Assembly (NCBI RefSeq): GCF_001278805.1
Contig: NZ_CP012602.1
Span: forward strand, 661,001 to 725,000
Origin: Bacillus sp. FJAT-18017
GTDB taxonomy: Bacteria; Bacillota; Bacilli; Bacillales; Cytobacillaceae
Reading direction: 5' to 3'
DNA length: 64,000 nucleotides
Below the pieces are notes generated by a model, which saw nothing but the letters and a program-made list of their open reading frames with translations, was not told the origin of the DNA and searched no databases. Below are positions 1 to 64,000 of the stretch, in pieces. Positions within the stretch are counted from its first letter, which is position 1; the number at the start of each line of letters is the position of its first letter. The translations under genes were made by a program, and so were the position numbers.

Positions 1-160
1 TATAAGAAGCTCCAGGAACAAGAAGCTAAAAGAGTATTATGATCGGAAACGAAATGAAGGAAAGCCTTCAAGAGTAGCAATGATAGCCTGTGTAAACAAG
101 CTTTTACACTGGATTTATGCAATCCTAAAAAGGAATGAGCAGTTCCTAGATATGGCTTAA
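1..160 (+). CDS. IS110-family transposase, C-terminal 52 residues (cut by window edge)
   Basis: This is the C-terminal end of an IS110-family DEDD recombinase, in frame from position 2 and ending MA-stop at 160. It matches the last 52 residues of the full-length 400-residue protein encoded at 8903-10105. It is the tail of the Tnp20 domain, which in this family carries the catalytic serine further upstream, outside this fragment. The missing part is off the window, so whether the copy is intact cannot be judged. Confidence 0.9.
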   Translation, partial: IRSSRNKKLKEYYDRKRNEGKPSRVAMIACVNKLLHWIYAILKRNEQFLDMA

Positions 161-292
161 TCAACAAGAAAAAACAGCTAATGAAAAACCTTCCAAACGG
201 TATTTGGAGGGTTATTTGGCGTGCCTTCAAAAGTATAACACGGAAGAACAAATATTTTAATAAGAAGTTCTTGACTCCTATTAGCTGGTTTA
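1..292 (+). mobile_element. IS110-family element, right-hand part (copy 1)
   Basis: Positions 1-292 appear identical to 9946-10237, the end of the complete IS110-family copy inside this window. The identity includes about 130 bp of non-coding right end after the transposase stop. It ends at the bases GGTTTA, after which this copy runs into the middle of an array repeat (293-355). The left part lies outside the window. Confidence 0.9.
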
Positions 293-355
293 ATCCAGGA
301 AGGATTAACCGCCTTTTTTGTTGAATTCCTTATTGAACAAACGAGGCGGTTAATT
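293..355 (+). repeat. Array repeat copy 1 (left arm cut by IS110)
   Basis: It starts abruptly at ATCCAGGAAGGATTAACC next to the IS110 end, then has the T-rich run, the GTTGAATTCCTTATTGAACA block and a diverged ACGAGGCGG core. The outer half of the terminator stem is missing because the IS110 end abuts it. Confidence 0.85.
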
Positions 356-375
356 GAGATGAGGAGACTACAAAA

Positions 376-1317
376 ATGAAAAAGAAAATGAACAATTTAT
401 TCTTACTTTTAACGATCACCTTTATGGTTGGTTGTACAAACATAGAAGATATATCCAATACAGATGTAGAAACAGGTTCCCAAGAAGTAATCGCAGCCGA
501 AAGAAATAAAAATAATGCAAAAGAAGAAACAGATACTACGGTTTCGGAGGAAACGCCAACCCAACCAATTAATGAACTGTTCTCAGGCTACAAACATATT
601 GAAGTTGATGGCGGTGATTTGTCTGGGCATCGTGAACCAAACATCGTCGTTGACATTGGTTATGGGGACCGTAAATATTGGGCATTTACTAATGAATACG
701 GGCAACTAGTACGTGTCATTGCTGAAGAAATCATCCTTCAGGATGACAGTAACGAACCTGTATTATCGTCTGGCAGATACTATTCTGATGAGGCAAAGGT
801 TCCGGGTGTTGAAAGTGACGCTTTAGATGAAGGACATATCATTGCTGATTCTCTCGGAGGGGTATCAAATGCTTATAATATTACTCCACAGGATAGCATA
901 CTCAATCGACACGGCGATCAAGCTTATATGGAAGATTCAATCAGGAGAGCAGGTGGTGCTACTGACTTTGAAGCAATTATCACGTATCCAAATACAAAAA
1001 CACAGATCCCATCGAGCTATCAATATACTTATACGATAATGGGCAACAAGATCGTTCATACATTTGACAACGTGAACCCTGACGAAGTAAACGAATCACT
1101 CGGTTTAACAGACACTGAACCAGTTGAATCAACTGAACCTGTCGAATCAATAGGATCAAAGGCAAACGGTGAGATTTCTAGCGTTGATACAAACGGCAAT
1201 GGACAAGTGACGATCAAAGAAGCAAAGGCAGCGGGTTTTAAGATGCCAATAACGAGTGATCATTGGTTATACCCATATATGGACGATCGTGATAATGACG
1301 GTTTGGTAGGTGAGTAA
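376..1317 (+). CDS. Secreted lipoprotein with DNA/RNA non-specific endonuclease-like domain and calcium-loop C terminus
   Basis: A 313-residue protein with a lipoprotein signal peptide (hydrophobic stretch then MVGC at about residues 17-20), so it is probably anchored on the outer face of the membrane. The central part (about 70-225) has the pattern DEGHIIADSLGG ... YNITPQ ... LNRHGDQAYME, typical of Endonuclea_NS_2-type DNA/RNA non-specific nucleases; the usual DRGH motif is here DEGH. The C terminus has two acidic loops, DTNGNGQVT and DDRDNDGLVGE, like Excalibur/EF-hand calcium sites. The start is ATG after GAGGAG. It is the first gene after an array repeat. Nuclease activity is inferred from the family pattern; a role in DNA uptake or scavenging is possible but unproven. 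Confidence 0.7.
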   Translation: MKKKMNNLFLLLTITFMVGCTNIEDISNTDVETGSQEVIAAERNKNNAKEETDTTVSEETPTQPINELFSGYKHIEVDGGDLSGHREPNIVVDIGYGDRKYWAFTNEYGQLVRVIAEEIILQDDSNEPVLSSGRYYSDEAKVPGVESDALDEGHIIADSLGGVSNAYNITPQDSILNRHGDQAYMEDSIRRAGGATDFEAIITYPNTKTQIPSSYQYTYTIMGNKIVHTFDNVNPDEVNESLGLTDTEPVESTEPVESIGSKANGEISSVDTNGNGQVTIKEAKAAGFKMPITSDHWLYPYMDDRDNDGLVGE

Positions 1318-1382
1318 GCCCGTAGAGCTTTGAGGCAAAACAAATAAACGAAAGAACGTTTTCCTCCTTGGTATTGGTTTTG

Positions 1383-1424
1383 TGGACCAAATTGCTATGC
1401 CGGCGATTTGGTCCTTTCTTTTTG
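1383..1424 (+). terminator. Rho-independent terminator
   Basis: Stem GGACCAAAT / ATTTGGTCC followed by TTTCTTTTTG, downstream of the nuclease-like lipoprotein gene. It is unrelated in sequence to the array-repeat terminators. The remaining stretch to 1686 holds no gene that I can support. Confidence 0.8.
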
Positions 1425-1686
1425 TAAGACATATATAAACATTATTGCTTTGAAGGAATTACGGACATTTCCACGGCCTTGTCAGGATTACTACAATTCT
1501 ACGTTACTAGTCAACTAGTATAAAAATTATTAGAATAAAATTTTCCCTTATTACACCATCCCTTTCCAATATTTTTTATTCAATAAAAATTTCCAAATCC
1601 TTTTAAAAAATGGGTTTTCTTAGAAAATATGCTGTTATAATGGTTTTGAAAACAAAATATATGAAGATGTTATAAGGGGGAGGATT

Positions 1687-2919
1687 ATGAAGAAGTACTT
1701 TTTAGTATTTATTTGTTCGTGGCTGGTCTTTACCTCAATGAATTTAACTGTTCAGGCACATTCAGGAAGGACCGATTCTAGTGGGGGACATAATTGCAGC
1801 GATAAATCAAAGTCAAAAGGACTTTGCAGCGGGTATCACTATCATAACGGCGGAGGAGATAGCTCAGGCAGTACATCAAGCGGACCGTCTTCATCGACTA
1901 CATCTTCCAGTGATAAGGACTGTGGAGATTTTGCTTCATACGATGAGGTAGTTGCATACTGGAATAAGAAAGGCTATTCAGCTACATATGATCCGGAAAA
2001 TTTAGATGGATGGGGGAACGGGAACGTTGATGACGGAATCCCCTGTGAGCCACCTGGCGGGTATGATTATACGAAAATAAACAACAGCCCAGAACAGGTG
2101 GCCATGATAACCGCTAACAATGACAGGCAAAAAGGCGAAAACGCTGGTTACCCTATAGGCATGGATGACGGGCAAAAGGACGTAGCCTCTAACCCAGCAA
2201 TTTCAAAAGGGTCCGATGCGTATAAAGAGGGATATAAAACGGGCTATGAAAAAGGGTACAGTGCTGGTCAGGTAAAATACAAGACAAAAGAAGAAGCAGC
2301 AACGAAAGCAGGGATTGCTCTTGGACAGAAACAGGATAAGCTGGTCATCCCTAAAACATACACAGCGATTGCAGGTTTAAAAAAGGCATTCGAAGAAGGG
2401 TTCAAAAAGGCTGTCGCCGAACGAGACGCAGCAAAACAGAAGGAATATGAAAAGATTGGCTTTGATGATGGTAAGAAAGATGCCCTGAATGAACCAAAGA
2501 ACGTAAAGGAAAGCTATCTTGCGGCGTACAAGACTGGATATAAAAATGGCCAGGAAGAATTAAAAAAGGAATTCTGGCAACAAGGTTATGATGCTGCTTT
2601 TACTATGTTGTCCTATAAAGACCCTGAGCTTAATCAAGAAAAATATAAAGGCTGGTATAAAGAAGGGTTTCAAGCAAATAAAGAAATTAAGAAAATAGAA
2701 AAAGCAGGATATGAATCCGGACTGGCCGGAGAAGGATATAGCATTCAAAAAAAACACAAAAATGCCGAAGTGATTTATAAGCACTACTATAAAAAAGGTT
2801 TAAAGGAATTTGAAGAACAGAATAGGGAGACAAACCAACAGATGGCCGGAGGGCTGGGAATGATTTTCTTTGGCTGGCTTGCCCGTAGGTTTTATGTAGC
2901 AAGAAAAATGATCTCTTAG
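1687..2919 (+). CDS. Secreted YHYH-domain protein with G-Y repeats and C-terminal membrane segment
   Basis: A 410-residue protein with an N-terminal signal peptide (about 1-24, ending VQAHS). A Cys/His-rich YHYH segment follows (CSDKSKSKGLCSGYHYH, about 37-55), then a Ser/Thr-rich linker and an Excalibur-like acidic stretch (about 115-125). The central 150-370 region is a degenerate repeat of GY/GF-x3-G units rich in Lys and Glu. A short hydrophobic segment near 390-400 may anchor the C terminus. The start is ATG with a GGGGGAGG site. The next gene begins 11 bp downstream, so the two probably form an operon. YHYH domains are common in Bacillus surface proteins but their role is unclear. Confidence 0.6.
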   Translation: MKKYFLVFICSWLVFTSMNLTVQAHSGRTDSSGGHNCSDKSKSKGLCSGYHYHNGGGDSSGSTSSGPSSSTTSSSDKDCGDFASYDEVVAYWNKKGYSATYDPENLDGWGNGNVDDGIPCEPPGGYDYTKINNSPEQVAMITANNDRQKGENAGYPIGMDDGQKDVASNPAISKGSDAYKEGYKTGYEKGYSAGQVKYKTKEEAATKAGIALGQKQDKLVIPKTYTAIAGLKKAFEEGFKKAVAERDAAKQKEYEKIGFDDGKKDALNEPKNVKESYLAAYKTGYKNGQEELKKEFWQQGYDAAFTMLSYKDPELNQEKYKGWYKEGFQANKEIKKIEKAGYESGLAGEGYSIQKKHKNAEVIYKHYYKKGLKEFEEQNRETNQQMAGGLGMIFFGWLARRFYVARKMIS

Positions 2920-2930
2920 GGGGTATTAGA

Positions 2931-3596
2931 ATGGGAGTGTACAGGACGGTTTGTTATAAAGTAGAAGATGTTTTCGTTAAGTTCTTGGCTCGGAATAAGG
3001 ATCAAGCCATCATTCAAACAAAAGTAGCCACTTACCGAAACCAAAAAGAATTGAAAGATCAGGAACGAAAAGCAGAAAAAGATAAGCAGCTCGCTGAGGA
3101 AAGGCAAATCCAACAGCAAAAGAGGGAAGCAGAGGTAAAACGGCGAAGAGAGTTGGAAGAAAAGGAACGGAGAGAAATTGAAGCACTCTTATCTAGAGTT
3201 ATGCAGCAAGGATATTCCCAATATGAATACAATGAAATTTCACGGAATAAGCAGTTTTTTTCCGCTTTAACACAACGGGTATTCGAGTCGAATGAAAAGG
3301 CCTTAGCGTTTATCTATTGTGAATATGACAAATCAAGCAAAAAGGAAATAAAAGGATATCTTATCCCAACTAATAAACGTGTCCTGTTTCTAACAAGGGA
3401 CTTAACATTCATGGATAAGTTTCGCTATCAAACGGTTATCAATGTGAATTGGTTTAAGGACGGATTATTGGAAAGGGGCCTTAAAATCCAATATGGAAAA
3501 AGAAGACTTGAATTTGATGAAATGTTTGATCAAGCCCAGATGGAACGAGTGGGTAACATCATTTTAAATCATGCAACGCATAAAGTGTATATGTAG
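2931..3596 (+). CDS. Coiled-coil protein with C-terminal PH-like (YokE-type) domain
   Basis: A 221-residue cytoplasmic-type protein. Residues about 35-85 are a highly charged Lys/Glu/Arg/Gln coiled coil. Residues about 115-215 resemble bacterial PH-like domains of the YokE family (GYLIPTNKRVLFLT, then a beta-rich tail ending in a helix). It lies 11 bp after the YHYH gene with its own GGGGGT site and shares the terminator at 3641-3665. A scaffold or membrane-associated role is a guess; no enzyme motif is visible. Confidence 0.55.
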   Translation: MGVYRTVCYKVEDVFVKFLARNKDQAIIQTKVATYRNQKELKDQERKAEKDKQLAEERQIQQQKREAEVKRRRELEEKERREIEALLSRVMQQGYSQYEYNEISRNKQFFSALTQRVFESNEKALAFIYCEYDKSSKKEIKGYLIPTNKRVLFLTRDLTFMDKFRYQTVINVNWFKDGLLERGLKIQYGKRRLEFDEMFDQAQMERVGNIILNHATHKVYM

Positions 3597-3640
3597 AACT
3601 TTTTATAACAAAGAAAAAAAGAGTATAGAAGAAAAGATTT

Positions 3641-3667
3641 AAAAACGCCGTTATGCGGCGTTTTTAT
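3641..3667 (+). terminator. Rho-independent terminator
   Basis: Stem CGCCG / CGGCG with a TTATG loop, preceded by A5 and followed by T5, ending the 1687-3596 gene pair. Confidence 0.85.
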
Positions 3668-3673
3668 CTTTGT

Positions 3674-3744
3674 GGGGGCAGCATTCCTGTAATAAATCAA
3701 GTATGTGAAAAAGTGATCTTAAACAAACGGGTGCTTTCCTAAAA
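3674..3744 (+). repeat. Array repeat copy 2 (alternative left arm)
   Basis: GGGGGCAGCATTCCTGTAAT is followed by a TGTGAAAAAGTGATCTTAAA-type leader and AACAAACGGGTGCTTTCC. The same leader occurs in copies 24, 28 and 30. The usual ATCC hairpin is replaced by the different hairpin at 3756-3793. Confidence 0.7.
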
Positions 3745-3755
3745 TAAGATTATAC

Positions 3756-3793
3756 AAAGAAGGCTTAGAGTTGAAAACTCTAGCCTTCTTGAC
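3756..3793 (+). terminator. Hairpin terminator attached to array repeat copy 2
   Basis: A long stem, AGAAGGCT.AGAGTT / AACTCTAGCCTTCT, with a GAAA loop. Its T-tract is short. It may act on both strands, between the + operon and the convergent AAA gene. Confidence 0.7.
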
Positions 3794-3954
3794 TATGAAA
3801 ATATATGCTGATTTGTTGTGAAGTTTTATGACATTTGCCGTGTGATTAGGGGCTGTAATTTATACTTTATACCCCACAAGTAGACCGGTATTATCTACGA
3901 AGGAATAAAGGTATTTAATTGCATCGTTAAAGATAACAAATAAGGTAGCAAGGC

Positions 3955-5076
3955 TCAAAGATTCATTTTGTGTGAAACAATTTTAGAAGAAATTCTGCTT
4001 TTTACATAATTTTTTATGTTTCTTACATTTGTCATTTCAGACACTTCTTGTTTTAAGGCAAATAGAGTTTGATTTTCATCCAAAATTCTTTTCTCCTGGT
4101 TATCAAGAAGCGTTTGATAAATCCCAATATATTCTCTTTCAACAATTCTAGTTTTGGCACCTTCGTCTAGGTCTGTATACTGAATAAATCCATCAAATCG
4201 AGAATAAATGGCCTCTCCTAAATGAACAAAGATTTCTCTTTCAGTTTGAAAGTTCGTTGTACATATAATAATGGCCTTTTCTAAATTCACCCTATAATTT
4301 TTATCAACAAAAATACCCTCATCAAACATTTGATAGAAAGCACTATAAAGAAGGGGAGGGCATTTATCGAATTCATCAAGTAACACGACATTAGATTCTC
4401 GTTTCAGGAGATCCAAAGCAAGAGAACTTTTGTGAATATTATCTCCAAATAAATAGGATGCAAAATCGCTGGTTTGATGCATAGATAATTGTGTTCTAAA
4501 TAGACCGTTATTTCTTGATATAATGCTTTTAACAAACTTAGCTGTTTCTGTTTTACCTACACCAGCCGGTCCATATAACAGAAGTACAACTGGTTTTTTG
4601 TATTTTGGTTTGGTTAAAGGGTAGAGATAAACCAATAGTCTTTTTAATACATCAGGCTGTCCAATGATAACATCATTGTACTTTTCTTTAATCATCTCCA
4701 AATGCTTATATTTGAACGAAGTATATTTAAATTGGGATACTTTAATTTGTTCCTTCTTAAAGAGCTGCTTAGTAAGTTTTTCAATATTATTAGGTGGGTT
4801 ATGGAAAACAACGTTTGAAAACTTATCTGCAAGAATCCAAACCTTGATAAGAGCCGGTAATGCATCAACATATCCGTCATTTAATAAGGCGAATTCTTCA
4901 GCCCTGCATATCAGCACCTTTCTGCTATCGAAGTCTCTATGCCCTTCACCATTTTCCTTTAGTACATCCAATAATTCTCCTAACGTAACAGGTCTTTCAT
5001 TTGTATGTTCTCTTGTAATTCGTTCAAGAAACTTTTCTGGTCCTTTAACTATATGAATGATTTCACTCACTTGCAT
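3955..5076 (-). CDS. AAA+ ATPase (ClpA/B-like AAA_2 core), partner of the DUF6414-like gene
   Basis: A 373-residue AAA+ protein. An N-terminal 120-140 residues of unknown type are followed by an ATPase core with Walker A GPAGVGKT (about 169-176), Walker B VLLDEF (231-236), a sensor-1 region IIICTTN near 270 and a likely arginine finger in SRFDG. The order resembles the second Clp/Hsp100 AAA module rather than Lon or FtsH. Its start overlaps the end of the upstream gene by 14 bp, so the two are translationally coupled. There is no protease or nuclease domain in this chain. A two-gene ATPase/effector module carried as one unit of the array is compatible with a defence or toxin role, which is inference. 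Confidence 0.65.
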   Translation of the reverse strand: MQVSEIIHIVKGPEKFLERITREHTNERPVTLGELLDVLKENGEGHRDFDSRKVLICRAEEFALLNDGYVDALPALIKVWILADKFSNVVFHNPPNNIEKLTKQLFKKEQIKVSQFKYTSFKYKHLEMIKEKYNDVIIGQPDVLKRLLVYLYPLTKPKYKKPVVLLLYGPAGVGKTETAKFVKSIISRNNGLFRTQLSMHQTSDFASYLFGDNIHKSSLALDLLKRESNVVLLDEFDKCPPLLYSAFYQMFDEGIFVDKNYRVNLEKAIIICTTNFQTEREIFVHLGEAIYSRFDGFIQYTDLDEGAKTRIVEREYIGIYQTLLDNQEKRILDENQTLFALKQEVSEMTNVRNIKNYVKSRISSKIVSHKMNL

Positions 5077-5893
5077 CCACTCCGGCCAACAAAATATCGA
5101 TAATTTCTACCTCATTTGGTGTTTTCAGCTCGGAGTTTAAGGCATCCCCAGCTAAGCGAATCTTTTGCTGTTCAGGTTGTATAACATTAAACTCCTGTAA
5201 ATCTTTTAGTTCTTCTAGAGCGCACTTTCCAACTGGAATGCCGTATAAAGTAAGCTGCATCCTTTGAAAGTCAATTAACTGGTAATTATTTCGTAATCCT
5301 TTAAGGTTAAATCTCACAATCTTTTTCTCTTTACCATTTGAAGCTATCATCTCATAGTAGCCTTTTGCATTCTCCAATATGTTGTCTAAATTAGATACAT
5401 CAAGTGTCGATACATCCACATCCCCAATATCGGAGGCTGAGTTTTTACTTCGACTTTCACCATTAATAACCTGAATCGTTTGTATCTGGGAAGCAAACAA
5501 TCTCAAAAAGGGAGTAAACGTTTTTAGAGATGTTAAGGATTCTGGCGGGATGTTTAATTTGAAATCTTTTAACTCTAATAAATTGGAAGGTGAATCAATT
5601 GATGCAGTAATCTTCTTGAAGGTTGTGAGAATGGTGCCTGAAATCATTTTCTGATGAAGGTATTGATTTGAATCGTCAGTTTTCCCTTCTGCTCTGCCTT
5701 TAAATTTGCCGGCAACTAAATCTAGTATCTCCATCCATTTGGGTAGGCCTATTTGAACAGTTGCTTGAGCACTAGCGGATGTATTGGCTTCTTCTTTAAT
5801 AATTTCAGATTCAGTTTCTTCTATTCTACCCTCATAGTATTGATCTATATAGTCTAAGGCTGAACCTTCATCAAAATATACTACTTTCAGCAT
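5063..5893 (-). CDS. DUF6414-like protein, first gene of an ATPase pair
   Basis: A 276-residue soluble protein without membrane segments or known catalytic motifs. It begins LKVVYFDEGSALDYIDQYYE, followed by a Glu/Ser/Ala-rich linker (about 28-45) and a long alpha/beta region. The N-terminal pattern is what I associate with the DUF6414 family; the assignment is from memory and only moderately sure. The start is ATG with an excellent AAGGAGGAAG site at 6-8 nt. It overlaps the downstream AAA+ gene by 14 bp. It may be the target-sensing or effector subunit regulated by the ATPase. Confidence 0.5.
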   Translation of the reverse strand: MLKVVYFDEGSALDYIDQYYEGRIEETESEIIKEEANTSASAQATVQIGLPKWMEILDLVAGKFKGRAEGKTDDSNQYLHQKMISGTILTTFKKITASIDSPSNLLELKDFKLNIPPESLTSLKTFTPFLRLFASQIQTIQVINGESRSKNSASDIGDVDVSTLDVSNLDNILENAKGYYEMIASNGKEKKIVRFNLKGLRNNYQLIDFQRMQLTLYGIPVGKCALEELKDLQEFNVIQPEQQKIRLAGDALNSELKTPNEVEIIDILLAGVDASE

Positions 5894-6189
5894 AAGGCTT
5901 CCTCCTTCAGGATTTGTACGAGTTTTCGTCTCATACCATTATACATTTTATAAAGTTAAATCATCTATAAAGTCTTTCTTACTAAGAATTTCATCTATTA
6001 GTAAGTAATTTAGACAGTAACCCAGTCTCAAGTAATCTCTATCAAAATAATTATTATTTTATCTAGGGTATCAGAATTATAAAAAGGTTTTGTGGTAATT
6101 ATTAATAAGCAACAATATAGTTGGGGTTATTGAGGCCATACCTGGAATGAGTACAGTAAAAAATCCAAATTCAAATGCTGTGAAAGGGT
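5894..6189. other. Intergenic stretch without a supported gene
   Basis: AT-rich sequence holding the promoter region for the minus-strand DUF6414/AAA pair and leading into array repeat copy 3. A very short reading frame near 6147 (MSTVKNPNSNAVKGYN, then a tail of about 14 codons running into copy 3 before a stop) may be a remnant. I see nothing else. Confidence 0.4.
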
Positions 6190-6272
6190 ATAACAGGTGC
6201 GTTGATCCAGGAAGGATTAACCGCCTTTTTTGTTGAATTCCTTATTGAACAAACGGGGCAGGATAGTTTAAA
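6190..6272 (+). repeat. Array repeat copy 3 (complete)
   Basis: Complete form: GGTGCGTTGATCC, AGGA loop, AGGATTAACCGCC, T6, then GTTGAATTCCTTATTGAACA and AACGGGGCAGGATAGTT. Confidence 0.9.
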
Positions 6273-6359
6273 AAGAGAGTGCATCTTGATGCCTAATAGG
6301 ATTAGATTTACAATTTGTAAGGTAGGTAAATTTATCCGTATAAAAGTAGGTGGGTCAAT

Positions 6360-7193
6360 ATGAAAAAGTTACATAATAGGCGTTTAATAAGAAGTAATTT
6401 TTTAAGTAAACGTAGAAAAAACAGAAGAGAAAATATTATCGCTAATGAAGGTACACAAAAAAAAGAGTTAGTATGGAGAAAAATGGAGATAAAATTTTCT
6501 TTGTTTGCATTAATTATTTCACTGCTAACGTTTTCTTGGACTATATACCAAGATTATAAAAATAATCAAGAGGAAATAGTTATTAACTCATTTACCTCTA
6601 CATTGGATAATAACGTGTCTCTTAATAAAATTGAATTACCAAAAAGTCCATATATAGTAACAATGAGAGTTGGTATCTTACTAACTAATACTAATGAAAA
6701 AACAGTAACATTAACTAATTATAAATTGGAACAAATTGGTGAAACTAATCTCGATATAGATTTTAAATACCCAACTTTTTATTCCGGAATGGATCAAGGA
6801 TTTAGTGATGAAAATGGTACTAGTCAAGACCTACCCTTTATTCTTAAAAAGGGAGAGAGCAAACTTGTATATATTAACACAGGGATATTAATTAATAATA
6901 ATGTATTTGAAAAAATCAATAAGGTTTATAAGATAGAAAATGGAATAGATATTCCAGAAAATATAGAATTAACCAATAGAGAGCTATCATATTACTTAGT
7001 AAAAGCCCAAACTGATTTATATGGCAATAAAATAGAGGGTGATACTTATAAAAGCGATGAGGGGGAAAAATTTTTTCATCATGTAATAGACATAGATAAA
7101 AGTGATTTTCCTATTTTTTCTATTACTTTTAAGTCTGTGAACGGTACATACTTTGAACATATTTTCTATGAATACAAACATGAGAATTTTTAA
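6360..7193 (+). CDS. Membrane-anchored protein of unknown function
   Basis: A 277-residue protein with a strongly basic N-terminal tail (Arg/Lys-rich, about 1-45), one membrane segment (about 46-65, FSLFALIISLLTFSWTIY) and a beta-rich extracytoplasmic domain to the end. The positive tail before the segment predicts type II topology (N-in). It is very AT-rich compared with the cluster downstream of 44 kb. The start is ATG after AGGTGGG. I do not recognise a family. It is the only gene between array repeat copies 3 and 4. Confidence 0.5.
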   Translation: MKKLHNRRLIRSNFLSKRRKNRRENIIANEGTQKKELVWRKMEIKFSLFALIISLLTFSWTIYQDYKNNQEEIVINSFTSTLDNNVSLNKIELPKSPYIVTMRVGILLTNTNEKTVTLTNYKLEQIGETNLDIDFKYPTFYSGMDQGFSDENGTSQDLPFILKKGESKLVYINTGILINNNVFEKINKVYKIENGIDIPENIELTNRELSYYLVKAQTDLYGNKIEGDTYKSDEGEKFFHHVIDIDKSDFPIFSITFKSVNGTYFEHIFYEYKHENF

Positions 7194-7249
7194 ACACTTC
7201 TTTTCTAACAGGAGTCTTAATCCGAGGAGTATTTACAATTTTTGGTTGT

Positions 7250-7292
7250 CTCATTGAACTAAAGGGTGCTTTACTTTAAAGAGCTAATGCCT
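7250..7292 (+). repeat. Array repeat copy 4 (degenerate)
   Basis: CATTGAACTAAAGGGTGCTT followed by a TTTAAAG block, the TGCTTTCCTTTAA variant also seen at copies 2, 5 and 10. A worn AATCCGAGGAG lies just upstream near 7220. Confidence 0.55.
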
Positions 7293-7392
7293 TCTTTTCG
7301 CTTATATTAATTTAATTTTGGATATATGTGTTAAAAAAGAACAGAATATATTTCTGACTGTACGTGTATTTATAACTTTAAGGAGGTTGAAG

Positions 7393-8598
7393 ATGAATCT
7401 TAGCTTTTTAAAACAAGATATAGTTAAAATTTGCAAAGAGTTAAACGAATTAGGAGAAGTAAGTTTTAAACATTCAATTCAATATGATGGTGTTTATATC
7501 CCTAAAGTATTTTTTAATAATGCTACTTATCAAAGTACCCTTGAAAAACTTATGAAAAATGAAGAGCTTAGTAAACTATTATCTAATACTATGATCGTAG
7601 GAACTTTCAATAAGCTAATTAAAAAACAGCTAAATAACAGCAGTATACCTTTAACTGAAACTGTAAAAGAATTTGACAAGCTGTTAGATAATATTAAAAC
7701 TTATAAAGTTTATGTGCCTTTAAAGGGAATAGAGTTGTTTCCTGATAATTTGAAGATTTCAGAAAAGGTAAAAATTATAAAACTTGATAACCAAAATATT
7801 AACGAATACCTCCCCTATTTAGATCAGGATGATGATATTAATTTATTATTACCTACAGCTTTAGAGTTGGAAATTTCTACAGCGGATTTTGAAAAAGCTA
7901 TGGAACTATCTATTGATATTGGTAAGTACGTCGTTAATTTTTTAAGATTGGTAGATTACAATTGTTGGGATGAAGAAAACCTCTCTGTTAGGCTTCCAGG
8001 ATATGGATCAATTAAAGAGGGGCTACGTGTTTATACAGTAGATAGTGAAAAAAGAAATGCAACTCTGTCTGTGCAAAATAAAAATGGCGATAATGAATTT
8101 CTTGAACTAGATAAAACTACTTTAGAGGATATGGATAGACTTGGAAGTAATATGTTTGGAAAACTTATTGACAATTACTTGGAATTTCAATTATTGGACT
8201 TAGAGCAATCCATATTACGTTCTATTATTTGGTTTGGTGAATCTAAAGTTGAAGTAGATAATGTCGCTAGATTTATTAAATTAATGCTTTCAATTGAGTG
8301 CCTATTTAATACAAATAATTCTGATCCAATAACAGCTACTTTAAGAGATCGTATGGCATTCACATTGGCGAATACAAAGGAAGAAAGAATGGATATTGCC
8401 AAAAAAATGAATGATTTGTACAGTCTACGTTCAAAAATTGTACACCACGGTAATTCAAGGATAAAGTTATTGGATCTATTAAATTTAGAAAACTTAGCTG
8501 CTGATGCGATTGTTCAATTTCTAACGAATGAAAAATTATTAGAAATAAAAACTAAAAAAGAATTACAACAATATTTCGAGGAATTAAAATATACTTAA
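7393..8598 (+). CDS. HEPN-domain protein, ApeA-like
   Basis: A 401-residue soluble protein. The first two thirds are unrecognised. The C-terminal helical region contains SLRSKIVHHG (about 344-353), the R-x4-H signature of HEPN ribonuclease domains, in a context like Apea-type HEPN proteins. HEPN proteins of this size are often RNases in abortive-infection or toxin systems; activity here is inference. I chose the ATG at 7393 because AAGGAGG lies 7 nt upstream; an upstream in-frame start at 7318 has no such site. It is the last gene before the complete IS110 copy and stands alone between array repeats. Confidence 0.6.
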   Translation: MNLSFLKQDIVKICKELNELGEVSFKHSIQYDGVYIPKVFFNNATYQSTLEKLMKNEELSKLLSNTMIVGTFNKLIKKQLNNSSIPLTETVKEFDKLLDNIKTYKVYVPLKGIELFPDNLKISEKVKIIKLDNQNINEYLPYLDQDDDINLLLPTALELEISTADFEKAMELSIDIGKYVVNFLRLVDYNCWDEENLSVRLPGYGSIKEGLRVYTVDSEKRNATLSVQNKNGDNEFLELDKTTLEDMDRLGSNMFGKLIDNYLEFQLLDLEQSILRSIIWFGESKVEVDNVARFIKLMLSIECLFNTNNSDPITATLRDRMAFTLANTKEERMDIAKKMNDLYSLRSKIVHHGNSRIKLLDLLNLENLAADAIVQFLTNEKLLEIKTKKELQQYFEELKYT

Positions 8599-8640
8599 TT
8601 CCATAGGTAACTTGAGTGGTATTAGAGTGTATTGATTTTT

Positions 8641-8702
8641 CACTAACGGGTGCTTTCGTATTATAGAGTTAACCAGTTTTTACTGGTTGCTCTTTTTTTT
8701 AT
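8641..8702 (+). repeat. Array repeat copy 5 (left-arm variant with its own terminator)
   Basis: CACTAACGGGTGCTTTCGTA is followed by the hairpin AACCAGT / ACTGGTT and T8. The GAACAAACGGGGCAGG arm is absent here; the IS110 element follows directly and copy 6 may be its displaced right arm. Confidence 0.75.
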
Positions 8703-8729
8703 AGGACCTATTATTTCAGTAGCCAGGGT

Positions 8730-8895
8730 AGAACGTACGGGTGCGTGGGAGTCAGATCTCGTAACATAAACTGTTCGCCCCCTACTTGTAGAATGATGTT
8801 TGAGGCTGGTTGGGACATATGATCTCGTATAACAAGCGAAGCTATGGAACTACAGGAAGGTATAGGGGTTACTGGTGAGTACATCAAAGGGAGAG
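8730..8895 (+). ncRNA. Candidate bridge RNA region of IS110
   Basis: Non-coding left end directly upstream of the recombinase gene, the place where IS110-group elements encode their bridge RNA. Suggestive strings are GAGGCTGGTTGG, which shares CTGGTT with the right end, and ACAGGAAGG, which shares CAGGAAGG with the array repeat next to the copy-1 junction. The exact RNA ends and loops cannot be fixed by eye. Confidence 0.4.
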
Positions 8896-8902
8896 ATAAT
8901 TA

Positions 8903-10105
8903 TTGAATCCAGTAGTTGGCCTAGATGTGGCCAAAGGGGAAAGTGAAGCTCAGGCATTTCTAGATAAGGACAAGCCATATGGAAAGAGCTTCAGGATACA
9001 ACATATCAAGGAGGATTTAGATACTTTCATCTCTTTTTTGAAAGAGATAGAAAGAAAGACTGGCGTAAGACCAGCAGTAATTCTTGAATCTACAGGGCAT
9101 TACCATACACCAATTATTCAATGTCTGGAGGAGAGTCAATATCTATATATCTTGGTAAACCCCATCATTTCTCATCAGGCCAAGAAAACCAGTCTTAGAA
9201 AGGTAAAGACGGATGCCGTTGATGCATATCAACTTTGTGTTTTGTATTACAAGGAAGAATTTGAGCCTTATAAGAAACGAGGACTAAGGCTACTAAATCT
9301 AAGAACACTATCAAGGCAATACGAAGCAGTTACGAACCTTTACATTCAGGCAAAACTTCAATTCCACACAATTCTTGACCAGGTATTTCCGGAATATAGG
9401 GGAGTCTTTGGAGATTTATTTTCAAAAGTCTCTCTTCAGGTTTTAAAGGAGTTTCCTACATCTGAAGATGTTCTGAGGACTGGTGAAGCAAAGATACTGG
9501 AGCGAATTGTGGGAATGCGTATAAAACGGTCTGAGGGTTGGGCCAGGGAGAGGGCAGCTAAATTAATAGCTTCGGCTGAGCGAAATCCTTTCCAACAAGG
9601 TGTGTATCAAAGTCAGTTGTTCAGTTTGGATATGTATATCTCTATGCTTCTTCAGTACCAAAAACACCTATCCAGTATAGAGGCAGAGATAGATGTCTTG
9701 GCAGAAGAAATTGAAGAATGCAAGATAATCCAATCAATTCCCGGAATAGGAGGAAAAATCGCGGCAACGATCATTTCCGAAATCGGAGAAATTGACCGGT
9801 TTAATCACCCTAAAAAACTTGTGGCTTACGCGGGAGTAGATCCAAGTGTCCATTCATCAGGTAAGTTCACAGCTACTATAAATCATATTACTAAACGAGG
9901 TTCAAGCCGATTACGGCACGCTTTGTATATGGCCGTTTTATGCGGTATAAGAAGCTCCAGGAACAAGAAGCTAAAAGAGTATTATGATCGGAAACGAAAT
10001 GAAGGAAAGCCTTCAAGAGTAGCAATGATAGCCTGTGTAAACAAGCTTTTACACTGGATTTATGCAATCCTAAAAAGGAATGAGCAGTTCCTAGATATGG
10101 CTTAA
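8903..10105 (+). CDS. IS110-family transposase (DEDD recombinase)
   Basis: A 400-residue IS110-family recombinase. The N-terminal RuvC-like DEDD domain begins GLDVAKGE (first Asp near residue 8), with LESTGHY near 61-67 and KTDAVDA near 101-107. The C-terminal Tnp20 domain has IPGIGGKIAATIISEIG and AGVDPSVHSSGKF, where the family's catalytic serine is expected. Length and motifs are normal, so it is probably active. The start is TTG with GGGAG about 10 nt upstream; no better start exists in frame. IS110 enzymes insert circular intermediates at short sites specified by the bridge RNA. The C-terminal 52 codons are duplicated at 1-160. Confidence 0.93.
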   Translation: MNPVVGLDVAKGESEAQAFLDKDKPYGKSFRIQHIKEDLDTFISFLKEIERKTGVRPAVILESTGHYHTPIIQCLEESQYLYILVNPIISHQAKKTSLRKVKTDAVDAYQLCVLYYKEEFEPYKKRGLRLLNLRTLSRQYEAVTNLYIQAKLQFHTILDQVFPEYRGVFGDLFSKVSLQVLKEFPTSEDVLRTGEAKILERIVGMRIKRSEGWARERAAKLIASAERNPFQQGVYQSQLFSLDMYISMLLQYQKHLSSIEAEIDVLAEEIEECKIIQSIPGIGGKIAATIISEIGEIDRFNHPKKLVAYAGVDPSVHSSGKFTATINHITKRGSSRLRHALYMAVLCGIRSSRNKKLKEYYDRKRNEGKPSRVAMIACVNKLLHWIYAILKRNEQFLDMA

Positions 10106-10237
10106 TCAACAAGAAAAAACAGCTAATGAAAAACCTTCCAAACGGTATTTGGAGGGTTATTTGGCGTGCCTTCAAAAGTATAACACGGAAGAACAAATAT
10201 TTTAATAAGAAGTTCTTGACTCCTATTAGCTGGTTTA

Positions 10238-10268
10238 CTTCAAGAATCGGGGCAGGTTAGCTTAACAA
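10238..10268 (+). repeat. Array repeat copy 6 (right arm only, after IS110)
   Basis: CTTCAAGAATCGGGGCAGG then TTAGCTTAACAAGG. The terminator arm is missing, consistent with IS110 insertion inside or beside the repeat. Confidence 0.8.
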
Positions 10269-10371
10269 GGTTTGGTTAAAAAAGTGGTTTAATCGATATG
10301 TAATTAGGGTAATAACCATTGAATAAAAATGGTTGACCACTAACATTGAACATCAATGGGGAGGTAGCACT

Positions 10372-10611
10372 TTGGCTTACTTGTTGGGAAATCTAAAAGC
10401 ATCTTTAGAGCAAACCAAAGAACGTTTAAATCTTCTCAACGAACGTGGTGTTTAAGCATTAAACATTCTTTATCCAGGACTAAATTATGGTGGAATGCTT
10501 TATTATCAGCTTTTAGAATCTTTACCTAAAGAAATCGAACAATTAGAGAAGAGAATTAAGGGAATCGAAAATAAAGAAGTAAAAACCAACCAGCTATCCA
10601 ATGCCATATAA
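10372..10611 (+). pseudogene. Nonsense-mutated copy of the 80-residue coiled-coil protein gene
   Basis: Nearly identical in sequence to the intact gene at 19190-19432, including about 110 bp upstream and the downstream terminator arm. Codon 28 is GAA in the intact copy but TAA here (GTGTTTAAGCA), and one codon is deleted near the 3' end. The TTG start and GGGGAGG site are retained. It is the clearest evidence that a whole gene-plus-repeat unit was copied within the array. Confidence 0.85.
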
Positions 10612-10629
10612 AGTATGGAAATTAAACTA

Positions 10630-10700
10630 ACAGTGCTTTGATCCAAAGAGGGTTAAGGCACTTTTTTGTTGAATTAAAGAACATACGGGGCAGGTGAATT
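10630..10700 (+). repeat. Array repeat copy 7
   Basis: CAGTGCTTTGATCC, AAAG loop, GGTTAAGGCACTTTTTTG, then a diverged AAGAACATACGGGGCAGG. The terminator arm matches copy 21 closely and the right arm does not. Confidence 0.85.
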
Positions 10701-10868
10701 AAACAATATTGTTTAAACCTTGAATCTAAAAACCCCTACTAACGGTATTTGGGAAGGCCGTTAGAGGGGCAAAAAATAGCCCTCAGGGGGGCTATAAAGA
10801 TAATAAACAATTAGGCTAAAGTTTGCAGCGATAAAAGACACTGTTGTTAGTAAAGAGTTACTTTCTTA
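10701..10868 (+). ncRNA. Unit without an ORF; two stem-loops, possible small RNA
   Basis: Between repeat copies 7 and 8 there is no credible reading frame. Two hairpins are visible: CCCCT.CTAACGG / CCGTTAGAGGGG (10733-10769) followed by CAAAAAAT, and ATAGCCC / GGGCTAT (10777-10796). This may be a structured RNA, a decayed gene or terminators left from one. The loop AACGGTATTTGG resembles a hairpin in the IS110 right end, which may be chance. Confidence 0.35.
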
Positions 10869-10900
10869 TAGAACAAACGGGGCAGTAATGTTGAAGAAGG
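10869..10900 (+). repeat. Array repeat copy 8 (right arm only)
   Basis: TAGAACAAACGGGGCAG then TAATGTTGAAGAAGG. There is no terminator arm. Confidence 0.8.
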
Positions 10901-10957
10901 AAAAGAAAACTTACCATAGAATATATGTACCTAAAGAACAAAGAGGAGATAATTCCA

Positions 10958-11392
10958 ATGGACACTACGGAATTTAAAGAGATAGTGGATAAAATCGTTG
11001 TCTCTAACGGATTGGTAAAAAGAAGAAAATTTTATTATTTAGAGAGTGAAGATTTAACGGTTGTACTTGGTTTACAAAAATCAAGCTATTCTTCAAGCTA
11101 TTACTTTAATTTGGGATATGTAATTAATATCTTAAATGATACACATTACCCTAAATATACTGACGGAAATGTGCGGCTAAGATTTGATTTCGAAATAGAT
11201 GGGAAAACCACTGACATTGTTGATATACAGGATGTGTTAAAAGACCAATTTATTAGTGAATTGGTGAGAAACATCAATCACTATGTATCTTCAATAACAG
11301 GCATTGAGGCTTTAAAAAATCTTATCTTAAAAGAACCTGTTCTATTATACCAAACTACGCTTGCTACAAAACAATACCTTAAAATTGAATAA
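10958..11392 (+). CDS. DUF4304-like protein
   Basis: A 144-residue soluble protein. The order of features (an N-terminal helix, FYYLESEDLTVVLGLQKS and FNLGYVI beta strands, then RLRFDFE and a helical end) resembles the DUF4304 family, which has no known activity. I chose ATG at 10958 because AGGAGAT lies 8 nt upstream; an in-frame ATG at 10925 would put that site inside the gene. It is a single gene between array repeats 8 and 9, with no terminator of its own. Confidence 0.55.
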   Translation: MDTTEFKEIVDKIVVSNGLVKRRKFYYLESEDLTVVLGLQKSSYSSSYYFNLGYVINILNDTHYPKYTDGNVRLRFDFEIDGKTTDIVDIQDVLKDQFISELVRNINHYVSSITGIEALKNLILKEPVLLYQTTLATKQYLKIE

Positions 11393-11430
11393 TTCTTATT
11401 GAACAAACGGGGCAGGTTACTGTAAGAAGG
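11393..11430 (+). repeat. Array repeat copy 9 (right arm only)
   Basis: TTCTTATTGAACAAACGGGG then CAGGTTACTGTAAGAAGG, starting at the stop codon of the previous gene. Confidence 0.85.
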
Positions 11431-11441
11431 TAGGTGGTGAA

Positions 11442-11888
11442 ATGGAATACTGGGAATTAACTGAAAACCCTGCGGATGAAGTTTACAGGAAACTAATAAA
11501 AGTTCTGTGTGGTAATTCAGATAATTTCTATTTTGTGACTAGGAAAGAATTTAAATACAATTAGGAAATTCTTGTACAGTTTGAACCCTATATCATAGAA
11601 AGTTATAGAACAAAAAAATGGGCAAATACCATAACAAAAGGTCCAGCAGCAACGGTTTATGTAATTGAGTCAAATAAAGAAACGTGTAAACTATTACAAC
11701 AATTTGCAAATACTTTATATGGTTGGGTAGCTCCGAAGTTACCTGAAGATTTAACATTTATAAAAAATGATTTTGCATGGTTTTCCTGTACAACCCACGA
11801 AGGATTTGGAAGTTTTTCAATTCGTTCCGCTTATTACAGGAATTTAATTGGTGAGATTCACGGCTTAAAAATACAAAAAGTAGAATAG
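11442..11888 (+). pseudogene. Nonsense-mutated gene for an unrecognised protein of about 148 residues
   Basis: An ATG with a GGTAGGTGG site opens a frame of 149 codons interrupted by one TAG at codon 41 (11562-11564). The rest is coding-like and ends in a proper stop at 11888. The predicted protein is soluble and mixed alpha/beta (WELTENPADEVYRKL near the start, CTTHEGFGSFSIRSAYY near the end). I do not recognise the family. Readthrough or a sequencing error could also explain the stop. Confidence 0.65.
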
Positions 11889-11895
11889 TTCTTGT

Positions 11896-11930
11896 TGTGG
11901 TAAAGGGTGCTTTCCTTTAAGCAATAAATA
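11896..11930 (+). repeat. Array repeat copy 10 (left-arm variant)
   Basis: TGGTAAAGGGTGCTTTCC followed by TTTAAGCAATAAATACAGC. It is the same GGGTGCTTTCC variant as copy 2, without a clear hairpin or right arm. Confidence 0.6.
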
Positions 11931-11997
11931 CAGCTTGTATCTTAATTGTTCCTGTTTTTTTATCTTTGCTGAAAATAATAAGTTCGGGGGTGATAAA

Positions 11998-12183
11998 ATG
12001 GCAACTGCTAAAATCGGGGACAATATTTTATTTAAGCGTGATGGGGAAAGGTATGAAGGAACTGTTACGGTTGTAAGAGAAAATTCTGTTATTGTTGAGT
12101 ATGGATACAACAAGGAAAAAGATGAACCTATTACAACCATAGTCAATCATAAAAATTATAAAATTAAGAATGCAACTTTGTGA
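11998..12183 (+). CDS. DUF2187 (YkvS-like) small protein
   Basis: A 61-residue protein beginning MATAKIGDNILFKRDGERYE and containing EGTVTVVRENSVIVEYGY, the pattern of DUF2187 small SH3-like proteins of Bacillus. ATG at 11998 has a GGGGGTG site 5 nt upstream. The function of the family is unknown. It stands alone between repeats 10 and 11. Confidence 0.75.
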   Translation: MATAKIGDNILFKRDGERYEGTVTVVRENSVIVEYGYNKEKDEPITTIVNHKNYKIKNATL

Positions 12184-12194
12184 ACAATTGACTT

Positions 12195-12285
12195 AAAGTT
12201 ACGGGTGCGTTGATCCAAGAAGGATTAAGGCACCTTTTTGTTGAACTCTTTATTAAACAAACGGGGCAGGTTAGTTCAACAAGAG
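12195..12285 (+). repeat. Array repeat copy 11 (complete)
   Basis: TTACGGGTGCGTTGATCC, AAGA loop, AGGATTAAGGCACC, T5, GTTGAACTCTTTATTAAACA, AACGGGGCAGGTTAGTTC. Confidence 0.9.
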
Positions 12286-12364
12286 TGTTTATGTAAATTA
12301 GTTCCAAACATAAAAAATTCATTTATAATACAGATAATACCAGTTAAAACAAGGGGTCTTATAG

Positions 12365-13172
12365 ATGGAACTGATCACAAACAAAGTCATATTAATATCT
12401 GTATTCTTATTGGTCGTAACGGCGATAGAAACGTTAGCATATTCAACGAGAATTTCAGGGGCAAGGGTGAAGTTAATTGCTACTGCCTTGTCTTTATTCA
12501 GTACGTTAGTGATTATCTCAAGGTTTTCAACAATGATACAGCAACCCTTGACAGCTAAACTCATCGCAGAAGCTCCTGATACAAATAAACTCCAATTCAT
12601 TGAAGAACAATACAGAATTTTAATCGGTGTCACTACCATAGGTGTTTTACTTGGAATCGTTTTGTTCCCCACTTTTATCAATATTTTCTCAAGAGCAATT
12701 GTTCAGCTGTCCAAAGAGCGTGGTTCATTAGTTTCGCTTTTTGCTAAACAATCCAATTTATCTGGTTTAAAAAAGGTTATTAAATGTGCCAGGATTCCAA
12801 GATGGTCATACCTTGAAGGAATAACTTTCAAGACCATTCCTAAACGTCTTTTTATAATTAATGTTATTATTTCTGCTGTGTTTACCACAGGTGTTCTTTC
12901 CTCAATATATGCTTCAATGTTAGTCCCAAGGGATTATGCCCAGGCTGCATTGATGTCCTCTGGAATAATAAATGGAATTGCGACTATTCTTCTGACCTTA
13001 TTTGTAGATCCGAAAGCCTCCGTTCTGGCTGACAGGGTGGTTAATAACCAAAGCCAATATATCTATTTGTTCTTTGACAATGGTTAGCTCCAAATTGGTG
13101 GGAACAATCGCCGCCCAGTTAATATTTATTCCAGCTGCGTACTATGTAGCTTGGTTCGCTAAGTGGATTTAG
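12365..13172 (+). pseudogene. amj: Lipid II flippase Amj, frameshifted near the C terminus
   Basis: A polytopic membrane protein matching the Amj family (alternative lipid II flippase, about 260-270 residues): it opens ITNKVILISVFLLVVTAIET and contains STRISGARVKLIATALSLFS and VDPKASVLADRVV. The main frame ends early at 13087 after about 240 residues. The missing end continues in the +1 frame as LVGTIAAQLIFIPAAYYVAW with a stop at 13172. A one-base indel near 13060-13085 explains this. Amj supports peptidoglycan export when MurJ is absent. The truncated form loses the last membrane segment and is probably inactive, unless the shift is a sequencing error. Confidence 0.8.
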
Positions 13173-13173
13173 G

Positions 13174-13200
13174 TTTATTAAACAAACGGGGCAGAATACT
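13174..13200 (+). repeat. Array repeat copy 12 (right arm only)
   Basis: TTTATTAAACAAACGGGGCA then GAATACTT, immediately after the shifted stop of the amj remnant. Confidence 0.8.
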
Positions 13201-13300
13201 TCTGATATGTGTTTAATATAAAAATGGATGTTTCATTGTTCAACCTCAGAAGGGAGACCTTGGTTACGTTGGAAACTGAAAATTGGAGGGAGTTATTGAA

Positions 13301-13864
13301 ATGGCTAAATTGATCTATCCTATTAACGTATCTTTGGACGGTTACATGGAGGATGAGCGCGGCAATATCGAGTGGACGATCTCCGATGACGAAGAGTTTG
13401 CGTTCTGGACTGACTTCCAGCGGCCGATTGGCACCTACCTATACGGGCGTCGAATGTACGAGTCGATGGTGTACTGGGAGACGGCGAGCGCCAAAAAAGG
13501 CGATCAACCGGAGGGATTGCGGGAATTTGCGCAGATCTGGCGAGTTGCTGAGAAGATCGTGTATTCCCGGACGCTTCGGGAGGTTTCTAGCGCCAAGACT
13601 AGGATCGAGCGCGAATTCAATCCTGATGTGATTCGGAGGCTGAAAGAGTCTTCAGAAGCCGATATTACGATTGGCGGCCCCGAATTTGCTGGGCAGGCGA
13701 TGAGCGCGGGACTTATCGACGAGTGTCATCTGCTTGTTAATCCGATCGTTTTGGGTGGAGGTAAGCGAGCATTGCCGGACAACCTTCGCAGGCGGTTCGA
13801 GCTGCTCGGTGAGCGCCGCTTCCGAAGCGGTGTTGTTCATCTTCACTACCTCGTGATCGTCTGA
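13301..13864 (+). CDS. RibD C-terminal / dihydrofolate reductase-like family protein
   Basis: A 187-residue soluble protein of the RibD_C family. It starts MAKLIYPINVSLDGYMEDE, contains TYLYGRRMYESMVYW and EADITIGGPEFAGQAM (about 122-137) and ends in a beta strand. These are the NADPH-binding elements of DHFR-like reductases; the substrate is unknown. I chose ATG at 13301 because GGAGGGAG lies 9 nt upstream. Its GC content is visibly higher than that of its neighbours (many GCG, CGG and GGC codons), suggesting recent arrival from another genome. It is the only gene between copies 12 and 13. Confidence 0.85.
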   Translation: MAKLIYPINVSLDGYMEDERGNIEWTISDDEEFAFWTDFQRPIGTYLYGRRMYESMVYWETASAKKGDQPEGLREFAQIWRVAEKIVYSRTLREVSSAKTRIEREFNPDVIRRLKESSEADITIGGPEFAGQAMSAGLIDECHLLVNPIVLGGGKRALPDNLRRRFELLGERRFRSGVVHLHYLVIV

Positions 13865-13958
13865 CCACGACGCTAGCGTGAAATTCAAGAGATACGCTTT
13901 CGAACTTACTAAAATCAAGTGAAATTACGAAAGTGGAAGTTATGAGCGTCTTCCATCT

Positions 13959-14049
13959 TTAAACTACCGGGTGCGTTAATCCAGGAAGGATTAGGCTCCT
14001 TTTTTGTTGAATTCCTTATTGAACAAACGGGGCAGTTTAGTTAAATAAA
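13959..14049 (+). repeat. Array repeat copy 13 (complete)
   Basis: AAACTACCGGGTGCGTTAATCC, here split by eye as CCGGGTGCGTTAATCC, AGGA loop, AGGATTAGGCTCC, T6, GTTGAATTCCTTATTGAACA, AACGGGGCAGTTTAGTT. Confidence 0.9.
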
Positions 14050-14102
14050 GAATTATCAGTTGTATAGTGAATTTATTTATAACTATACACCAGGGGACAA
14101 AT

Positions 14103-14549
14103 ATGGCTGATTATACAAAAGAAATTAGAGAACTTATAGGAACCAGACCATTTATTTTGGTCGGTTCTACTATTCTTGTTAAGAATGAAAGGAACGAGAT
14201 TCTATTACAACATCGTTCTGATACACACGAATGGGGTTTGCCAGGTGGAGCAATGGAAATTGGTGAAAGTTTAGAGGAAACCGCCGAACGTGAACTCTTT
14301 GAGGAAACGGGATTAAAAGCAAAGAGATTTAAGTTTATTGATATTTTGTCAGGGAAAAATCTTTACTTTAAATATCCTAACGGTGATGAAGTTTATAATG
14401 TTATTTGTGTCTATTTGGCACAGGATACAAGTGGTGAGTTAGCTTTGAATGATGGTGAAAGTTTGGGATTAAAATATTTCTCCTTAAAGGAATTACCTTC
14501 ACAACTTGATGAAAGGGCAAAGTTAATTATTGCAAAACAATTGATTTAG
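14103..14549 (+). CDS. Nudix hydrolase
   Basis: A 148-residue Nudix protein with a perfect signature from GGAMEIGESLEETAERE into LFEETGL (about 59-81: G-x5-E-x7-REL-x-EE-x-G-L). The family cleaves nucleoside diphosphates linked to another group, using Mg2+ bound by the REL.EE glutamates; the substrate cannot be told. I chose ATG at 14103 (MADYTKEIRELIG) because CAGGGGA precedes it. It is the only gene between copies 13 and 14. Confidence 0.93.
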   Translation: MADYTKEIRELIGTRPFILVGSTILVKNERNEILLQHRSDTHEWGLPGGAMEIGESLEETAERELFEETGLKAKRFKFIDILSGKNLYFKYPNGDEVYNVICVYLAQDTSGELALNDGESLGLKYFSLKELPSQLDERAKLIIAKQLI

Positions 14550-14565
14550 GTGATCTTGTTCAAGC

Positions 14566-14627
14566 AACGAGTGGCGTTGATTCAAAAAGATTAAGCCATT
14601 TATCTTGAAGTTATTTACTTAACGAAG
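14566..14627 (+). repeat. Array repeat copy 14 (degenerate)
   Basis: AGTGGCGTTGATTC, AAAAA, GATTAAGCCATTTATCTTGA and then TTACTTAACGAAGG. Stem and right arm are both worn. Confidence 0.65.
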
Positions 14628-14690
14628 GATTATCTGAAGAATGGTTTTTAAAGTTTGGTACAGAACTCTATAACTCAAGGGGGGAACTCA

Positions 14691-15023
14691 ATGAAAAATG
14701 ACTTCTATTGCGATGAAGTATTAAGCGGGAAAACTTTGGTGAAAAGAGTGCTGGAAACGGAAAATGTGCTGGCATATTATCATACTCGCCCTTTTTACGA
14801 AGTGCATATAGTTGCAATTCCTAAAAAACATATTTCTTCGTTTCTTGATGTAACTGAGGACGATACTAATATAATGAATGAGATAATGATGGTTATAAGG
14901 CAGGTCGCATCACAGGTAACTAAAGAATATGGAGCTTGTAAAATAATTACCAACTTAGGTTCATACCAAGATACAAAACATTTACATTGGCATATTGTCT
15001 ATGGTGATAGGATTAGAAATTAA
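14691..15023 (+). CDS. HIT family protein (histidine triad nucleotide hydrolase/transferase)
   Basis: A 110-residue HIT protein. It has FYCDEVLSGKTLVKRVLETE at the start, HIVAIPKKHISSFLD in the middle and the catalytic triad HLHWH (about 100-104) near the C terminus. Proteins of this type hydrolyse AMP-lysine or similar phosphoramidates. ATG at 14691 has AAGGGGGG 6 nt upstream. It is a single gene between copies 14 and 15. Confidence 0.9.
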   Translation: MKNDFYCDEVLSGKTLVKRVLETENVLAYYHTRPFYEVHIVAIPKKHISSFLDVTEDDTNIMNEIMMVIRQVASQVTKEYGACKIITNLGSYQDTKHLHWHIVYGDRIRN

Positions 15024-15032
15024 GATTGTTAT

Positions 15033-15122
15033 TCAACAAACGGGTGCGTTGATTCCAGCAGGATTAACCGCCTTTTTTGTTGAATTCTTTATTGAACAAA
15101 CGTAGCAGGTTAGTGAAAGAAG
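15033..15122 (+). repeat. Array repeat copy 15 (complete)
   Basis: CAACAAACGGGTGCGTTGAT, TCCAGCAGGATTAACCGCC, T6, GTTGAATTCTTTATTGAACA, AACGTAGCAGGTTAGTG. Both arms begin with CAAACG, so the hairpin segment is flanked by a short direct repeat. Confidence 0.9.
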
Positions 15123-15160
15123 AAATATCTATATATGTAGCTCATTGTGTATGTTAAAAT

Positions 15161-15439
15161 ATGGATAAAAGTGCAGGAGGATTTAATGATTTGGAAAGTA
15201 TAAGAGCTTACTTGAAAAAGGAAAATAATTGGTTTTTTGTTCCTTTAGCCCTCATTTCTATCTTAGTTTTAACTATGAATAGAACGGGTCCTTTAGAAGG
15301 CCACTTAAGACCCGTAGGCTTTATTTTGTTCACAATTTTATGTATTAGTTTAATTGTAATTTGTAGACATTCAAAATGGAAAATAACGGGGATATTACTC
15401 TACTTCATCTTTTTTGGGCTAATCCCGTTCTTAGATTAA
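15161..15439 (+). CDS. Small membrane protein of unknown function
   Basis: A protein of up to 92 residues with three predicted membrane segments (about 25-40, 50-67 and 74-90). I see no family signature. The annotated ATG at 15161 lacks a good ribosome site; AGGAGG at 15175-15180 lies inside the frame and could serve a TTG start at 15191, giving 82 residues. It is a single gene between copies 15 and 16. Confidence 0.5.
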   Translation: MDKSAGGFNDLESIRAYLKKENNWFFVPLALISILVLTMNRTGPLEGHLRPVGFILFTILCISLIVICRHSKWKITGILLYFIFFGLIPFLD

Positions 15440-15448
15440 ACTTAAGTT

Positions 15449-15515
15449 AACAGTGAACGGTTGGCTCTCTTTTTTGAAGTCCTTTTTGAACTAACGGGCA
15501 GGGTAGTTAAAGAAG
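15449..15515 (+). repeat. Array repeat copy 16 (degenerate)
   Basis: ACAGTGAACGGTTGGCTCTC, T6, GAAGTCCTTTTTGAACTAAC then GGGCAGGGTAGTT. The terminator arm has lost the ATCC stem. Confidence 0.7.
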
Positions 15516-15557
15516 TTATGGATTTAAAGGCATTCTTGTTCTAAAAGGAGGCTGGGG

Positions 15558-16088
15558 ATGAGGAAGGTTATAAATGTTTTATTGCTTGGATTTTGTTTTG
15601 TATCATTGATTTCTTGTTCATCAATTGATGGGAAGACTAAGCCATTGAGCAACTCCCAATTAGATGAATTTATAAAAAGTAAACAATTAAATGTCCAGGC
15701 AACGGAGGAAATTGCTAAAAGGTTCACTGTTATAATGTACGAGAACGAAGCCACTATGGGATTTTACACAGCGTATGTAAGGGACGGCAAAATAGAATCG
15801 GGAAATACAACCTTTAAAAATAATGCCGAATCTAACCTGGTTTCAGTTGGAGGGGTCACGACTGGAAATCCATTTGCTATAATCAAAATAAACGATCAGA
15901 ATCTTGTACAAAAAGCAGAAAAAGTTAGAGTTATCTGGGATGATGGCAAAGAAACGGTTAAATCTGCTCAAAATCAAAATGCCTTGATCATTCCTAACGG
16001 TGACAGTAGCTCTAATATCGAGAAAAGTGTTCAGGTGATTGATTTTTTAGATGCTAAAGGCAATATCATTTTCCAAATAAATGAATAA
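15558..16088 (+). CDS. Lipoprotein of unknown function
   Basis: A 176-residue lipoprotein. The signal peptide and lipobox are LISC at about residues 17-20. The mature part contains QLDEFIKSKQLNVQATEEIA and a beta-rich region (IMYENEATMGFYTAYVRDG, then NPFAIIKIND). It lacks Cys beyond the lipid-anchored one and its neighbouring serine run. ATG has an AAAGGAGG site. I do not recognise the family. It is a single gene between copies 16 and 17. Confidence 0.65.
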   Translation: MRKVINVLLLGFCFVSLISCSSIDGKTKPLSNSQLDEFIKSKQLNVQATEEIAKRFTVIMYENEATMGFYTAYVRDGKIESGNTTFKNNAESNLVSVGGVTTGNPFAIIKINDQNLVQKAEKVRVIWDDGKETVKSAQNQNALIIPNGDSSSNIEKSVQVIDFLDAKGNIIFQINE

Positions 16089-16089
16089 G

Positions 16090-16170
16090 TTTTCATTCGA
16101 TCAAGAAGGATTGGGGCATTTTTTTATTGAATTCCTTATTGAACAAACGGGGCAGTTTAGCTTAACAAGA
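16090..16170 (+). repeat. Array repeat copy 17
   Basis: CATTCGATCAAGAAGGATTG, GGGCATTTTTTTATTGAATT, then CCTTATTGAACAAACGGGGC and AGTTTAGCTTAACAAG. The left stem is worn and the right arm intact. Confidence 0.85.
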
Positions 16171-16302
16171 AATTGTAACAATACATTTGAAATCTCCAAG
16201 TCACACTTAACAATTCCTTTAAAATGGAAGTATATCGTTATGCGGGTGACTACCAAAGTTTTCGGACTTCTTTTTATGGACTAAAAGGAAAGTATTTATC
16301 TT

Positions 16303-16346
16303 AAAAGTGCAATTTATCCAAGGAGGATAATGCACTTTTTTATTTA
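16303..16346 (+). repeat. Array repeat copy 18 (terminator arm only)
   Basis: AAGTGCAATTTATCC, AAGG loop, AGGATAATGCACTTTTTTA: the same stem design as the other copies (GTGC...ATCC / GGAT...GCAC) but with no right arm. It follows a stretch (16171-16302) without a supported gene. Confidence 0.8.
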
Positions 16347-16421
16347 TTATTTTTTTAAAAATAATGAAACCAATACTTAACTTAGTCGTCTTAGCAGTAA
16401 GTAAAATTGGGTGGTGAAAAG

Positions 16422-16964
16422 TTGGAGGAAATAACGGAAACAAGAAACGAAAATCCGGAAAATAAGGAAGTATGGTTTAAAAAGATTATGGATTTATATG
16501 GCGAAAGATTAACTAAACTTTCTTTCAACTACACTAAGGATTGGAATCTTGCTGAGGATATAGTTCAGGATGTATTTATTACTTGTTATAAGGAATATGA
16601 AGACATTCATAAAATAGTTTTCTTTAAAGCCTGGATATTCAGGGTAACAATAAACAAGTGTAAAGATTATTTAAAGAGTTCCATTTTTAAAAGGGTTGTT
16701 TTAAATTCTAACTTACTTATATTTTCAAAATCTCCTGATTTATCGCCGGAAATGGCCTTGCTCAAGAGCAACGAAGAGAGGTTTTTATCTTCTTGTGTTC
16801 TGGCATTACCCGTAAAATATCGAGAGGTAATAATTCTTTACTATTATGAAGAGTTATCGATTGAAGAGATAAGTGAAATTTTAAAAATCAATTCAAATAC
16901 GATCAAAACCAGACTTAAAAGGGCCAGGATGAAATTAGAAGTATTGATGGAAAGGTGGAGGTAG
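16422..16964 (+). CDS. ECF-type RNA polymerase sigma factor
   Basis: A protein of about 180 residues with sigma region 2 (LSFNYTKDWNLAEDIVQDVF, about 30-50) and sigma region 4 with a helix-turn-helix (VKYREVIILYYYEELSIEEI and then NSNTIKTRLKRARMKLE). It directs RNA polymerase to a specific promoter set. I chose TTG at 16422 (MEEITETRNE) because GGTGGTG lies about 5 nt upstream; a TTG at 16407 is possible but lacks a site. The next gene starts 1 bp after the stop and is its likely anti-sigma factor, so the pair is a self-contained switch between array repeats. Confidence 0.88.
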   Translation: MEEITETRNENPENKEVWFKKIMDLYGERLTKLSFNYTKDWNLAEDIVQDVFITCYKEYEDIHKIVFFKAWIFRVTINKCKDYLKSSIFKRVVLNSNLLIFSKSPDLSPEMALLKSNEERFLSSCVLALPVKYREVIILYYYEELSIEEISEILKINSNTIKTRLKRARMKLEVLMERWR

Positions 16965-16965
16965 A

Positions 16966-17991
16966 ATGGAGAAAGAACTTCAAAATTTGCGAAAAGCAAT
17001 GGATTCTTCCACACACAAAGGTATACACTTTACAGCAATTCAGAAGGAAAGGATAAAGGCCGCACTTCCGAATGATGAAGTAGTTACTATGGAAAAGCCA
17101 AATTTTTATTATTATATCGTAACAGTTCTAGCAGCATCCTTATTTATTCTTTTCTTTTATACAGACATAGTAGCTAATTTATCTACTAGTAATAAGGTGG
17201 AACAAGGATCGCAACAGGCTTTAGAGAATGAGTGGAAGGTAAGAAATGAGTATTCCAAGAATGGAAAAAAGCTGTTCGTTGTTTTCCCGGATCCGTACCT
17301 TACTGCTGGTAAACCATACGGATATATATTTAGTTTTAAGGAACCTTTTGAGGTTTATGAAGGAAAAGAACTTGAAATATATGCAACCAAAAAAGAGAGC
17401 GGTAAGCGTATGAATTTGTTACCGCCAACAAAGATTACCGAACCAACCTCGGGTTATTCTACATTAGGCAGGTTTACAGCACAACTTAGTCTACCAGAAA
17501 GCGGAATCTGGAAATATGAAGTCTTCTTGGACAAAAAGTTATATGGGGATGTGGTATTGGCCGTAGGGGAAAAAAGATTTATACCTATTGATGCACCCAG
17601 CTTTGTAAATGAAGGAGATTTTGAAAAAATTGATTGGAACCGAAAAGCAGTGGACTTGGGTCACAATATTATAGGAAATAAAAATAAGTCAGGTGTTATA
17701 GGTGCTAATATGCCGAGTATTAAAAGAAACCAAAAGTGGATGTGGCATCTTTGGGGAATTGAAAAGCCAAGTGGAACTGATCTAACAGTGGTAGGTTTTC
17801 ACAGAGAAACCGAAACGGTGCATCAAATATTAACATACCCAAGTTGGACGATAGAACTTGGCGGGGAGAATAATGGTGCAGATGCACATACACCTTCAAG
17901 TGTAAACATTCCAATGGCAGGGGAATGGGCGATACTACTCTATGTTGATGGGAAATTATACGATATATTAGTGTATAACATAAAACATTAA
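16966..17991 (+). CDS. Membrane protein, probable anti-sigma factor (DUF4871-like extracytoplasmic domain)
   Basis: A 341-residue protein. A cytoplasmic N terminus of about 45 residues is followed by a membrane segment (about 47-66, YYYIVTVLAASLFILFFYTD) and a large outer domain. The outer domain has immunoglobulin-like beta strands, PSGTDLTVVGFHRETE and an end at AGEWAILLYVDGKLYDILVY, similar to DUF4871 proteins (tentative). The topology and the 1-bp spacing after the ECF gene suggest that it holds the sigma factor at the membrane. The N terminus lacks a recognisable ZAS zinc motif. Confidence 0.65.
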   Translation: MEKELQNLRKAMDSSTHKGIHFTAIQKERIKAALPNDEVVTMEKPNFYYYIVTVLAASLFILFFYTDIVANLSTSNKVEQGSQQALENEWKVRNEYSKNGKKLFVVFPDPYLTAGKPYGYIFSFKEPFEVYEGKELEIYATKKESGKRMNLLPPTKITEPTSGYSTLGRFTAQLSLPESGIWKYEVFLDKKLYGDVVLAVGEKRFIPIDAPSFVNEGDFEKIDWNRKAVDLGHNIIGNKNKSGVIGANMPSIKRNQKWMWHLWGIEKPSGTDLTVVGFHRETETVHQILTYPSWTIELGGENNGADAHTPSSVNIPMAGEWAILLYVDGKLYDILVYNIKH

Positions 17992-18053
17992 TATGCCTAA
18001 GGATCATAACAAAAGATTCTAAGGTTTTTGTTTTCGATTGCTAAAGACATAAG

Positions 18054-18084
18054 AAATGACGTGTGGTACCACACGTCATTTTCC
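18054..18084 (+). terminator. Rho-independent terminator
   Basis: Perfect inverted repeat AATGACGTGTGG / CCACACGTCATT around a TA centre, followed by TTCCTC. It lies downstream of the sigma/anti-sigma pair. Confidence 0.75.
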
Positions 18085-18189
18085 TCGTTTATTAGGTCTT
18101 AAAAATTCGTCGAAGAGGTGAAACTCCTCACTTTATTGTAAGTGGCAGCAGAATTGATGACTATATTTAATAGAACTTTCATTAAATAA

Positions 18190-18265
18190 ACCACTTTTAT
18201 CCAGCAGGGTTAACGGTGTTTTTATTGAAGCTCTTTTTGAACAAACGGGGCAGGTTAGCTAAATA
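18190..18265 (+). repeat. Array repeat copy 19
   Basis: ACCACTTTTATCCAGCAGGG, TTAACGGTGTTTTTATTGAA, GCTCTTTTTGAACAAACGGG and GCAGGTTAGCT. The stem is worn and the right arm intact. Confidence 0.8.
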
Positions 18266-18305
18266 CACAGTGAGTCTTCATTTAACATTAATCCAGGAGG
18301 AAACT

Positions 18306-19031
18306 ATGGGAAAACCGAAAATTCTTATCGTAGGAACATTTCATATGGGGAGTACACCCGATATGATGCAATCTGGATTAGAAAATTTTCTATCGCCAAA
18401 GCGGCAGGCAGAAATATCTGACGTTATTGCCAAACTAAAAAAATTCGAGCCTAATAAGATTGCTGTCGAGATTGTAAAAGACAATGAAGCAGAGCTGAAC
18501 AAAAGTTATCAGGATTTTTTGAACAATACCTTTGAATTAAAGGTAAATGAGGTACATCAAATTGGTTTTCGATTAAATGCAGAATTGAAAAACAATAAAT
18601 TATTCGCCATAGATTGGATGGGTGATGTAGGACAGAAAGGAATTGGGGAGGTAATGGAATGGTCTAAGGCTAATCAGCCAGACCTATATCAATTGATAAA
18701 TGAAGTTTACCTTCCCAAGATTGCACCACAATTTAATGGTCTTTCCATATCAGAAATACTTAAGGTATGTAATGACAAAAAGAGATTAATGCTGGAACAG
18801 GAAATGTATATGAATGTGGTCCGTATTGGTGAAGATTTAAACTATGTAGGAATAGAGTGGGTAAGGTGGTGGTACCAACGAAACCTAACTATATTTTCAA
18901 ACCTAACCAGGTTGGCTAAAGCGGATGAACGCATTCTCTTACTCATTGGTAGTGCTCACGTCTATTTAGTAACCCAATTCTTATCAGAGAGCGGCTTATT
19001 TGAAATAGATGATTTGAACGTATACATCTAG
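18306..19031 (+). CDS. DUF5694-like (TraB/ChaN-related) protein
   Basis: A 241-residue protein. MGKPKILIVGTFHMG at the start and LLLIGSAHVYLVTQFL at the end are the paired glycine-histidine motifs (GTFHM, GSAH) seen in DUF5694 and in the wider TraB/Tiki/ChaN group of putative metal-dependent hydrolases. It also has KIAVEIVKDNE with the family's conserved Glu. ATG at 18306 has a CAGGAGGAA site. Substrate and role are unknown. It is a single gene between copies 19 and 20. Confidence 0.7.
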   Translation: MGKPKILIVGTFHMGSTPDMMQSGLENFLSPKRQAEISDVIAKLKKFEPNKIAVEIVKDNEAELNKSYQDFLNNTFELKVNEVHQIGFRLNAELKNNKLFAIDWMGDVGQKGIGEVMEWSKANQPDLYQLINEVYLPKIAPQFNGLSISEILKVCNDKKRLMLEQEMYMNVVRIGEDLNYVGIEWVRWWYQRNLTIFSNLTRLAKADERILLLIGSAHVYLVTQFLSESGLFEIDDLNVYI

Positions 19032-19052
19032 TCTGGTGATTTGTGAACTATG

Positions 19053-19088
19053 GTACTTAAACATACGGGGCAGGTTAGCTTAACAAAG
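19053..19088 (+). repeat. Array repeat copy 20 (right arm)
   Basis: TACTTAAACATACGGGGCAG then GTTAGCTTAACAAAG. From CGGGGCAGG onward it matches copy 6, and upstream it does not. Confidence 0.8.
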
Positions 19089-19189
19089 TTTGGTTAAAAA
19101 ATGTGGTTTAATCGATATGTAATTAGGGTAGTAAACATTGAATATAAATGGTTGGCAACTAACACAGAATATCATGGGGAGGTAGCACT

Positions 19190-19432
19190 TTGGCTTACTT
19201 GTTGGAAAATCTAAAAGCATCTTTAGAGCAAACCAAAGAACGTTTAAACCTTCTCAACGAACGTGGTGTTGAAGCATTAAACATTCTTTATCCAGGACTA
19301 AATTATGGTGGAATGCTTTATTATCAGCTTATAGAAACTTTACCTAAACAAATCGAACAATTAGAGAAGAGAATTGAGGAAATGGAAAATAAAGAAATAT
19401 TAAAAACCAACCAGCTATCCGATGCCATATAA
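19190..19432 (+). CDS. Small coiled-coil protein, duplicated within the array
   Basis: An 80-residue soluble protein with two amphipathic helices: AYLLENLKASLEQTKERLNL and LPKQIEQLEKRIEEMENKEI, separated by a GLNYGGMLYY turn. The TTG start has GGGGAGG 7 nt upstream. A mutated second copy with the same flanks is at 10372-10611. I do not recognise the family. A coiled-coil hairpin of this size could be a regulator or an antitoxin-like partner, but nothing here proves it. Confidence 0.6.
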   Translation: MAYLLENLKASLEQTKERLNLLNERGVEALNILYPGLNYGGMLYYQLIETLPKQIEQLEKRIEEMENKEILKTNQLSDAI

Positions 19433-19448
19433 AGTATGGAAATTAAGC

Positions 19449-19530
19449 TAACAGTGCTTTGATCCAAAGAGGATTAAGGCACTTTTTTGTTGAATACCTT
19501 TATTAAACAAACCGGGCAGGTTAGTTGAAC
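19449..19530 (+). repeat. Array repeat copy 21 (complete)
   Basis: ACAGTGCTTTGATCC, AAAG loop, AGGATTAAGGCAC, T6, GTTGAATACCTTTATTAAAC, AAACCGGGCAGGTTAGTT. Confidence 0.9.
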
Positions 19531-19600
19531 TCAGTTTTAAACTTATTAAACACAAAGAGTATGGGCACAAATAGAATTTGATGGAATTAGGTGGATAATT

Positions 19601-20188
19601 ATGATAGATATAAATATATTTCCTGTTATTGAAACCGAAAGATTGATTTTAAGACAAGTAACCAAAGATGATGCAGAAAGCATTTTAGAGTATTTGTCTG
19701 ATAAAGATGTAATGAAGCACTACGGATTAGAACCTTTTAAATCAACTGATGACGCATTAGATGAAATTTCGTGGTATCAATCAATATTTGAAAAGAAAAC
19801 TGGAATTAGGTGGGGAATTTCCCTAAAAGGGCAAGGAAGGGTTATTGGTAGTTGTGGTTTTCTAAACATAGTTCCACAGCATTGTCGTTCTGAAGTTGGT
19901 TTTGAGTTAAGTAAAGAACATTGGGGAAAAGGCATTGCAAGTGAGGCCTTTGAAGCAGTAATTAAATACGGGTTTAAACAATTGAATCTACAACGGATAC
20001 AAGCATTAATTGTACCCCCTAATATTTCATCACAAAAGTTGGTAGAAAGAAAGGGATTTATAAAAGAAGGACTTTTAAGAAATTATGAATTTACTTGCGG
20101 AAAATTTGATGATTTACTTTTGTATGCATTGTTAAAGCAAGACTTTGAAAAAATGCACTCATTGATGAATGTGAATAATTACACTTAA
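19601..20188 (+). CDS. GNAT acetyltransferase, RimJ/RimL type
   Basis: A 195-residue GNAT protein. It begins IETERLILRQVTKDDAESIL (about 10-29) and carries VGFELSKEHWGKGIASEAFE (about 107-126), with the acetyl-CoA-binding Q/R-x-x-G-x-G/A loop as WGKGIA, and a C-terminal LVERKGFIKEG strand. It is the Acetyltransf_3 type that modifies protein N termini or small amines; the substrate is unknown. ATG has a GGTGG site. It is a single gene between copies 21 and 22. Confidence 0.9.
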   Translation: MIDINIFPVIETERLILRQVTKDDAESILEYLSDKDVMKHYGLEPFKSTDDALDEISWYQSIFEKKTGIRWGISLKGQGRVIGSCGFLNIVPQHCRSEVGFELSKEHWGKGIASEAFEAVIKYGFKQLNLQRIQALIVPPNISSQKLVERKGFIKEGLLRNYEFTCGKFDDLLLYALLKQDFEKMHSLMNVNNYT

Positions 20189-20276
20189 ACTATAGGGTGC
20201 GATGATCCAGGAAGGATTACCGCACTTTTTTGTTGAATTCCTTATTGAACAAACGGGGCAGATTAGTTAAAGAAGG
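20183..20276 (+). repeat. Array repeat copy 22 (complete, strongest hairpin)
   Basis: ACTTAAACTATAGGGTGCG, TGATCC, AGGA loop, AGGATTACCGCAC, T6, GTTGAATTCCTTATTGAACA, AACGGGGCAGATTAGTT. The stem GTGCG.TGATCC / GGATTA.CCGCAC is nearly perfect. Confidence 0.92.
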
Positions 20277-20433
20277 AATAAACTTACATTTATCGAATTA
20301 AATTAATAAGTCAATTAATCATAAAGGAGAAAATATGAAGATTTGAGGGAGAGGTTCTACAAGTTAATGAAAATAGTGTAACAACTCCCTGATATCAATA
20401 CTATACGGGTCAAGGAATTTACGTTAACGATTA
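20277..20433 (+). other. Short unit without an intact gene (coding remnant)
   Basis: A good ribosome site (AAAGGAG) leads to ATG AAG ATT TGA, a frame that stops at once. Downstream, EVLQVNENSVTT-stop-YQYYTGQGIYVND can be read across a stop codon. This looks like the residue of a gene that decayed or was deleted between copy 22 and pepF. Confidence 0.4.
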
Positions 20434-20477
20434 AAAAGAGGCCAGGCACCCTCCTATTGGAGATGGCGCCTGGCCCC
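20434..20477 (-). terminator. Terminator of pepF
   Basis: Stem GGCCAGGC(A/G)CC paired across about 16 nt with GGCGCCTGGCC. On the minus strand it is followed by TCTTTTTAA. It lies 7 bp beyond the pepF stop. Confidence 0.8.
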
Positions 20478-20483
20478 TAATTA

Positions 20484-22301
20484 TTAGCTTAGGATTTGTT
20501 CGATTTCGTTTAGTGCTTGTTCGAAGGCTTTGCAGGCATTGTCGACTGGTTCCGGACTGGTCATGTCGACGCCGGCTTTTTTGAGTACCTCAATTGGGTA
20601 GTCGGAGCTACCGGCTTTCAGAAAGTCGATGTAGCGGTTGACTGCCGGCTGTCCTTCTTCAAGGATTTGCCTGCTTAATGCGGTTGCTGCGCTGTAGCCT
20701 GTCGCATATTGGTAAACATAGTAGTTGTGATAGAAATGCGGAATTCTTGACCACTCGAGGCCGATTTCTTCATCAATGGTAATATCCTGGCCGCCGAAGT
20801 ATTTTTTGTTCAGCTCATAATAATCCTTGGTCAAAGAATCTGCCGTAAGTGTTTCGTTGTTCTGGGACTTCTTGTGGATTTGGTGCTCGAACTCCGCGAA
20901 CATCGTCTGGCGGAATACAGTCGCCCTGAATCCTTCAAGGAAGTGATTGAGCAAGTACAGACGCTTTTGCTCGTCATCAAATGTTTTTAGCAGGTAATCA
21001 TTCAAAAGCGCTTCATTGCAGGTTGATGCGACTTCGGCAACGAAAACGCTGAAATTGGCATACGGATATGGCTGGGTTTTATTTGTATAATATCTATGGA
21101 CCGAGTGTCCGAATTCATGGGCAAGCGTAAACAGGTTGTGCACATTGTTTTGCCAGTTCATCAGGATATACGGATTCGTACGGTAAGCACCCGAAGAATA
21201 CGCCCCGCTCCGCTTCCCTCTGTTTTCGTGGACGTCGACCCATCGGTTATCAAAGCCCTCTTTCAGGATGTTCTGATACTCCTCGCCAAGCGGTGCAAGG
21301 CCCTTCAACACGAGGTCGCGGGCTTCATCGTACGAAATCTCCATCTTGACATCCTTCACAAGCGGAGTATACAAATCATACATATGAAGCTCGTTGACGC
21401 CAAGCACTTTTTTGCGAAGCTTTACATAACGGTGCAGCAAATGCAAATTGTTATTGATTGAATGAACAAGATTGTCATAGACGGTTTCCGGGATATTGTT
21501 CGCGGCCAGCGCGGCTTGACGGGCAGAATCATAGTTGCGGACACGGGCATTGAAGTTGTGCTTCTTCACCTGGCCGCTAAGTGTGCTCGCAAATGTGTTC
21601 CTGAATTTTCCGTACGTATCAAAAACTGCCTTGAACGCGTCATGGCGCACCCTTGCATCCGCGCTCTCAAGGAATCTAGAGTAGCGGCCATGGGTCACTT
21701 CGACCTCTTCCCCGTTTTCATCCTTAATTGGTGGGAACTCCAAGTCCGCGTTATTCAGCATACCGAATGTGTTTGATGACGCAGCCATTACTTCACCGGC
21801 TTCAGCCAGGAGCGCCTCCTTTTCAGCGGATAAAATATGCGGGCGTTGGAGGTTGATTTCTTCTAGGGCATGCTCGTACAGCTTAAGCTCAGGTTTTCCC
21901 TCCAAAAATCCTTTGATTTTTTGCTCATCAATTGAAAGAATTTCGGGCACGATAAAAGCAAGCCGGCTTGCCGCCTGGGAATAAAATGCCTTCATTCTGC
22001 CATCCATTCCTTGATAAAAGGAATTTCCGGTATCCTGGTCGTACCTCAGGTGGGAATATGTATACAAACTGCCAATCCGATCAAGGAGCTGGTCGTGTTC
22101 CTGCAAAGCGGTGTAAAGGCTATCTGCGCTTTCACCAAGTTTTCCGCGATGGGCGCTTACTCCTGGAATAAGCTCTTTCACTTCCTGGAATTCCTTCTCC
22201 CAGTCATCATCGGACGCAAAGAGATCTTCAAGGCGCCACGTATCCTCAACCGGAACCTCGCTTCTTGCAGGTAATTTTTTTACTGCAGTTTCATTCGTCA
22301 T
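20484..22301 (-). CDS. pepF: Oligoendopeptidase F (M3B metallopeptidase)
   Basis: A 605-residue cytoplasmic zinc peptidase of family M3. The active site is HEFGH at about 395-399 (LFTLAHEFGHSVH), with the downstream Glu ligand in the FVAEVASTCNE region. The N-terminal helical domain (DTWRLEDLFASDDDWEKEF) is typical. The length is normal for PepF (about 600). It trims oligopeptides of about 7-17 residues and in Bacillus is linked to peptide turnover. ATG has an AAAGGAGG site. It is a conserved-type gene sitting, on the opposite strand, between array copies 22 and 23, and its GC content and codon use look more like those of the core genome. Confidence 0.95.
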   Translation of the reverse strand: MTNETAVKKLPARSEVPVEDTWRLEDLFASDDDWEKEFQEVKELIPGVSAHRGKLGESADSLYTALQEHDQLLDRIGSLYTYSHLRYDQDTGNSFYQGMDGRMKAFYSQAASRLAFIVPEILSIDEQKIKGFLEGKPELKLYEHALEEINLQRPHILSAEKEALLAEAGEVMAASSNTFGMLNNADLEFPPIKDENGEEVEVTHGRYSRFLESADARVRHDAFKAVFDTYGKFRNTFASTLSGQVKKHNFNARVRNYDSARQAALAANNIPETVYDNLVHSINNNLHLLHRYVKLRKKVLGVNELHMYDLYTPLVKDVKMEISYDEARDLVLKGLAPLGEEYQNILKEGFDNRWVDVHENRGKRSGAYSSGAYRTNPYILMNWQNNVHNLFTLAHEFGHSVHRYYTNKTQPYPYANFSVFVAEVASTCNEALLNDYLLKTFDDEQKRLYLLNHFLEGFRATVFRQTMFAEFEHQIHKKSQNNETLTADSLTKDYYELNKKYFGGQDITIDEEIGLEWSRIPHFYHNYYVYQYATGYSAATALSRQILEEGQPAVNRYIDFLKAGSSDYPIEVLKKAGVDMTSPEPVDNACKAFEQALNEIEQILS

Positions 22302-22726
22302 ATTGATCCTCCTTTCTAGCTATCGTTTTACGAAGCAATACCATTAATTGTATTCTTCTTTCTTTTTGAAAATTCCTTCATTTTTGTAAAAACCTTTTCA
22401 CTTATCGTTCCCTTTTTTGTGCCAAAATCACTCTCTTCCGGGAAAGTACATTCCGTTAAACTGTCGATTTTGCCTATTTAGGAAAATCTTTATAAAATGC
22501 TTCGGCTCCAGTCATCTGTTCTGCCACAGTTTCAGGAAGATACAGTTTCTTTTTAACAGCAAATGTTCCATTTTCCATTGGAGAAAGAATTCTGCATCCC
22601 GTAAGCAATTAGAGGTATTCAGACGCGGCACTATGCAGGGATAGGTCTGCATTCTTTCACTACATATTTTTCTAAAGGGGACGAAATTAACGAACGAATG
22701 AATAAAACACAGTAAAAGACCTATCT
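22302..22726. other. Stretch upstream of pepF without a firm gene
   Basis: It contains the pepF ribosome site and presumably its promoter. A minus-strand frame of 34 codons (22474-22578, ending TVAEQMTGAEAFYKDFPK) looks coding-like but lacks a ribosome site. It could be a small protein or the end of a lost neighbour. I see no RNA gene. Confidence 0.4.
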
Positions 22727-22761
22727 TTATTAAACAAACGGGGCAGGTTAGTAAAAGAAGA
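22727..22761 (+). repeat. Array repeat copy 23 (right arm only)
   Basis: TTTATTAAACAAACGGGGCA then GGTTAGTAAAAGAAG. It lies in + orientation although the two genes that follow are on the minus strand. Confidence 0.85.
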
Positions 22762-22786
22762 AAAAATCCTTAATGAGTATAAATTC

Positions 22787-23296
22787 TTAATTGTTTATTA
22801 AATTTTGTTCTTTATGATAATAAGTAATAAATTTATAAAACAAAAATGTAAGTGATAGAACAACACTATAAACAGGTAACGAGTAAGCTATTTTCCAACC
22901 AGTGTACAAAAATACCTGGAGTTTTACTAAAAGTAATTCGAAAACTATTGCAAATATGGACCAAGAAAGTAAGTATAATACTAATTTAACTCCTTTAAAT
23001 CGGTAATAATCCCATAAATATACAAAGAGATATCCAAAGGCTGGATAAGCGCCATATAAAATTACGTCAAACAATTCGTATTTTTTCATATCTGTTAAAT
23101 CATAAAGATTAAAAGGTGCGACTGCCATCGTATGGTCTATAATCTTAGGAAATGAAATACTTAGTAAAACAATCAATGGTGTAATTTCTCTAGGGATTCT
23201 TTTAGGCAAAAATACAAACAGCAAAATATTTAAAATAACTAGTACTAAGATTGACCATTCATTCTTATCAAATTTATCTGGAAAGTAAAGTAACAT
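22787..23296 (-). CDS. Membrane protein, CBO0543-like family
   Basis: A 169-residue protein with five or more predicted membrane segments (about 15-30, 38-50, 75-95, 102-122 and 135-155). The loop YDLTDMKKYELFDVILYGAY and the end of the protein resemble the CBO0543 family of small Bacillus membrane proteins (tentative). It starts 1 bp after the stop of the upstream gene at 23298, so the two form an operon. Function unknown; these proteins often occur as neighbouring pairs. Confidence 0.5.
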   Translation of the reverse strand: MLLYFPDKFDKNEWSILVLVILNILLFVFLPKRIPREITPLIVLLSISFPKIIDHTMAVAPFNLYDLTDMKKYELFDVILYGAYPAFGYLFVYLWDYYRFKGVKLVLYLLSWSIFAIVFELLLVKLQVFLYTGWKIAYSLPVYSVVLSLTFLFYKFITYYHKEQNLINN

Positions 23297-23297
23297 T

Positions 23298-23762
23298 TTA
23301 ATCCCTCTTTAAACGTTTTTTTCTGTACCATAGCCACAAGATATAAGTCAGTAATATTGTAAATGACCATTCCATTAATGAATGATTTAAATTAAAATTC
23401 TTATTTTTAAGTACACCTAAAAAAATAAATAAAAATTCAAGGGATGACATAAAGCAAATATTAATAATTAAAATAGTAACTTTTCCAATTTTATTCTTTA
23501 TCCTAAGATATAAATCGAAAAATATGATAATTATCAACGGGTACAGCAACAGCCTCTTGAAAAAATGAGTCCAGAAATCACTCTTATCATTTGAGAGGCT
23601 TATCAATTCCAAATTAATTATAAGAATAGATGAAACAGAATGCGTAATTAACCAAACGGTCATCCAAATAAATAAAATTTCATAAAGGTGAAGTATTTTT
23701 TTATAGTTACAAAAGGTAATTACAAAGATAACTAATAAGAAACTAAAAATGGAAAGGAGCAT
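23298..23762 (-). CDS. Membrane protein, probable partner of the downstream CBO0543-like protein
   Basis: A 154-residue, very hydrophobic protein with about five membrane segments and a basic C-terminal end (WYRKKRLKRD). Size and topology match its downstream neighbour, so the pair may be distant paralogues. ATG follows AAAGGTG. With its partner it forms a minus-strand unit enclosed by + oriented repeats 23 and 24. Function unknown. Confidence 0.5.
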   Translation of the reverse strand: MLLSIFSFLLVIFVITFCNYKKILHLYEILFIWMTVWLITHSVSSILIINLELISLSNDKSDFWTHFFKRLLLYPLIIIIFFDLYLRIKNKIGKVTILIINICFMSSLEFLFIFLGVLKNKNFNLNHSLMEWSFTILLTYILWLWYRKKRLKRD

Positions 23763-23850
23763 TTTATCACCTTTTTAAAATGGATAATCTTAATTTTTGC
23801 AAAAAGAAAATTTATATGCGGAAAATTGCCATTGTTACACATTTCGATTC

Positions 23851-23956
23851 TTTTGTGAAGAAATGTACTTAAACTATTGGGTGCGTTGATCCAGGAAGGA
23901 TTAACCGCCTATTTTGTTGAATTCCATATTAAACAAACGGGGCAGGATAGTTCAAG
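23851..23956 (+). repeat. Array repeat copy 24 (complete, extended leader)
   Basis: TTTTGTGAAGAAATGTACTT, AAACTATTGGGTGCG, TTGATCC, AGGA loop, AGGATTAACCGCC, GTTGAATTCCATATTAAACA, AACGGGGCAGGATAGTT. The TGTGAA..ACTTAAACTAT leader is shared with copies 28 and 30. Confidence 0.9.
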
Positions 23957-23994
23957 TAAAATATTTTATGTAAAGAGATAATAGTGAGGTAAAT

Positions 23995-24438
23995 ATGGAA
24001 ATAGGGCAAAAGAAAATATTTAATAAAGCATTTGTAGAAAAGGGAATGAAGGATGTTGTCCTTTGGGATGTACTAAAGATAAAGGATGAGGAACTAATAA
24101 GGGTAAAATTTATCAGCAAAAGGTCCCCTCATAGACAAGGACTATGGCTGAGAACAGACAAAGGAATTGTAATCCCAGAATTAAGTGAAGAAGTATTTCC
24201 AAGTGTTACGCTTTGGGAGGATACTGCACAACAGGAAGTAATTTGTAAATGTTTTAGTACCGACGGAAATTTAAGTCTTTATAATATCTGGGATAAGGGC
24301 AACGGAAGCAAGTCCCAAGGGTATACATCGGGAATGTTAATTGAAGAACATGACAATGGTATTTTAGTCTATAAATGTAACGATTATGGTTTTGAAACTG
24401 ACTTTACAGATTTAGTATTTTCGGTTGAAAAATTATAA
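23995..24438 (+). CDS. Protein of unknown function
   Basis: A 147-residue soluble, beta-rich protein without a signal peptide. Notable stretches are FISKRSPHRQGLWLRTDKGI and WDKGNGSKSQGYTSGMLIEE. There are two Cys in the middle and one near the end. ATG has a GTGAGG site. I do not recognise the family; a phage- or immunity-type protein is possible. It is a single gene between copies 24 and 25. Confidence 0.5.
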   Translation: MEIGQKKIFNKAFVEKGMKDVVLWDVLKIKDEELIRVKFISKRSPHRQGLWLRTDKGIVIPELSEEVFPSVTLWEDTAQQEVICKCFSTDGNLSLYNIWDKGNGSKSQGYTSGMLIEEHDNGILVYKCNDYGFETDFTDLVFSVEKL

Positions 24439-24512
24439 CGTGCCTAATCAATTAACGGTCCATCCTTGTTTTGAATTCCTTATTGAACAAACGGGGCAGA
24501 ATAGTTCAATAA
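24439..24512 (+). repeat. Array repeat copy 25
   Basis: CGTGCCTAATCAATTAACGG is a worn hairpin; then TTTTGAATTCCTTATTGAAC, AAACGGGGCAGAATAGTTC is the conserved arm. Confidence 0.8.
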
Positions 24513-24513
24513 C

Positions 24514-24552
24514 GAAAAGTAAAAAGGGCTAATATACAGCTCTTTTTTACTT
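24514..24552 (+). terminator. Hairpin with T-tract right after repeat copy 25
   Basis: AGTAAAAAGGGCT / AGCTCTTTTTTACT with an AATATAC loop. Its position downstream of the conserved arm rather than upstream is unusual for the array. Confidence 0.6.
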
Positions 24553-24725
24553 GCTTATTTTTTCTTGGTTTTCTCAATAAGGCCAAACCCCTTGGATAAT
24601 CTATTACCTTCTTTAGTAAACTTAATAAATAATGCATAAGATTATAAATCTTATGACTTTTGTCGCTTAGGGTAATTTCGATATTTGATATCATGTAGTT
24701 AAAAGTTATGAAAGAGGTAAATTTT

Positions 24726-25586
24726 ATGCCAAAATCGATTTTGGTAACATTAATCATTATTTTAATAATTCTATTCTTATTGTTAACCATCTTAAAAATT
24801 GGCCGTGTTATGTTTGAAAAGGATGCACAGGAGACTGCAGCATTATTATTTAAAAGTGCTGAAGTAAAGAACATAAAAATAATTCACGAAGAAGACCTCA
24901 AAGGTTTGCCATTTGCCGTCCAAAATTGGTTAAGGAATTCAAAAGTCATAGGAAAACAGCAAATTAAAACAGTCCGCTTAAAACAAGAGGGAAGGATGCG
25001 TATAAAAAAAGACGGCCCTTGGATGCATTCACGAGCCAATCAGTACTTTACTGTTGATAAGCCCGGGTTCGTATGGATTGCCGATGTTAAAATGGCTCCT
25101 TTTGTTAAATTGTCGGGTCTAGACACCTATAAAAACGGTAAGGGTAAGATGGATATTAAGCTACTTTCTATATTCCCTGTCGTGGATTCAGAGGGGCCCG
25201 AAATTAACTCAGGTACCATGATGAGATACCTTGCAGAGCTAATGTGGTTTCCTTCAGCTGCGTTAAGCCCATATATCAAGTGGGATGCAGTTGATAAAAA
25301 CACAGCAAAGGCTACGATGGAATACAAAGGGAGTACCGTTTCCGGAACTTTTTATTTTAACGAAAAGGGAGATGTCCTTCGTTTTCTGGGAAAACGGTAT
25401 AAAGATGTTAATGGAAAATACATCCTAAGTGATTGGGGTGGGGAAAACAAGGAATTTAAAGAGTTTGCAGGAATCCGGATCCCTAGTAAATCAGTTATTA
25501 TTTGGTATGAGGAAGAAAGTGACTTTCAATGGTTTGAATTTGAAATAAAGGATATAGAATTTAACCAGCCGTCATTATATAAGTAA
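24726..25586 (+). CDS. DUF6544-like membrane-anchored protein
   Basis: A 286-residue protein with an N-terminal membrane segment (about 4-26) and an extracytoplasmic beta-rich domain. It carries GLPFAVQNWLRNSKVIG, RIKKDGPWMHSRANQYFT and MRYLAELMWFPSAAL, motifs I associate with the DUF6544/DUF6920 family (moderately sure). No enzymatic role is known. I chose ATG at 24726 because AAGAGGT precedes it at 8 nt; the in-frame ATG at 24708 would include that site. It has its own terminator at 25590. Confidence 0.6.
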   Translation: MPKSILVTLIIILIILFLLLTILKIGRVMFEKDAQETAALLFKSAEVKNIKIIHEEDLKGLPFAVQNWLRNSKVIGKQQIKTVRLKQEGRMRIKKDGPWMHSRANQYFTVDKPGFVWIADVKMAPFVKLSGLDTYKNGKGKMDIKLLSIFPVVDSEGPEINSGTMMRYLAELMWFPSAALSPYIKWDAVDKNTAKATMEYKGSTVSGTFYFNEKGDVLRFLGKRYKDVNGKYILSDWGGENKEFKEFAGIRIPSKSVIIWYEEESDFQWFEFEIKDIEFNQPSLYK

Positions 25587-25589
25587 GTG

Positions 25590-25624
25590 CAATAAGCCCC
25601 CCTTATTCAGTAAGGGGCTTATTC
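25590..25624 (+). terminator. Rho-independent terminator
   Basis: AATAAGCCCCCCTTA / TAAGGGGCTTATT with a TTCAG loop, ending the DUF6544-like gene. Confidence 0.8.
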
Positions 25625-25684
25625 CGTAATAAGGTCTCGTCTATGGGGCCGTTATAAATCTGGAATTACTCTAGGGGGAGTAAT

Positions 25685-26164
25685 ATGTTTGGTCATTTGG
25701 GCTTTTCGTATGTGGGACTAACGTATTTATTAATGCTTTTTATCCCTAATATTATTTGGAGTAAGAATCCACCTTTAGATTACGACCCTTCCTTGGAAAA
25801 CAAGGTACTATTGCTGCTAGAACGTATAGGGCAAATAAGTTGTTCATGCAGTATACTAATTTTTACAGACTATAACTTATCATCATTTTCACCTTGGAGT
25901 ATTTGGCTTATCATATCCTTTTCATTGATGGTCCTTTATGAGTTTTGTTGGATTAGATATTTTAGGAATGAAAATACATTATGGAATTTTTATCGCAGTT
26001 TCTATGGATTTCCTGTACCTCTTGCAAGTCTACCAGTTTTAGCTTTTTTACTATTAGGCATCTATGGTAAAGTCCTATGGCTGATTGTATCTGCTATCGT
26101 TATTGGAATTGGACATATTGGCATACACATTCAACATTATAAAGCATTAAAACCAGTAATATAA
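25685..26164 (+). CDS. Membrane protein of unknown function
   Basis: A 159-residue protein with four to five predicted membrane segments (about 8-25, 50-65, 72-95, 110-125 and 128-148). It carries the motifs NIIWSKNPPLDYDPSLENK and WIRYFRNENTLWNFYRSFYG in the loops, and the last segment is followed by HIGIHIQHYK. ATG has a GGGGGAG site. I have seen similar small Bacillus proteins but cannot give a function. It shares the unit between copies 25 and 26 with the DUF6544-like gene. Confidence 0.5.
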   Translation: MFGHLGFSYVGLTYLLMLFIPNIIWSKNPPLDYDPSLENKVLLLLERIGQISCSCSILIFTDYNLSSFSPWSIWLIISFSLMVLYEFCWIRYFRNENTLWNFYRSFYGFPVPLASLPVLAFLLLGIYGKVLWLIVSAIVIGIGHIGIHIQHYKALKPVI

Positions 26165-26228
26165 TTAAGAAGCCCCTCTCGATTGAAAAGGCTTTAGCTA
26201 TTGAGTTTTTTCTATAGATTTCAGGTAA

Positions 26229-26307
26229 CATGTTCGTCGATCCAGGGAGGATTAAGCGTCTTTTTTGAATTCCTTATTAAACAAAAGGGGCAGGTTAGTT
26301 CAAGAAG
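26229..26307 (+). repeat. Array repeat copy 26
   Basis: CATGTTCGTCGATCC, AGGG loop, AGGATTAAGCGTC, T6, GAATTCCTTATTAAACAAAA, GGGGCAGGTTAGTTC. Confidence 0.88.
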
Positions 26308-26356
26308 GTATAGTAAAATCATCAAACTATAATTGAAAAAAATTCAAATTCCGCAA

Positions 26357-26806
26357 CTAAACCCCAAACTGTTTTAAATGATGGTCAAGATGCTTGTAGA
26401 TCCCTCTACCCCATTGATCAGGAGAAAGTTTTCCGAAAAAAGGATGAGGGTGATTTGAACAAGCCTCTGGTCCATTCTTTTGGAATGCTGTAATTTGTTG
26501 TTTCAATTTTTCTCTTTCTATTTCGAAATCTTTTTTATCTGCTATTAAAATGCTTGGTATAGTAGACATATTGTGTGGTAAAGGCTTGTCGTTATAAAAA
26601 ATGGGTTTTGCGAACCCACCTACTATTAGCCCTAACCAACCTCTTGGAGGCGTAGAATAGCCCATAGGAATCTCTTGGAAGGCTGAGCAATGAGCTAACA
26701 TTTGAGCGACATCCATTTTTCCCCATAATGGCCGTGAAGTTTCACTTAAGTTGTCGAGGCGTTTTAATATTTCTTCTGTATGTAAGGGTTCAAAAATAGT
26801 ATTCAT
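26357..26806 (-). CDS. DUF1569 / DinB-like four-helix protein
   Basis: A 149-residue protein of the DinB/YfiT-type fold. LRLD-type N terminus, then WGKMDVAQMLAHCSAF (about 29-44) with the conserved His near 42, GGFAKPIFYNDKPLPHN, NHPHPFFGKLSPDQWGRGIY and the terminal YKHLDHHLKQFGV. The three histidine positions of the family's metal site are present. The family includes thiol-dependent enzymes and uncharacterised proteins; no reaction can be assigned. It is on the minus strand between + oriented copies 26 and 27. Confidence 0.7.
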   Translation of the reverse strand: MNTIFEPLHTEEILKRLDNLSETSRPLWGKMDVAQMLAHCSAFQEIPMGYSTPPRGWLGLIVGGFAKPIFYNDKPLPHNMSTIPSILIADKKDFEIEREKLKQQITAFQKNGPEACSNHPHPFFGKLSPDQWGRGIYKHLDHHLKQFGV

Positions 26807-26901
26807 TAGAATAACTCCTTTAGTTTTGTTGATTTAAACCAGTATTTGTTGATTTGATGTATATTCTACGTCAACATTATTTTTTCCTTCTTTAGCTAAA
26901 G

Positions 26902-26979
26902 ATGCCGGGGCGTTGATCCATTAAAGGATTAAACCCTTTTTGGTTGAATACTTTAACTAACGTGGCAGGATAGTTTATC
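26902..26979 (+). repeat. Array repeat copy 27
   Basis: GATGCCGGGGCGTTGATCC, ATTAA loop, AGGATTAAACCC, T5, GGTTGAATACTTTAACTAAC, GTGGCAGGATAGTT. Confidence 0.85.
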
Positions 26980-27009
26980 AAAACTAACTATAAAAGGGGG
27001 AATGCGTAT

Positions 27010-27369
27010 ATGGACAATAAACTTATCGAACTTCAAATTAAAATAAATGAATTGGGAATTGATGAATATAGATTTACCGAGTTTGATGGAGATAATTTAA
27101 AACTAATAGGAAGTCCAAATTTGGCATATTATCATAATTTAGAAATCACCTTTAAAGGGGTTTTTCATATAAATTGTCAAATGAATGCCTTTATGTCATC
27201 CAGCACACCTAGATTTGCGACAGATGCTGAAAGAAACAAATATAAAGTTGAATCGCAAATTGGTAACGAAGACTTAATGATTATCTTAGATGACTCTGAT
27301 GGAATCCTACATTACGTTGTTTGTGAGGATTTTGAATTTGACCTTATAAACAATGGATTAGGTAAATAA
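27010..27369 (+). CDS. Protein of unknown function
   Basis: A 119-residue acidic, soluble protein: a helix at the start (LIELQIKINELGIDEYRFTE), several beta strands (NLEITFKGVFHINCQMNAFM) and an acidic end (VVCEDFEFDLINNG). The size and acidity resemble immunity-type proteins, but no family is recognised. ATG follows AAAGGGGGAATGCG. It is a single gene between copies 27 and 28. Confidence 0.5.
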   Translation: MDNKLIELQIKINELGIDEYRFTEFDGDNLKLIGSPNLAYYHNLEITFKGVFHINCQMNAFMSSSTPRFATDAERNKYKVESQIGNEDLMIILDDSDGILHYVVCEDFEFDLINNGLGK

Positions 27370-27370
27370 A

Positions 27371-27520
27371 TTTCCTTATTCAATTAAATGGGCAACACTC
27401 CTGTAATAACTTTGTGAATAAATATACTTAAACTATAGGGTGCGATAATCCAGGAGGATTACCGCCCTTTTTTGTTGAATTCCTTATTGAACAAACGGGG
27501 CAGGTTAGTGGAATAAGCAG
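27371..27520 (+). repeat. Array repeat copy 28 (worn right arm plus a complete repeat)
   Basis: TTCCTTATTCAATTAAATGG, GCAACACTCCTGTAATAACT, TTGTGAATAAATATACTTAA, ACTATAGGGTGCG, ATAATCC, AGGAGGATTACCGCCC, T6, GTTGAATTCCTTATTGAACA, AACGGGGCAGGTTAGTG. Two right arms are separated by only about 60 bp without a gene. Confidence 0.88.
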
Positions 27521-27576
27521 GATTTTGTTATTGGCATAAATAATAATCTTATTTAACAATATATGGAGGTGAGAAA

Positions 27577-27849
27577 ATGAATAAAAAGGGATGGTTATTT
27601 TTAGGAATTGCCGGTTGTCTTGCTTTATGGGCTATTTCCCTGTTTGGAACTGGATACGGATACTTTAATTCACAAGTTGGTGAATGGTTGTATGTAAAGT
27701 TTATGGGCGATATTATAAAAGTTACAACGACCGCAGAGTTGAATAAGTACGCTAGCTTCTATGTAGGATTAAGTATTATCCTAGCATTCTTTGCTTTTTA
27801 CTTTTACCGAATGTTTTTAAAACTTGTTCCAGTAAAAGGTGGAGTTTAA
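27577..27849 (+). CDS. Small membrane protein of unknown function
   Basis: A 90-residue protein with two membrane segments (about 6-24 and 62-80) and an outer loop of about 35 residues rich in Tyr, Gly and Thr. The end KLVPVKGGV is short and basic. ATG has an excellent TGGAGGTGAG site. No family is recognised. It is a single gene between copies 28 and 29. Confidence 0.55.
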   Translation: MNKKGWLFLGIAGCLALWAISLFGTGYGYFNSQVGEWLYVKFMGDIIKVTTTAELNKYASFYVGLSIILAFFAFYFYRMFLKLVPVKGGV

Positions 27850-27862
27850 GTATTTTCCTTCA

Positions 27863-27949
27863 TCTAATAGGTGCTTTGATCCAGAAGGATTAAGGCACCT
27901 TTTTGTTCAATTCCTTATTAAGCAAACGGGGCAGATTAGTTGAATAAAG
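27863..27949 (+). repeat. Array repeat copy 29 (complete)
   Basis: CTAATAGGTGCTTTGATCC, AGA loop, AGGATTAAGGCACC, T5, GTTCAATTCCTTATTAAGCA, AACGGGGCAGATTAGTTG. Confidence 0.9.
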
Positions 27950-28125
27950 TTTGCTCATTTTCCTGTTAATATGCGGTAAAATATGTTTGTAAAGGGAATT
28001 AAATGAAAATGGTGCCTTTTGAAGCACGGACAAATTATTAAGATGAACGGTAGAGCATCTTTCATAAAATAAAGGTTCAGCATTTATTAGGGGTACTTAT
28101 TTCATTTTAAAAAAGGGGTACATAT

Positions 28126-28575
28126 ATGTTTATTAGAAAGTTATTAACCGCTTTTATAGTTTCAAGTATTACTGTCCTCTTGGTTTTTATTTTAGCAGGT
28201 ATATATTATCTCACTTCAATGAATGATCCAGATTTCGGAAACGAAGGAATGTTGTTATGGATTGTTTATTCAATATTACCTTTTATTGTGATTTTCTTTT
28301 ATGGCATACCGTGCTCACTATTAATTGAATGGGTAACGAAAATTAGTAAAACAAACAGGATTCAACCTCTCTCTTTATATATTCTTGAAGGTATTTTATT
28401 CCTTCCAATTTTGTATTTTGTAACTCCAAATTACGCTGATTTTTCTTTATCCAGGTATGTTATGAGTAATATTTTTCTGGTTTTTTTATTTGTATTTGTT
28501 TCGGTTTTATTCTGGTATGTCGACGGTAAATTAATAAAGAAATTAAAGGTAATAAAACTAGATACAAAAATCTAA
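28126..28575 (+). CDS. Membrane protein of unknown function
   Basis: A 149-residue protein with four membrane segments (about 8-30, 43-62, 85-100 and 113-132) and a basic C terminus (KLIKKLKVIKLDTK). ATG has an AAAAAGGGG site. It resembles small UPF-type Bacillus membrane proteins. No function is assignable. Confidence 0.5.
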   Translation: MFIRKLLTAFIVSSITVLLVFILAGIYYLTSMNDPDFGNEGMLLWIVYSILPFIVIFFYGIPCSLLIEWVTKISKTNRIQPLSLYILEGILFLPILYFVTPNYADFSLSRYVMSNIFLVFLFVFVSVLFWYVDGKLIKKLKVIKLDTKI

Positions 28576-28895
28576 TACAAGCTTCAATATGATACATCTT
28601 AAATCAGATGAATAAGCAATGGAGGTTCCGGATACAAGTTCCTTACGTTTAGCTTCTAATTTTTTCATTTGTAGTTTAGTAAATTTATTACTAAAACTTA
28701 TTTCCTCCGCTTATATCTTCCATAAGATTATAAACGGGTTTCGGTGTAGGACCACAAAAAAGCCCGAATGACAGACGTCTTTTTCAAAGTGTCCATTATT
28801 CGGGGTACAGCTCAATAACAGGAATAATTCCTTTGAATTAATAGAAATTATGTCTATAAGAGCATTACTACCTGATATCAGTAAGTTCGAGTTTA
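28576..28895. other. Stretch without a supported gene
   Basis: AT-rich, with stops in all frames. A weak inverted repeat CCCGAAT / ATTCGGG spans 28763-28803 and could end transcription from either side. No array repeat lies here, so the membrane-protein gene and the minus-strand oxidoreductase share one unit. Confidence 0.4.
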
Positions 28896-29777
28896 CTATA
28901 GAATTTGATTCAGGGCACTTTCAAGACTTTCAAAAGAGAATGTGTAACCTTCCTTTTGCAACCGTTCTGGGATAACCCATCGGCTCTTCAATACCAATTC
29001 TGTTTCCGTATTTATGAGCAATGACCCCATTTCCAGTAACCATTTGGGCGAAGGAAGACCCAAGGGGACATTCATGGCATGCCTTAATTCTTTCATCAAC
29101 TGACGATTCGAAACAGGGTTTGGAGAAGAACAATTAAATACACCATCCAAATCTTCCCTTTCGATTAAGAAAAGGATAATTTGAAACAAATCTTCAATAT
29201 GAATCCAACTGAACATTTGGTTTCCATTTCCTTGAATACCCCCAAGACCGAATCTCACTAAATTTCGATAAGGCACCATCACGCCACCATCTTTTCCGAG
29301 AACGATAGCAATGCGCAAGGCGATTTGTCTGGTATGAGGTAAGTTGAAAGAGAAAAAGGTGTTCTCCCAGTTAATTGCGACATCAACAGAAAAACCGGTA
29401 CCAATCTCCCCATTCTCTTCTGTCATAGGAAGGTCTTCTGCGTGGCGATAAATGGTTGCGGTACTCGAATTCATCCATACTCTAGGTGGATTTTTACATG
29501 ATTGTACACATTCTCCTAGGATTGAGGTAGTAAGTACCCTTGATTTCATTATTTCAGTTTTGTTTTTTTCATTATATCGACAATTGACAGATTTTCCAGC
29601 TAGGTTGATAAGTAGCTCCGAACCTTCCAAAGCATCGACAATGGTAAGCCTATCTTCCCATGAAACAGTGTGATTTTGCCTTGATATAATAATTACCTCA
29701 TAACCTAATTGAATGAATCTGTTTTTAAGATACTCCCCAATAAAACCTGTTCCGCCAGCTAATACAATTTTTCTCAT
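28896..29777 (-). CDS. TIGR01777-type NAD(P)-dependent epimerase/oxidoreductase (YfcH/SDR39U1 family)
   Basis: A 293-residue extended SDR protein. It has the dinucleotide-binding motif GGTGFIG (8-14), LLINLAGKSV near 55-64, the conserved MNSSTATIYRH (about 101-111) in place of the classical YxxxK, and VPYRNLVRFGLGGIQGNGNQ in the middle. The C-terminal DUF1731-like part (ESALNQIL) completes the TIGR01777 layout. It is about the usual length (300). The substrate of this family is unknown. ATG has a GGGGGGAA site on the minus strand. Confidence 0.88.
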   Translation of the reverse strand: MRKIVLAGGTGFIGEYLKNRFIQLGYEVIIISRQNHTVSWEDRLTIVDALEGSELLINLAGKSVNCRYNEKNKTEIMKSRVLTTSILGECVQSCKNPPRVWMNSSTATIYRHAEDLPMTEENGEIGTGFSVDVAINWENTFFSFNLPHTRQIALRIAIVLGKDGGVMVPYRNLVRFGLGGIQGNGNQMFSWIHIEDLFQIILFLIEREDLDGVFNCSSPNPVSNRQLMKELRHAMNVPLGLPSPKWLLEMGSLLINTETELVLKSRWVIPERLQKEGYTFSFESLESALNQIL

Positions 29778-30091
29778 AAAATTCCCCCCGTTAGTCCGTA
29801 ATCAGTTCAAGGTAATGGAACTACAATTCTTTTCCCAATCCAATTGTACCTGCTTTTGGCAAATAACACATAACGAAACCGCAAAACACAAGAAATAAAA
29901 TTAAAGTATGAATAAAGCTGTTATTACAGGTCTAAATACCTTCTTAACTGATTTTTGTAAACGTAACCTAACAAGAAATTCTTACTTTACTTTTGAAAGT
30001 GATACTACCTTTTGGTATAAAACCTTACTGTAACAGGGCTTATTGTTTCTTCAAGTAAAACTTAGGGACAAGTCTTTTATATTATTAGATT
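29778..30091. other. Stretch without a supported gene
   Basis: It contains the upstream region of the minus-strand oxidoreductase gene and AT-rich sequence up to repeat copy 30. I see no credible reading frame or RNA. Confidence 0.4.
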
Positions 30092-30177
30092 ACTATTCCT
30101 TATTGAACAAACGGAACAGCATTCCTGATTTATGACTAACTTTGTGAAAATTTACTTAAACTATCGGGTGCGTTGAT
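30092..30177 (+). repeat. Array repeat copy 30 (right arm plus truncated next left arm)
   Basis: CTATTCCTTATTGAACAAAC, GGAACAGCATTCCTGATTTA, TGACTAACTTTGTGAAAATT, TACTTAAACTATCGGGTGCG, TTGATG. The sequence leaves the consensus at exactly the ATCC of the hairpin. Confidence 0.85.
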
Positions 30178-30217
30178 GTACCTGTTCACTTAGAGGGGAA
30201 ATATGGTAGTTAGAAAA

Positions 30218-30592
<375 letters not shown>

Positions 30593-30804
30593 AATATCGC
30601 GGTAGTAAAAACAAGGGGGGAATAAAATAAATGACTTAAGTAACAACCTTTAATCAATGGTTTTTCTTTAGTCTTATTAATCCACAATAAAGAATGTAAA
30701 TTTATGAAAAAATGTAAATTTATAAAAAAATTTCCGAATTTTGTAGAAAACCCAATTAAATTAATGTATATTGTAAAAGGAATTATCTGGATAGGGGGAT
30801 TTGT

Positions 30805-32181
30805 ATGAAGAAGATTATTTTTTCTACAACGTGTTTTTTCTTATTATTTTTAATTAGTGGGAGTAAACTGTATGCTAAGGAAAATTTGGATGTCAAAGTT
30901 AAGAGTGAGACAAGCTCTATAAGATTAACTTGGTCTGATGTTGGTGATTATTATTCTGTTCTAAAGCCTGGTGCAAAAGCTGATGAAGTTTTATGGAGTG
31001 GAAAAGAAAATAGGTATTTGAGTGAGAATTTAGAAAAAAACGTTGCTTATAGATTTACTATTGTAGCTTATGATAATAAAGGAAAAATTATAGAACTTGC
31101 CAAAGTACATACTTTTACGAAAAACACTGATAGTAATGAACTAGAAAATAAATCGATGGAAAACGCGGTAGTTCAGAGTATTATTTACTTTGATAGAGTT
31201 GAACTTTCTTGGGATAAGCTACCTGACGACAATCTCGTTTATGATGTTTATAGGGATGAAGAACTTGTGGGGGAAAATCTAAAAAAAGAATTTATTGACA
31301 CTAAAATTGAACCACAAAAACGTTATGCATATAAGATCATTGGAAAAAAGAAACGAGATACGTCGGAATTAGAAGAGATTAAAAGTAAGGCAAAAAAATA
31401 TAAAATAAAAATTTCCCCAAAAATCGAAAAACAATTAGAAATTAAAAATTATGAGTTTATTCTGAATGTTAAAACACTAAAACCCAATTATAAAGAAAAT
31501 ATTTTGGGCTTTTATAATAATTTCAATAATAAAAAATCTTCTACATTGAGCAAATTTTTAGAGCGGACCGGTTTCAGTAAGACTGCCTATGCTGCTGATG
31601 ACCCTGGTCCTCAATTCCAACCAACATATGCTTTAATAACACACACTTGGATACCGTATGACTTTGTAGTGGCTCCTATTTATCATTATTCGACATTTTT
31701 GGGCGATTCACGAAAAGATCCTAAAATATTTAGCGTAAGATATCGCACGAAAATGGTAACTACGTCTAGTTTTTATGGTGGTCAAAATATCCATGTTAAA
31801 AAAGTAAGAGCAACAGTCTCAGAGACACATGGTCTTACTTATTTTAACCGATGGGTAAGCGATACAGCTTCAAATAGCGGTATGAAAATTAAAAATATCT
31901 TAACATATGATGACATGGTGTCCTATCAGGTCTTCCACGATGTAGCAAATCCATTAGTACCGGGAGCCCCGGGTATTGACTATTATTATTCTGCTATAAT
32001 TGATTCGGCTGGTACTTATATTATTAATGGATACCACGATAATACACCAAGTTTTTCAATCTTTATAGCTGACTACCCTGGACATTTATATGGTCTAGTT
32101 TACCATTCCAAAAGCAATTCACCCGTTGAGTTTGTTCCTGGACTTATGTTTACCACAGATTTTAAGGTATCAGGATACTAA
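30805..32181 (+). CDS. Secreted protein with fibronectin type III-like domains and a DUF3238-like C terminus
   Basis: A 458-residue exported protein: a signal peptide (about 1-24, ending KLYAKE), two FnIII-like beta domains (about 30-105, with TSSIRLTWSDVGDYYSVLKP; and 120-190, with RVELSWDKLPDDNLVYDVYR), a charged linker, and a C-terminal domain from about 265 on. That domain has FQPTYALITHTWIPYDFV, HYSTFLGDSRKDPKIFSVRY and further beta strands, resembling DUF3238 (tentative). It is followed after 39 bp by a CWB2 surface protein, so the two are probably co-transcribed and act at the cell surface. ATG has a GGGGGA site. Confidence 0.6.
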   Translation: MKKIIFSTTCFFLLFLISGSKLYAKENLDVKVKSETSSIRLTWSDVGDYYSVLKPGAKADEVLWSGKENRYLSENLEKNVAYRFTIVAYDNKGKIIELAKVHTFTKNTDSNELENKSMENAVVQSIIYFDRVELSWDKLPDDNLVYDVYRDEELVGENLKKEFIDTKIEPQKRYAYKIIGKKKRDTSELEEIKSKAKKYKIKISPKIEKQLEIKNYEFILNVKTLKPNYKENILGFYNNFNNKKSSTLSKFLERTGFSKTAYAADDPGPQFQPTYALITHTWIPYDFVVAPIYHYSTFLGDSRKDPKIFSVRYRTKMVTTSSFYGGQNIHVKKVRATVSETHGLTYFNRWVSDTASNSGMKIKNILTYDDMVSYQVFHDVANPLVPGAPGIDYYYSAIIDSAGTYIINGYHDNTPSFSIFIADYPGHLYGLVYHSKSNSPVEFVPGLMFTTDFKVSGY

Positions 32182-32220
32182 TTATTAAATTTGCAAATAT
32201 TTAATTAAGGGGGAAAAATT

Positions 32221-33753
32221 TTGAGGAAAATTTTTTATTTTGTTTTGATTGCTATAATCTCTTGTTTGCCTGTAATACATTCTCCATTTTCAGTTAATGC
32301 TGCGTCTACATCGATTGCTTATAAGAGTAAAATTAATGGTCAGAGTTCCCATAAATACATTTTTACAACATCCACTTCAAGTATTGTTACCATAAACAAT
32401 TTGTTAACCAATAATATTGATGTTTATGCTGTTATAGTAGATTCAACTACTGGTGAAAATTACATTTCCGGAGATGCTTTACCAGCAGGAACCTATAATT
32501 TTATAGTATCTAATAATAACAGTTTAGCACTTGACTATAGCTATACATTATCAGGTCCGACATTTTTGACTAACGTTAGTTCAATGCCATCTTTAAATAT
32601 TACTGATCCTGCAGCATATTTTACCAAATTACCCAAAGGTGTATTTGGGATCTCTCTTTCAGGATCAAGTACAGGAGAAAATTATTATTCTAGTACTTAT
32701 TATAATATTAATGGTAGCCAAAATATGGGATTAAGTAATCCCTTTAAAGTTACGATACCAATATCGTTTGGTAGGAACTTTTTAAGTATAAGTACCGGGA
32801 GTTCAAATTATATCAATACTATAAATAAAGAAATTTTAGCTCCGGGATTAAAGAGACTAGGTGGGACAACTGTTTTTGATACGTCTGTTTTGGTAAGTAA
32901 AGAAATTTCAAATTTAAACTATAAATCTAATACAGTAATTATTACAAATGCTGAAAAACATTGGGATGGTATTGCAGCAACTGTTTTGGCTTATGAAAAT
33001 AAAGCACCAATTTTATTTACTCAGAGCGATGCCATTCCTATTGCAATAGAGAATGAAATATACCGTCTAAAGCCAACAAAAGCAATAATAGTAGGAAGTA
33101 CTGCAGTTGTAACTTCAACAGTAGAAAGTAAATTAAAAGCATTAGGAATTGCTGAAGTACAAAGAGTTGGAGGGGCAACTAGGTATGATACTTCAGTAGC
33201 AGTTGCAAAACAAATAGTTGGTCCTGAAAATGACACGGCTATTATTGTTAACGGAGAATCGATTCCTTCTCAAATTAATATAGCCTCAGTGGCTGCACAA
33301 AGTAAAATTCCAGTATTAACGACTACTTCGACTAGTGTACCAACGGTTACTGAAACTTTTATAAAAGAAAATCCAAGCATATTGAATTTTATTGTTATAG
33401 GTAACGAAACAGAAATAGGTACCACAGTAACATCAAAATTAGACCAATACGGAAACGTTAGTAGGATAGATAATCTTAACAGATATGATTTAGGCGTTAA
33501 TATTTCTAATTACTTCTTTGTAGAACCGACTTCCTTTATTATTGCTCGTGGAGACGTATATTCGTCTGGAGTAATTGCTGGTCCCTTGGCTGCATTAAAA
33601 AATTATAAGGTTCTTCTAACACCATACAACAACCTCAATACCGATGTTGAGAATTATCTGATAGCAAACCAGGATTATTTGGAAAACTTTTATATTATGG
33701 GGACTTCAATAACTACTGACGTCACTAATAAACTCGATAGTTTTGTACGTTAA
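32221..33753 (+). CDS. Cell-wall protein with three CWB2 repeats
   Basis: A 510-residue exported protein. The TTG start has an AAGGGGGAA site; the signal peptide covers about 1-28 (ending VNAAS). The N-terminal half (about 30-190) is a beta-rich domain with Ser/Thr/Asn-rich strands. The C-terminal half has three cell-wall-binding repeat 2 modules, each opening with an R-x-G/D-x2-x-(R/F)YDTS-type motif: LKRLGGTTVFDTSVLVSKEI, VQRVGGATRYDTSVAVAKQI and VSRIDNLNRYDLGVNISNYF. CWB2 triplets fix proteins non-covalently to secondary wall polymers. The function of the N-terminal half is unknown. A terminator follows. Confidence 0.85.
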   Translation: MRKIFYFVLIAIISCLPVIHSPFSVNAASTSIAYKSKINGQSSHKYIFTTSTSSIVTINNLLTNNIDVYAVIVDSTTGENYISGDALPAGTYNFIVSNNNSLALDYSYTLSGPTFLTNVSSMPSLNITDPAAYFTKLPKGVFGISLSGSSTGENYYSSTYYNINGSQNMGLSNPFKVTIPISFGRNFLSISTGSSNYINTINKEILAPGLKRLGGTTVFDTSVLVSKEISNLNYKSNTVIITNAEKHWDGIAATVLAYENKAPILFTQSDAIPIAIENEIYRLKPTKAIIVGSTAVVTSTVESKLKALGIAEVQRVGGATRYDTSVAVAKQIVGPENDTAIIVNGESIPSQINIASVAAQSKIPVLTTTSTSVPTVTETFIKENPSILNFIVIGNETEIGTTVTSKLDQYGNVSRIDNLNRYDLGVNISNYFFVEPTSFIIARGDVYSSGVIAGPLAALKNYKVLLTPYNNLNTDVENYLIANQDYLENFYIMGTSITTDVTNKLDSFVR

Positions 33754-33765
33754 AACCAATGGTGT

Positions 33766-33803
33766 AAGGCCTTCATTTCATTATGCAAGGCCTTTAATTT
33801 TTT
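33766..33803 (+). terminator. Rho-independent terminator
   Basis: AAGGCCTT ... AAGGCCTTTAATTTTTTG, a stem of AAGGCCTT (with an alternative internal pairing TTCAT/ATGCAA) followed by T-rich sequence after the CWB2 gene. Confidence 0.7.
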
Positions 33804-33956
33804 GTTTTGTAACCTGGCATTAATCTTTGGGGAATAACAGAGTAATAACAATAGATTGTTTTCTTTCTTGAAAATAGCTAGCTTTAGATAGTTATTTCTG
33901 CAAACAATTTTCTGTAGTAAAATAAATCTAGTATTTATTTATAAAGGAGCAAAAAT

Positions 33957-34340
33957 ATGAAGTTTTTTAAAGGGTTTTTAGGAGCTCTATTAACTGTTAT
34001 AGCGGTATTATTTATAGAAAATATATTATTAAATCCACATAAAACCAGTTCCTCCGAGATGTTCAACTACGTAGTTAAAGATTTTTTTAAGGAGTTACCA
34101 GCCCTTATTGTTTTTGGAGGGTTTTATTATATTATGCCAGGTTGTTTGCTAGGAGAGCTATTATATCGCAAATACATAAAATCGAAACCCTTTTTAACAG
34201 GACTTATTTTATTTGTTTTTTTAGGTGTAGGTTACGGAACCCTATTTACTGGTTTTGATTTAAGTGAATCTTTAATATTCTTATATACAATTACGGGTTC
34301 TATAGTCTTTTATTTAGTTAGAAGAGATTATAAAAAATAG
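33957..34340 (+). CDS. Membrane protein of unknown function
   Basis: A 127-residue protein with four membrane segments (about 5-23, 46-70, 79-97 and 102-118) and a basic end (RRDYKK). A short extracytoplasmic loop lies at about 26-44. ATG has an AAAGGAGC site. The topology resembles the small membrane protein at 28126-28575 but the sequences are not obviously related. No function is assignable. Confidence 0.5.
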   Translation: MKFFKGFLGALLTVIAVLFIENILLNPHKTSSSEMFNYVVKDFFKELPALIVFGGFYYIMPGCLLGELLYRKYIKSKPFLTGLILFVFLGVGYGTLFTGFDLSESLIFLYTITGSIVFYLVRRDYKK

Positions 34341-34459
34341 AAAAATTTTATTCGTACTTTGAAACAGGAATCGGAGAAGAACTGTTGATAACCGGGTCAA
34401 AATCGAAACGTTAATTGAATTTCTATTCGAAAAAGAAATTATTTCTAAAGAAGAGCTTA

Positions 34460-34798
34460 CAAGTAAGGTATAAAGATAATTTAAATCGGAACGTGCCTTT
34501 ATCTTATGAATTAGACGGGAATCTCAAGCAGGACGACAAGTTCAAATACGAGTACAACGACCTTGGTGGTCAGACGAGGGTAATTACCTTAGCCCGCACT
34601 AAAATAGCCAAATACGAGTACGACGAGGAAGGTCTAAGGACGAGGATAATTGTAGGGACAAAGACGTATGAGTATTATTATAACGGTGAAGAAAATAACC
34701 TGGCATTAGAGGTCACGAAGGAAAACGGACAGATTCAAAGATTTCGTTATTGCCAATGGGACGAAAACGGAAAAGCAGTTGGAGTAATATTAAATTAA
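34460..34798 (+). pseudogene. RHS / YD-repeat protein fragment
   Basis: A fragment of about 110 codons with the YD-repeat pattern of RHS and wall-associated proteins: LSYELDGNLKQDD, FKYEYNDLGGQTRV, KYEYDEEGLRTRIIVGTKTY and RFRYCQWDENGKAVGVI. Full RHS proteins run to well over a thousand residues, so this is a remnant. The upstream stretch (IETLIEFLFEKEIISKEELT, ending at 34472 in another frame) is the tail of a different decayed small gene. It is the last coding piece before repeat copy 31. Confidence 0.7.
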
Positions 34799-34804
34799 TA
34801 TTTA

Positions 34805-34860
34805 TTGTTAAACTAATGGGGTGCGTTGATCCAGCAGGATTAGCCACCTTTTTCTGTGAA
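34805..34860 (+). repeat. Array repeat copy 31 (terminator arm, last of the array)
   Basis: GTTAAACTAATGGGGTGCG, TTGATCC, AGC loop, AGGATTAGCCACC, T5. There is no GAACAAACGGGGCAGG arm. No further copies are seen downstream. Confidence 0.85.
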
Positions 34861-35033
34861 AATAATTAAATCAAAGTGAAGAAGTATCTTCCTAATATTT
34901 AGTGTAATCCTAGAAACAGCTTAAAAATGGCAATAAGAAAGCAGGGCTACCTGTGGAGGGGTGCCCTTGTATAATTCTTATTTCATTGGGCTATACTAAC
35001 TAACTTGCATTTCTTTAAAAGGCTCTTTGTTTA

Positions 35034-35735
35034 TTAACATTGAGTAAATGATCCGAAGCATTCGATGCGACATCGCAACGAGTGCTTTTTTTTTCCTCGT
35101 CTTGAGGCGGTTGACCAAAATTTAGTTGCTAACCAACGATTCTTGCATTTTGAGACAGCCCAGGCAGCTTCACACATCGCGGTTTTTATATGGGGGTTAC
35201 CCTTTGTTGTCCGGGTGCTTTTTCTCTTGCCAGCACTTTCACGATTGCCCGGTGATACTCCAGCCCACGAAGCGAGATGTTGTGAGGTTGGAAACTGCCC
35301 CATATCGACTCCTATTTCAGCGATGATCACAGCTGCGGTGTCCTTCTTAATTCCTGGAATGGTCAGAAGAAGTTCCAATTCGCTTTGATAGTTCCTCAAT
35401 AAAATGTCCACTCTTTCCTCGATTTCAGAGATGAGTGATTCAAGGTATATGATATGTTGCCATGATTGTCTGATAAGGAATATCTGGTGTTCATTAAGGG
35501 TTCCAAAAAGTGAATCCGTAATCGCCTGTTTCTTCTCAGCCATCCTTTTATGAATGCTTTCTTCCACATCAGATGGATCAACATAGCCCTGATCAATAAG
35601 CCTTGTAAGAAGCTTTCTGCCTGAAACTCCAAAGACATCGGAGATGACGGACCCTAGTTTGACATTTGAACACTCAAGCACTTTTTGAATCCGATTTTTT
35701 TCGGAAGTAAGATGGCTTAGCCACTTTAAAAAAGG
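35034..35735 (-). pseudogene. IS110-family transposase remnant (N-terminus missing, frameshifted)
   Basis: The C-terminal half of a second type of IS110 transposase: WLSHLTSEKNRIQKVLECS, the Tnp20 region LLTIPGIKKDTAAVIIAEIG and LASWAGVSPGNRESAGKRKS. The DEDD domain is missing. Near the 3' end an A8 run shifts the frame; the expected tail ALVAMSHRMLRIIYSML is read in the next frame. It differs strongly from the IS110 copies at 1-292 and 8705-10237. It lies directly upstream of the Tn7-like genes, and its truncated end is within about 10 bp of where they might begin. Confidence 0.85.
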
Positions 35736-35859
35736 AAATAAAGTGTTATTAAAGTTTTAGGAAATTCTACGAAAAATCTAATGCTTGAGATGAATAAATT
35801 AAATTTTTTAAGAAATAATAGTGATGTAAATTATTATTTTGGTAGGTTTTTATACTAAG

Positions 35860-35888
35860 TTGACAATTTATTATTTATAACTCTATTA
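35860..35888 (+). promoter_or_regulatory. Probable promoter of the Tn7-like operon
   Basis: TTGACA, then 17 nt, then CTATTA (or TATTAA at 18 nt), 18 bp before the first ATG. The same TGACAATTTATT string also resembles TnsB-binding sites in Tn7-like ends, so the two readings compete. Confidence 0.4.
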
Positions 35889-35905
35889 AAGAATGGAATG
35901 ATACT

Positions 35906-37258
35906 ATGGGTCACGACTCTATTCCTTTTCAAGTTCTAAATGAACATGCAATGGACACAAGCACCTTATATAATCTAAAGCCCATTGGCTTAGGAACCGC
36001 GTATAGTGAAAGTTTGACAAGTTACCTTATAAGACTATCAGAATCTCACTGCATTAGTGTGGGTACTCTATTCAATAAATTTGTTTCTAAAAAGCTTAAC
36101 AAACCGTATGTAAATCGTAGTGTTAAATGTGGAGGGAATCGTTTTTTTGATGGGGCAAAAGCACTTAATGGAGTAGACAAAAATTCGAACGATTTAATTA
36201 ATGCTTTAGAGGATTTAACTTACCGAAATGACTTAATATATTTAACGTTACAAGTGTGGGGCAACGTTTTTACAAATAGGGAGTTATTAAAAGAATACCT
36301 ATCTTGGTGCCCTTACTGTCTAAAGGAGTTTGAAAACCGACATAAAATTTGTTACATGCCCCTACAATGGTATCTTAAACCAGTAAAATACTGTGTCGTT
36401 CATCAAACAGCGTTAGTAGACAATTGTTTTAATTGCAATAAGAAGCTACCCATTCTACACCGATCTAGTAATAACAACTCCTGTCCGTATTGTAAAGCAA
36501 AATTAACTAATATCCCATTTGGATTTAAAGAGAAAATAGAAAATATAGATAGGGAAAAATATTATTCTAAAAATATAGCAGATTTAATTGCTATTACAAA
36601 TACGATATCAAACAAATTATATAGGGATATTATAAAAACTAGAATAAATAAATTAGAAGTCCAATACACGGATATAAATCAAATATCAATTAGAAAAGAA
36701 TTAGAAATACCCAAATCAACCTTTTACAGTTGGCAAAAAGGCTTATCACTTCCAACCATACGAAATATATTAGAAATTTGTTATTCCTTAGGTCTATCCT
36801 TACAGGATTTTCTTTTTAAAGAAAATTTAATAATTCAACCTATCTTAAAATCTCCAGTAGTAGTCAAGATTCCCAGAAGGAAATTAGATCATGCCAAAAT
36901 AGAAAAGTCTCTTCAATCATATCTAGAGATTGCTGAACCATTATCTATGGTTCAAATTTCTAAAGACATACAAGTTGCTAAAAGATCGTTATATCGAATT
37001 CATCCACAATTATGTAAGTCTCTATCACAAAGATATCAAGAGTATTTATTATTAAAAAGTGATATAAGAACGCAAGAAATTAAACTTTTAATTGAGCAGA
37101 GTGTCAATGCGCTTATCTTTCAAGGTAGTGTTCCTACTCAAAAAAAAATTGAAAATATATTATATGCAAATTGTCTATTAAGGGAAAGTTTCGCAAGAGA
37201 ATATTTGGGTAATTATTTGAATAGTCTTAATAATCAAAATAAAGAGAAGGAGAATTAA
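35906..37258 (+). CDS. TniQ/TnsD-like target-selection protein (short form)
   Basis: A 450-residue TniQ-family protein. The N-terminal TniQ domain opens SESLTSYLIRLSESHCISVG (about 34-53). A zinc-ribbon region follows: WCPYC (about 136-140), CVVH (about 160-163), CFNC and CPYC. The C-terminal half has helix-turn-helix-like units, including PKSTFYSWQKGLSLPTIRNI and VAKRSLYRIHPQLCKSLSQR, as in the DNA-binding part of TnsD. TniQ/TnsD proteins bind the target site and recruit TnsC. It is the first gene of the operon and ends 1 bp before the tnsAB start. Its C-terminal part is shorter than that of TnsD, and the target is unknown. Confidence 0.85.
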   Translation: MGHDSIPFQVLNEHAMDTSTLYNLKPIGLGTAYSESLTSYLIRLSESHCISVGTLFNKFVSKKLNKPYVNRSVKCGGNRFFDGAKALNGVDKNSNDLINALEDLTYRNDLIYLTLQVWGNVFTNRELLKEYLSWCPYCLKEFENRHKICYMPLQWYLKPVKYCVVHQTALVDNCFNCNKKLPILHRSSNNNSCPYCKAKLTNIPFGFKEKIENIDREKYYSKNIADLIAITNTISNKLYRDIIKTRINKLEVQYTDINQISIRKELEIPKSTFYSWQKGLSLPTIRNILEICYSLGLSLQDFLFKENLIIQPILKSPVVVKIPRRKLDHAKIEKSLQSYLEIAEPLSMVQISKDIQVAKRSLYRIHPQLCKSLSQRYQEYLLLKSDIRTQEIKLLIEQSVNALIFQGSVPTQKKIENILYANCLLRESFAREYLGNYLNSLNNQNKEKEN

Positions 37259-37259
37259 T

Positions 37260-39947
37260 ATGTTAACAGAAGCTGAGTTTCTAAATTGGTGCGAACGAAA
37301 TAAGGTTCCTCTTAATATAAAAGAATATATCAATAAAAATATTCGGCATAGCCAACCAGCACGTTTAGTACAGGGAGGGAGAGACAATCTCACGGGTAAA
37401 TATCCTTCAAAAAAGATGGGTTTTACAATTCAGTTCGAAAGTGGAAAAGTAGAGGGCCCAGCAATATTAATGCTGGAAAATGATGAAGATGTGCTGGAAT
37501 ATTACGATCAACCTAATAAAATTCGATTAAGTTATCTTAAGGATGGAAAGAAGAGGGGATTTCTTTATACCCCAGATTTTTTTGTTATTAGAAAGGACGG
37601 GGCAGGATGGGAAGAATGGAAAAGTGAAAAAGATTATCGCAAAATCTCAAATGAACAAGAATGGAGATACACGAAAGATCAAGATGAGCAATGGAGGTGT
37701 CCGCCAGGAGAAGAGTTTGCAAACAGTTTGGGATTATTATTTAAAGTTTGTTCTAGTAAAACTATCAATTGGAACCTTCATAGAAACTATGTTTTTTTAG
37801 ATGATTATATTAGGAAAACTAAAGATTTAATGATAAAAGAAGAAGCTTTAGAGGATATAAAAAAAGTAATATTCCAAGAACCAGGTATAACGCTGAAAAA
37901 GTTAATAGAATGCTCGCTGGATAATCATTATAGAGCTGATGATATTTTTGTTTCAGTTTTAAAAAATGAAATATTTATTAACCTAAATGAGGCCCCTTTA
38001 GCTGAACCAGAATTAGTAAAGGTGTTCTTACATAATGAACATGCCTTAATGTATAAGAATTTAACAAGTTGTCAAGAGGAAGTAATTTCTCCATCGTATA
38101 TTAAGATGGATGTTGGTAGTACAGTTCTTTGGGATAACCATGTGTGGAAAATAATTAATATAGGCACAACTTCGGTATCTATGTTATCTGATAAAAAATA
38201 CAATGAGATATCCATTGATTTGTTTTATAAACTGATAAATGAAGAAAAACTTGTATGTGAAAAGGTACAACATCTAGATAATGATCCATTAATCGATAGA
38301 ATTGTATCCGCTAGTGAAGAAGATTATAAAGTTGCCAACTATAGAATAACACATGTATTGAATTATCTTAAAAATGGTTCAAAAGCGTATTCTAACAATA
38401 CTGAGCCAAATCTCAGAAAGGTCCGCGATTGGGCTGGGAAATATAGTGCAGCTAAAACCATCTATGGTAATGGCTATCCAGGTTTACTTCCAAAAGACAA
38501 GAGAAAAGGGAACAGAACGCCTAGGTTTAACAGTGAAGTTATCACTCTAATGAACGATTATATAATAGATGAATATGAAAATATAGTTCAAAAGAAAAAA
38601 TCTGTGGTTTATGGATTGTTTAAAAATGCTTGTGAAGAAAAGGGTTATATAGCTCCTAGTCTAGTCACATTTTGCGAATGTATTAATAAACGCCCTATTG
38701 AGGAGCAAACAAACAATCGTAAAGGTAAACGAGCGGAATATCAGGTCCAAACATTTTACTGGGAGCTAGAAAGAACAACACCTAGACATGGGGATTTTCC
38801 TTTCAATATTGCTCACCTAGACCATACTCAGCTAGATATTGAGCTTGTAAGTTCCAAAACGAAAAAAAAACTTGGAAAGCCCTATCTATCTTTATTAGTA
38901 GATGCGTTTTCAAGAAAGGTTCTCGCATTTTACTTATCATTTGAACCGCCAAGTTATAGATCTTGTATGATGGTTTTCAGGGATTGTGTAAGACGATTTA
39001 ATAGACTACCCCAACAAATTGTAGTTGACAACGGAAAAGAATTTCATAGTGTTTATTTTGAAGCATTACTTGCGATGTATGAACGTGAACCAAAATGGCG
39101 CCCCCCCGCAAAGGCAAGGTACGGCTCTATATTAGAAAGACTATTTGGTACAACTAACACAAATTTTATACAAAATCTAACTGGTAACACACAGATTATG
39201 AAAAATGTAAGAGAAGTAACCCAAAGTGTCAATCCTAAAAATCATGCTGCATGGAGTTTGCCAAACCTTTCGGCAGCTTTAGACGTATATTTCTTTGAAT
39301 TGTATGAAACAATAGAACACCCTGCTTTAGGCCAAACGCCAAGAGAAGCTTTTAGTTCGGGTCTTTTTTATTCAGGGGACAGGAAAGACTTCCATATAAG
39401 TTATGACAATGTCTTTGAAATCATGACACTTCCTTCTACTCTCTCGGGTGAAGCAACAGTACAGAAAAGTGGGGTCAAGATAAATTATATATATTACTGG
39501 AATGATGTATTTAAAAGTCTACACCAATTAAAAACAAAGGTTAAAGTGAGATTTGATCCATTTAATTTAGGGATAGCATATGCATTTGTGAAAGGAAGAT
39601 GGGTGAAATGTATTTCTCAGTATTATTCCATTTTTAAGAGCCTTACACAAAAAGAGTTAAAGTTTATAACTGCAGAATTAAAAAAATCTAATCAAAATCA
39701 TGCAAGAAACTTTACTATTAATGCACAAAAAATAGCGAAATTTTTAAAGGATATGGAGAGTAATAACTCATACGAACTACTGAGAGAGAGAGCTGAGGAA
39801 ACAAAAAAAGTTATACATTTAGATTTTAACAATGCAGAGGAAAACATTGAAAACGAAAAAAAAATTGTTAATCAACCTCAGCCATCCAAAAAAAGTGAAG
39901 ATTTAGATTTAAATCAAGATTCTTTAGAAATATATGGGGAGTTTTAA
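37260..39947 (+). CDS. TnsA-TnsB fusion transposase
   Basis: An 895-residue fusion. The N-terminal TnsA-type endonuclease (about 1-190) has YYDQP, TPDFFVI (Asp near 106) and EEWKSEK (Lys near 121), matching the restriction-enzyme-like D...xK site. The TnsB part has helix-turn-helix regions, then a DDE integrase: LDHTQLD (Asp 521), VDNGKEF (Asp 590) and SILERLFG (Glu 626), followed by a Mu-type beta barrel and a Lys/Glu-rich tail that probably contacts TnsC. In Tn7 these are separate proteins cutting the 5' and 3' strands; fusion keeps cut-and-paste excision in one chain. ATG has an AAGGAGAA site. Confidence 0.92.
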   Translation: MLTEAEFLNWCERNKVPLNIKEYINKNIRHSQPARLVQGGRDNLTGKYPSKKMGFTIQFESGKVEGPAILMLENDEDVLEYYDQPNKIRLSYLKDGKKRGFLYTPDFFVIRKDGAGWEEWKSEKDYRKISNEQEWRYTKDQDEQWRCPPGEEFANSLGLLFKVCSSKTINWNLHRNYVFLDDYIRKTKDLMIKEEALEDIKKVIFQEPGITLKKLIECSLDNHYRADDIFVSVLKNEIFINLNEAPLAEPELVKVFLHNEHALMYKNLTSCQEEVISPSYIKMDVGSTVLWDNHVWKIINIGTTSVSMLSDKKYNEISIDLFYKLINEEKLVCEKVQHLDNDPLIDRIVSASEEDYKVANYRITHVLNYLKNGSKAYSNNTEPNLRKVRDWAGKYSAAKTIYGNGYPGLLPKDKRKGNRTPRFNSEVITLMNDYIIDEYENIVQKKKSVVYGLFKNACEEKGYIAPSLVTFCECINKRPIEEQTNNRKGKRAEYQVQTFYWELERTTPRHGDFPFNIAHLDHTQLDIELVSSKTKKKLGKPYLSLLVDAFSRKVLAFYLSFEPPSYRSCMMVFRDCVRRFNRLPQQIVVDNGKEFHSVYFEALLAMYEREPKWRPPAKARYGSILERLFGTTNTNFIQNLTGNTQIMKNVREVTQSVNPKNHAAWSLPNLSAALDVYFFELYETIEHPALGQTPREAFSSGLFYSGDRKDFHISYDNVFEIMTLPSTLSGEATVQKSGVKINYIYYWNDVFKSLHQLKTKVKVRFDPFNLGIAYAFVKGRWVKCISQYYSIFKSLTQKELKFITAELKKSNQNHARNFTINAQKIAKFLKDMESNNSYELLRERAEETKKVIHLDFNNAEENIENEKKIVNQPQPSKKSEDLDLNQDSLEIYGEF

Positions 39948-39948
39948 A

Positions 39949-41100
39949 ATGGACAAATTGACTGACTTTCCTTTCGGCTTAGCTAAAGCATCTAATGATG
40001 AAAAAAAGGAATATTTTTTAAAGATGACTTTAAACCATCCTAAATTAAATGAGGCTTTCTTAGAAGTGATTGATAGGATAAATACTTCTCCAAGTGGAAA
40101 AGTCATACTAGTTTATGGACCAACAGGGGTTGGGAAATCCACTTTATGCAAGAGGGTAAAAAAAGAAATAATTCAAAGGTTTTTAGACAATGGCCTAAAT
40201 ATCCAAAATATCAAAGGAACTATCCCCGTAGCAATGTTAGAATTGCCTTCTTCAGATAACGGGAAATTTAATTGGAGGGATTTCTATAAAAGATTGCTTA
40301 ATGAAATGAATGAACCCTTAGTAGAATACAAAATTTCCAGAAATTCAGAAGTGCCAAACAAAAAAATTCCTAATCATTGGCCTTCTACCTCTCCCGAATT
40401 GAGAGAGTCATTGGAGAATGCAATATCTTATAGAAATACAAAGGTTATTTTGTTAGATGAAGCGCAACACTTATTGAAAATAGCTAGCGGTAAGAATATC
40501 AAAGATCAATTAGATGCACTAAAATCCATAGCCAATTTAACTGGAGCTTTGTTTATTTTGTTTGGCACTTATGAACTTATGGATTTTTTTGATTTAAGCG
40601 GACAGTTGGGACGTAGGACAAAAGAAATACACTTTCCACGCTATAATTTGAATATAACAAAAGACAAACATGATTTTCATAGTGTGATTTATACCTTTCA
40701 AAATAGACTACCATTTATTGAGAAAACTGATCTTTTATATTATGCAGATTTTTTATACGAAAGGACCATTGGTTGTATTGGAATTCTAAAGGAATGGTTA
40801 GATGAATGTGTAAATGAAGCACTCAATAAAAATTTGCCTTCTATTTCTTTTGATGTATTAGAAAGGAACGCCCCTACACCATCAAAAGCTTTAACAATCG
40901 CTCAAGAAACTATTGAAGGCGAGACAAAAGTGAACGAACAAGGGCAAAGTATTTATTTGCTAAGGGAGACAATTGGTCTATCCACAAATAGCAAACAAAC
41001 TTACAATGAAAGCGGAAAAAGTACACAGGGAAGAAAAAATAATGTTGGTATTAGAAACCCAACTAGAGACAAAATTGGATTAAAAGAAAAACAAACATGA
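39949..41100 (+). CDS. tnsC: TnsC-like AAA+ transposition regulator
   Basis: A 383-residue AAA+ ATPase (TniB/TnsC family). It has Walker A GPTGVGKS (about 57-64), Walker B VILLDEAQ (about 166-173), a sensor LFILFGTYEL and GRRTKEIHFPRYN (arginine-finger region). The C-terminal tail is polar. TnsC assembles on target DNA recruited by TniQ/TnsD and activates the TnsAB transposase. I chose ATG at 39949 because GGGGAG lies 8 nt upstream; an in-frame ATG at 39934 overlaps the tnsAB end. It follows tnsAB by 1 bp. Confidence 0.9.
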   Translation: MDKLTDFPFGLAKASNDEKKEYFLKMTLNHPKLNEAFLEVIDRINTSPSGKVILVYGPTGVGKSTLCKRVKKEIIQRFLDNGLNIQNIKGTIPVAMLELPSSDNGKFNWRDFYKRLLNEMNEPLVEYKISRNSEVPNKKIPNHWPSTSPELRESLENAISYRNTKVILLDEAQHLLKIASGKNIKDQLDALKSIANLTGALFILFGTYELMDFFDLSGQLGRRTKEIHFPRYNLNITKDKHDFHSVIYTFQNRLPFIEKTDLLYYADFLYERTIGCIGILKEWLDECVNEALNKNLPSISFDVLERNAPTPSKALTIAQETIEGETKVNEQGQSIYLLRETIGLSTNSKQTYNESGKSTQGRKNNVGIRNPTRDKIGLKEKQT

Positions 41101-41136
41101 ATTACATTCAATTTATAAAAATGGTGGTGAGTTAAA

Positions 41137-42915
41137 TTGGAATATAAAAATCTACAGCAATTCGAAAATATTATTATCGATGACTTTGGACTGGAGATTT
41201 ATCCCATTTACAACATTCCGCCAGTTATTAAGCCCAGCATTGTATATGGTAAAGATAGAGAAAGTTTAACAAGTTTTATTTTACGATTGACCCACGCTCA
41301 TTGTCTGACAATAGGTAAGTTCACAGGACAGTTATTAACCCCGAACCTTAGTGAGAAATATAGCAAGAATCCATATAGATTTCCGCCTCCTCGCATAAAT
41401 GGATGTAATAAACTTTCTATAATAACTGTGGACACCATACAAAGATTGAGTAATCTGAGTGATGATTTATCATTACTAACTTTTAAGTTTTTCGACTCTG
41501 TTGTTAGTAATAAGAATTTAACTAAAAACTACAGAGCATGGTGTCCATCATGTCTTCAGGAAATGAAGATTAGCGGAAAAACAATATACGAAAAATTAAT
41601 ATGGTCTATAAATAATTATGAAGTATGTGTCACCCACAATGCATTATTATCTATTTCGTGTAATTTTTGCGGTATGATGCAAGAAATTTTACCTGATAAT
41701 GGCCAAAATGGACATTGTCAATACTGTAATAGTTGGTTAGGATCTGAAAAAGTGACGGATTTAGAAAATGACTCTAAAACAATAAGGGAGGAAATTTGTT
41801 ACAAGTCGAGGCAAGTAGAAACTATATTGAATTATTTTTACAATAAGCCAGTTAAGAAGGATAAGTTATTATCCAGTTTAAAAAAAATTAGCGAAGAATA
41901 TGAATTTCAAATGAAAGAACTTTGTTTGCATATTCTAGGTATTCCTTATACTACCTTTAATAACTATTGCAAATCCGGTGGAAAGTTTTCCCTGGACAAT
42001 ATTTTGGAAATAAGTTGGAGATTAAAAATAGATATTTTAAATCTAATGGAGAATAACAACATTGAATACAGGATAAACAAAAACGGATTTGTTCCTAGAA
42101 AAAAAAGGTACAATCATCAAAAGGATTCTAAAAGGGTAGAGCAATATTTAAAAAATGTTATATTATCCCCCGAATATATTCCAGTAGTAACATTAGAGAA
42201 TACACTTCACATTACTTTGACGACACTCCGAAAAAGATTCCCGAAAGAATATAAAAAAATTCAAGCCAAAAATAACGCCATTAGGAAAAAGTATGGGAAA
42301 AAGTTGGTTGAAAAAGCAGCTTACGAAGCAAATCATGTAGAGATAGAAAGATACTTAAAAGAAGTATTAAAATCAAAAGACTTAATACCGATCAACCACA
42401 TTTCTAGTAAATTAGGGGTTTCTTCCACTTTTTTGAAGAAAAAGTTTCCCCAATTGGTTTTAAATATAATGAACAAAAATACCGAGATAATGAAACTTCG
42501 GCCTAAAGGTTACTCCTTTAGCAAATCTTATAAGAAATTTGGACAAAAACAACTAAATGAAGTGAAAGAGAGATTATTATTTATTTTATGTTCTATCACA
42601 GATGAACCGAAGTATATAAAGGAGATATTAGAGGGATTAGGGAAATCACAACGTTTTGTAAATTGTTTTCCTGAAATATTTGAGTCTATAAATGAAGCTA
42701 ATATACTTGCATTAAATCGAAAAAGACAAAAAGTATTTCAGGAACAATGTGAAATCGTTAAAAAAACTGTATGTTTTCTAAACGACCAAGGAGTCTATCC
42801 TGGTTTAAAGCAGATAGAGAAATATACAAATTTTAAGATGAAAAAAGAACTAAACGACTACCGAAGCACACTTTTCAATGAACTGGGTATTCAAAAAAAA
42901 GATTTCGGGCATTAA
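41137..42915 (+). CDS. TniQ/TnsD-like target-selection protein (long form)
   Basis: A 592-residue TniQ/TnsD-family protein. It opens like the first one (DRESLTSFILRLTHAHCLTI, about 41-60), with the zinc-ribbon cysteines in WCPSC (about 135-139), CVTH, CNFC and CQYC. The C-terminal part is longer, with repeated helix-turn-helix units: LTTLRKRFPKEYKKI, SSTFLKKKFPQLVL and SQRFVNCFPEIFESI, like the DNA-reading arms of TnsD. The TTG start has a GGTGGTGAG site. Having two TniQ proteins suggests two target choices, as in Tn7 (TnsD versus TnsE) or in CRISPR-associated Tn7-like elements, but no guide system is seen here. Confidence 0.85.
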   Translation: MEYKNLQQFENIIIDDFGLEIYPIYNIPPVIKPSIVYGKDRESLTSFILRLTHAHCLTIGKFTGQLLTPNLSEKYSKNPYRFPPPRINGCNKLSIITVDTIQRLSNLSDDLSLLTFKFFDSVVSNKNLTKNYRAWCPSCLQEMKISGKTIYEKLIWSINNYEVCVTHNALLSISCNFCGMMQEILPDNGQNGHCQYCNSWLGSEKVTDLENDSKTIREEICYKSRQVETILNYFYNKPVKKDKLLSSLKKISEEYEFQMKELCLHILGIPYTTFNNYCKSGGKFSLDNILEISWRLKIDILNLMENNNIEYRINKNGFVPRKKRYNHQKDSKRVEQYLKNVILSPEYIPVVTLENTLHITLTTLRKRFPKEYKKIQAKNNAIRKKYGKKLVEKAAYEANHVEIERYLKEVLKSKDLIPINHISSKLGVSSTFLKKKFPQLVLNIMNKNTEIMKLRPKGYSFSKSYKKFGQKQLNEVKERLLFILCSITDEPKYIKEILEGLGKSQRFVNCFPEIFESINEANILALNRKRQKVFQEQCEIVKKTVCFLNDQGVYPGLKQIEKYTNFKMKKELNDYRSTLFNELGIQKKDFGH

Positions 42916-43040
42916 TATTGAATATGAAATTTAATAACAATAGGGTGTTATAAGAGCATAATAGCGTCTTACTTAAATTGGGAAAGTAACTTGTAAACCG
43001 GGTTCTATTTATATTAGTGTGCTTTTAGAACGTTTACTGG

Positions 43041-43070
43041 TGTCCTCTAAAAATTAGAGGACGTTTTTTG
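43041..43070 (+). terminator. Rho-independent terminator of the Tn7-like operon
   Basis: GTCCTCTA / TAGAGGAC with an AAAAT loop, followed by GT6, about 125 bp after the last tniQ stop. Confidence 0.85.
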
Positions 43071-43072
43071 TT

Positions 43073-43922
43073 TAAAGCTTTTGTCACTATTTATTACGAA
43101 AATTTCTAATTAAGCTAAACTGAAGGAAATAAAGATAAAATGAAAAATACCGTTTATTAATGGAAAATAAAGTATACGGATACCCTAAAAGACAATAAAT
43201 TAATTTAATGTAAAAAGTTCCTATTTTAAACTAAAATAATGTTAGTAGTTCGAAAATTAACCCAAATTTTGAATTAAGAATGGCATAAAAAACACGTGCT
43301 AAAAATTAAATTTACAAAGCCCTACTGAAACCTTGATATTAGTGTGTTTTGGTTGTGACAATTTATTGATTTAAACTGTAACAATATTAAGGATTAAGTT
43401 ACATTTTTATATGAGAAAAAAACCGCCTTCAAACTTGGTCTTCCTACTTAGGAGCTCTTCTTATACTTTCCGTTTCTTGGTGTTACGCTCTCATATTTGC
43501 TGAGAATCCAGTTGCAACGCTGCTTTTTTCTCTCGACCTTTAAGTAAGGGGAGATATGCTTTAGAGTGAAGAACTTCATTCTTTTTAGTGATGTTTAAAC
43601 AGTAGGAGTTTTGATGTCTTTGGGGATTATAGTTCTTTTTATGAATTATAGACCCACCAACAAATAGTTCCATATCGGTTGAGACTGATGGTAACGTATA
43701 CAGCCAGACTGACAATTGGGCGGACCGATGAAAACAGCCTACTTTTTATGAAGGGTCATAAAATATATAGTGGTGTCTTCTTTTTTTAACACAAGCGCTG
43801 TAACTCAGTATGCCATGCTGAGGATAACTTCCTTTATTAAAGCAACTTTATTGAATGTACGATCACCTTTCAGTAATATGGACATTATATTGATGGTATA
43901 TAAAAAAAGGAGAATCATTCAA
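43073..43922. other. Long stretch without a supported gene, with candidate transposon-end motifs
   Basis: AT-rich and stop-rich to about 43400. It has TnsB-site-like direct repeats: GTGACAATTTATTGATT at 43355 and GTAACAATATTAAGGATT at 43378, period 23, preceded by TGTGTTTTGG. From 43440 to 43760 the sequence is less AT-rich; a minus-strand frame of 74 codons exists there, but nothing recognisable. The ridA promoter must lie at the end. Confidence 0.4.
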
Positions 43923-44303
43923 ATGAGGAAGGCGTATGAGGCAAAAAGTGCAACAGTATCTGGCCCATATTCACATGCGGTAGATGCCGGAGAATTTGTT
44001 TATTTCTCAGGTCAAACAGCAATGAACTCGATTTCAGCGGAAAACCTGAAAGGGGATATTAGAGAACAAACTAAGCAGTGTTTTAAAAATTTATTTGAGG
44101 TAGTAGAAGTGGCTGGCCTTACATCGGATGATGTGGTAAAAGTGAATGTATATTTAACAGATATGAATAATTTTGCTGCTATGAACGAAGTATATGAAAC
44201 ACAATTCGCTAGCCCGTTTCCTGCCCGGACGTGTGTAGCTGTGTTAGCTTTGCCGTTAGGTGCTGAAGTTGAAATCGAAATGATTGCCAAAAAAAGAAAA
44301 TAA
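43923..44303 (+). CDS. RidA/YjgF/YER057c family (enamine/imine deaminase)
   Basis: A 126-residue RidA-family protein. It carries GPYSHAVDAGEFVYFSGQTA (about 14-33) and FPARTCVAVLALPLGAEVEI (about 99-118), including the Arg-Thr/Cys-Val region that binds carboxylates in RidA. RidA forms trimers and hydrolyses reactive enamine/imine intermediates. Its place at the head of an allantoin cluster suggests that it clears reactive intermediates of ureide breakdown (inference). I chose ATG at 43923 because AAAGGAG precedes it; the longer upstream frame has no site. It has its own terminator at 44308. Confidence 0.85.
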   Translation: MRKAYEAKSATVSGPYSHAVDAGEFVYFSGQTAMNSISAENLKGDIREQTKQCFKNLFEVVEVAGLTSDDVVKVNVYLTDMNNFAAMNEVYETQFASPFPARTCVAVLALPLGAEVEIEMIAKKRK

Positions 44304-44307
44304 ATAA

Positions 44308-44350
44308 AAAAGGAGTGACTGTTTACGTACAAACAGCACTCCTTTTTTAT
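44308..44350 (+). terminator. Rho-independent terminator of ridA
   Basis: AAAAAGGAGTG.CTGTTT / AAACAGCACTCCTTTTTT with a short ACGTAC loop: a strong hairpin with a T-tract. Confidence 0.9.
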
Positions 44351-44833
44351 TTGTGCCGGGTTATTATTTTCGGATAGTAATAATTCCTTTAATAATTGTT
44401 CAACATATAGTAATCATAGTTGTGTTTAATTTCCAGTGATTTTATGGGAAAAGGTTAAAATAATTAATTTTATATTGTTCAGGTTGCACAAAAGGTTGTT
44501 CATATCGGTGTTATTTTAAAATTATTTATGCAGTATTAATAGCGGTTGCTTGTACATTTTGTCTAATAGACATAAAGACCTAATTGAAAAGGACATGTAT
44601 ACTAGGTATGGTAAACAAATGAAAACGTGTTCAAGGGGGATAAGTTGTTTGGCCTAATGGTCTTTAGGGTACTAAAATTTTTCAACTCATTTGAGTACGA
44701 TGGGCCTAAAGGAAGAAATATGCAACCTTTTGCTATAAAAAATCATTTTACAGTAATTGGGTTGAACTTTTTCTAAAATGGTCAAATCAATTGAGCTTTT
44801 AAATACGGCATACGAGGAAAAGGGGTAGGAAAT
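44351..44833. other. Upstream region of the allantoin permease gene
   Basis: No gene is seen. A small palindrome TGTCTA-A-TAGACA (about 44559-44571) lies about 260 bp before the permease and could be an operator. No clear PucR or TnrA box and no purine riboswitch are recognised. Confidence 0.35.
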
Positions 44834-46231
44834 ATGTCTACAACCATTGAAAGTTACGATACAAAAGAGACAAAGATTGAACATGTGGCGGGAGTGGATG
44901 AATCATTATATCCGAAAACCGATAAGGATAGGACTGTCAGCGCGAAAGACTATATTTTCATGTGGATTGGCGACGGCGTTAATTTAGGTAATATGACGCT
45001 GGGGGCCAGTGTCATTGTAGCGGGTGTTGCGACATTAAATATTTTTCAAACAATTTTAGCAGCTATCATCGCGATTGGGATCATTTCAACCATTTTTGCA
45101 TTGAATGATCGTCCAGGCTACAAAGAAGGAATTCCATATGTTGTACAGCTTAGAATGTCCTTTGGGATTAAAGGGACTGTGATATCGTCTCTTCTACGTG
45201 GGGTACCCGCCATCGTTTGGTACGGGATTCAAAGCTGGATTGGCGGAACTGCCTTAAATGAAATTGCCAAGATTGTTACAAATGGAAGTTTTGATAACGT
45301 TGCTATTTGCTTTGTAGCTCTGCAATTATTTCAGATTGTGCTTTCATTATTCGGTTTCCATGCAATTAAATGGGTAGAAACGATTGCATCTGTTGTTTTT
45401 ATGGCAGCACTTGTTTATGTTTTCGGGATTCTTTTAACATCACATAGCACTGAAATTGCCCAAAACTGGGTTCAGGCAAAAGGCTCATGGGGCTTGCCGT
45501 TCTTCGGACTCATTATGGTCTTCTTAGGAAATTATGCAGGTATTTTTGTAAGTGCTGCAGACTATTCAAGAGAACTTAAAACGGGTATGAGTGATAAAAA
45601 ACGAGGATTATTATACTTTATCCCAATTACCTTATCATATGGTTTTGTTATTATAATCGGGGCAATGCTCGCTGCTGCAACTGGTGTAACGAATCCTGCA
45701 CAAGCACTCCCAATAGTAATCGATAATCCTTATATTTCAGTTTTTGTATCTGCCTTTATTGTAGTTGCGGTTATTGCAACAAATATGGTTGCTAATATTG
45801 TACCGCCAGCTTATGTCATTACATTGCTGACAAAATTGAAGTATAAAGCATCTGTTACGGTAACAGGATTGCTTGCATTAGGTGCATTTCCTTGGTTGCT
45901 TATCCAGGAGTCATCGTCTAAGGGTCTTAATATGTTCATTCTAATCTATTCCGCATTCTTAGGACCGGTTATTGCTATTTTATTGGTGGACTACTATTTA
46001 TTAAGAAAACAAAATGTGGATATTGTAGATTTATACAAGGAGAATGGTTCTTTTGCTGGGTTTAATCCAGCAAGCTTGATTGCTATGTTCATCGGTGCAG
46101 GCGCTGCTTTCTTATTGGTTGAGCTAGCTTGGATCATTGGTTTAGTAGTAGCAGGTACAGCTTATTATATTCTAACAAAGTTCGCCTTTAAAGACTCAAG
46201 CTTCAAAAAAGGAACGATTTTTGAGAAATAA
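44834..46231 (+). CDS. NCS1-family permease, probably allantoin
   Basis: A 465-residue permease with about 12 membrane segments, of the nucleobase:cation symporter-1 family. The family motifs are GDGVNLGNMTLGAS (about 47-60), WYGIQSWIGGTAL near 139 and VFLGNYAGIFVSAADYSREL (about 236-255). Its position ahead of the allantoinases points to allantoin (or a related ureide or purine) uptake with a cation. ATG has a GGGGTAGG site. A strong terminator follows, so it forms a transcription unit of its own. Confidence 0.9.
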   Translation: MSTTIESYDTKETKIEHVAGVDESLYPKTDKDRTVSAKDYIFMWIGDGVNLGNMTLGASVIVAGVATLNIFQTILAAIIAIGIISTIFALNDRPGYKEGIPYVVQLRMSFGIKGTVISSLLRGVPAIVWYGIQSWIGGTALNEIAKIVTNGSFDNVAICFVALQLFQIVLSLFGFHAIKWVETIASVVFMAALVYVFGILLTSHSTEIAQNWVQAKGSWGLPFFGLIMVFLGNYAGIFVSAADYSRELKTGMSDKKRGLLYFIPITLSYGFVIIIGAMLAAATGVTNPAQALPIVIDNPYISVFVSAFIVVAVIATNMVANIVPPAYVITLLTKLKYKASVTVTGLLALGAFPWLLIQESSSKGLNMFILIYSAFLGPVIAILLVDYYLLRKQNVDIVDLYKENGSFAGFNPASLIAMFIGAGAAFLLVELAWIIGLVVAGTAYYILTKFAFKDSSFKKGTIFEK

Positions 46232-46247
46232 AATAGTAGAACAAGTA

Positions 46248-46287
46248 AGAATGCCTTGCAGAGGATGCTCTGCAAGGCATTCTTTTA
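46248..46287 (+). terminator. Rho-independent terminator
   Basis: AGAATGCCTTGCAGAG / CTCTGCAAGGCATTCT around GATG, followed by TTTATTTTT. It is a perfect 16-bp stem. Confidence 0.92.
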
Positions 46288-46756
46288 TTTTTAAGGAACC
46301 TATCGCACTGGTGCAGAAAGAAGTCTTCCAGACCTAACATCGCAGGGACAGACGCACTTTTTGTCTGTTACGAAGGCGCTTGCACTTTTGTTCTATAACT
46401 TAAATATACAACTTAAACAACCCCATAATCCTATTATATATAGACTTTTAAATGTTTGACACAATCCTCCATTTATTACTGTGCAAGGTGCACTAACGAT
46501 TGTTCGAAGTGAATATAAAATTTAATGGTATTATGCATAGAATACAATAAATTATATTTGTTTTGTTTAATTGACCTAAAGAAGTCGAACCGAATAAAAT
46601 GTATAATAATAATGAAGGTAAAAAGTTTTTCGATATAATAATTCGATAAAACTTATTGCATTTTTTTATTGCGTACGCGAAACATAAGTTCAAGTAAGTG
46701 ATGACTTGAACAAAATGCTTCGATGATTATTAGTGTTGTCCAAGGGAGGTATTTAT
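46288..46756. other. Upstream region of the second permease gene
   Basis: No gene is seen. The region is AT-rich and should hold the promoter for the 46.7-51.1 kb operon. I find no clear regulatory box. Confidence 0.35.
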
Positions 46757-48223
46757 ATCAGTCATTTAAATAGAGAGCAATTGAAGGCTGCTGGATTTAG
46801 TGAAGACGTTTTACCGACAAAAGAAGAAGATAGAAATTGGAACATTGGGAATTTTTTCACTGTTTGGATGGGTTCGGTACATAACATACCCAACTATATT
46901 GCAATCGGTGGGTTATTTGCCATAGGATTGTCAGTTGGTCAGGTTTTTGCTGCCATAATGGTTGGATCTATAATAATAGCTGCAATGCTAGTCCTTAATG
47001 GTCATGCGGGCTCAAAGTATGGATTGCCATTTGCAATGCTGCTCCGTTTGTCCTATGGAACAAAAGGTGCAATGATTCCAGGAGTATTAAGAGGAGTTAT
47101 CGCGGCAATTATGTGGTTTGGTTTTCAAACCTTCGCTGGAAGCCAGGCATTATCAATTTTAATTGGAAAGCTTTGGCCAGCGTATTTAACGTTGGGCGGG
47201 GACTGGAACCTTTTAGGTTTATCATTGCCCGGGTTAATTTCGTTCCTGTTATTCTGGTTATTTAATATTGCTTTAATTTATGGCGGAATGGGTTTCTTAG
47301 GGAAATTTGCAAATATCCTTTCACCGCTTGTTTACATCGTTTTTGGTGGAATGGCGATATGGGCCATTAACTTAGCAGGTGGAATTGGACCAATATTAGC
47401 TTATACAGGCTCTGGGGTTACCGGAAATAAAGTCGTTATCTTTATCGCAGCGGTGACAGCGGTCATTGCTGCTTGGGCAGCACCTATAGTAAATGTTTCA
47501 GATTTCACCAGGTTGGCAAAATCTACGAAGGATCAAGCAATCGGACAAACACTCGGACTTGTTGTGGCGTATTTATTATTCGCTGTTGCAAGTATTTCAA
47601 TCATTGTAGGTTCCGAGATTGCCTTTGGGACACCAATTTGGAATGTACTTGATGTTGTTGCGCGGTTTGATAGTGCCTTTGCAATAGCAATATCAGTTCT
47701 TACCCTTTGCTTAACAACATTATCTGTTAACGTTACAGGAAATATTGTTCCTGCAGGTTACCAGTTAGCATCCTTATTTCCCAAAAAACTCACTTTCAGG
47801 TCTGGAGCAATACTTGCTGCAATTATTGGAATTCTCGTTATGCCGTGGAAGCTGATGGAAAACTCAACAAGTATTTTTACCTTCTTAAACATTGTTGGTG
47901 GAATATTAGCTCCGGTAACTGGAGTTATGTTAGCGCAGTATTTTATCATTTCAAATACCAATATAGACTTGCATGAACTATATGCCAAAAAGGGCAAATA
48001 CAACTATAAAAATGGTTTTAATGTAAATGCCATCATAACCACGGTCATCGCAGGCATCCTTTGTTTGGCAGGTAATTTCCTTCCAATCTTAAAGCCCCTT
48101 TACGATATGTCCTGGTTTGTCGGAATCATTTCGGCATTTATTATTTATACATTGTTTGAATGGCAGCATTCAAAAGGAACTCTGTTTGAAAAGATGCCAA
48201 AATTAAATGAAGACAATAGGTAA
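46757..48223 (+). CDS. NCS1-family permease, second paralogue, apparent ATC start
   Basis: A 488-residue NCS1 permease with about 12 membrane segments: WNIGNFFTVWMGSVHNIPNY (about 28-47), IMWFGFQTFAGSQALSI near 122 and IVNVSDFTRLAKSTKDQAIG in the middle. It is probably a purine or allantoin importer related to PucI. Start choice: AAGGGAGG (46742-46749) is ideally placed 7 nt before an in-frame ATC at 46757 (then SHLNREQLKAAGF, the expected N terminus). GTG/TTG codons at 46733 and 46736 are in frame but have no site and would put the good site inside the gene. The first gene of the unit with the two allantoinases. Confidence 0.82.
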   Translation: MSHLNREQLKAAGFSEDVLPTKEEDRNWNIGNFFTVWMGSVHNIPNYIAIGGLFAIGLSVGQVFAAIMVGSIIIAAMLVLNGHAGSKYGLPFAMLLRLSYGTKGAMIPGVLRGVIAAIMWFGFQTFAGSQALSILIGKLWPAYLTLGGDWNLLGLSLPGLISFLLFWLFNIALIYGGMGFLGKFANILSPLVYIVFGGMAIWAINLAGGIGPILAYTGSGVTGNKVVIFIAAVTAVIAAWAAPIVNVSDFTRLAKSTKDQAIGQTLGLVVAYLLFAVASISIIVGSEIAFGTPIWNVLDVVARFDSAFAIAISVLTLCLTTLSVNVTGNIVPAGYQLASLFPKKLTFRSGAILAAIIGILVMPWKLMENSTSIFTFLNIVGGILAPVTGVMLAQYFIISNTNIDLHELYAKKGKYNYKNGFNVNAIITTVIAGILCLAGNFLPILKPLYDMSWFVGIISAFIIYTLFEWQHSKGTLFEKMPKLNEDNR

Positions 48224-48280
48224 ATAAAGAATTGGCAAAACTATGATTGAAAAAATCTAAATCTGAGAGGGGTTTCTCAC

Positions 48281-49636
48281 ATGGCATTTGATTTAGTTAT
48301 TAAAGGCGGAAATGTTGTCTTCCGGGATGGCGTCCGTAAAGTAGATATCGGGATTAAAAACGAAAAAATTTCATGCATTGCGGAGCAAATCGAAGAGGAT
48401 GCAAAAGAGATCATTCATGCGGACGGCCAGTATGTCATGCCTGGAATGATTGATACACATGTTCACATCAGCGAACCAGGCCGTACCGAATGGGAAGGTT
48501 TTGAAACAGGATCAAAAGCATTGGCAGCCGGCGGTACAACTAGTTATGTTGAAATGCCATTGAACGCACTTCCGGCAACTGTTAATAAAGAGGCGCTTGA
48601 CTTGAAGCTCGAAGCTGCAAAAACTCAAAACTTTGTTGATTATGCCTTCTATGGCGGTCTTGTTCCGGATAACCTGGACAAGCTTGAAGAATTGTCAGAT
48701 GCGGGAGTTCTAGCCTTTAAGTGTTTCATGTCCGACATTACGAGTGATATACCTGGAGATTTCACAAATGTCGATGATTATACATTATACAAAGGCATGC
48801 AAAAACTGGCCGAATTAGATCAACTTCTGTGCATCCATGCCGAAAATCCGTCTATTGCCAAAAAGCTTGGCGAAGAATATGCCAGACTAGGGAAAAATTC
48901 AGGAGTTGAATATGCTGAGTCCCGTCCAGTTATTACAGAGGTAGAAGCTGTTTCACGCGCGATTCTTTTCGCTAAGGAAACCGGCTGTAAATTGCACCTG
49001 GTTCATATCAGTACATCAGAGGCTATTCAGGTTATTCAGAAAGCTAAGCAAGAAGGTGTCGATGTAACGGTGGAATCCTGCCCTCATTACTTTGCTTTCA
49101 CAGCTGAGGAAGTGGATGAAATCGGCCCAAGAGCAAAATGCCAGCCGCCAATCAGGCCTGCTGAAATCCAGGCAAAACTATGGGATGAGCTGCTAAATGG
49201 GAATATCGATTGGATTACTTCTGACCATTCACCTTGCACCGAAGATTTAAAGCAGGGAAATCTATGGGAAGCATGGGGCGGAATTAGCGGCGCTCAAAAT
49301 AACGTCGACCTTATGTTTGATCTGGCTGTAAAACAACGCGGATTAGCTGTTGAAAAATTTGTTGATTTAATTGCAACACATCCGGCTGAGCGTTTCAACC
49401 TGCCATATAAAGGTGAAATTGCCGTTTCAAAAGATGCGGATATCATCCTGGTCGATCCGAACCAGTCTTATACAGTGAAAAGGGAAGACCTGTACTACAA
49501 AAATAAACACAGTGCATATGAAGGCAGAAAAATTGACTGCCGTGTGACAAAAACCATCGTTCGCGGAAATGTTGTGTTCGATTTGGAAAAAGGCATTGTG
49601 GGAGAACCTGTAGGAAAGCTGATTTCTGCTAACTAA
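48281..49636 (+). CDS. allB: Allantoinase, AllB type
   Basis: A 451-residue cyclic amidohydrolase that opens the allantoin ring to allantoate. Metal ligands of the dihydroorotase fold are visible: [20 protein letters not shown] (HxH near 60-62), FKCFMSD with the Lys that is carbamylated, [14 protein letters not shown] and ITSDHSPC. The [11 protein letters not shown] and SDHSPC patterns are close to E. coli AllB. ATG has a GAGAGGGG site. It follows the NCS1 permease by 57 bp and precedes a second allantoinase. Confidence 0.92.
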
Positions 49637-49665
49637 TCAGTGAAATGCAAAAACGAAATAATGCC

Positions 49666-49703
49666 CGCTTTGCCATTGTCAGCGATTGACAATGGCAAAG
49701 CGT
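49666..49703 (+). terminator. Hairpin between the two allantoinase genes
   Basis: CGCTTTGCCATTGTC / GACAATGGCAAAGCG with an AGCGATT loop, followed by TTTAC. The weak T-tract suggests partial termination or mRNA stabilisation rather than a full stop. Confidence 0.65.
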
Positions 49704-49728
49704 TTACTAATGGTAGGAGGTATAAAAC

Positions 49729-51081
49729 ATGGCTACATATGAATTGATTATTAGAAACGGAAATATTGTCACATCAGAGTCAATCGTCCAAGGTGATATC
49801 GCTATCAAGGATGGCAAAATTAAGGAAGTTTCCGTTGGCAAATCCCTGGAGGCAGCAGCGGCGAAAGAGATAAACGCTGAAGGGCTTCATATCCTACCAG
49901 GTTTAATCGATACACACGTCCATTTTAACGAACCAGGAAGAACGGAATGGGAAGGGCTCGAGACAGGAAGCAGAAGCCTGGCTGCAGGCGGTGTAACAAC
50001 ATTCTTTGATATGCCGCTGAACAGTACACCTCCGACCATCAACAAATCGAATTTGGAGCTGAAAAGCTCAGCTGCCGATGAAAAATCGATTGTTAATCCG
50101 CGTTTCTGGGGCGGGCTTGTACCGGAAAACATCGCCGATCTTAAGGAACTTCACGAAAATGGCGTAATCGGATTCAAGGCATTCATGTCACCAAGCGGAA
50201 TTGCCGATTTCGATAATGTTGATGATGAAACCCTTTATAAGGGCATGAAAGAGATTGCATCAATTGGCTCTCTTTTAGCTGTACATGCAGAAAGTACAGT
50301 AATTTGTGATCAGCTGGCAAAGGAAAAGCAAAGCCAGGGCAAAACGTCGGCAAGGGATTTTGTTGAATCCCGTCCAATCATTTCTGAAATTGAGGCAGTT
50401 CGCCGAGTGATCTCTTATGCTGAGGCAACTGGATGTAAACTTCATATCGTCCACGCAAGCAGCCGAAAGGTCGTTGAGGTTATAAGGGAAGCTCAACAAA
50501 GGGGTGTTGATGTAACAGTTGAAACCTGCCCGCACTATCTGTCCTTGACAGTCAAAGATTTAGAAGAAAAAGGAGCATTGGCGAAATGTGCTCCTCCGTT
50601 AAGAGATGAAGATGAGGTGGAAGATCTTTGGGCAGCTGTGGCGAATGGTGAAATTACTGTAATTGGTTCCGACCATTCACCCGCACCAGCATCCATGAAG
50701 ACAATTACCGACAATTACTTTGAAGGCTGGGGAGGAATCTCCGGTGCTCAATCCACTTTGAATATTTTGTTGACTGAAGGTTATTTTAAACGGAATCTCC
50801 CATTGGAAAAAATCGTTGAACTTACTGCAACAAACCCGGCAAAATTGTTTGGTCTTACAACAAAAGGAACAATTGCTGAAGGCTACGATGCTGACTTGGC
50901 GATTGTGAACCTAAATGAAAGCTTTGAACTAAAGAACGAAGATCTGTTCTACCGCCACAAGCATTCACCTTATGTTGGCAAGACATTTAAAGGGAATGTC
51001 AAGACAACCATTGTCAATGGTGAAGTTGTCTATGAAAACGGAAAAATCATTGTTGAGGGAAAAGAAGAAGTTAAAGCATAG
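49729..51081 (+). CDS. pucH: Allantoinase, PucH type
   Basis: A 450-residue second cyclic amidohydrolase, similar to but clearly distinct from its upstream neighbour: [39 protein letters not shown] with the carbamylated Lys, AVHAES, LHIVHASS and VIGSDHSPAP. All metal-ligand positions are kept. The DMPLNS form is like Bacillus PucH. ATG has a GTAGGAGG site. The two may differ in substrate (allantoin enantiomer or another hydantoin) or expression. Confidence 0.9.
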   Translation: MATYELIIRNGNIVTSESIVQGDIAIKDGKIKEVSVGKSLEAAAAKEINAEGLHILPGLIDTHVHFNEPGRTEWEGLETGSRSLAAGGVTTFFDMPLNSTPPTINKSNLELKSSAADEKSIVNPRFWGGLVPENIADLKELHENGVIGFKAFMSPSGIADFDNVDDETLYKGMKEIASIGSLLAVHAESTVICDQLAKEKQSQGKTSARDFVESRPIISEIEAVRRVISYAEATGCKLHIVHASSRKVVEVIREAQQRGVDVTVETCPHYLSLTVKDLEEKGALAKCAPPLRDEDEVEDLWAAVANGEITVIGSDHSPAPASMKTITDNYFEGWGGISGAQSTLNILLTEGYFKRNLPLEKIVELTATNPAKLFGLTTKGTIAEGYDADLAIVNLNESFELKNEDLFYRHKHSPYVGKTFKGNVKTTIVNGEVVYENGKIIVEGKEEVKA

Positions 51082-51175
51082 GTAAAGGCTATGTTATAGG
51101 ATATTGTTGTTTTAACAGGGTTGATTTAAGCGCACGGAGCGGAAATCAACAGAGTCGTTTAAGATAGCCTAAGTA

Positions 51176-51210
51176 AAAAACCAAAACCCGAAGGGTTTTG
51201 GTTTTATTAA
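51176..51210. terminator. Bidirectional terminator
   Basis: AAACCAAAACCC / GGGTTTTGGTTT with a GAA loop, flanked by A and T runs on both sides. It separates the convergent pucH and pucR genes. Confidence 0.88.
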
Positions 51211-52859
51211 TCATGGTTTTGGTCCTCCTTAAGGATGGTTCCAATTACAAGAGCAACACGGATCCTAAGTGAATCTGCAGGATCACGAAATGAACAGTTT
51301 AGCATTTCTTCCGTTTTCTCAATACGGTATTTAACAGTATTTCTATGGATATACAATTTCCTTGATGTCTCGGAAATTTCACATTGGGAATCAAGGTAAA
51401 CTTGTATGGTTTTAACTAACTCCAGTTCTTCCTTTGTCTTAGGATAAGCAAGTGACTTTAATGTATTTTCGTAGAGTGCTTTTAAATCCTTTTTAGGAAC
51501 GGCGCTCAGTAATTCTTGAAGTTCCTTTGGTTTATAGAAATTTATGAATCCCTCCTTGTTCATATCATATCCAGCAAGTAATGCTTCGGCGGCTTCGTGA
51601 TAGGCAGTAGGAATATCTTTAATTGAGTGGACTGGATTACTAACACCAAAGGAAATGGAATAATTACCCTGTAAGTTGGTTTGGAAGTTCTCTGTTAACT
51701 TGGTTATATTATCTAAATCCGCTTCGCCAAATTTCGGGAATTGGAGAATAAGGACAAAGTATTTTTCTTTTGTAAATAAAATTGCTTCCATATTATGCCG
51801 AATCATTTCATCCTCAAGCTGATCGTAAATACTATTGTATAATTCCCCCACTTTTTTCTCATACAGTTGCAATGATTCATAATTTAACCCTTTTTGATCA
51901 ACAGTGCAAATCATGCAAATAATATCCATATTATCTTTTAAGCCGTAATAACTTCCGAGGCTTAAAATCTCTTCATCAGAGCCAATTCTCATTTCAATTA
52001 ATTCATCAAAGAAATTATTTTTTAATAATCTTGAATTTTCTTCGATAGCTTGTTCCTTGATAATTGTAAATGAAACGACATTTGCGGCCTGCTCAATGGC
52101 CATTTGTGAAGAGGGATAAGGCAAAGTTAAAGAATCAAAAATCACCAGCATACTGGGAAATAGCCGCTTTGTTTGCACTGGAAATGTAGAAATGGATTGT
52201 TGGTCACGTAAAGGGATTTTTAATGTCATACCTTGCCGGGCAGAGACTAAATCTTCTTTTACTAATTCAATGATTTCCCGTTCAACTTTTTTCATTGTTT
52301 CCATTCGAAAATCATGGCTGGAGGCAATTTTTTCTCCCCTGTGATTTAATAAGAGAATCGGGCGTGTTAAAAAATGGCCTAATTGTTCGATTAGTGCATT
52401 CAGGCTGTATCCCTTAATCATCATTTCGGAAAACTCTTTTTGAACATGCAGGGCATAATAAAGTTGTTCAGTTTCATGATCATTTAAGTAATTCAAAATG
52501 TGACGGGATACTTCCCCTAAAGTATGTTTTGCAGGTAAATCGATAATTGGAAAAGCCAAATCATCGGCAAGTAATTTGACCTCTGTTGGCAATTCTTTTA
52601 AAAATCGATTAATTTTGATTACGATGCCAGAACAATTTAACGCATGCATCTGTTTTATCAACTTGCAGAGTTCCTGTACATCGTCTTTAAACGCATAGGC
52701 GGTTGTGAGGAGTAAATGATTGTTATCTAAAAATTGGATGATATCGGGTGTATCTGATATATTGACAAATTGAATAGTTCGAGTGAGTCCTCTGTGGCCT
52801 GCTAGAACAACACTCTCATTCATACCTTCTAAAATAAATAAATCATTGATTGTTTTCAT
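51207..52859 (-). CDS. pucR: PucR-family transcriptional regulator
   Basis: A 550-residue regulator. The N-terminal PucR ligand-binding domain (about 5-125) has VNISDTPDIIQFLDNNHLLL and LAFPIIDLPAKHTLGEVSRH. A central GGDEF-like region covers about 290-400, and the C-terminal PucR helix-turn-helix is in YLDSQCEISETSRKLYIHRN followed by TVKYRIEKTEEMLN. PucR activates ureide catabolic genes in response to allantoin or related compounds in B. subtilis. ATG has a GAGGGA site on the minus strand. It is transcribed away from the allH-permease genes, giving a shared regulatory region (52860-53082). Confidence 0.9.
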   Translation of the reverse strand: MKTINDLFILEGMNESVVLAGHRGLTRTIQFVNISDTPDIIQFLDNNHLLLTTAYAFKDDVQELCKLIKQMHALNCSGIVIKINRFLKELPTEVKLLADDLAFPIIDLPAKHTLGEVSRHILNYLNDHETEQLYYALHVQKEFSEMMIKGYSLNALIEQLGHFLTRPILLLNHRGEKIASSHDFRMETMKKVEREIIELVKEDLVSARQGMTLKIPLRDQQSISTFPVQTKRLFPSMLVIFDSLTLPYPSSQMAIEQAANVVSFTIIKEQAIEENSRLLKNNFFDELIEMRIGSDEEILSLGSYYGLKDNMDIICMICTVDQKGLNYESLQLYEKKVGELYNSIYDQLEDEMIRHNMEAILFTKEKYFVLILQFPKFGEADLDNITKLTENFQTNLQGNYSISFGVSNPVHSIKDIPTAYHEAAEALLAGYDMNKEGFINFYKPKELQELLSAVPKKDLKALYENTLKSLAYPKTKEELELVKTIQVYLDSQCEISETSRKLYIHRNTVKYRIEKTEEMLNCSFRDPADSLRIRVALVIGTILKEDQNHD

Positions 52860-53082
52860 TTTTTTTCCCTCATTTAGTAGCTATTACTTGTTGATAGTAA
52901 CTATCAAATTGATATTGTACGTCGAAAGTATACAAAAAGCAAATGATATTTTGTTTAGTTTGAACAGTGACATTCAGACCAACTGTCATTTAATCTTATA
53001 TAGATAAAGGATTCGATTAAAGCCTCATCAAAAAGCTGTAGCGTTTGATTCAAGGAATTACTTTAGTGCCGGGGTGAATTGG

Positions 53083-54021
53083 TTGATTTATTCAATGGGT
53101 AAGAACAATCATGATAATAGCAGCTGGACGGCACGCGCTGCCAGTAATGACATTTATAGAATCCTTGAAAGTAATCCAACAGGTTGTGTCCATAGTATTT
53201 TCACCAATAGTTTTAACTTATATTTTGGTGGACATTTAGTCCATGTTGGTGCCGCGGAAAATGGGTTATCCCCATTCGGTATTGGCCTGGATCAAAATGA
53301 TGTACAGCAGCTCTTACGAAGGATAAATGGGAAACAAACTGTAGTTTGGGATTCGTCGTCAAACACCCTTATTTTTTCTGAAGGAGCTTCCCTTTCGTTA
53401 GAGCAGGCGGAGCTGACAACTCACACGATCAATGGGTCTATGTGTAATCTTCCCCACCTAAAGGATAACTTTCTATTTGTTGCGGATAGGTTGCGTCAAG
53501 AGGAATGGCGAACAGGCTTGGTGGAAACGAATGAGGATAAAATCGTCCTAATAAAGTATTTGTTGGATCCAGTGTTCGATCAAAAGGATACTGTGTTTTT
53601 AAATAAATTGGACACCTTAAAAAAGCTTGCCCGTGGGGATCAAACCGTGGAGGCTGAAAGCGTATTTAATTATTGGATAGGTAGGGGCCTTGGGCTTACA
53701 CCAAGCGGGGACGATGTCATCACAGGGATTTGCGCCATTTTTTCAGCATTAAAGGGAACAAATAAAGCTTTCCAGGAGCAGTTGAGGTCCTATTTAGTAG
53801 AATATGGCCGTGAGAGGACAACACATATTGCGCTGGAATACCTTTTGTATGCTACTGAAAATAAATTTCACTCACATCTAATTCAGATGTGTCACGTTAT
53901 GGATAAACCACGTGGGCCAGAGTTTTTGGCTGCCCTTGAAGAAATTAGAAAAATAGGTCATACATCTGGGGCGGATACTATAATAGGTATTTTGTTAGGA
54001 ATAAATGCCTTGGATATTTAG
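53083..54021 (+). CDS. allH: DUF2877 protein, oxamate carbamoyltransferase subunit AllH
   Basis: A protein of about 312 residues of the DUF2877 family. It carries LYFGGHLVHVGAAENGLSPF (about 45-64) and the family's signature GRGLGLTPSGDDVITGICAI (about 204-223). In E. coli the DUF2877 protein YlbF (AllH), with FdrA (AllF) and YlbE (AllG), makes the carbamoyltransferase that turns oxalurate into oxamate and carbamoyl phosphate. TTG at 53083 is preferred because GGGGTG lies 6 nt upstream; a GTG at 53074 would overlap that site. It lies far from fdrA here, unlike the compact E. coli cluster. Confidence 0.8.
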   Translation: MIYSMGKNNHDNSSWTARAASNDIYRILESNPTGCVHSIFTNSFNLYFGGHLVHVGAAENGLSPFGIGLDQNDVQQLLRRINGKQTVVWDSSSNTLIFSEGASLSLEQAELTTHTINGSMCNLPHLKDNFLFVADRLRQEEWRTGLVETNEDKIVLIKYLLDPVFDQKDTVFLNKLDTLKKLARGDQTVEAESVFNYWIGRGLGLTPSGDDVITGICAIFSALKGTNKAFQEQLRSYLVEYGRERTTHIALEYLLYATENKFHSHLIQMCHVMDKPRGPEFLAALEEIRKIGHTSGADTIIGILLGINALDI

Positions 54022-54060
54022 AAAGGCTAACTTTAAAAACTAGAAAAGAAGGGGATTGCC

Positions 54061-55425
54061 ATTAAGGAATTATTAAAATCAAGCAATTGGATCTCGGGCT
54101 TACAGTGGCTCTTTTTTATTTTTACAAACATTGTGGTTATCCCAATCACAGTGGGAGCTGCTTTTGAACTTGAGCCAAGTAAAATTGTCAGTTTGCTGCA
54201 GCTATCCTTTATTCTCACTGGTTTGGCATGTATCGTTCAGGCGATTTTTGGACATAAACGTGCCATTATGGAAGGTCAATCAGGACTTTGGTGGGGGATT
54301 ATTTTAAGTCTTTGTACTACAGCTGCTGCGCAAGGTATGCCTTTACCAGTTTTGGGTGGTAGTCTCACAGTCGGTATTATTATTTCTGCAATTTTGACGC
54401 TTATTATAGGTGTGACCGGTTTTGGACCTAGCCTTGCAAAGTTATTTAACCCTGCCGTGATGGGTGTATTTATGTTTTTGTTCGGATGTCAATTGATTGG
54501 TATTTTCCTGAAGGGAATGCTTGGTATTCCATTTGGCAACCAGACTCAAGGTGCACAAATTGATTTGTCGATTTCTCTATTATCGATCATTATTGCGATT
54601 TTTGTCATTGTGATAAGCGTTAAGGCTTCTCCAAGCGTGAGACGCTATGGTTTGCTGCTTGGTATTATTGTTGGTTGGATTGCTTATGCGCTTATTTTTG
54701 AAACTGAAAGTCAAGTTAGCCAAGTTTCATCATTTGCAATTGAATTATTTCCATTAGGGAAACCAGCTTGGGACATAGGTATCATTGTCACAACCATTCT
54801 TGCAGGTTTACTTAATACGGCAAATACGTTTGGAGCTCTAAAAGGGACCGATGAAATGTACAAGGAACAGACAACCAATTCCCAATATCGGGCATCCTTT
54901 ACCATTACTGGTATTTTCACCATGCTTGCTGGTGTGCTTGGTCTCGTTCCTTATTCACCTTATGTGTCGTCAATCGGCTTTCTTAGCCAAACGGGAATAA
55001 TAAAAAGGATTCCATTTATCCTTGGCGGATTCATGTTTATGGTAATGGGACTTATTCCTCCAGTAGGGCACTTTTTCTCTCAATTGCCTTTGAGTATAGG
55101 AAGCGCCGTGTTATTTGTCTCATATTTGCTGCTGCTGAATTCATCCTTGAGTTTCTTTAAACAAGTTAAATTTAATACGGTAAATGCTTACCGATCGGCT
55201 GTTCCGCTGTTTGTTGGTATCATTATCATGACACTGCCGGCATCTTACTTTTTATCGATTCCAAGTGTTATTCGCCCTCTTCTTAGCAGCGGTTTACTAA
55301 TGGGGATTATTTTGGCACTCCTTATGGAAAATTTGTTTGATTGGGATCGCTATGGTGTAGAAGATGAAAGCAAAGAAGAAAAAAAGGAAAATAAGGTTTT
55401 TAAAATAAACCTGAGAGCAAAATGA
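54061..55425 (+). CDS. NCS2-like purine/xanthine permease, apparent ATT start
   Basis: A permease of about 454 residues with 12 or more membrane segments, resembling NCS2 xanthine/uracil permeases (YbbY/PucJ-like). It has MEGQSGLWWGIILSLCTTAA, TVGIIISAILTLIIGVTG, NTANTFGALKGTDEMY and VGHFFSQLPLSIGSAVL. The frame is open upstream of the first canonical start (GTG 54133, inside membrane segment 1). AAGAAGGGG lies 6 nt before an in-frame ATT at 54061 that gives KELLKSSNWISGLQWLFFIF. No ATG, GTG or TTG lies in frame between 54037 and 54133. It follows allH by 39 bp. Confidence 0.85.
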   Translation: MKELLKSSNWISGLQWLFFIFTNIVVIPITVGAAFELEPSKIVSLLQLSFILTGLACIVQAIFGHKRAIMEGQSGLWWGIILSLCTTAAAQGMPLPVLGGSLTVGIIISAILTLIIGVTGFGPSLAKLFNPAVMGVFMFLFGCQLIGIFLKGMLGIPFGNQTQGAQIDLSISLLSIIIAIFVIVISVKASPSVRRYGLLLGIIVGWIAYALIFETESQVSQVSSFAIELFPLGKPAWDIGIIVTTILAGLLNTANTFGALKGTDEMYKEQTTNSQYRASFTITGIFTMLAGVLGLVPYSPYVSSIGFLSQTGIIKRIPFILGGFMFMVMGLIPPVGHFFSQLPLSIGSAVLFVSYLLLLNSSLSFFKQVKFNTVNAYRSAVPLFVGIIIMTLPASYFLSIPSVIRPLLSSGLLMGIILALLMENLFDWDRYGVEDESKEEKKENKVFKINLRAK

Positions 55426-55432
55426 TGAATAA

Positions 55433-55471
55433 AGAAAAGGGCTGAGAGTTTCTTCTCAAGCCCTTTTCTCT
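55433..55471. terminator. Bidirectional terminator
   Basis: AAAAGGGCTGAGAG / CTC..AGCCCTTTT with a TTTCTT loop. It lies between the convergent permease and esterase genes. Confidence 0.85.
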
Positions 55472-56359
55472 TTACTTATTCAAGTGTAAATTCAAAAAAG
55501 CGACGACCTCATCAAACGCTTGCTGGACAAGTGGATTTTGCCAATCTTCATCAAACACATGCTTGCCTCCGGGAATTGTTATCAATTTACTCTTAACACC
55601 AGCCTCTTTCAATGTTTCCGCCATCAATACGGATTGCTGATACGGAACGTCCTCATCATTTGTTCCGTGCAAAAGCAGTGTTGGCGGAAATTCAGGTTGA
55701 ACAAGTTTGAGTGGGCAGAATTCTGAAAGTTTTTCCTTTTCCAAGCTTGAATCAAGACCGCTGATTTTGTCAATCCAGACTCCTTGCTGTCTAGCGTGCA
55801 TATAGATGGCATACCGTTTTTCGATTGGGCCGACAGTAATGATGCTATCCGAAACGAGCATGTTGGCAAGTTCTTTTGGAACGCTAGTCATACTTAAATA
55901 ATGAGGACTTGGCTTTATTGCCCAATCTCCAGTAATATCACCATAACCGTAAAATGAAACAATCGCGTTTGGTTTTTTCTTAAAGGTTCCTGACAGGAGG
56001 GCTAGATATCCGCCAGCCGATCCACCAATTACAGCTATCTTTTCTGGATCATAATCAAACTCTTTAGCACCTTCGTTTTCAACCCAGTAAAGCGCATCGG
56101 CAATATCCGTTTGGATGTCGGAAAGTTTGGATTCAGGAGCTAACCGATAATCGATAGAAAAAATGTTAAAGCCAGCTCGGTTATAAAATTCAATTTGTTC
56201 GGCTTTCAAATCCTCGCGAGATCCCCAAAATAAACCGCCTCCGTGAATATAGACAATAATCGGGCGGGACTTTTGAGGGACGGGGTAAAAGTCCCCTTTT
56301 ATCTCAAAATTGGTTTCTCGTTTAAACACAATCGTAGTTTTCATCCTGGTGTCACACAC
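55472..56359 (-). CDS. Alpha/beta hydrolase, HSL-type esterase
   Basis: A 295-residue alpha/beta hydrolase. It has the HGGG oxyanion motif in VYIHGGGLFWGSR (about 31-43), the nucleophile elbow GGSAGGYLALLSG (about 111-123, Ser near 113), the Asp region in LHGTNDEDVPYQQ (about 228-240) and the His near 264 in GGKHVFDE. It is an esterase or carboxylic-ester hydrolase of the HSL group. ATG/GTG starts within six codons of each other are both possible. Its place in the ureide cluster is not explained by a known step; it may be a passenger. Confidence 0.88.
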   Translation of the reverse strand: MCDTRMKTTIVFKRETNFEIKGDFYPVPQKSRPIIVYIHGGGLFWGSREDLKAEQIEFYNRAGFNIFSIDYRLAPESKLSDIQTDIADALYWVENEGAKEFDYDPEKIAVIGGSAGGYLALLSGTFKKKPNAIVSFYGYGDITGDWAIKPSPHYLSMTSVPKELANMLVSDSIITVGPIEKRYAIYMHARQQGVWIDKISGLDSSLEKEKLSEFCPLKLVQPEFPPTLLLHGTNDEDVPYQQSVLMAETLKEAGVKSKLITIPGGKHVFDEDWQNPLVQQAFDEVVAFLNLHLNK

Positions 56360-56483
56360 TCTTTCATTGATTAAATTAGTATATCTTATCCCGCTCTTAA
56401 GGGACTAACATTATTATTGTATAATAATTAGAAGGATATTTCGATAGGTGAGATATTAATCTAAGAGGAAAGGACTGCGGCAG

Positions 56484-58148
56484 ATGGAGTTTAAAGTAAG
56501 AGATATGCTGGAAATGGAATCCCTTAATGGCGCTGTAGTCTTAGGGGGGAGAAATTATTTAAATAATAATATTGAAGGTGTGACCATTATGGAAGCACCT
56601 GATATTGAAAAATGGATAAAAGGTGGGGAAGTAATTTTAACTAGCCTATATTCAATTCGCTCCTTTGGTGAAATGGAACAAAAAGAGTTCATCAATAAAT
56701 TAGCAAAAAAAGGGGTTAGTGCCCTTGTCATAAAAAAGGTTGATACTGAGATATCGGGCCAATTAATTGAAGCGGGTGAAAAATTCGGGCTGCCAATCAT
56801 TCAGCTGCCTAAAGAGACCCTCTTTGTTGATGTCATGTATCCGATAATGGGAGAACTTTTCAATAATCAAGTAAAAAAACTGCAGTACTACAAAGAAATT
56901 CATGATCAATTTACCGCTCTCTCACTTGCTGACCAAGGACCAGATAAAATAATCAGTACGCTTGAGAAGTTAATTGGTAATCCGGTTGCTCTTTATGACC
57001 GGAATTTCCGTTGTATTGTGTCAACTCTTCCATCTCTGGCAACATTTGAAATGGTTGAAAAAGTTCATGTTTACGGACAGACCGAGGGAATTAAATTCCC
57101 TCATTATCGGCAAATTGTGAAGTATCCGGAATTGGACAACATAATGGGCCACCAAATTGTCGTTCCGATTGATACGCTAAATCACAATAGAAAGTATTTG
57201 TTAATTGGCGAAATGAATAAATCGCTAGGGGAACTTGATTTAATCGCTGTTGAAAACGCAGCAACATCTTTGTCTCTCGAATTTGTTAAACAGTTTGCTG
57301 TTGCTGAGGTTGAGAAGAAATATAAAATTGACCTAATTGAAGAGCTGATAAGCGGGAATATCCAATCGATAGAAGCTATCTACGAGAAGGCAAAACTGAT
57401 TGGCTGGGATTTGGATGGTATTTTTGTTGCTGTCTTATTCAAAATAAATCGTTTTACTGATACGGGTTCAAAGAGACTAACTAACAGAGGGATTTCGGAT
57501 CGGAGCCATTTCGTGGTTAACGAAGCCATTCATCATTACTTGCCTGATGGAATTGTTGCGAATAAAGGCAATATATTTATTGTTCTTTGGAAAGTAGAGA
57601 AAACGAGCAATCATGATTCTTCTTGGATGGGGCAAATAAAGAAAACTTCACATGACATTCTAGAAATGATAAAAAAACAAGTAAAAGACATTGTCATTCA
57701 AGTGGGGATAGGAAATATAGCATCCAGTGTTATAGACATGCCTAAAAGCTATAAGGAAGCACATGATGCACTGGATTTAGGGGAAACAATTAATGGCATA
57801 GAATCAATAACTGCCTTTTCAGAATTAGGGATTTTTAGACTTTTACGCTATATTGAAGACCCGTCAATCTTGCATCAGTCTATTCCTTCATCTCTGAAGG
57901 AATTGCTCTCATACCAACAAGCAAATAAGGCCGATTTGCTTAACACATTACAAACCTTTTTGGAATGCAACCAAAACGCTGCCCAAACAGCCAAACTTCT
58001 ATATATTCATTATAAAACTGTCATTTACCGTTTGGATAGAATAAAAGAAATTACTGGTATGAACTTTGAGGATTCAGAAGAAATGTTGTCCGTAAGGGTT
58101 GGGCTAAAGATTCATGAATTTCTTCAACGAGAGCAAAAAGAGTCTTAA
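56484..58148 (+). CDS. PucR-family transcriptional regulator, second paralogue
   Basis: A 554-residue PucR-family regulator. The N-terminal PucR domain has GVTIMEAPDIEKWIKGGEVI and FGLPIIQLPKETLFVDVMYP. A GGDEF-like middle covers about 290-420, and the helix-turn-helix is in LECNQNAAQTAKLLYIHYKT followed by VIYRLDRIKEITGM. It is only distantly like the first PucR. Two regulators suggest separate signals or targets for uptake and breakdown. ATG has an AAAGGA site (GAGGAAAGG). It precedes and is co-directional with the allC-allE-allD genes but ends in a terminator. Confidence 0.88.
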   Translation: MEFKVRDMLEMESLNGAVVLGGRNYLNNNIEGVTIMEAPDIEKWIKGGEVILTSLYSIRSFGEMEQKEFINKLAKKGVSALVIKKVDTEISGQLIEAGEKFGLPIIQLPKETLFVDVMYPIMGELFNNQVKKLQYYKEIHDQFTALSLADQGPDKIISTLEKLIGNPVALYDRNFRCIVSTLPSLATFEMVEKVHVYGQTEGIKFPHYRQIVKYPELDNIMGHQIVVPIDTLNHNRKYLLIGEMNKSLGELDLIAVENAATSLSLEFVKQFAVAEVEKKYKIDLIEELISGNIQSIEAIYEKAKLIGWDLDGIFVAVLFKINRFTDTGSKRLTNRGISDRSHFVVNEAIHHYLPDGIVANKGNIFIVLWKVEKTSNHDSSWMGQIKKTSHDILEMIKKQVKDIVIQVGIGNIASSVIDMPKSYKEAHDALDLGETINGIESITAFSELGIFRLLRYIEDPSILHQSIPSSLKELLSYQQANKADLLNTLQTFLECNQNAAQTAKLLYIHYKTVIYRLDRIKEITGMNFEDSEEMLSVRVGLKIHEFLQREQKES

Positions 58149-58218
58149 TCTTGAACGGAGAGATAATGATCATATCAAAAATCTATAGGTCCTTATTTCT
58201 GCCTTTGTCAGATGATAA

Positions 58219-58272
58219 GAAAAAAACCGACTCTATTCCCCAGATTTCTGGAACAGGGTCGGTTTTTTCTAT
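58219..58272 (+). terminator. Rho-independent terminator
   Basis: AAAAAACCGACTCTATTCC / GGAACAGGGTCGGTTTTTT (with mismatches), followed by CTATTTTTT, ending the second pucR gene. Confidence 0.88.
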
Positions 58273-58535
58273 TTTTTAGGGTGAATAATTACCTTTGTTA
58301 TCCAGATGAAACGTTTTTTATCCATTTTGGACAAGAAAGATAACTATCTTTATCCACAAGTCATAAAGACTTAATCATGCGATACGCTTACAATTATAGA
58401 TAGGCGCCAATAGGACTTGGATTAAAAAGTAGTCTGCTGGGATAAGGAATAGCCTCCATTGAGATAATAATGAACGTTAATATGAAAATGTTTAAATCCA
58501 AAGGTTTTACATAAAGAGGGAAAGGTAGATGGAAG

Positions 58536-59798
58536 TTGGGAAACATACTAAAAGCAACTGGTAAAGAGCTTGATGTACTGGCTGAAGAAACGGCTCAAAA
58601 GCTTGAGTGGTTAGGCGGATTCGGGATGGATCCTGAAGGTGGAGTATCACGTCTGCTTTATTCAAAAGAATGGGTCGAGGGACAAAATGCGTTAAAGGAA
58701 TGGATGGAAAACGAGGATCTTGAAGTTCATTTTGATGAGGTTGGAAATCTATTTGGCACATTAAAAGGAAAAAATACAAATGAAACAGTTCTGACTGGTT
58801 CGCATGTTGATACTGTAAAAAACGGCGGCCGCTATGATGGAGCATATGGAATTGTTGCAGGCATATTGGCATTAAAATACTTGAAAGAACAGTTCGGTCA
58901 GCCACTTCGAAACATTGAAGTCGTTTCAATGGCAGAAGAAGAAGGAAGCCGTTTTCCTTATACGTTTTGGGGATCAAAAAACATTGTTGGTTTAGCAAAA
59001 CGTGAAGACGTTGAAACGATTACAGATTTTGATGGTATTCCATTCATTGAAGCAATGTCTAAGGCAGGGTTTGGCTTCAAGGACGAATCAATAGGGCCGC
59101 GCAATGACTTGAAATCTTTTGTTGAGGTTCATGTAGAGCAAGGAAGCGTCTTAGAAACTGAAGGAAAATCTGTTGGAGTTGTTCATAGTATTGTAGGCCA
59201 AAGACGATATACGGTTGAAATAACAGGTGAGGCCAATCATGCTGGTACAACGCCAATGGGTTACAGGAAAGACGCGGTTTTTGCAGCGAGCCAAATGATA
59301 TATGAAATTATCTCAATGGCAAAGGAAACCGGGGATCCGCTTGTCACAACAGTGGGTAAAATTGAAGCTCAGCCAAACATTGTAAATGTCGTGCCAGGAA
59401 AAGCTATTTTCACGATTGATGTCCGTCATACCGATAAAGAAGCGATTGTTTCGTTTACGGAAAAAATGACCGCAAGAATCAATGATATCTCAAAAGAGCA
59501 CGATGTTGAAACGGTAATCGATATGTGGATGGATGCTGATCCGGTCCCAATGGATCAAGAGGTTGTTGGGCTTATAGAAAAACAATGTAAAGAAAACGGT
59601 CTAAATTATAAGTTGATGCATAGCGGCGCTGGCCATGATTCTCAAATTTTTGCACCGGTTATACCAACAGCGATGCTATTTGTACCTAGTCTAAAAGGAA
59701 TAAGTCATAACCCGATGGAATATACAAAGCCGGCCGATTTGGCGGAAGGTGTTAAGGCACTCATTGGTGCCCTTTATGAATTGGGATATAAGGAATAA
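58536..59798 (+). CDS. allC: Allantoate amidohydrolase (AllC, M20-type)
   Basis: A 420-residue M20/M28-type amidohydrolase: TGSHVDTVKNGGRYDGAYGI (metal-binding His and Asp), MAEEEGSRFPYTFWGSKNIV (catalytic Glu-Glu pair), VEVHVEQGSVLE and HSGAGHDSQIFA at the C terminus. The pattern fits AllC-type enzymes that convert allantoate to ureidoglycine, releasing NH3 and CO2. TTG at 58536 is the best start; no ATG is in frame near it. It opens the allC-allE-allD-allD-fdrA unit. Confidence 0.93.
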   Translation: MGNILKATGKELDVLAEETAQKLEWLGGFGMDPEGGVSRLLYSKEWVEGQNALKEWMENEDLEVHFDEVGNLFGTLKGKNTNETVLTGSHVDTVKNGGRYDGAYGIVAGILALKYLKEQFGQPLRNIEVVSMAEEEGSRFPYTFWGSKNIVGLAKREDVETITDFDGIPFIEAMSKAGFGFKDESIGPRNDLKSFVEVHVEQGSVLETEGKSVGVVHSIVGQRRYTVEITGEANHAGTTPMGYRKDAVFAASQMIYEIISMAKETGDPLVTTVGKIEAQPNIVNVVPGKAIFTIDVRHTDKEAIVSFTEKMTARINDISKEHDVETVIDMWMDADPVPMDQEVVGLIEKQCKENGLNYKLMHSGAGHDSQIFAPVIPTAMLFVPSLKGISHNPMEYTKPADLAEGVKALIGALYELGYKE

Positions 59799-59875
59799 GA
59801 ATGGTCATTCCAGCTTGTTATTATTAGGTTTATTAAACCTTTATTAAAAATTCGTATATAGAGGAGAATGTAAAG

Positions 59876-60640
59876 ATGGGTTATCCAAAAGATTTACTAT
59901 CAAGCAGGTCAATTATTAAACATGGCAAATATGCTCTAATTGCACCAGAAGGCTTAGTGAACAACGTTGTTCCTGGATTTGAAAATTGCACAATGTCCAT
60001 TTTAGGTTCACCGAAACTGGGTGCAAGCTTTGTGGATTATATCATCACAATGCATGAAGGCGGCAAGAATAGCGAAGGGTTCTGTGGGCAGGAAGATGTT
60101 GAGTCATTTGTCTACGTCCTAGGCGGAAAAGTAAAGGCAACTGCCGATGGCAAGGATTATATTTTACAAGAAAGCGGCTATCTATATTGCCCTCCAGGAG
60201 TAAAAATGTACTTGGAAAACGTCGAATCCGGGGATTCTCGTCTATTCCTTTACAAACAAAAATATAAGCCATTAGAAGGCCGTAAGCCATGGGCCGTTTC
60301 CGGTCATGCAAATGATATCGAATATAGGGACTACGATGAGATGCATAACGTTCATATAAAAGATCTATTGCCGATGGATCTCGATTTCGATATGAATTTC
60401 CACATCCTTTCATTCGACCCTGCAGCTAGCCATCCATTTATTGAAACACATGTCCAGGAGCATGGTGCATACCTCTTGTCTGGAGAAGGTATGTATAACC
60501 TGGATAACGAATGGATTCCAGTTAAAAAAGGCGATTACATCTTTATGGGACCTTATGTCCATCAGGCTGCATATGCAGTTGGAAGAGAACCACTGACATA
60601 TGTTTACTCAAAAGATTGTAATCGGGATGCATCATTATAA
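59876..60640 (+). CDS. allE: (S)-ureidoglycine aminohydrolase (AllE)
   Basis: A 254-residue bicupin protein. It opens YPKDLLSSRSIIKHGKYALI and has the cupin strands FVYVLGGKVKATADGKDYIL (about 80-99) and the C-terminal cupin FIETHVQEHGAYLLSGEGMY with Glu-x-His-x-Gln/His metal ligands. The family is Mn2+-dependent and converts (S)-ureidoglycine to (S)-ureidoglycolate, releasing ammonia. ATG has a GAGGAG site. It lies between allC and allD, the known order of the pathway. Confidence 0.93.
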   Translation: MGYPKDLLSSRSIIKHGKYALIAPEGLVNNVVPGFENCTMSILGSPKLGASFVDYIITMHEGGKNSEGFCGQEDVESFVYVLGGKVKATADGKDYILQESGYLYCPPGVKMYLENVESGDSRLFLYKQKYKPLEGRKPWAVSGHANDIEYRDYDEMHNVHIKDLLPMDLDFDMNFHILSFDPAASHPFIETHVQEHGAYLLSGEGMYNLDNEWIPVKKGDYIFMGPYVHQAAYAVGREPLTYVYSKDCNRDASL

Positions 60641-60664
60641 TATTGCCAACGAAGAGGTGTCACC

Positions 60665-61714
60665 ATGAGATTAAAAAGAGAGGACTTAAATAGTCTAATC
60701 AAAAATAAGCTTCATAATGCAGGCCTTAATGAGGAACACGCCGGGATAGCCGCGGACGTCCTTGTATTTGCAGACGAAAGAGGAATTCATTCCCACGGAG
60801 CAATGCGTGTGGAGTACTATGCTGAAAGAATTGCAAAGGGCGGGATAAATACAAATCCTGACTTTAAGTTTGAGAAAACCGGACCAGCAACAGGCATCTT
60901 TCACGGTGATGGCGGCAATGGCCATGCCGCTGCAAAGCTTGCTATGGACGAAGCAATTAAAATGGCAAAAGAAAGTGGCGTTGCAATTGTTGGGGTCAGG
61001 GATATTTCCCATAGCGGAGCGATATCCTATTTTACTCACCAAGCAGCAGATCAGGATCTGATTGGCATTTCGGTTTGCCAATCCGACCCGATGGTTGTTC
61101 CATTCGGCGGAGCCGAGCCTTATTATGGTACAAACCCTATTGCCTTTGCTGCTCCGAGCAGCGATGGCAGAAAGATTACTTTGGATATGGCAACAACTGT
61201 CCAGGCCTGGGGGAAAATCCTTCATGCCAGATCAAAGAATGAGTCGATTCCGGATACATGGGCAGTGGATAAAAACGGGGAACCGACAACTGATCCGTTC
61301 AGTGTGAACGCGCTGTTGCCAATTGCAGGCCCTAAAGGCTATGGCCTGGCAATGATGGTTGATGTACTATCCGGAATCCTATTAGGACTTCCGTTTGGAA
61401 ATAAAGTTTCATCTATGTACGAAGATTTAACTGAATACCGGAAATTGGGTCAACTCCATATTGTCATTAATCCGGAATTCTTTACAGGAATAACTGGCTT
61501 CAAGAAGGATATATCGCAAACAATGGACGACTTGAATCAAATCAAACCTGCAACCGGGTTTTCAAAGGTTCTTTTCCCTGGACAGAATAATGATTTCGTC
61601 ATAGCAGATTACAATGAAAATGGCATTGAAATCGTAGATGATATTTATGAATATTTAACCTCGGATGTCATTCATAACAATCAATATGATCATAAGGATC
61701 CATTTGCAAAATAA
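60665..61714 (+). CDS. allD: Ureidoglycolate dehydrogenase (AllD), first copy
   Basis: A 349-residue dehydrogenase of the LDH2/MDH2 (AllD) family. It has HSHGAMRVEYYAERIAKGGI (about 38-57), with the catalytic His region VGVRDISHSGAISYF near 105-119, PYYGTNPIAFAAPSSDGRKI and TLDMATTVQAWGKI. The family oxidises (S)-ureidoglycolate to oxalurate with NAD(P). ATG has an AAGAGGTG site. It lies 24 bp after allE and 41 bp before a very similar paralogue. Confidence 0.93.
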   Translation: MRLKREDLNSLIKNKLHNAGLNEEHAGIAADVLVFADERGIHSHGAMRVEYYAERIAKGGINTNPDFKFEKTGPATGIFHGDGGNGHAAAKLAMDEAIKMAKESGVAIVGVRDISHSGAISYFTHQAADQDLIGISVCQSDPMVVPFGGAEPYYGTNPIAFAAPSSDGRKITLDMATTVQAWGKILHARSKNESIPDTWAVDKNGEPTTDPFSVNALLPIAGPKGYGLAMMVDVLSGILLGLPFGNKVSSMYEDLTEYRKLGQLHIVINPEFFTGITGFKKDISQTMDDLNQIKPATGFSKVLFPGQNNDFVIADYNENGIEIVDDIYEYLTSDVIHNNQYDHKDPFAK

Positions 61715-61755
61715 TTGATAGATTCAATACAGCTAGGCGTAAGGGGTGAAAAGGA

Positions 61756-62805
61756 ATGAGATTAACTAAAGACCAATTGAAGAATTTAATGGCAACAAAG
61801 CTTCAGAAGGCTGGATTAACAGAAGAGCATGCTGCCATCGTAGCAGATGTGCTTGCTCATGCTGATGCTAGGGGTATCCACTCTCATGGTGCAATGCGTG
61901 TCGAATATTATGCCGAAAGAATTGCTAAGGGTGGGATCAATAATAACCCCGAATTTAAGTTTGAAAAAACGGGCCCTTGCACGGCAGTCTTTGACGGTGA
62001 TAATGGAGCGGGACATGTCGGAGCAAAAGTAGCGATGGATGAAGCAATAAAAATGGCTAAAGAAAATGGGGTTGCTGTGGTAGGTGTTAGGAGAATCGGC
62101 CATAGTGGTGCGCTTTCTTATTTTGTCCAACAGGCTGTTAACGAGAATTTGATTGGTATTTCTGTTTGTCAATCAGATCCGATGGTTGTTCCTTATGGCG
62201 GTTCAGAGCCTTACTACGGTACCAATCCAATTGCTTTTGCTGCACCAGGGAAGGACGGGAAGCATATCACGTTTGATATGGCGACCACCGTACAGGCCTG
62301 GGGGAAAATTCTTCATGCTAGATCGAAAAATGAATCCATTCCTGATACATGGGCTGTTGATAGCAACGGAGAGCCAACAACAGATCCATTTAAAGTAAAT
62401 GCATTATTACCTATTGCTGGTCCAAAGGGATACGGGCTTATGATGATGGTTGATGTTTTATCTGGAATCCTGCTTGGTCTTCCGTTTGGAAACAAGGTAT
62501 CTTCCATGTATCACGATTTGACTGAGTATCGAAATCTTGGACAACTTCATATTGTTATTAATCCTGAATTTTTCACAAACCTTCAGGCATTCCAAGAAGG
62601 CATTGCAGCTACGATGAAGGATCTTAATAACATTAAGCCTGCTCCTGGCTTTGATAAAGTTTCTTACCCTGGGCAAAGAAGTGCTGAAAGGGAAAAGAAA
62701 TATGAAGAGGACGGCATTGAAATAGTCGATCATATTTATGAGTATTTAAATTCAGATGTTGTGCACAACAATGCGTATGACAACAAAAGTCCTTTTGCTA
62801 AGTAA
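61756..62805 (+). CDS. allD: Ureidoglycolate dehydrogenase (AllD), second copy
   Basis: A 349-residue tandem paralogue of its neighbour, same length, with the same motifs: ADARGIHSHGAMRVEYYAER, VGVRRIGHSGALSYF and SEPYYGTNPIAFAAPGKDGK. The two differ throughout, most strongly in loops and in the C-terminal region, so the duplication is not recent. They could work on different 2-hydroxyacid substrates, form mixed oligomers or serve as a dosage pair. ATG has a GGGGTG site. Confidence 0.92.
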   Translation: MRLTKDQLKNLMATKLQKAGLTEEHAAIVADVLAHADARGIHSHGAMRVEYYAERIAKGGINNNPEFKFEKTGPCTAVFDGDNGAGHVGAKVAMDEAIKMAKENGVAVVGVRRIGHSGALSYFVQQAVNENLIGISVCQSDPMVVPYGGSEPYYGTNPIAFAAPGKDGKHITFDMATTVQAWGKILHARSKNESIPDTWAVDSNGEPTTDPFKVNALLPIAGPKGYGLMMMVDVLSGILLGLPFGNKVSSMYHDLTEYRNLGQLHIVINPEFFTNLQAFQEGIAATMKDLNNIKPAPGFDKVSYPGQRSAEREKKYEEDGIEIVDHIYEYLNSDVVHNNAYDNKSPFAK

Positions 62806-62815
62806 AAGTAGAAAC

Positions 62816-62851
62816 AGGAAGGGTGGGCTCCCACGAGTGACCACCCTTCTT
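62816..62851 (+). terminator. Hairpin between allD copy 2 and fdrA
   Basis: GAAGGGTGG / CCACCCTTC with a loop of about 14 nt that could fold further, followed by TTCATGG. The weak T-tract suggests attenuation rather than a full stop. Confidence 0.6.
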
Positions 62852-62923
62852 CATGGCGATTGCTGTTCAATTTCGCCACTTTTCAGACAACTAGGAAAAA
62901 TACATTAAGAGGTGAACAAAATA

Positions 62924-64000
62924 ATGCTTTATACCATTATAAAAGAGAATTCCTACCAGGATTCAGTTAACTTGATGCTTCTCACAAATAAAATTACAAC
63001 AATGGACGGAATTAACAAGGTTCAAATTATGATGGGAACTCCGGCCAATAAAGATATTTTCAAAAGTTCTGGTCTTTACACAGAAGAGCTTGAAAAAGCT
63101 GCTGCCAATGATATGTGTATTGTTGTTGATACAGACATGGAAGAAAAGATTCAGGAAGTACTTGATGAGGTTGATAATTATCTAAGTAACCAATCAATTA
63201 GCAGCAGCAAAGAACAATTTGAATCAGTGCGTACATGGGATAAAGCGGTTAAGGCTTTGCCAAGTGCAAATGTCGCTTTAATTTCAACACCGGGACAATA
63301 CGCAGCAGAAGAAGCCGACAAAGCACTGGACAATGATCTGCATGTCATGATCTTCAGTGACAACGTATCAATTGAAGATGAGCGCCGCCTCAAAGAGAAA
63401 GCCCATGATAAAGGCCTTCTTGTAATGGGACCTGACTGTGGAACAGAAATTTTGTCCGGCGTACCGCTTGCGTTCGCAAATGTGGTTAAACCGGGTAATA
63501 TCGGAATTGTTGGAGCTTCCGGAACAGGTATCCAGGAAGTAACTGTCCAAATCGACCGACTTGGCGGCGGTGTAACTCATGCCATCGGAACCGGCGGGCG
63601 CGACCTATCTGATAAGATTGGCGCTATCACCATGATGGATGCAATTAAAGGTCTTGCAGCACATAACCAGACGGAAGTAATCGGGATTGTTTCCAAGCCG
63701 CCTGCAAAAGAAGTGCGTGACCAGGTCGTTGAATTGCTTCAAAGCTTGTCAAAACCTGTTGTGGCTATTTTCCTTGGTGAAGAGCCGCATAATCATGAGG
63801 GCAACATCTATTATGCAAATACCCTTGAAGAAACAGCAGCAATTGCAGTCGATCTTGCAAAAGGAAATCCTGTAAAAGCAAATTACAATCAACTTATTGG
63901 TGATGTACCGGCTGTTGACTTGAAGCCTGAACAAAAGACAATTAAAGGCCTTTATTCCGGCGGTACACTGGGATACGAAGCGGCTACTCTCATCAGCAGA
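62924..64000 (+). CDS. fdrA: FdrA / AllF, oxamate carbamoyltransferase subunit (cut by window end)
   Basis: 359 residues are visible and the frame is still open at the edge. It opens LYTIIKENSYQDSVNLMLLT and has a CoA-binding/succinyl-CoA-synthetase-like module: LVMGPDCGTEILSGVPLAFA, NVVKPGNIGIVGASGTGIQE and GGVTHAIGTGGRDLSDKIGA. This is the FdrA family. In E. coli it is a subunit of the enzyme that converts oxalurate to oxamate and carbamoyl phosphate, with AllG and AllH. ATG has an AAGAGGTG site. AllG (DUF1116) and the carbamate kinase are expected just beyond the window. Confidence 0.92.
   Translation, partial: MLYTIIKENSYQDSVNLMLLTNKITTMDGINKVQIMMGTPANKDIFKSSGLYTEELEKAAANDMCIVVDTDMEEKIQEVLDEVDNYLSNQSISSSKEQFESVRTWDKAVKALPSANVALISTPGQYAAEEADKALDNDLHVMIFSDNVSIEDERRLKEKAHDKGLLVMGPDCGTEILSGVPLAFANVVKPGNIGIVGASGTGIQEVTVQIDRLGGGVTHAIGTGGRDLSDKIGAITMMDAIKGLAAHNQTEVIGIVSKPPAKEVRDQVVELLQSLSKPVVAIFLGEEPHNHEGNIYYANTLEETAAIAVDLAKGNPVKANYNQLIGDVPAVDLKPEQKTIKGLYSGGTLGYEAATLISR

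Follow-up and report, generated by a model that had tools for sequence, protein, structure and literature searches.

The 64,000-nt stretch of the Bacillus sp. FJAT-18017 chromosome analysed here (the window) is best read as carrying a row of swappable cassettes joined by recombination sites, a Gram-positive counterpart of the integron built from different parts. We assign this reading, together with its mechanism, a probability of roughly 0.8, and the same estimate covers the view that the window contains one component of a cassette-array system with at least three linked parts, for which a gene at 4.09 Mb is the likely matching recombinase. As far as sequence comparison reaches, the sites with their two spacer types, the mobility of the units, the position of the crossover, the matching of types and the linkage and co-occurrence of the recombinase are properties of this system. 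In the published literature, preprints aside, we found no description of such a system.

A weight matrix trained on the source genome places 40 sites in the window, at positions 342 to 34818 and with 39 on the plus strand, slightly above the at least 31 same-orientation copies over about 34.5 kb that had been noticed in a sequence-only reading; the lone minus-strand call, at 15501, may be a misread near-palindrome. The core GGGTGCGTTGATCC has 17 matches in the window against 2.1 expected (both strands, up to three mismatches), and the core TTGAACAAACGGGGCAGG has 23, on the plus strand only, against 0.08 expected, a count attained in none of 100 shuffles. Genome-wide there are 28 exact copies of a 14-mer of the core (13 on the plus and 15 on the minus strand), and its reversed form is absent; 27 of the 28 copies fall within three clusters, at 0.67 Mb (plus), 4.007 Mb (minus) and 4.08-4.13 Mb (minus), a distribution unlike that of a dispersed repeat scattered beside conserved genes. 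The two cores of the sequence-only reading are both real, but they are one site with two spacers rather than two repeats. Every junction has the dyad form CTTATTGAACTAAC-spacer-GTTAGTTGAAGAAG. Its consensus arms read AACTAAC and GTTAGTT, and its spacer is either GGGGCAG (G type) or GGGTGC (T type); over 594 G sites and 584 T sites, the centre of the dyad is exactly the 7-bp G spacer or the 6-bp T spacer. The single site with two spacers, its dyad, the terminator lying between the cores and the integrase outside the window had all escaped the earlier reading.

The two types impose a grammar on the array, in which gene units typically run from a G to a T site, and T-to-G units are typically either terminators of about 60 nt or a unit of about 965 nt encoding a 279-aa XerD-like recombinase. 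On folding, the short T-to-G units consist of a terminator hairpin and a T run (z-scores computed for the first 120 of 219 units, with mononucleotide shuffles). Among the 28 window units of at least 180 nt, after removal by hand of overlapping antisense ORFs, 13 contain one ORF of at least 100 aa, six contain two, two contain three or four and seven none. Two of the 40 junctions lie within a mechanically called ORF of at least 100 aa, namely 12262 (ORF 12238-12558) and 18246 (ORF 18216-19031), and for the latter an ATG further 3' is a likely start, so that the repeat, as far as can be told, never interrupts an intact gene. The principal features of the array are as follows.

322..363 (junction after 342), plus strand: first array site in the window, G type, spacer GAGGCGG (matrix score 35.8)
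3729..6194, plus strand: AAA ATPase and DUF6414 unit, both genes on the minus strand (sites, Pfam)
6195..6254, plus strand: T-to-G terminator unit, hairpin and T run (sites, fold)
8648..10248, plus strand: IS110-interrupted unit, transposase at 8903-10105, the IS adjoining the site arm at about 10233 (Pfam, IS end motif)
10249..10686, plus strand: small cassette that shares about 91% identity with 19067-19512 across 478 nt (sequence comparison)
10879..11408, plus strand: DUF4304 cassette (sites, Pfam)
11905..12202, plus strand: DUF2187 cassette (sites, Pfam)
12203..12262, plus strand: T-to-G terminator unit (sites)
12263..13187, plus strand: Amj (alternate lipid II flippase) cassette (sites, Pfam)
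13188..13968, plus strand: RibD_C cassette of 781 nt; a unit with other neighbours in the 4.08 Mb array is 97.4% identical to it, and relative G017 (L192) also has the cassette (sequence comparison)
13969..14028, plus strand: terminator unit common to both RibD cassette copies (sequence comparison)
14029..15041, plus strand: NUDIX and HIT genes (sites, Pfam)
16149..18246, plus strand: ECF sigma factor and DUF4871 protein (sites, Pfam)
18247..19066, plus strand: DUF5694 cassette (sites, Pfam)
19513..20194, plus strand: GNAT cassette, 93.7% identical to a 4.007 Mb unit with other neighbours (sequence comparison)
20195..20254, plus strand: T-to-G terminator unit (sites)
20255..22739, plus strand: Peptidase M3 unit, gene on the minus strand, matched in two sister species at 97.0-98.5% identity across about 2.2 kb (sequence comparison)
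23879..23938, plus strand: T-to-G terminator unit (sites)
27438..27496, plus strand: T-to-G terminator unit (sites)
27869..27927, plus strand: T-to-G terminator unit (sites)
34799..34840 (junction after 34818), plus strand: last array site, T type (matrix score 22.2)

Because statistics of HSP ends include bare repeats of 90-110 nt, mobility was judged on full-length unit pairs. Thirty-nine non-integrase pairs, in 27 families, align from junction to junction, against 0-2 when the boundaries are shifted by 150-500 nt, and 98 pairs of integrase units come in addition. Among these 137 pairs, 132 have no matching neighbour on either side, two have one and three have matching neighbours; the same gene order in relatives, which would have pointed to an ordinary dispersed repeat, is thus not what is found, and the movement of repeat-bounded units likewise contradicts such a repeat. 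Identity drops to background within the spacer in each of four sets of pairs (33-37 pairs per set), which puts the crossover in the 6-7 bp spacer of both site types. Furthermore, the base at +7 accompanies the downstream unit (0.75 against a background of 0.46) and not the upstream one (0.33 against 0.40). The spacers of recombined copies match in 152 of the 159 typed pairs (TT 77, GG 75, GT 7), with 36 further pairs containing an untyped member; part of the breakpoint pairs may be insertions of IS elements or group II introns. With whole units in differing contexts and breakpoints in the spacer, the idea of cassette shuffling with breakpoints in the repeat is supported at the level of sequence.

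Comparison of near-identical genomes revealed no gain or loss of a cassette. G047 and G048 differ at one site by 1.6 kb, which is an IS110 insertion, and the second difference between them lies away from any site and, from its ORFs, reads as an IS21-type insertion; the apparent recombination break between L104 and L110 comes from a group II intron inserted in a T site. An A|B versus A|X|B arrangement at the GNAT cassette in G019 is no more than suggestive, the left-hand units agreeing at only about 78-81%.

The sequence-only reading saw no integrase, which is correct for the window and not for the genome: a tyrosine recombinase gene (G000:C1:4086242-4087081) lies at 4.09 Mb on the same contig, in a second array, with sites and cassettes on both sides, and in relatives it forms a T-to-G unit with varied neighbours. 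When loci were retrieved by the recombinase protein sequence alone, sites were present in 78 of 78, with 990 of 1037 sites on the strand opposite to the recombinase gene (47 not; reversed control 4) and a matrix site within 150 nt of the start in 40 loci and of the stop in 57. Five other tyrosine recombinases of the source genome have no sites within about 1.5 kb. All six catalytic positions of XerD align in the recombinase, whose best matches among solved structures are XerD (1a0p) at 125 bits and, at 121 bits, an archaeal XerC-like protein (4a8e), and it stays below the NCBIfam cut-offs for XerD (209 against 330), XerC (208 against 335) and XerA_Arch (212 against 220). A strict check with narrow catalytic-motif patterns was passed by 43 of the 78 loci, the other 35 failing or having a stop, and a stop codon inside the reading frame is present in seven. 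Two other Phage_integrase matches of the source genome, presumably XerC and XerD, score higher than the linked recombinase and have no such sites near them. Database relatives number 901 at E 1e-60, and the 120 of them listed bear unspecific source names (XerD, tyrosine-type recombinase, one 'integron integrase'). Phage records gave 50 matches, all below 60% identity.

The idea that a recombinase might accompany the repeat is upheld, since the recombinase family and the site go together across both Bacillaceae and Planococcaceae. In a class survey of 250 genomes, the recombinase was found in 6/6 genomes with at least 10 sites and in 5/244 others (Fisher p 1.4e-9; at most 24 scored candidates per genome); in a family survey, with presence defined at E 1e-60 and at most 31 scored candidates per genome, at least 10 sites were counted in 69 of 85 genomes with the recombinase and in 42 of 108 without. 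G017 and G018 contain dense arrays and no recombinase at E 1e-60, and such arrays could be remnants or be served by another enzyme, such as the host Xer. G396 encodes a 65% identical recombinase and has no site above threshold, and four genomes with 50-55% identical recombinases have 0-2 sites. Relative to replication, 26 of the listed array clusters lie at a distance from the terminus, and 22 of these are co-directional with the fork (grouped by eye, with two genome lengths rounded and seven clusters nearer the terminus excluded), which may simply mirror the bias in gene orientation.

Other enzymes could in principle operate the same array. XerC and XerD act on arms that differ. The host XerC/XerD might be the enzyme, with the linked recombinase a frequent passenger cassette, as the Xer-like sites (arms flanking a 6-7 bp spacer) and the dense arrays of recombinase-free genomes would allow; we consider this unlikely, given that the recombinase unit keeps an invariant orientation among the sites in 78 loci, that the presence of at least 10 sites coincides with the recombinase across the class and that the arms are symmetric, fitting a homomeric enzyme. 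XerC, XerD, XerH and XerA include the closest solved relatives of the linked protein, but the array system is not one of dimer resolution. Xer modules are already in print (PMC7399989). In the pdif modules of Acinetobacter plasmids, for which host Xer is the proposed enzyme, genes likewise lie between short Xer-like sites whose arms enclose a short spacer. Those sites are inversely oriented, going by the title of a work cited there, and ours are direct, with 39/40 window sites and the great majority of those near integrases on one strand; a dedicated linked recombinase, the long arrays on the chromosome and the existence of two spacer classes further set the present system apart. GInt islands are also tyrosine recombinase elements with varied cargo but are single islands that require a four-gene operon (PMC5385486). 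It is very improbable that the genes are shuffled by homologous recombination between dispersed copies of a terminator-bearing element with no recombination system of its own: at about 100 bp in the source genome the repeat could serve for this, and roughly 10% of repeats stand singly or in small groups elsewhere, but breakpoints would then spread over the repeat instead of falling within the spacer in both types, and units are also exchanged where only a site of about 40 bp is shared and the terminators are unrelated.

Chromosomal (sedentary) integrons share several features with this system. Both have long unidirectional arrays of mobile cassettes, most of which hold a single gene unrelated to the others; in both, the tyrosine recombinase gene runs antisense to the array, cassettes are common to several species in an order that is not kept, and insertion sequences and group II introns use the sites. 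The attC boxes are RYYYAAC and GTTRRRY, and group II introns insert at attC. Insertion sequences targeting attC are described in PMC11187229, and the IS110-type and group II intron insertions at our sites, like the antisense integrase and the cassette-type content, would suit a genuine integron or CALIN whose attC family is divergent and recombines as a folded single strand. We nevertheless give this very little credence. The recombinase lacks the IntI insert, matching TIGR02249 at 99.3 bits against a cut-off of 265, in two stretches that skip about 179-233, and the PDB IntI4 alignment is restricted to residues 200-267; the extra segment is described as essential yet not fully conserved (PMC8138268). 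The sites are short dyads of double-stranded type and not attC, AACTAAC and GTTAGTT each being one position off the boxes, and the window has no Rfam match. The crossover lies in the spacer, upstream of the G^TT (R' box), with two spacer classes, and each terminator unit, a separate module here, has two breakpoints, T and G. Moreover, the integrase occupies a cassette flanked by further cassettes on either side, instead of sitting with attI at an array end. The view that the window holds a cassette array other than a classical integron therefore stands.

On the cassette-array reading, the linked recombinase is inferred to be the catalyst, acting through a circular intermediate by an RMCE-like logic. 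RMCE is a laboratory technique in which heterospecific lox or FRT sites recombine only within their spacer class; the array, with identical arms, differing spacers and exchange confined to a class, would be a natural, repeated version of it. The 279-aa XerC/XerD-like enzyme, whose gene occupies a cassette of its own within a different array, would recombine the double-stranded dyad at every junction, with strand exchange within the 6-7 bp spacer and identical partner spacers required, so that G would pair with G and T with T. Recombination between direct G repeats would excise a gene and its terminator as a circle, and that between direct T repeats a terminator, or the integrase, with a gene; each circle would re-enter any site of matching type, so that genes and terminators would reassort, with orientation kept because the spacer is asymmetric and with every gene retaining a terminator behind it.

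Complete integrons are reported to be almost absent from Firmicutes, with one in Limnochorda and a few CALIN (PMC9024848). We lean towards the broader view that a gene-capture system which arose independently of integrons is widespread in Bacillaceae and Planococcaceae. In it, a self-mobile recombinase cassette and two site classes, mutually incompatible and side by side in an array, would amount to a natural RMCE, gene and terminator modules would reassort separately with reading direction and insulation kept, and the niche so filled would explain that near-absence. The system has the same outcome as integrons in a large part of the Firmicutes, on chromosomes and large plasmids. It would open a way into a hidden pool of accessory genes, would allow testing how spacer identity orders an array and would supply a new orthogonal pair of recombination sites for a Gram-positive host.

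The repeat series is real: the two cores singled out in the sequence-only reading occur 17 and 23 times, against 2.1 and 0.08 expected by chance, and a weight matrix trained on the source genome (G000, one contig of 5.27 Mb that contains the window, G000:C1:661001-725000) places 40 sites in the interval 342-34818 (39 on the + strand), in agreement with the same-orientation series proposed there. The exact core 14-mer has 28 copies in this genome, 27 of which fall within three clusters, and the reversed 14-mer, used as a control, has no match in the 5.27-Mb contig. The two cores are not separate repeats: they belong to a single site with two spacers, because the dyad is centred on a spacer of 7 or 6 bp. 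The consensus, drawn from the source genome and its relatives, is CTTATTgAACTAAC, spacer GGGGCAG, GTTAGTTgAAgAAG for G sites (n = 594; top dyad axis 5.2, runner-up 1.7) and TTcTTaAACTAAC, spacer GGGTGC, gTTAgTTcAAGAA for T sites (n = 584; 2.9 and 0.95). Gene units, the DNA between neighbouring junctions, usually start at a G site and end at a T site, and T-to-G units are as a rule about 60 nt long (233/318 measure 40-120 nt). Among the 219 T-to-G units of 45-80 nt, hairpin folds are frequent and 196 have a TTTT run beyond position 20; since their sequences vary from species to species, the terminator function is conserved rather than one sequence. Exceptions to the alternation are 156 G-to-G and 121 T-to-T units, some of which conceal a degenerate site.

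Cutting at the junctions gave 1269 units, 882 of them of 180-4000 nt, and alignment from junction to junction (at most 30 nt off at both ends) found 137 unit pairs, versus 2-7 when all junctions were shifted. Integrase units account for 98 of these pairs; the 39 non-integrase pairs form 27 families (60 units), versus 0-2 in the shifted controls. The neighbours match on neither side in 132 of the 137 pairs, on one side in 2 and wherever testable in 3. The RibD_C cassette of the window has a counterpart unit at 4.08 Mb with 97.4% identity, the GNAT cassette one at 4.007 Mb with 93.7%, and a 2.7-kb unit from the array at 4.1 Mb shares 95.0-95.7% identity with units of N. niacini and of two other relatives (G019, G096). 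A gene for Amj, the alternate to MurJ, is also carried as a cassette (window 12365-13087).

Identity drops to background within the spacer in pairs that have a unit in common on one side only; this holds for G and T sites and for either side (33-37 pairs each). At base resolution, the locus pairs L116/L127 and L118/L119 show full sharing on one side of the spacer and none on the other, and L103/L113 have 6.2 kb in common at 99.2%, with sites at both limits. Where the left unit is shared, the junctions are TT in 35 pairs, GG in 35 and GT in 5 (a further 17 have an untyped member); for a shared right unit the figures are 42, 40 and 2 (a further 19). Type-matched copies are the expected outcome of a tyrosine recombinase that requires an identical overlap.

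The source genome holds six Phage_integrase matches. One of them, the recombinase gene (4086242-4087081, +), is antisense to the 4.08-4.13 Mb array in which it lies, and sites flank it on both sides. Its 279-aa product scores highest with XerA_Arch (212, cut-off 220), XerD (209, 330) and XerC (208, 335), and reaches 99 with the integron-integrase profile, below the cut-off of 265. The protein was compared with genome contigs and the best 80 of 351 relatives were retained, giving 78 loci, annotated as Bacillaceae and Planococcaceae, with a few labelled as other groups, perhaps wrongly. At threshold 12, all 78 carry sites, 990 opposite to the recombinase gene and 47 on the same strand (reversed-sequence control, 4); a strict site pattern gave 116 matches versus 0, 114 of them opposite. 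At many loci the junctions that bound the recombinase unit are a G-like one, about 80 nt ahead of the start, and a T one, about 50-60 nt after the stop; a matrix site lies within 150 nt of the stop in 57/78 loci and of the start in 40/78. Neobacillus mesonae has three copies of this unit (964, 964 and 963 nt, 97.1-98.8% identity), each with different neighbours, so the integrase is itself a cassette. By eye, many of the loci L080-L157 show a conserved GGAATTATTGCC (array strand) in the gap that separates the site from the recombinase start codon, about 40-60 nt upstream of the latter; this stretch might be an operator of the gene. In many of the family genomes, broken or partial recombinase genes are common next to full-length copies, so gain and loss of the gene appear to be frequent.

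The recombinase was found in 85/193 family genomes (E 1e-60) and at least one site in 176/193 (E 1e-4). Site counts per genome in the family and class surveys are lower bounds: the family median is at least 24 sites with the recombinase versus at least 6 without, none of the 85 genomes with it lacks sites versus 17/108 without it, and 69/85 versus 42/108 have at least 10 (p 2e-9). Of 250 genomes sampled from the class, the recombinase is present in 11 and a site in 45; all 6 genomes with at least 10 sites encode it (5/244 of the others do). The chief fact against a strict link is that sites also occur in genomes that lack the recombinase, among them those 42 of the family. Furthermore, the recombinase has matches in 47 plasmid records (E 1e-30), with 60-80% identity in 7. 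Around three of these 7, sites opposite to the gene and on its strand number 9 and 1 on a Sporosarcina psychrophila plasmid, 6 and 3 on an 'Arthrobacter citreus' plasmid record, and 2 and 4 on a Peribacillus simplex plasmid, where the strand rule is absent. In closed genomes, 22/26 array clusters away from the terminus, among those listed and grouped by eye, are co-directional with replication.

Mobile elements occur at the sites and beside the array:

Window 8903-10105, near 288 and near 10233: IS110-family element abutting site arms
G048:C2 (L217), L080, L096, L114, L125, L136, L149, L191, L219, L220: other occurrences of the IS110-family element
L104:4849-5496: T site holding a group II intron (RF02005, 159 bits); the site is intact in near-identical L110
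Window 35034-42915: Tn7-like element just beyond the array; IS110 transposase fragment, then TniQ, TnsA-like/rve/Mu-C and TniQ domain genes

The end motif of the IS110 element stands right after an obvious site arm in 11/13 occurrences (by eye), and one G site of the relative G048 contains the element and is empty in G047. Direct copies of about 1.6 kb (99% identity) with the element lie at G000:C1:659690-661301 and window 8636-10246.

The array behaves as integrons do, but it fails three sequence-level integron tests (the IntI extra segment, attC boxes and G^TT crossover) as well as the platform layout. Mobile elements use its sites as they use attC: the IS110-family element resembles the IS1111 elements targeting attC described in passages of PMC11187229, and the group II intron is a further case. 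In full-text searches for the system and for parallels to it, no listed title or abstract described it; preprints and most subscription journals were outside their scope, so the novelty of the system is provisional. The best reading is site-specific recombination of the dyads by the linked recombinase, for which we infer both catalysis and circles. The enzyme would act on double-stranded dyads and, by pairing sites of the same type, G or T, would allow gene and terminator modules to reassort.
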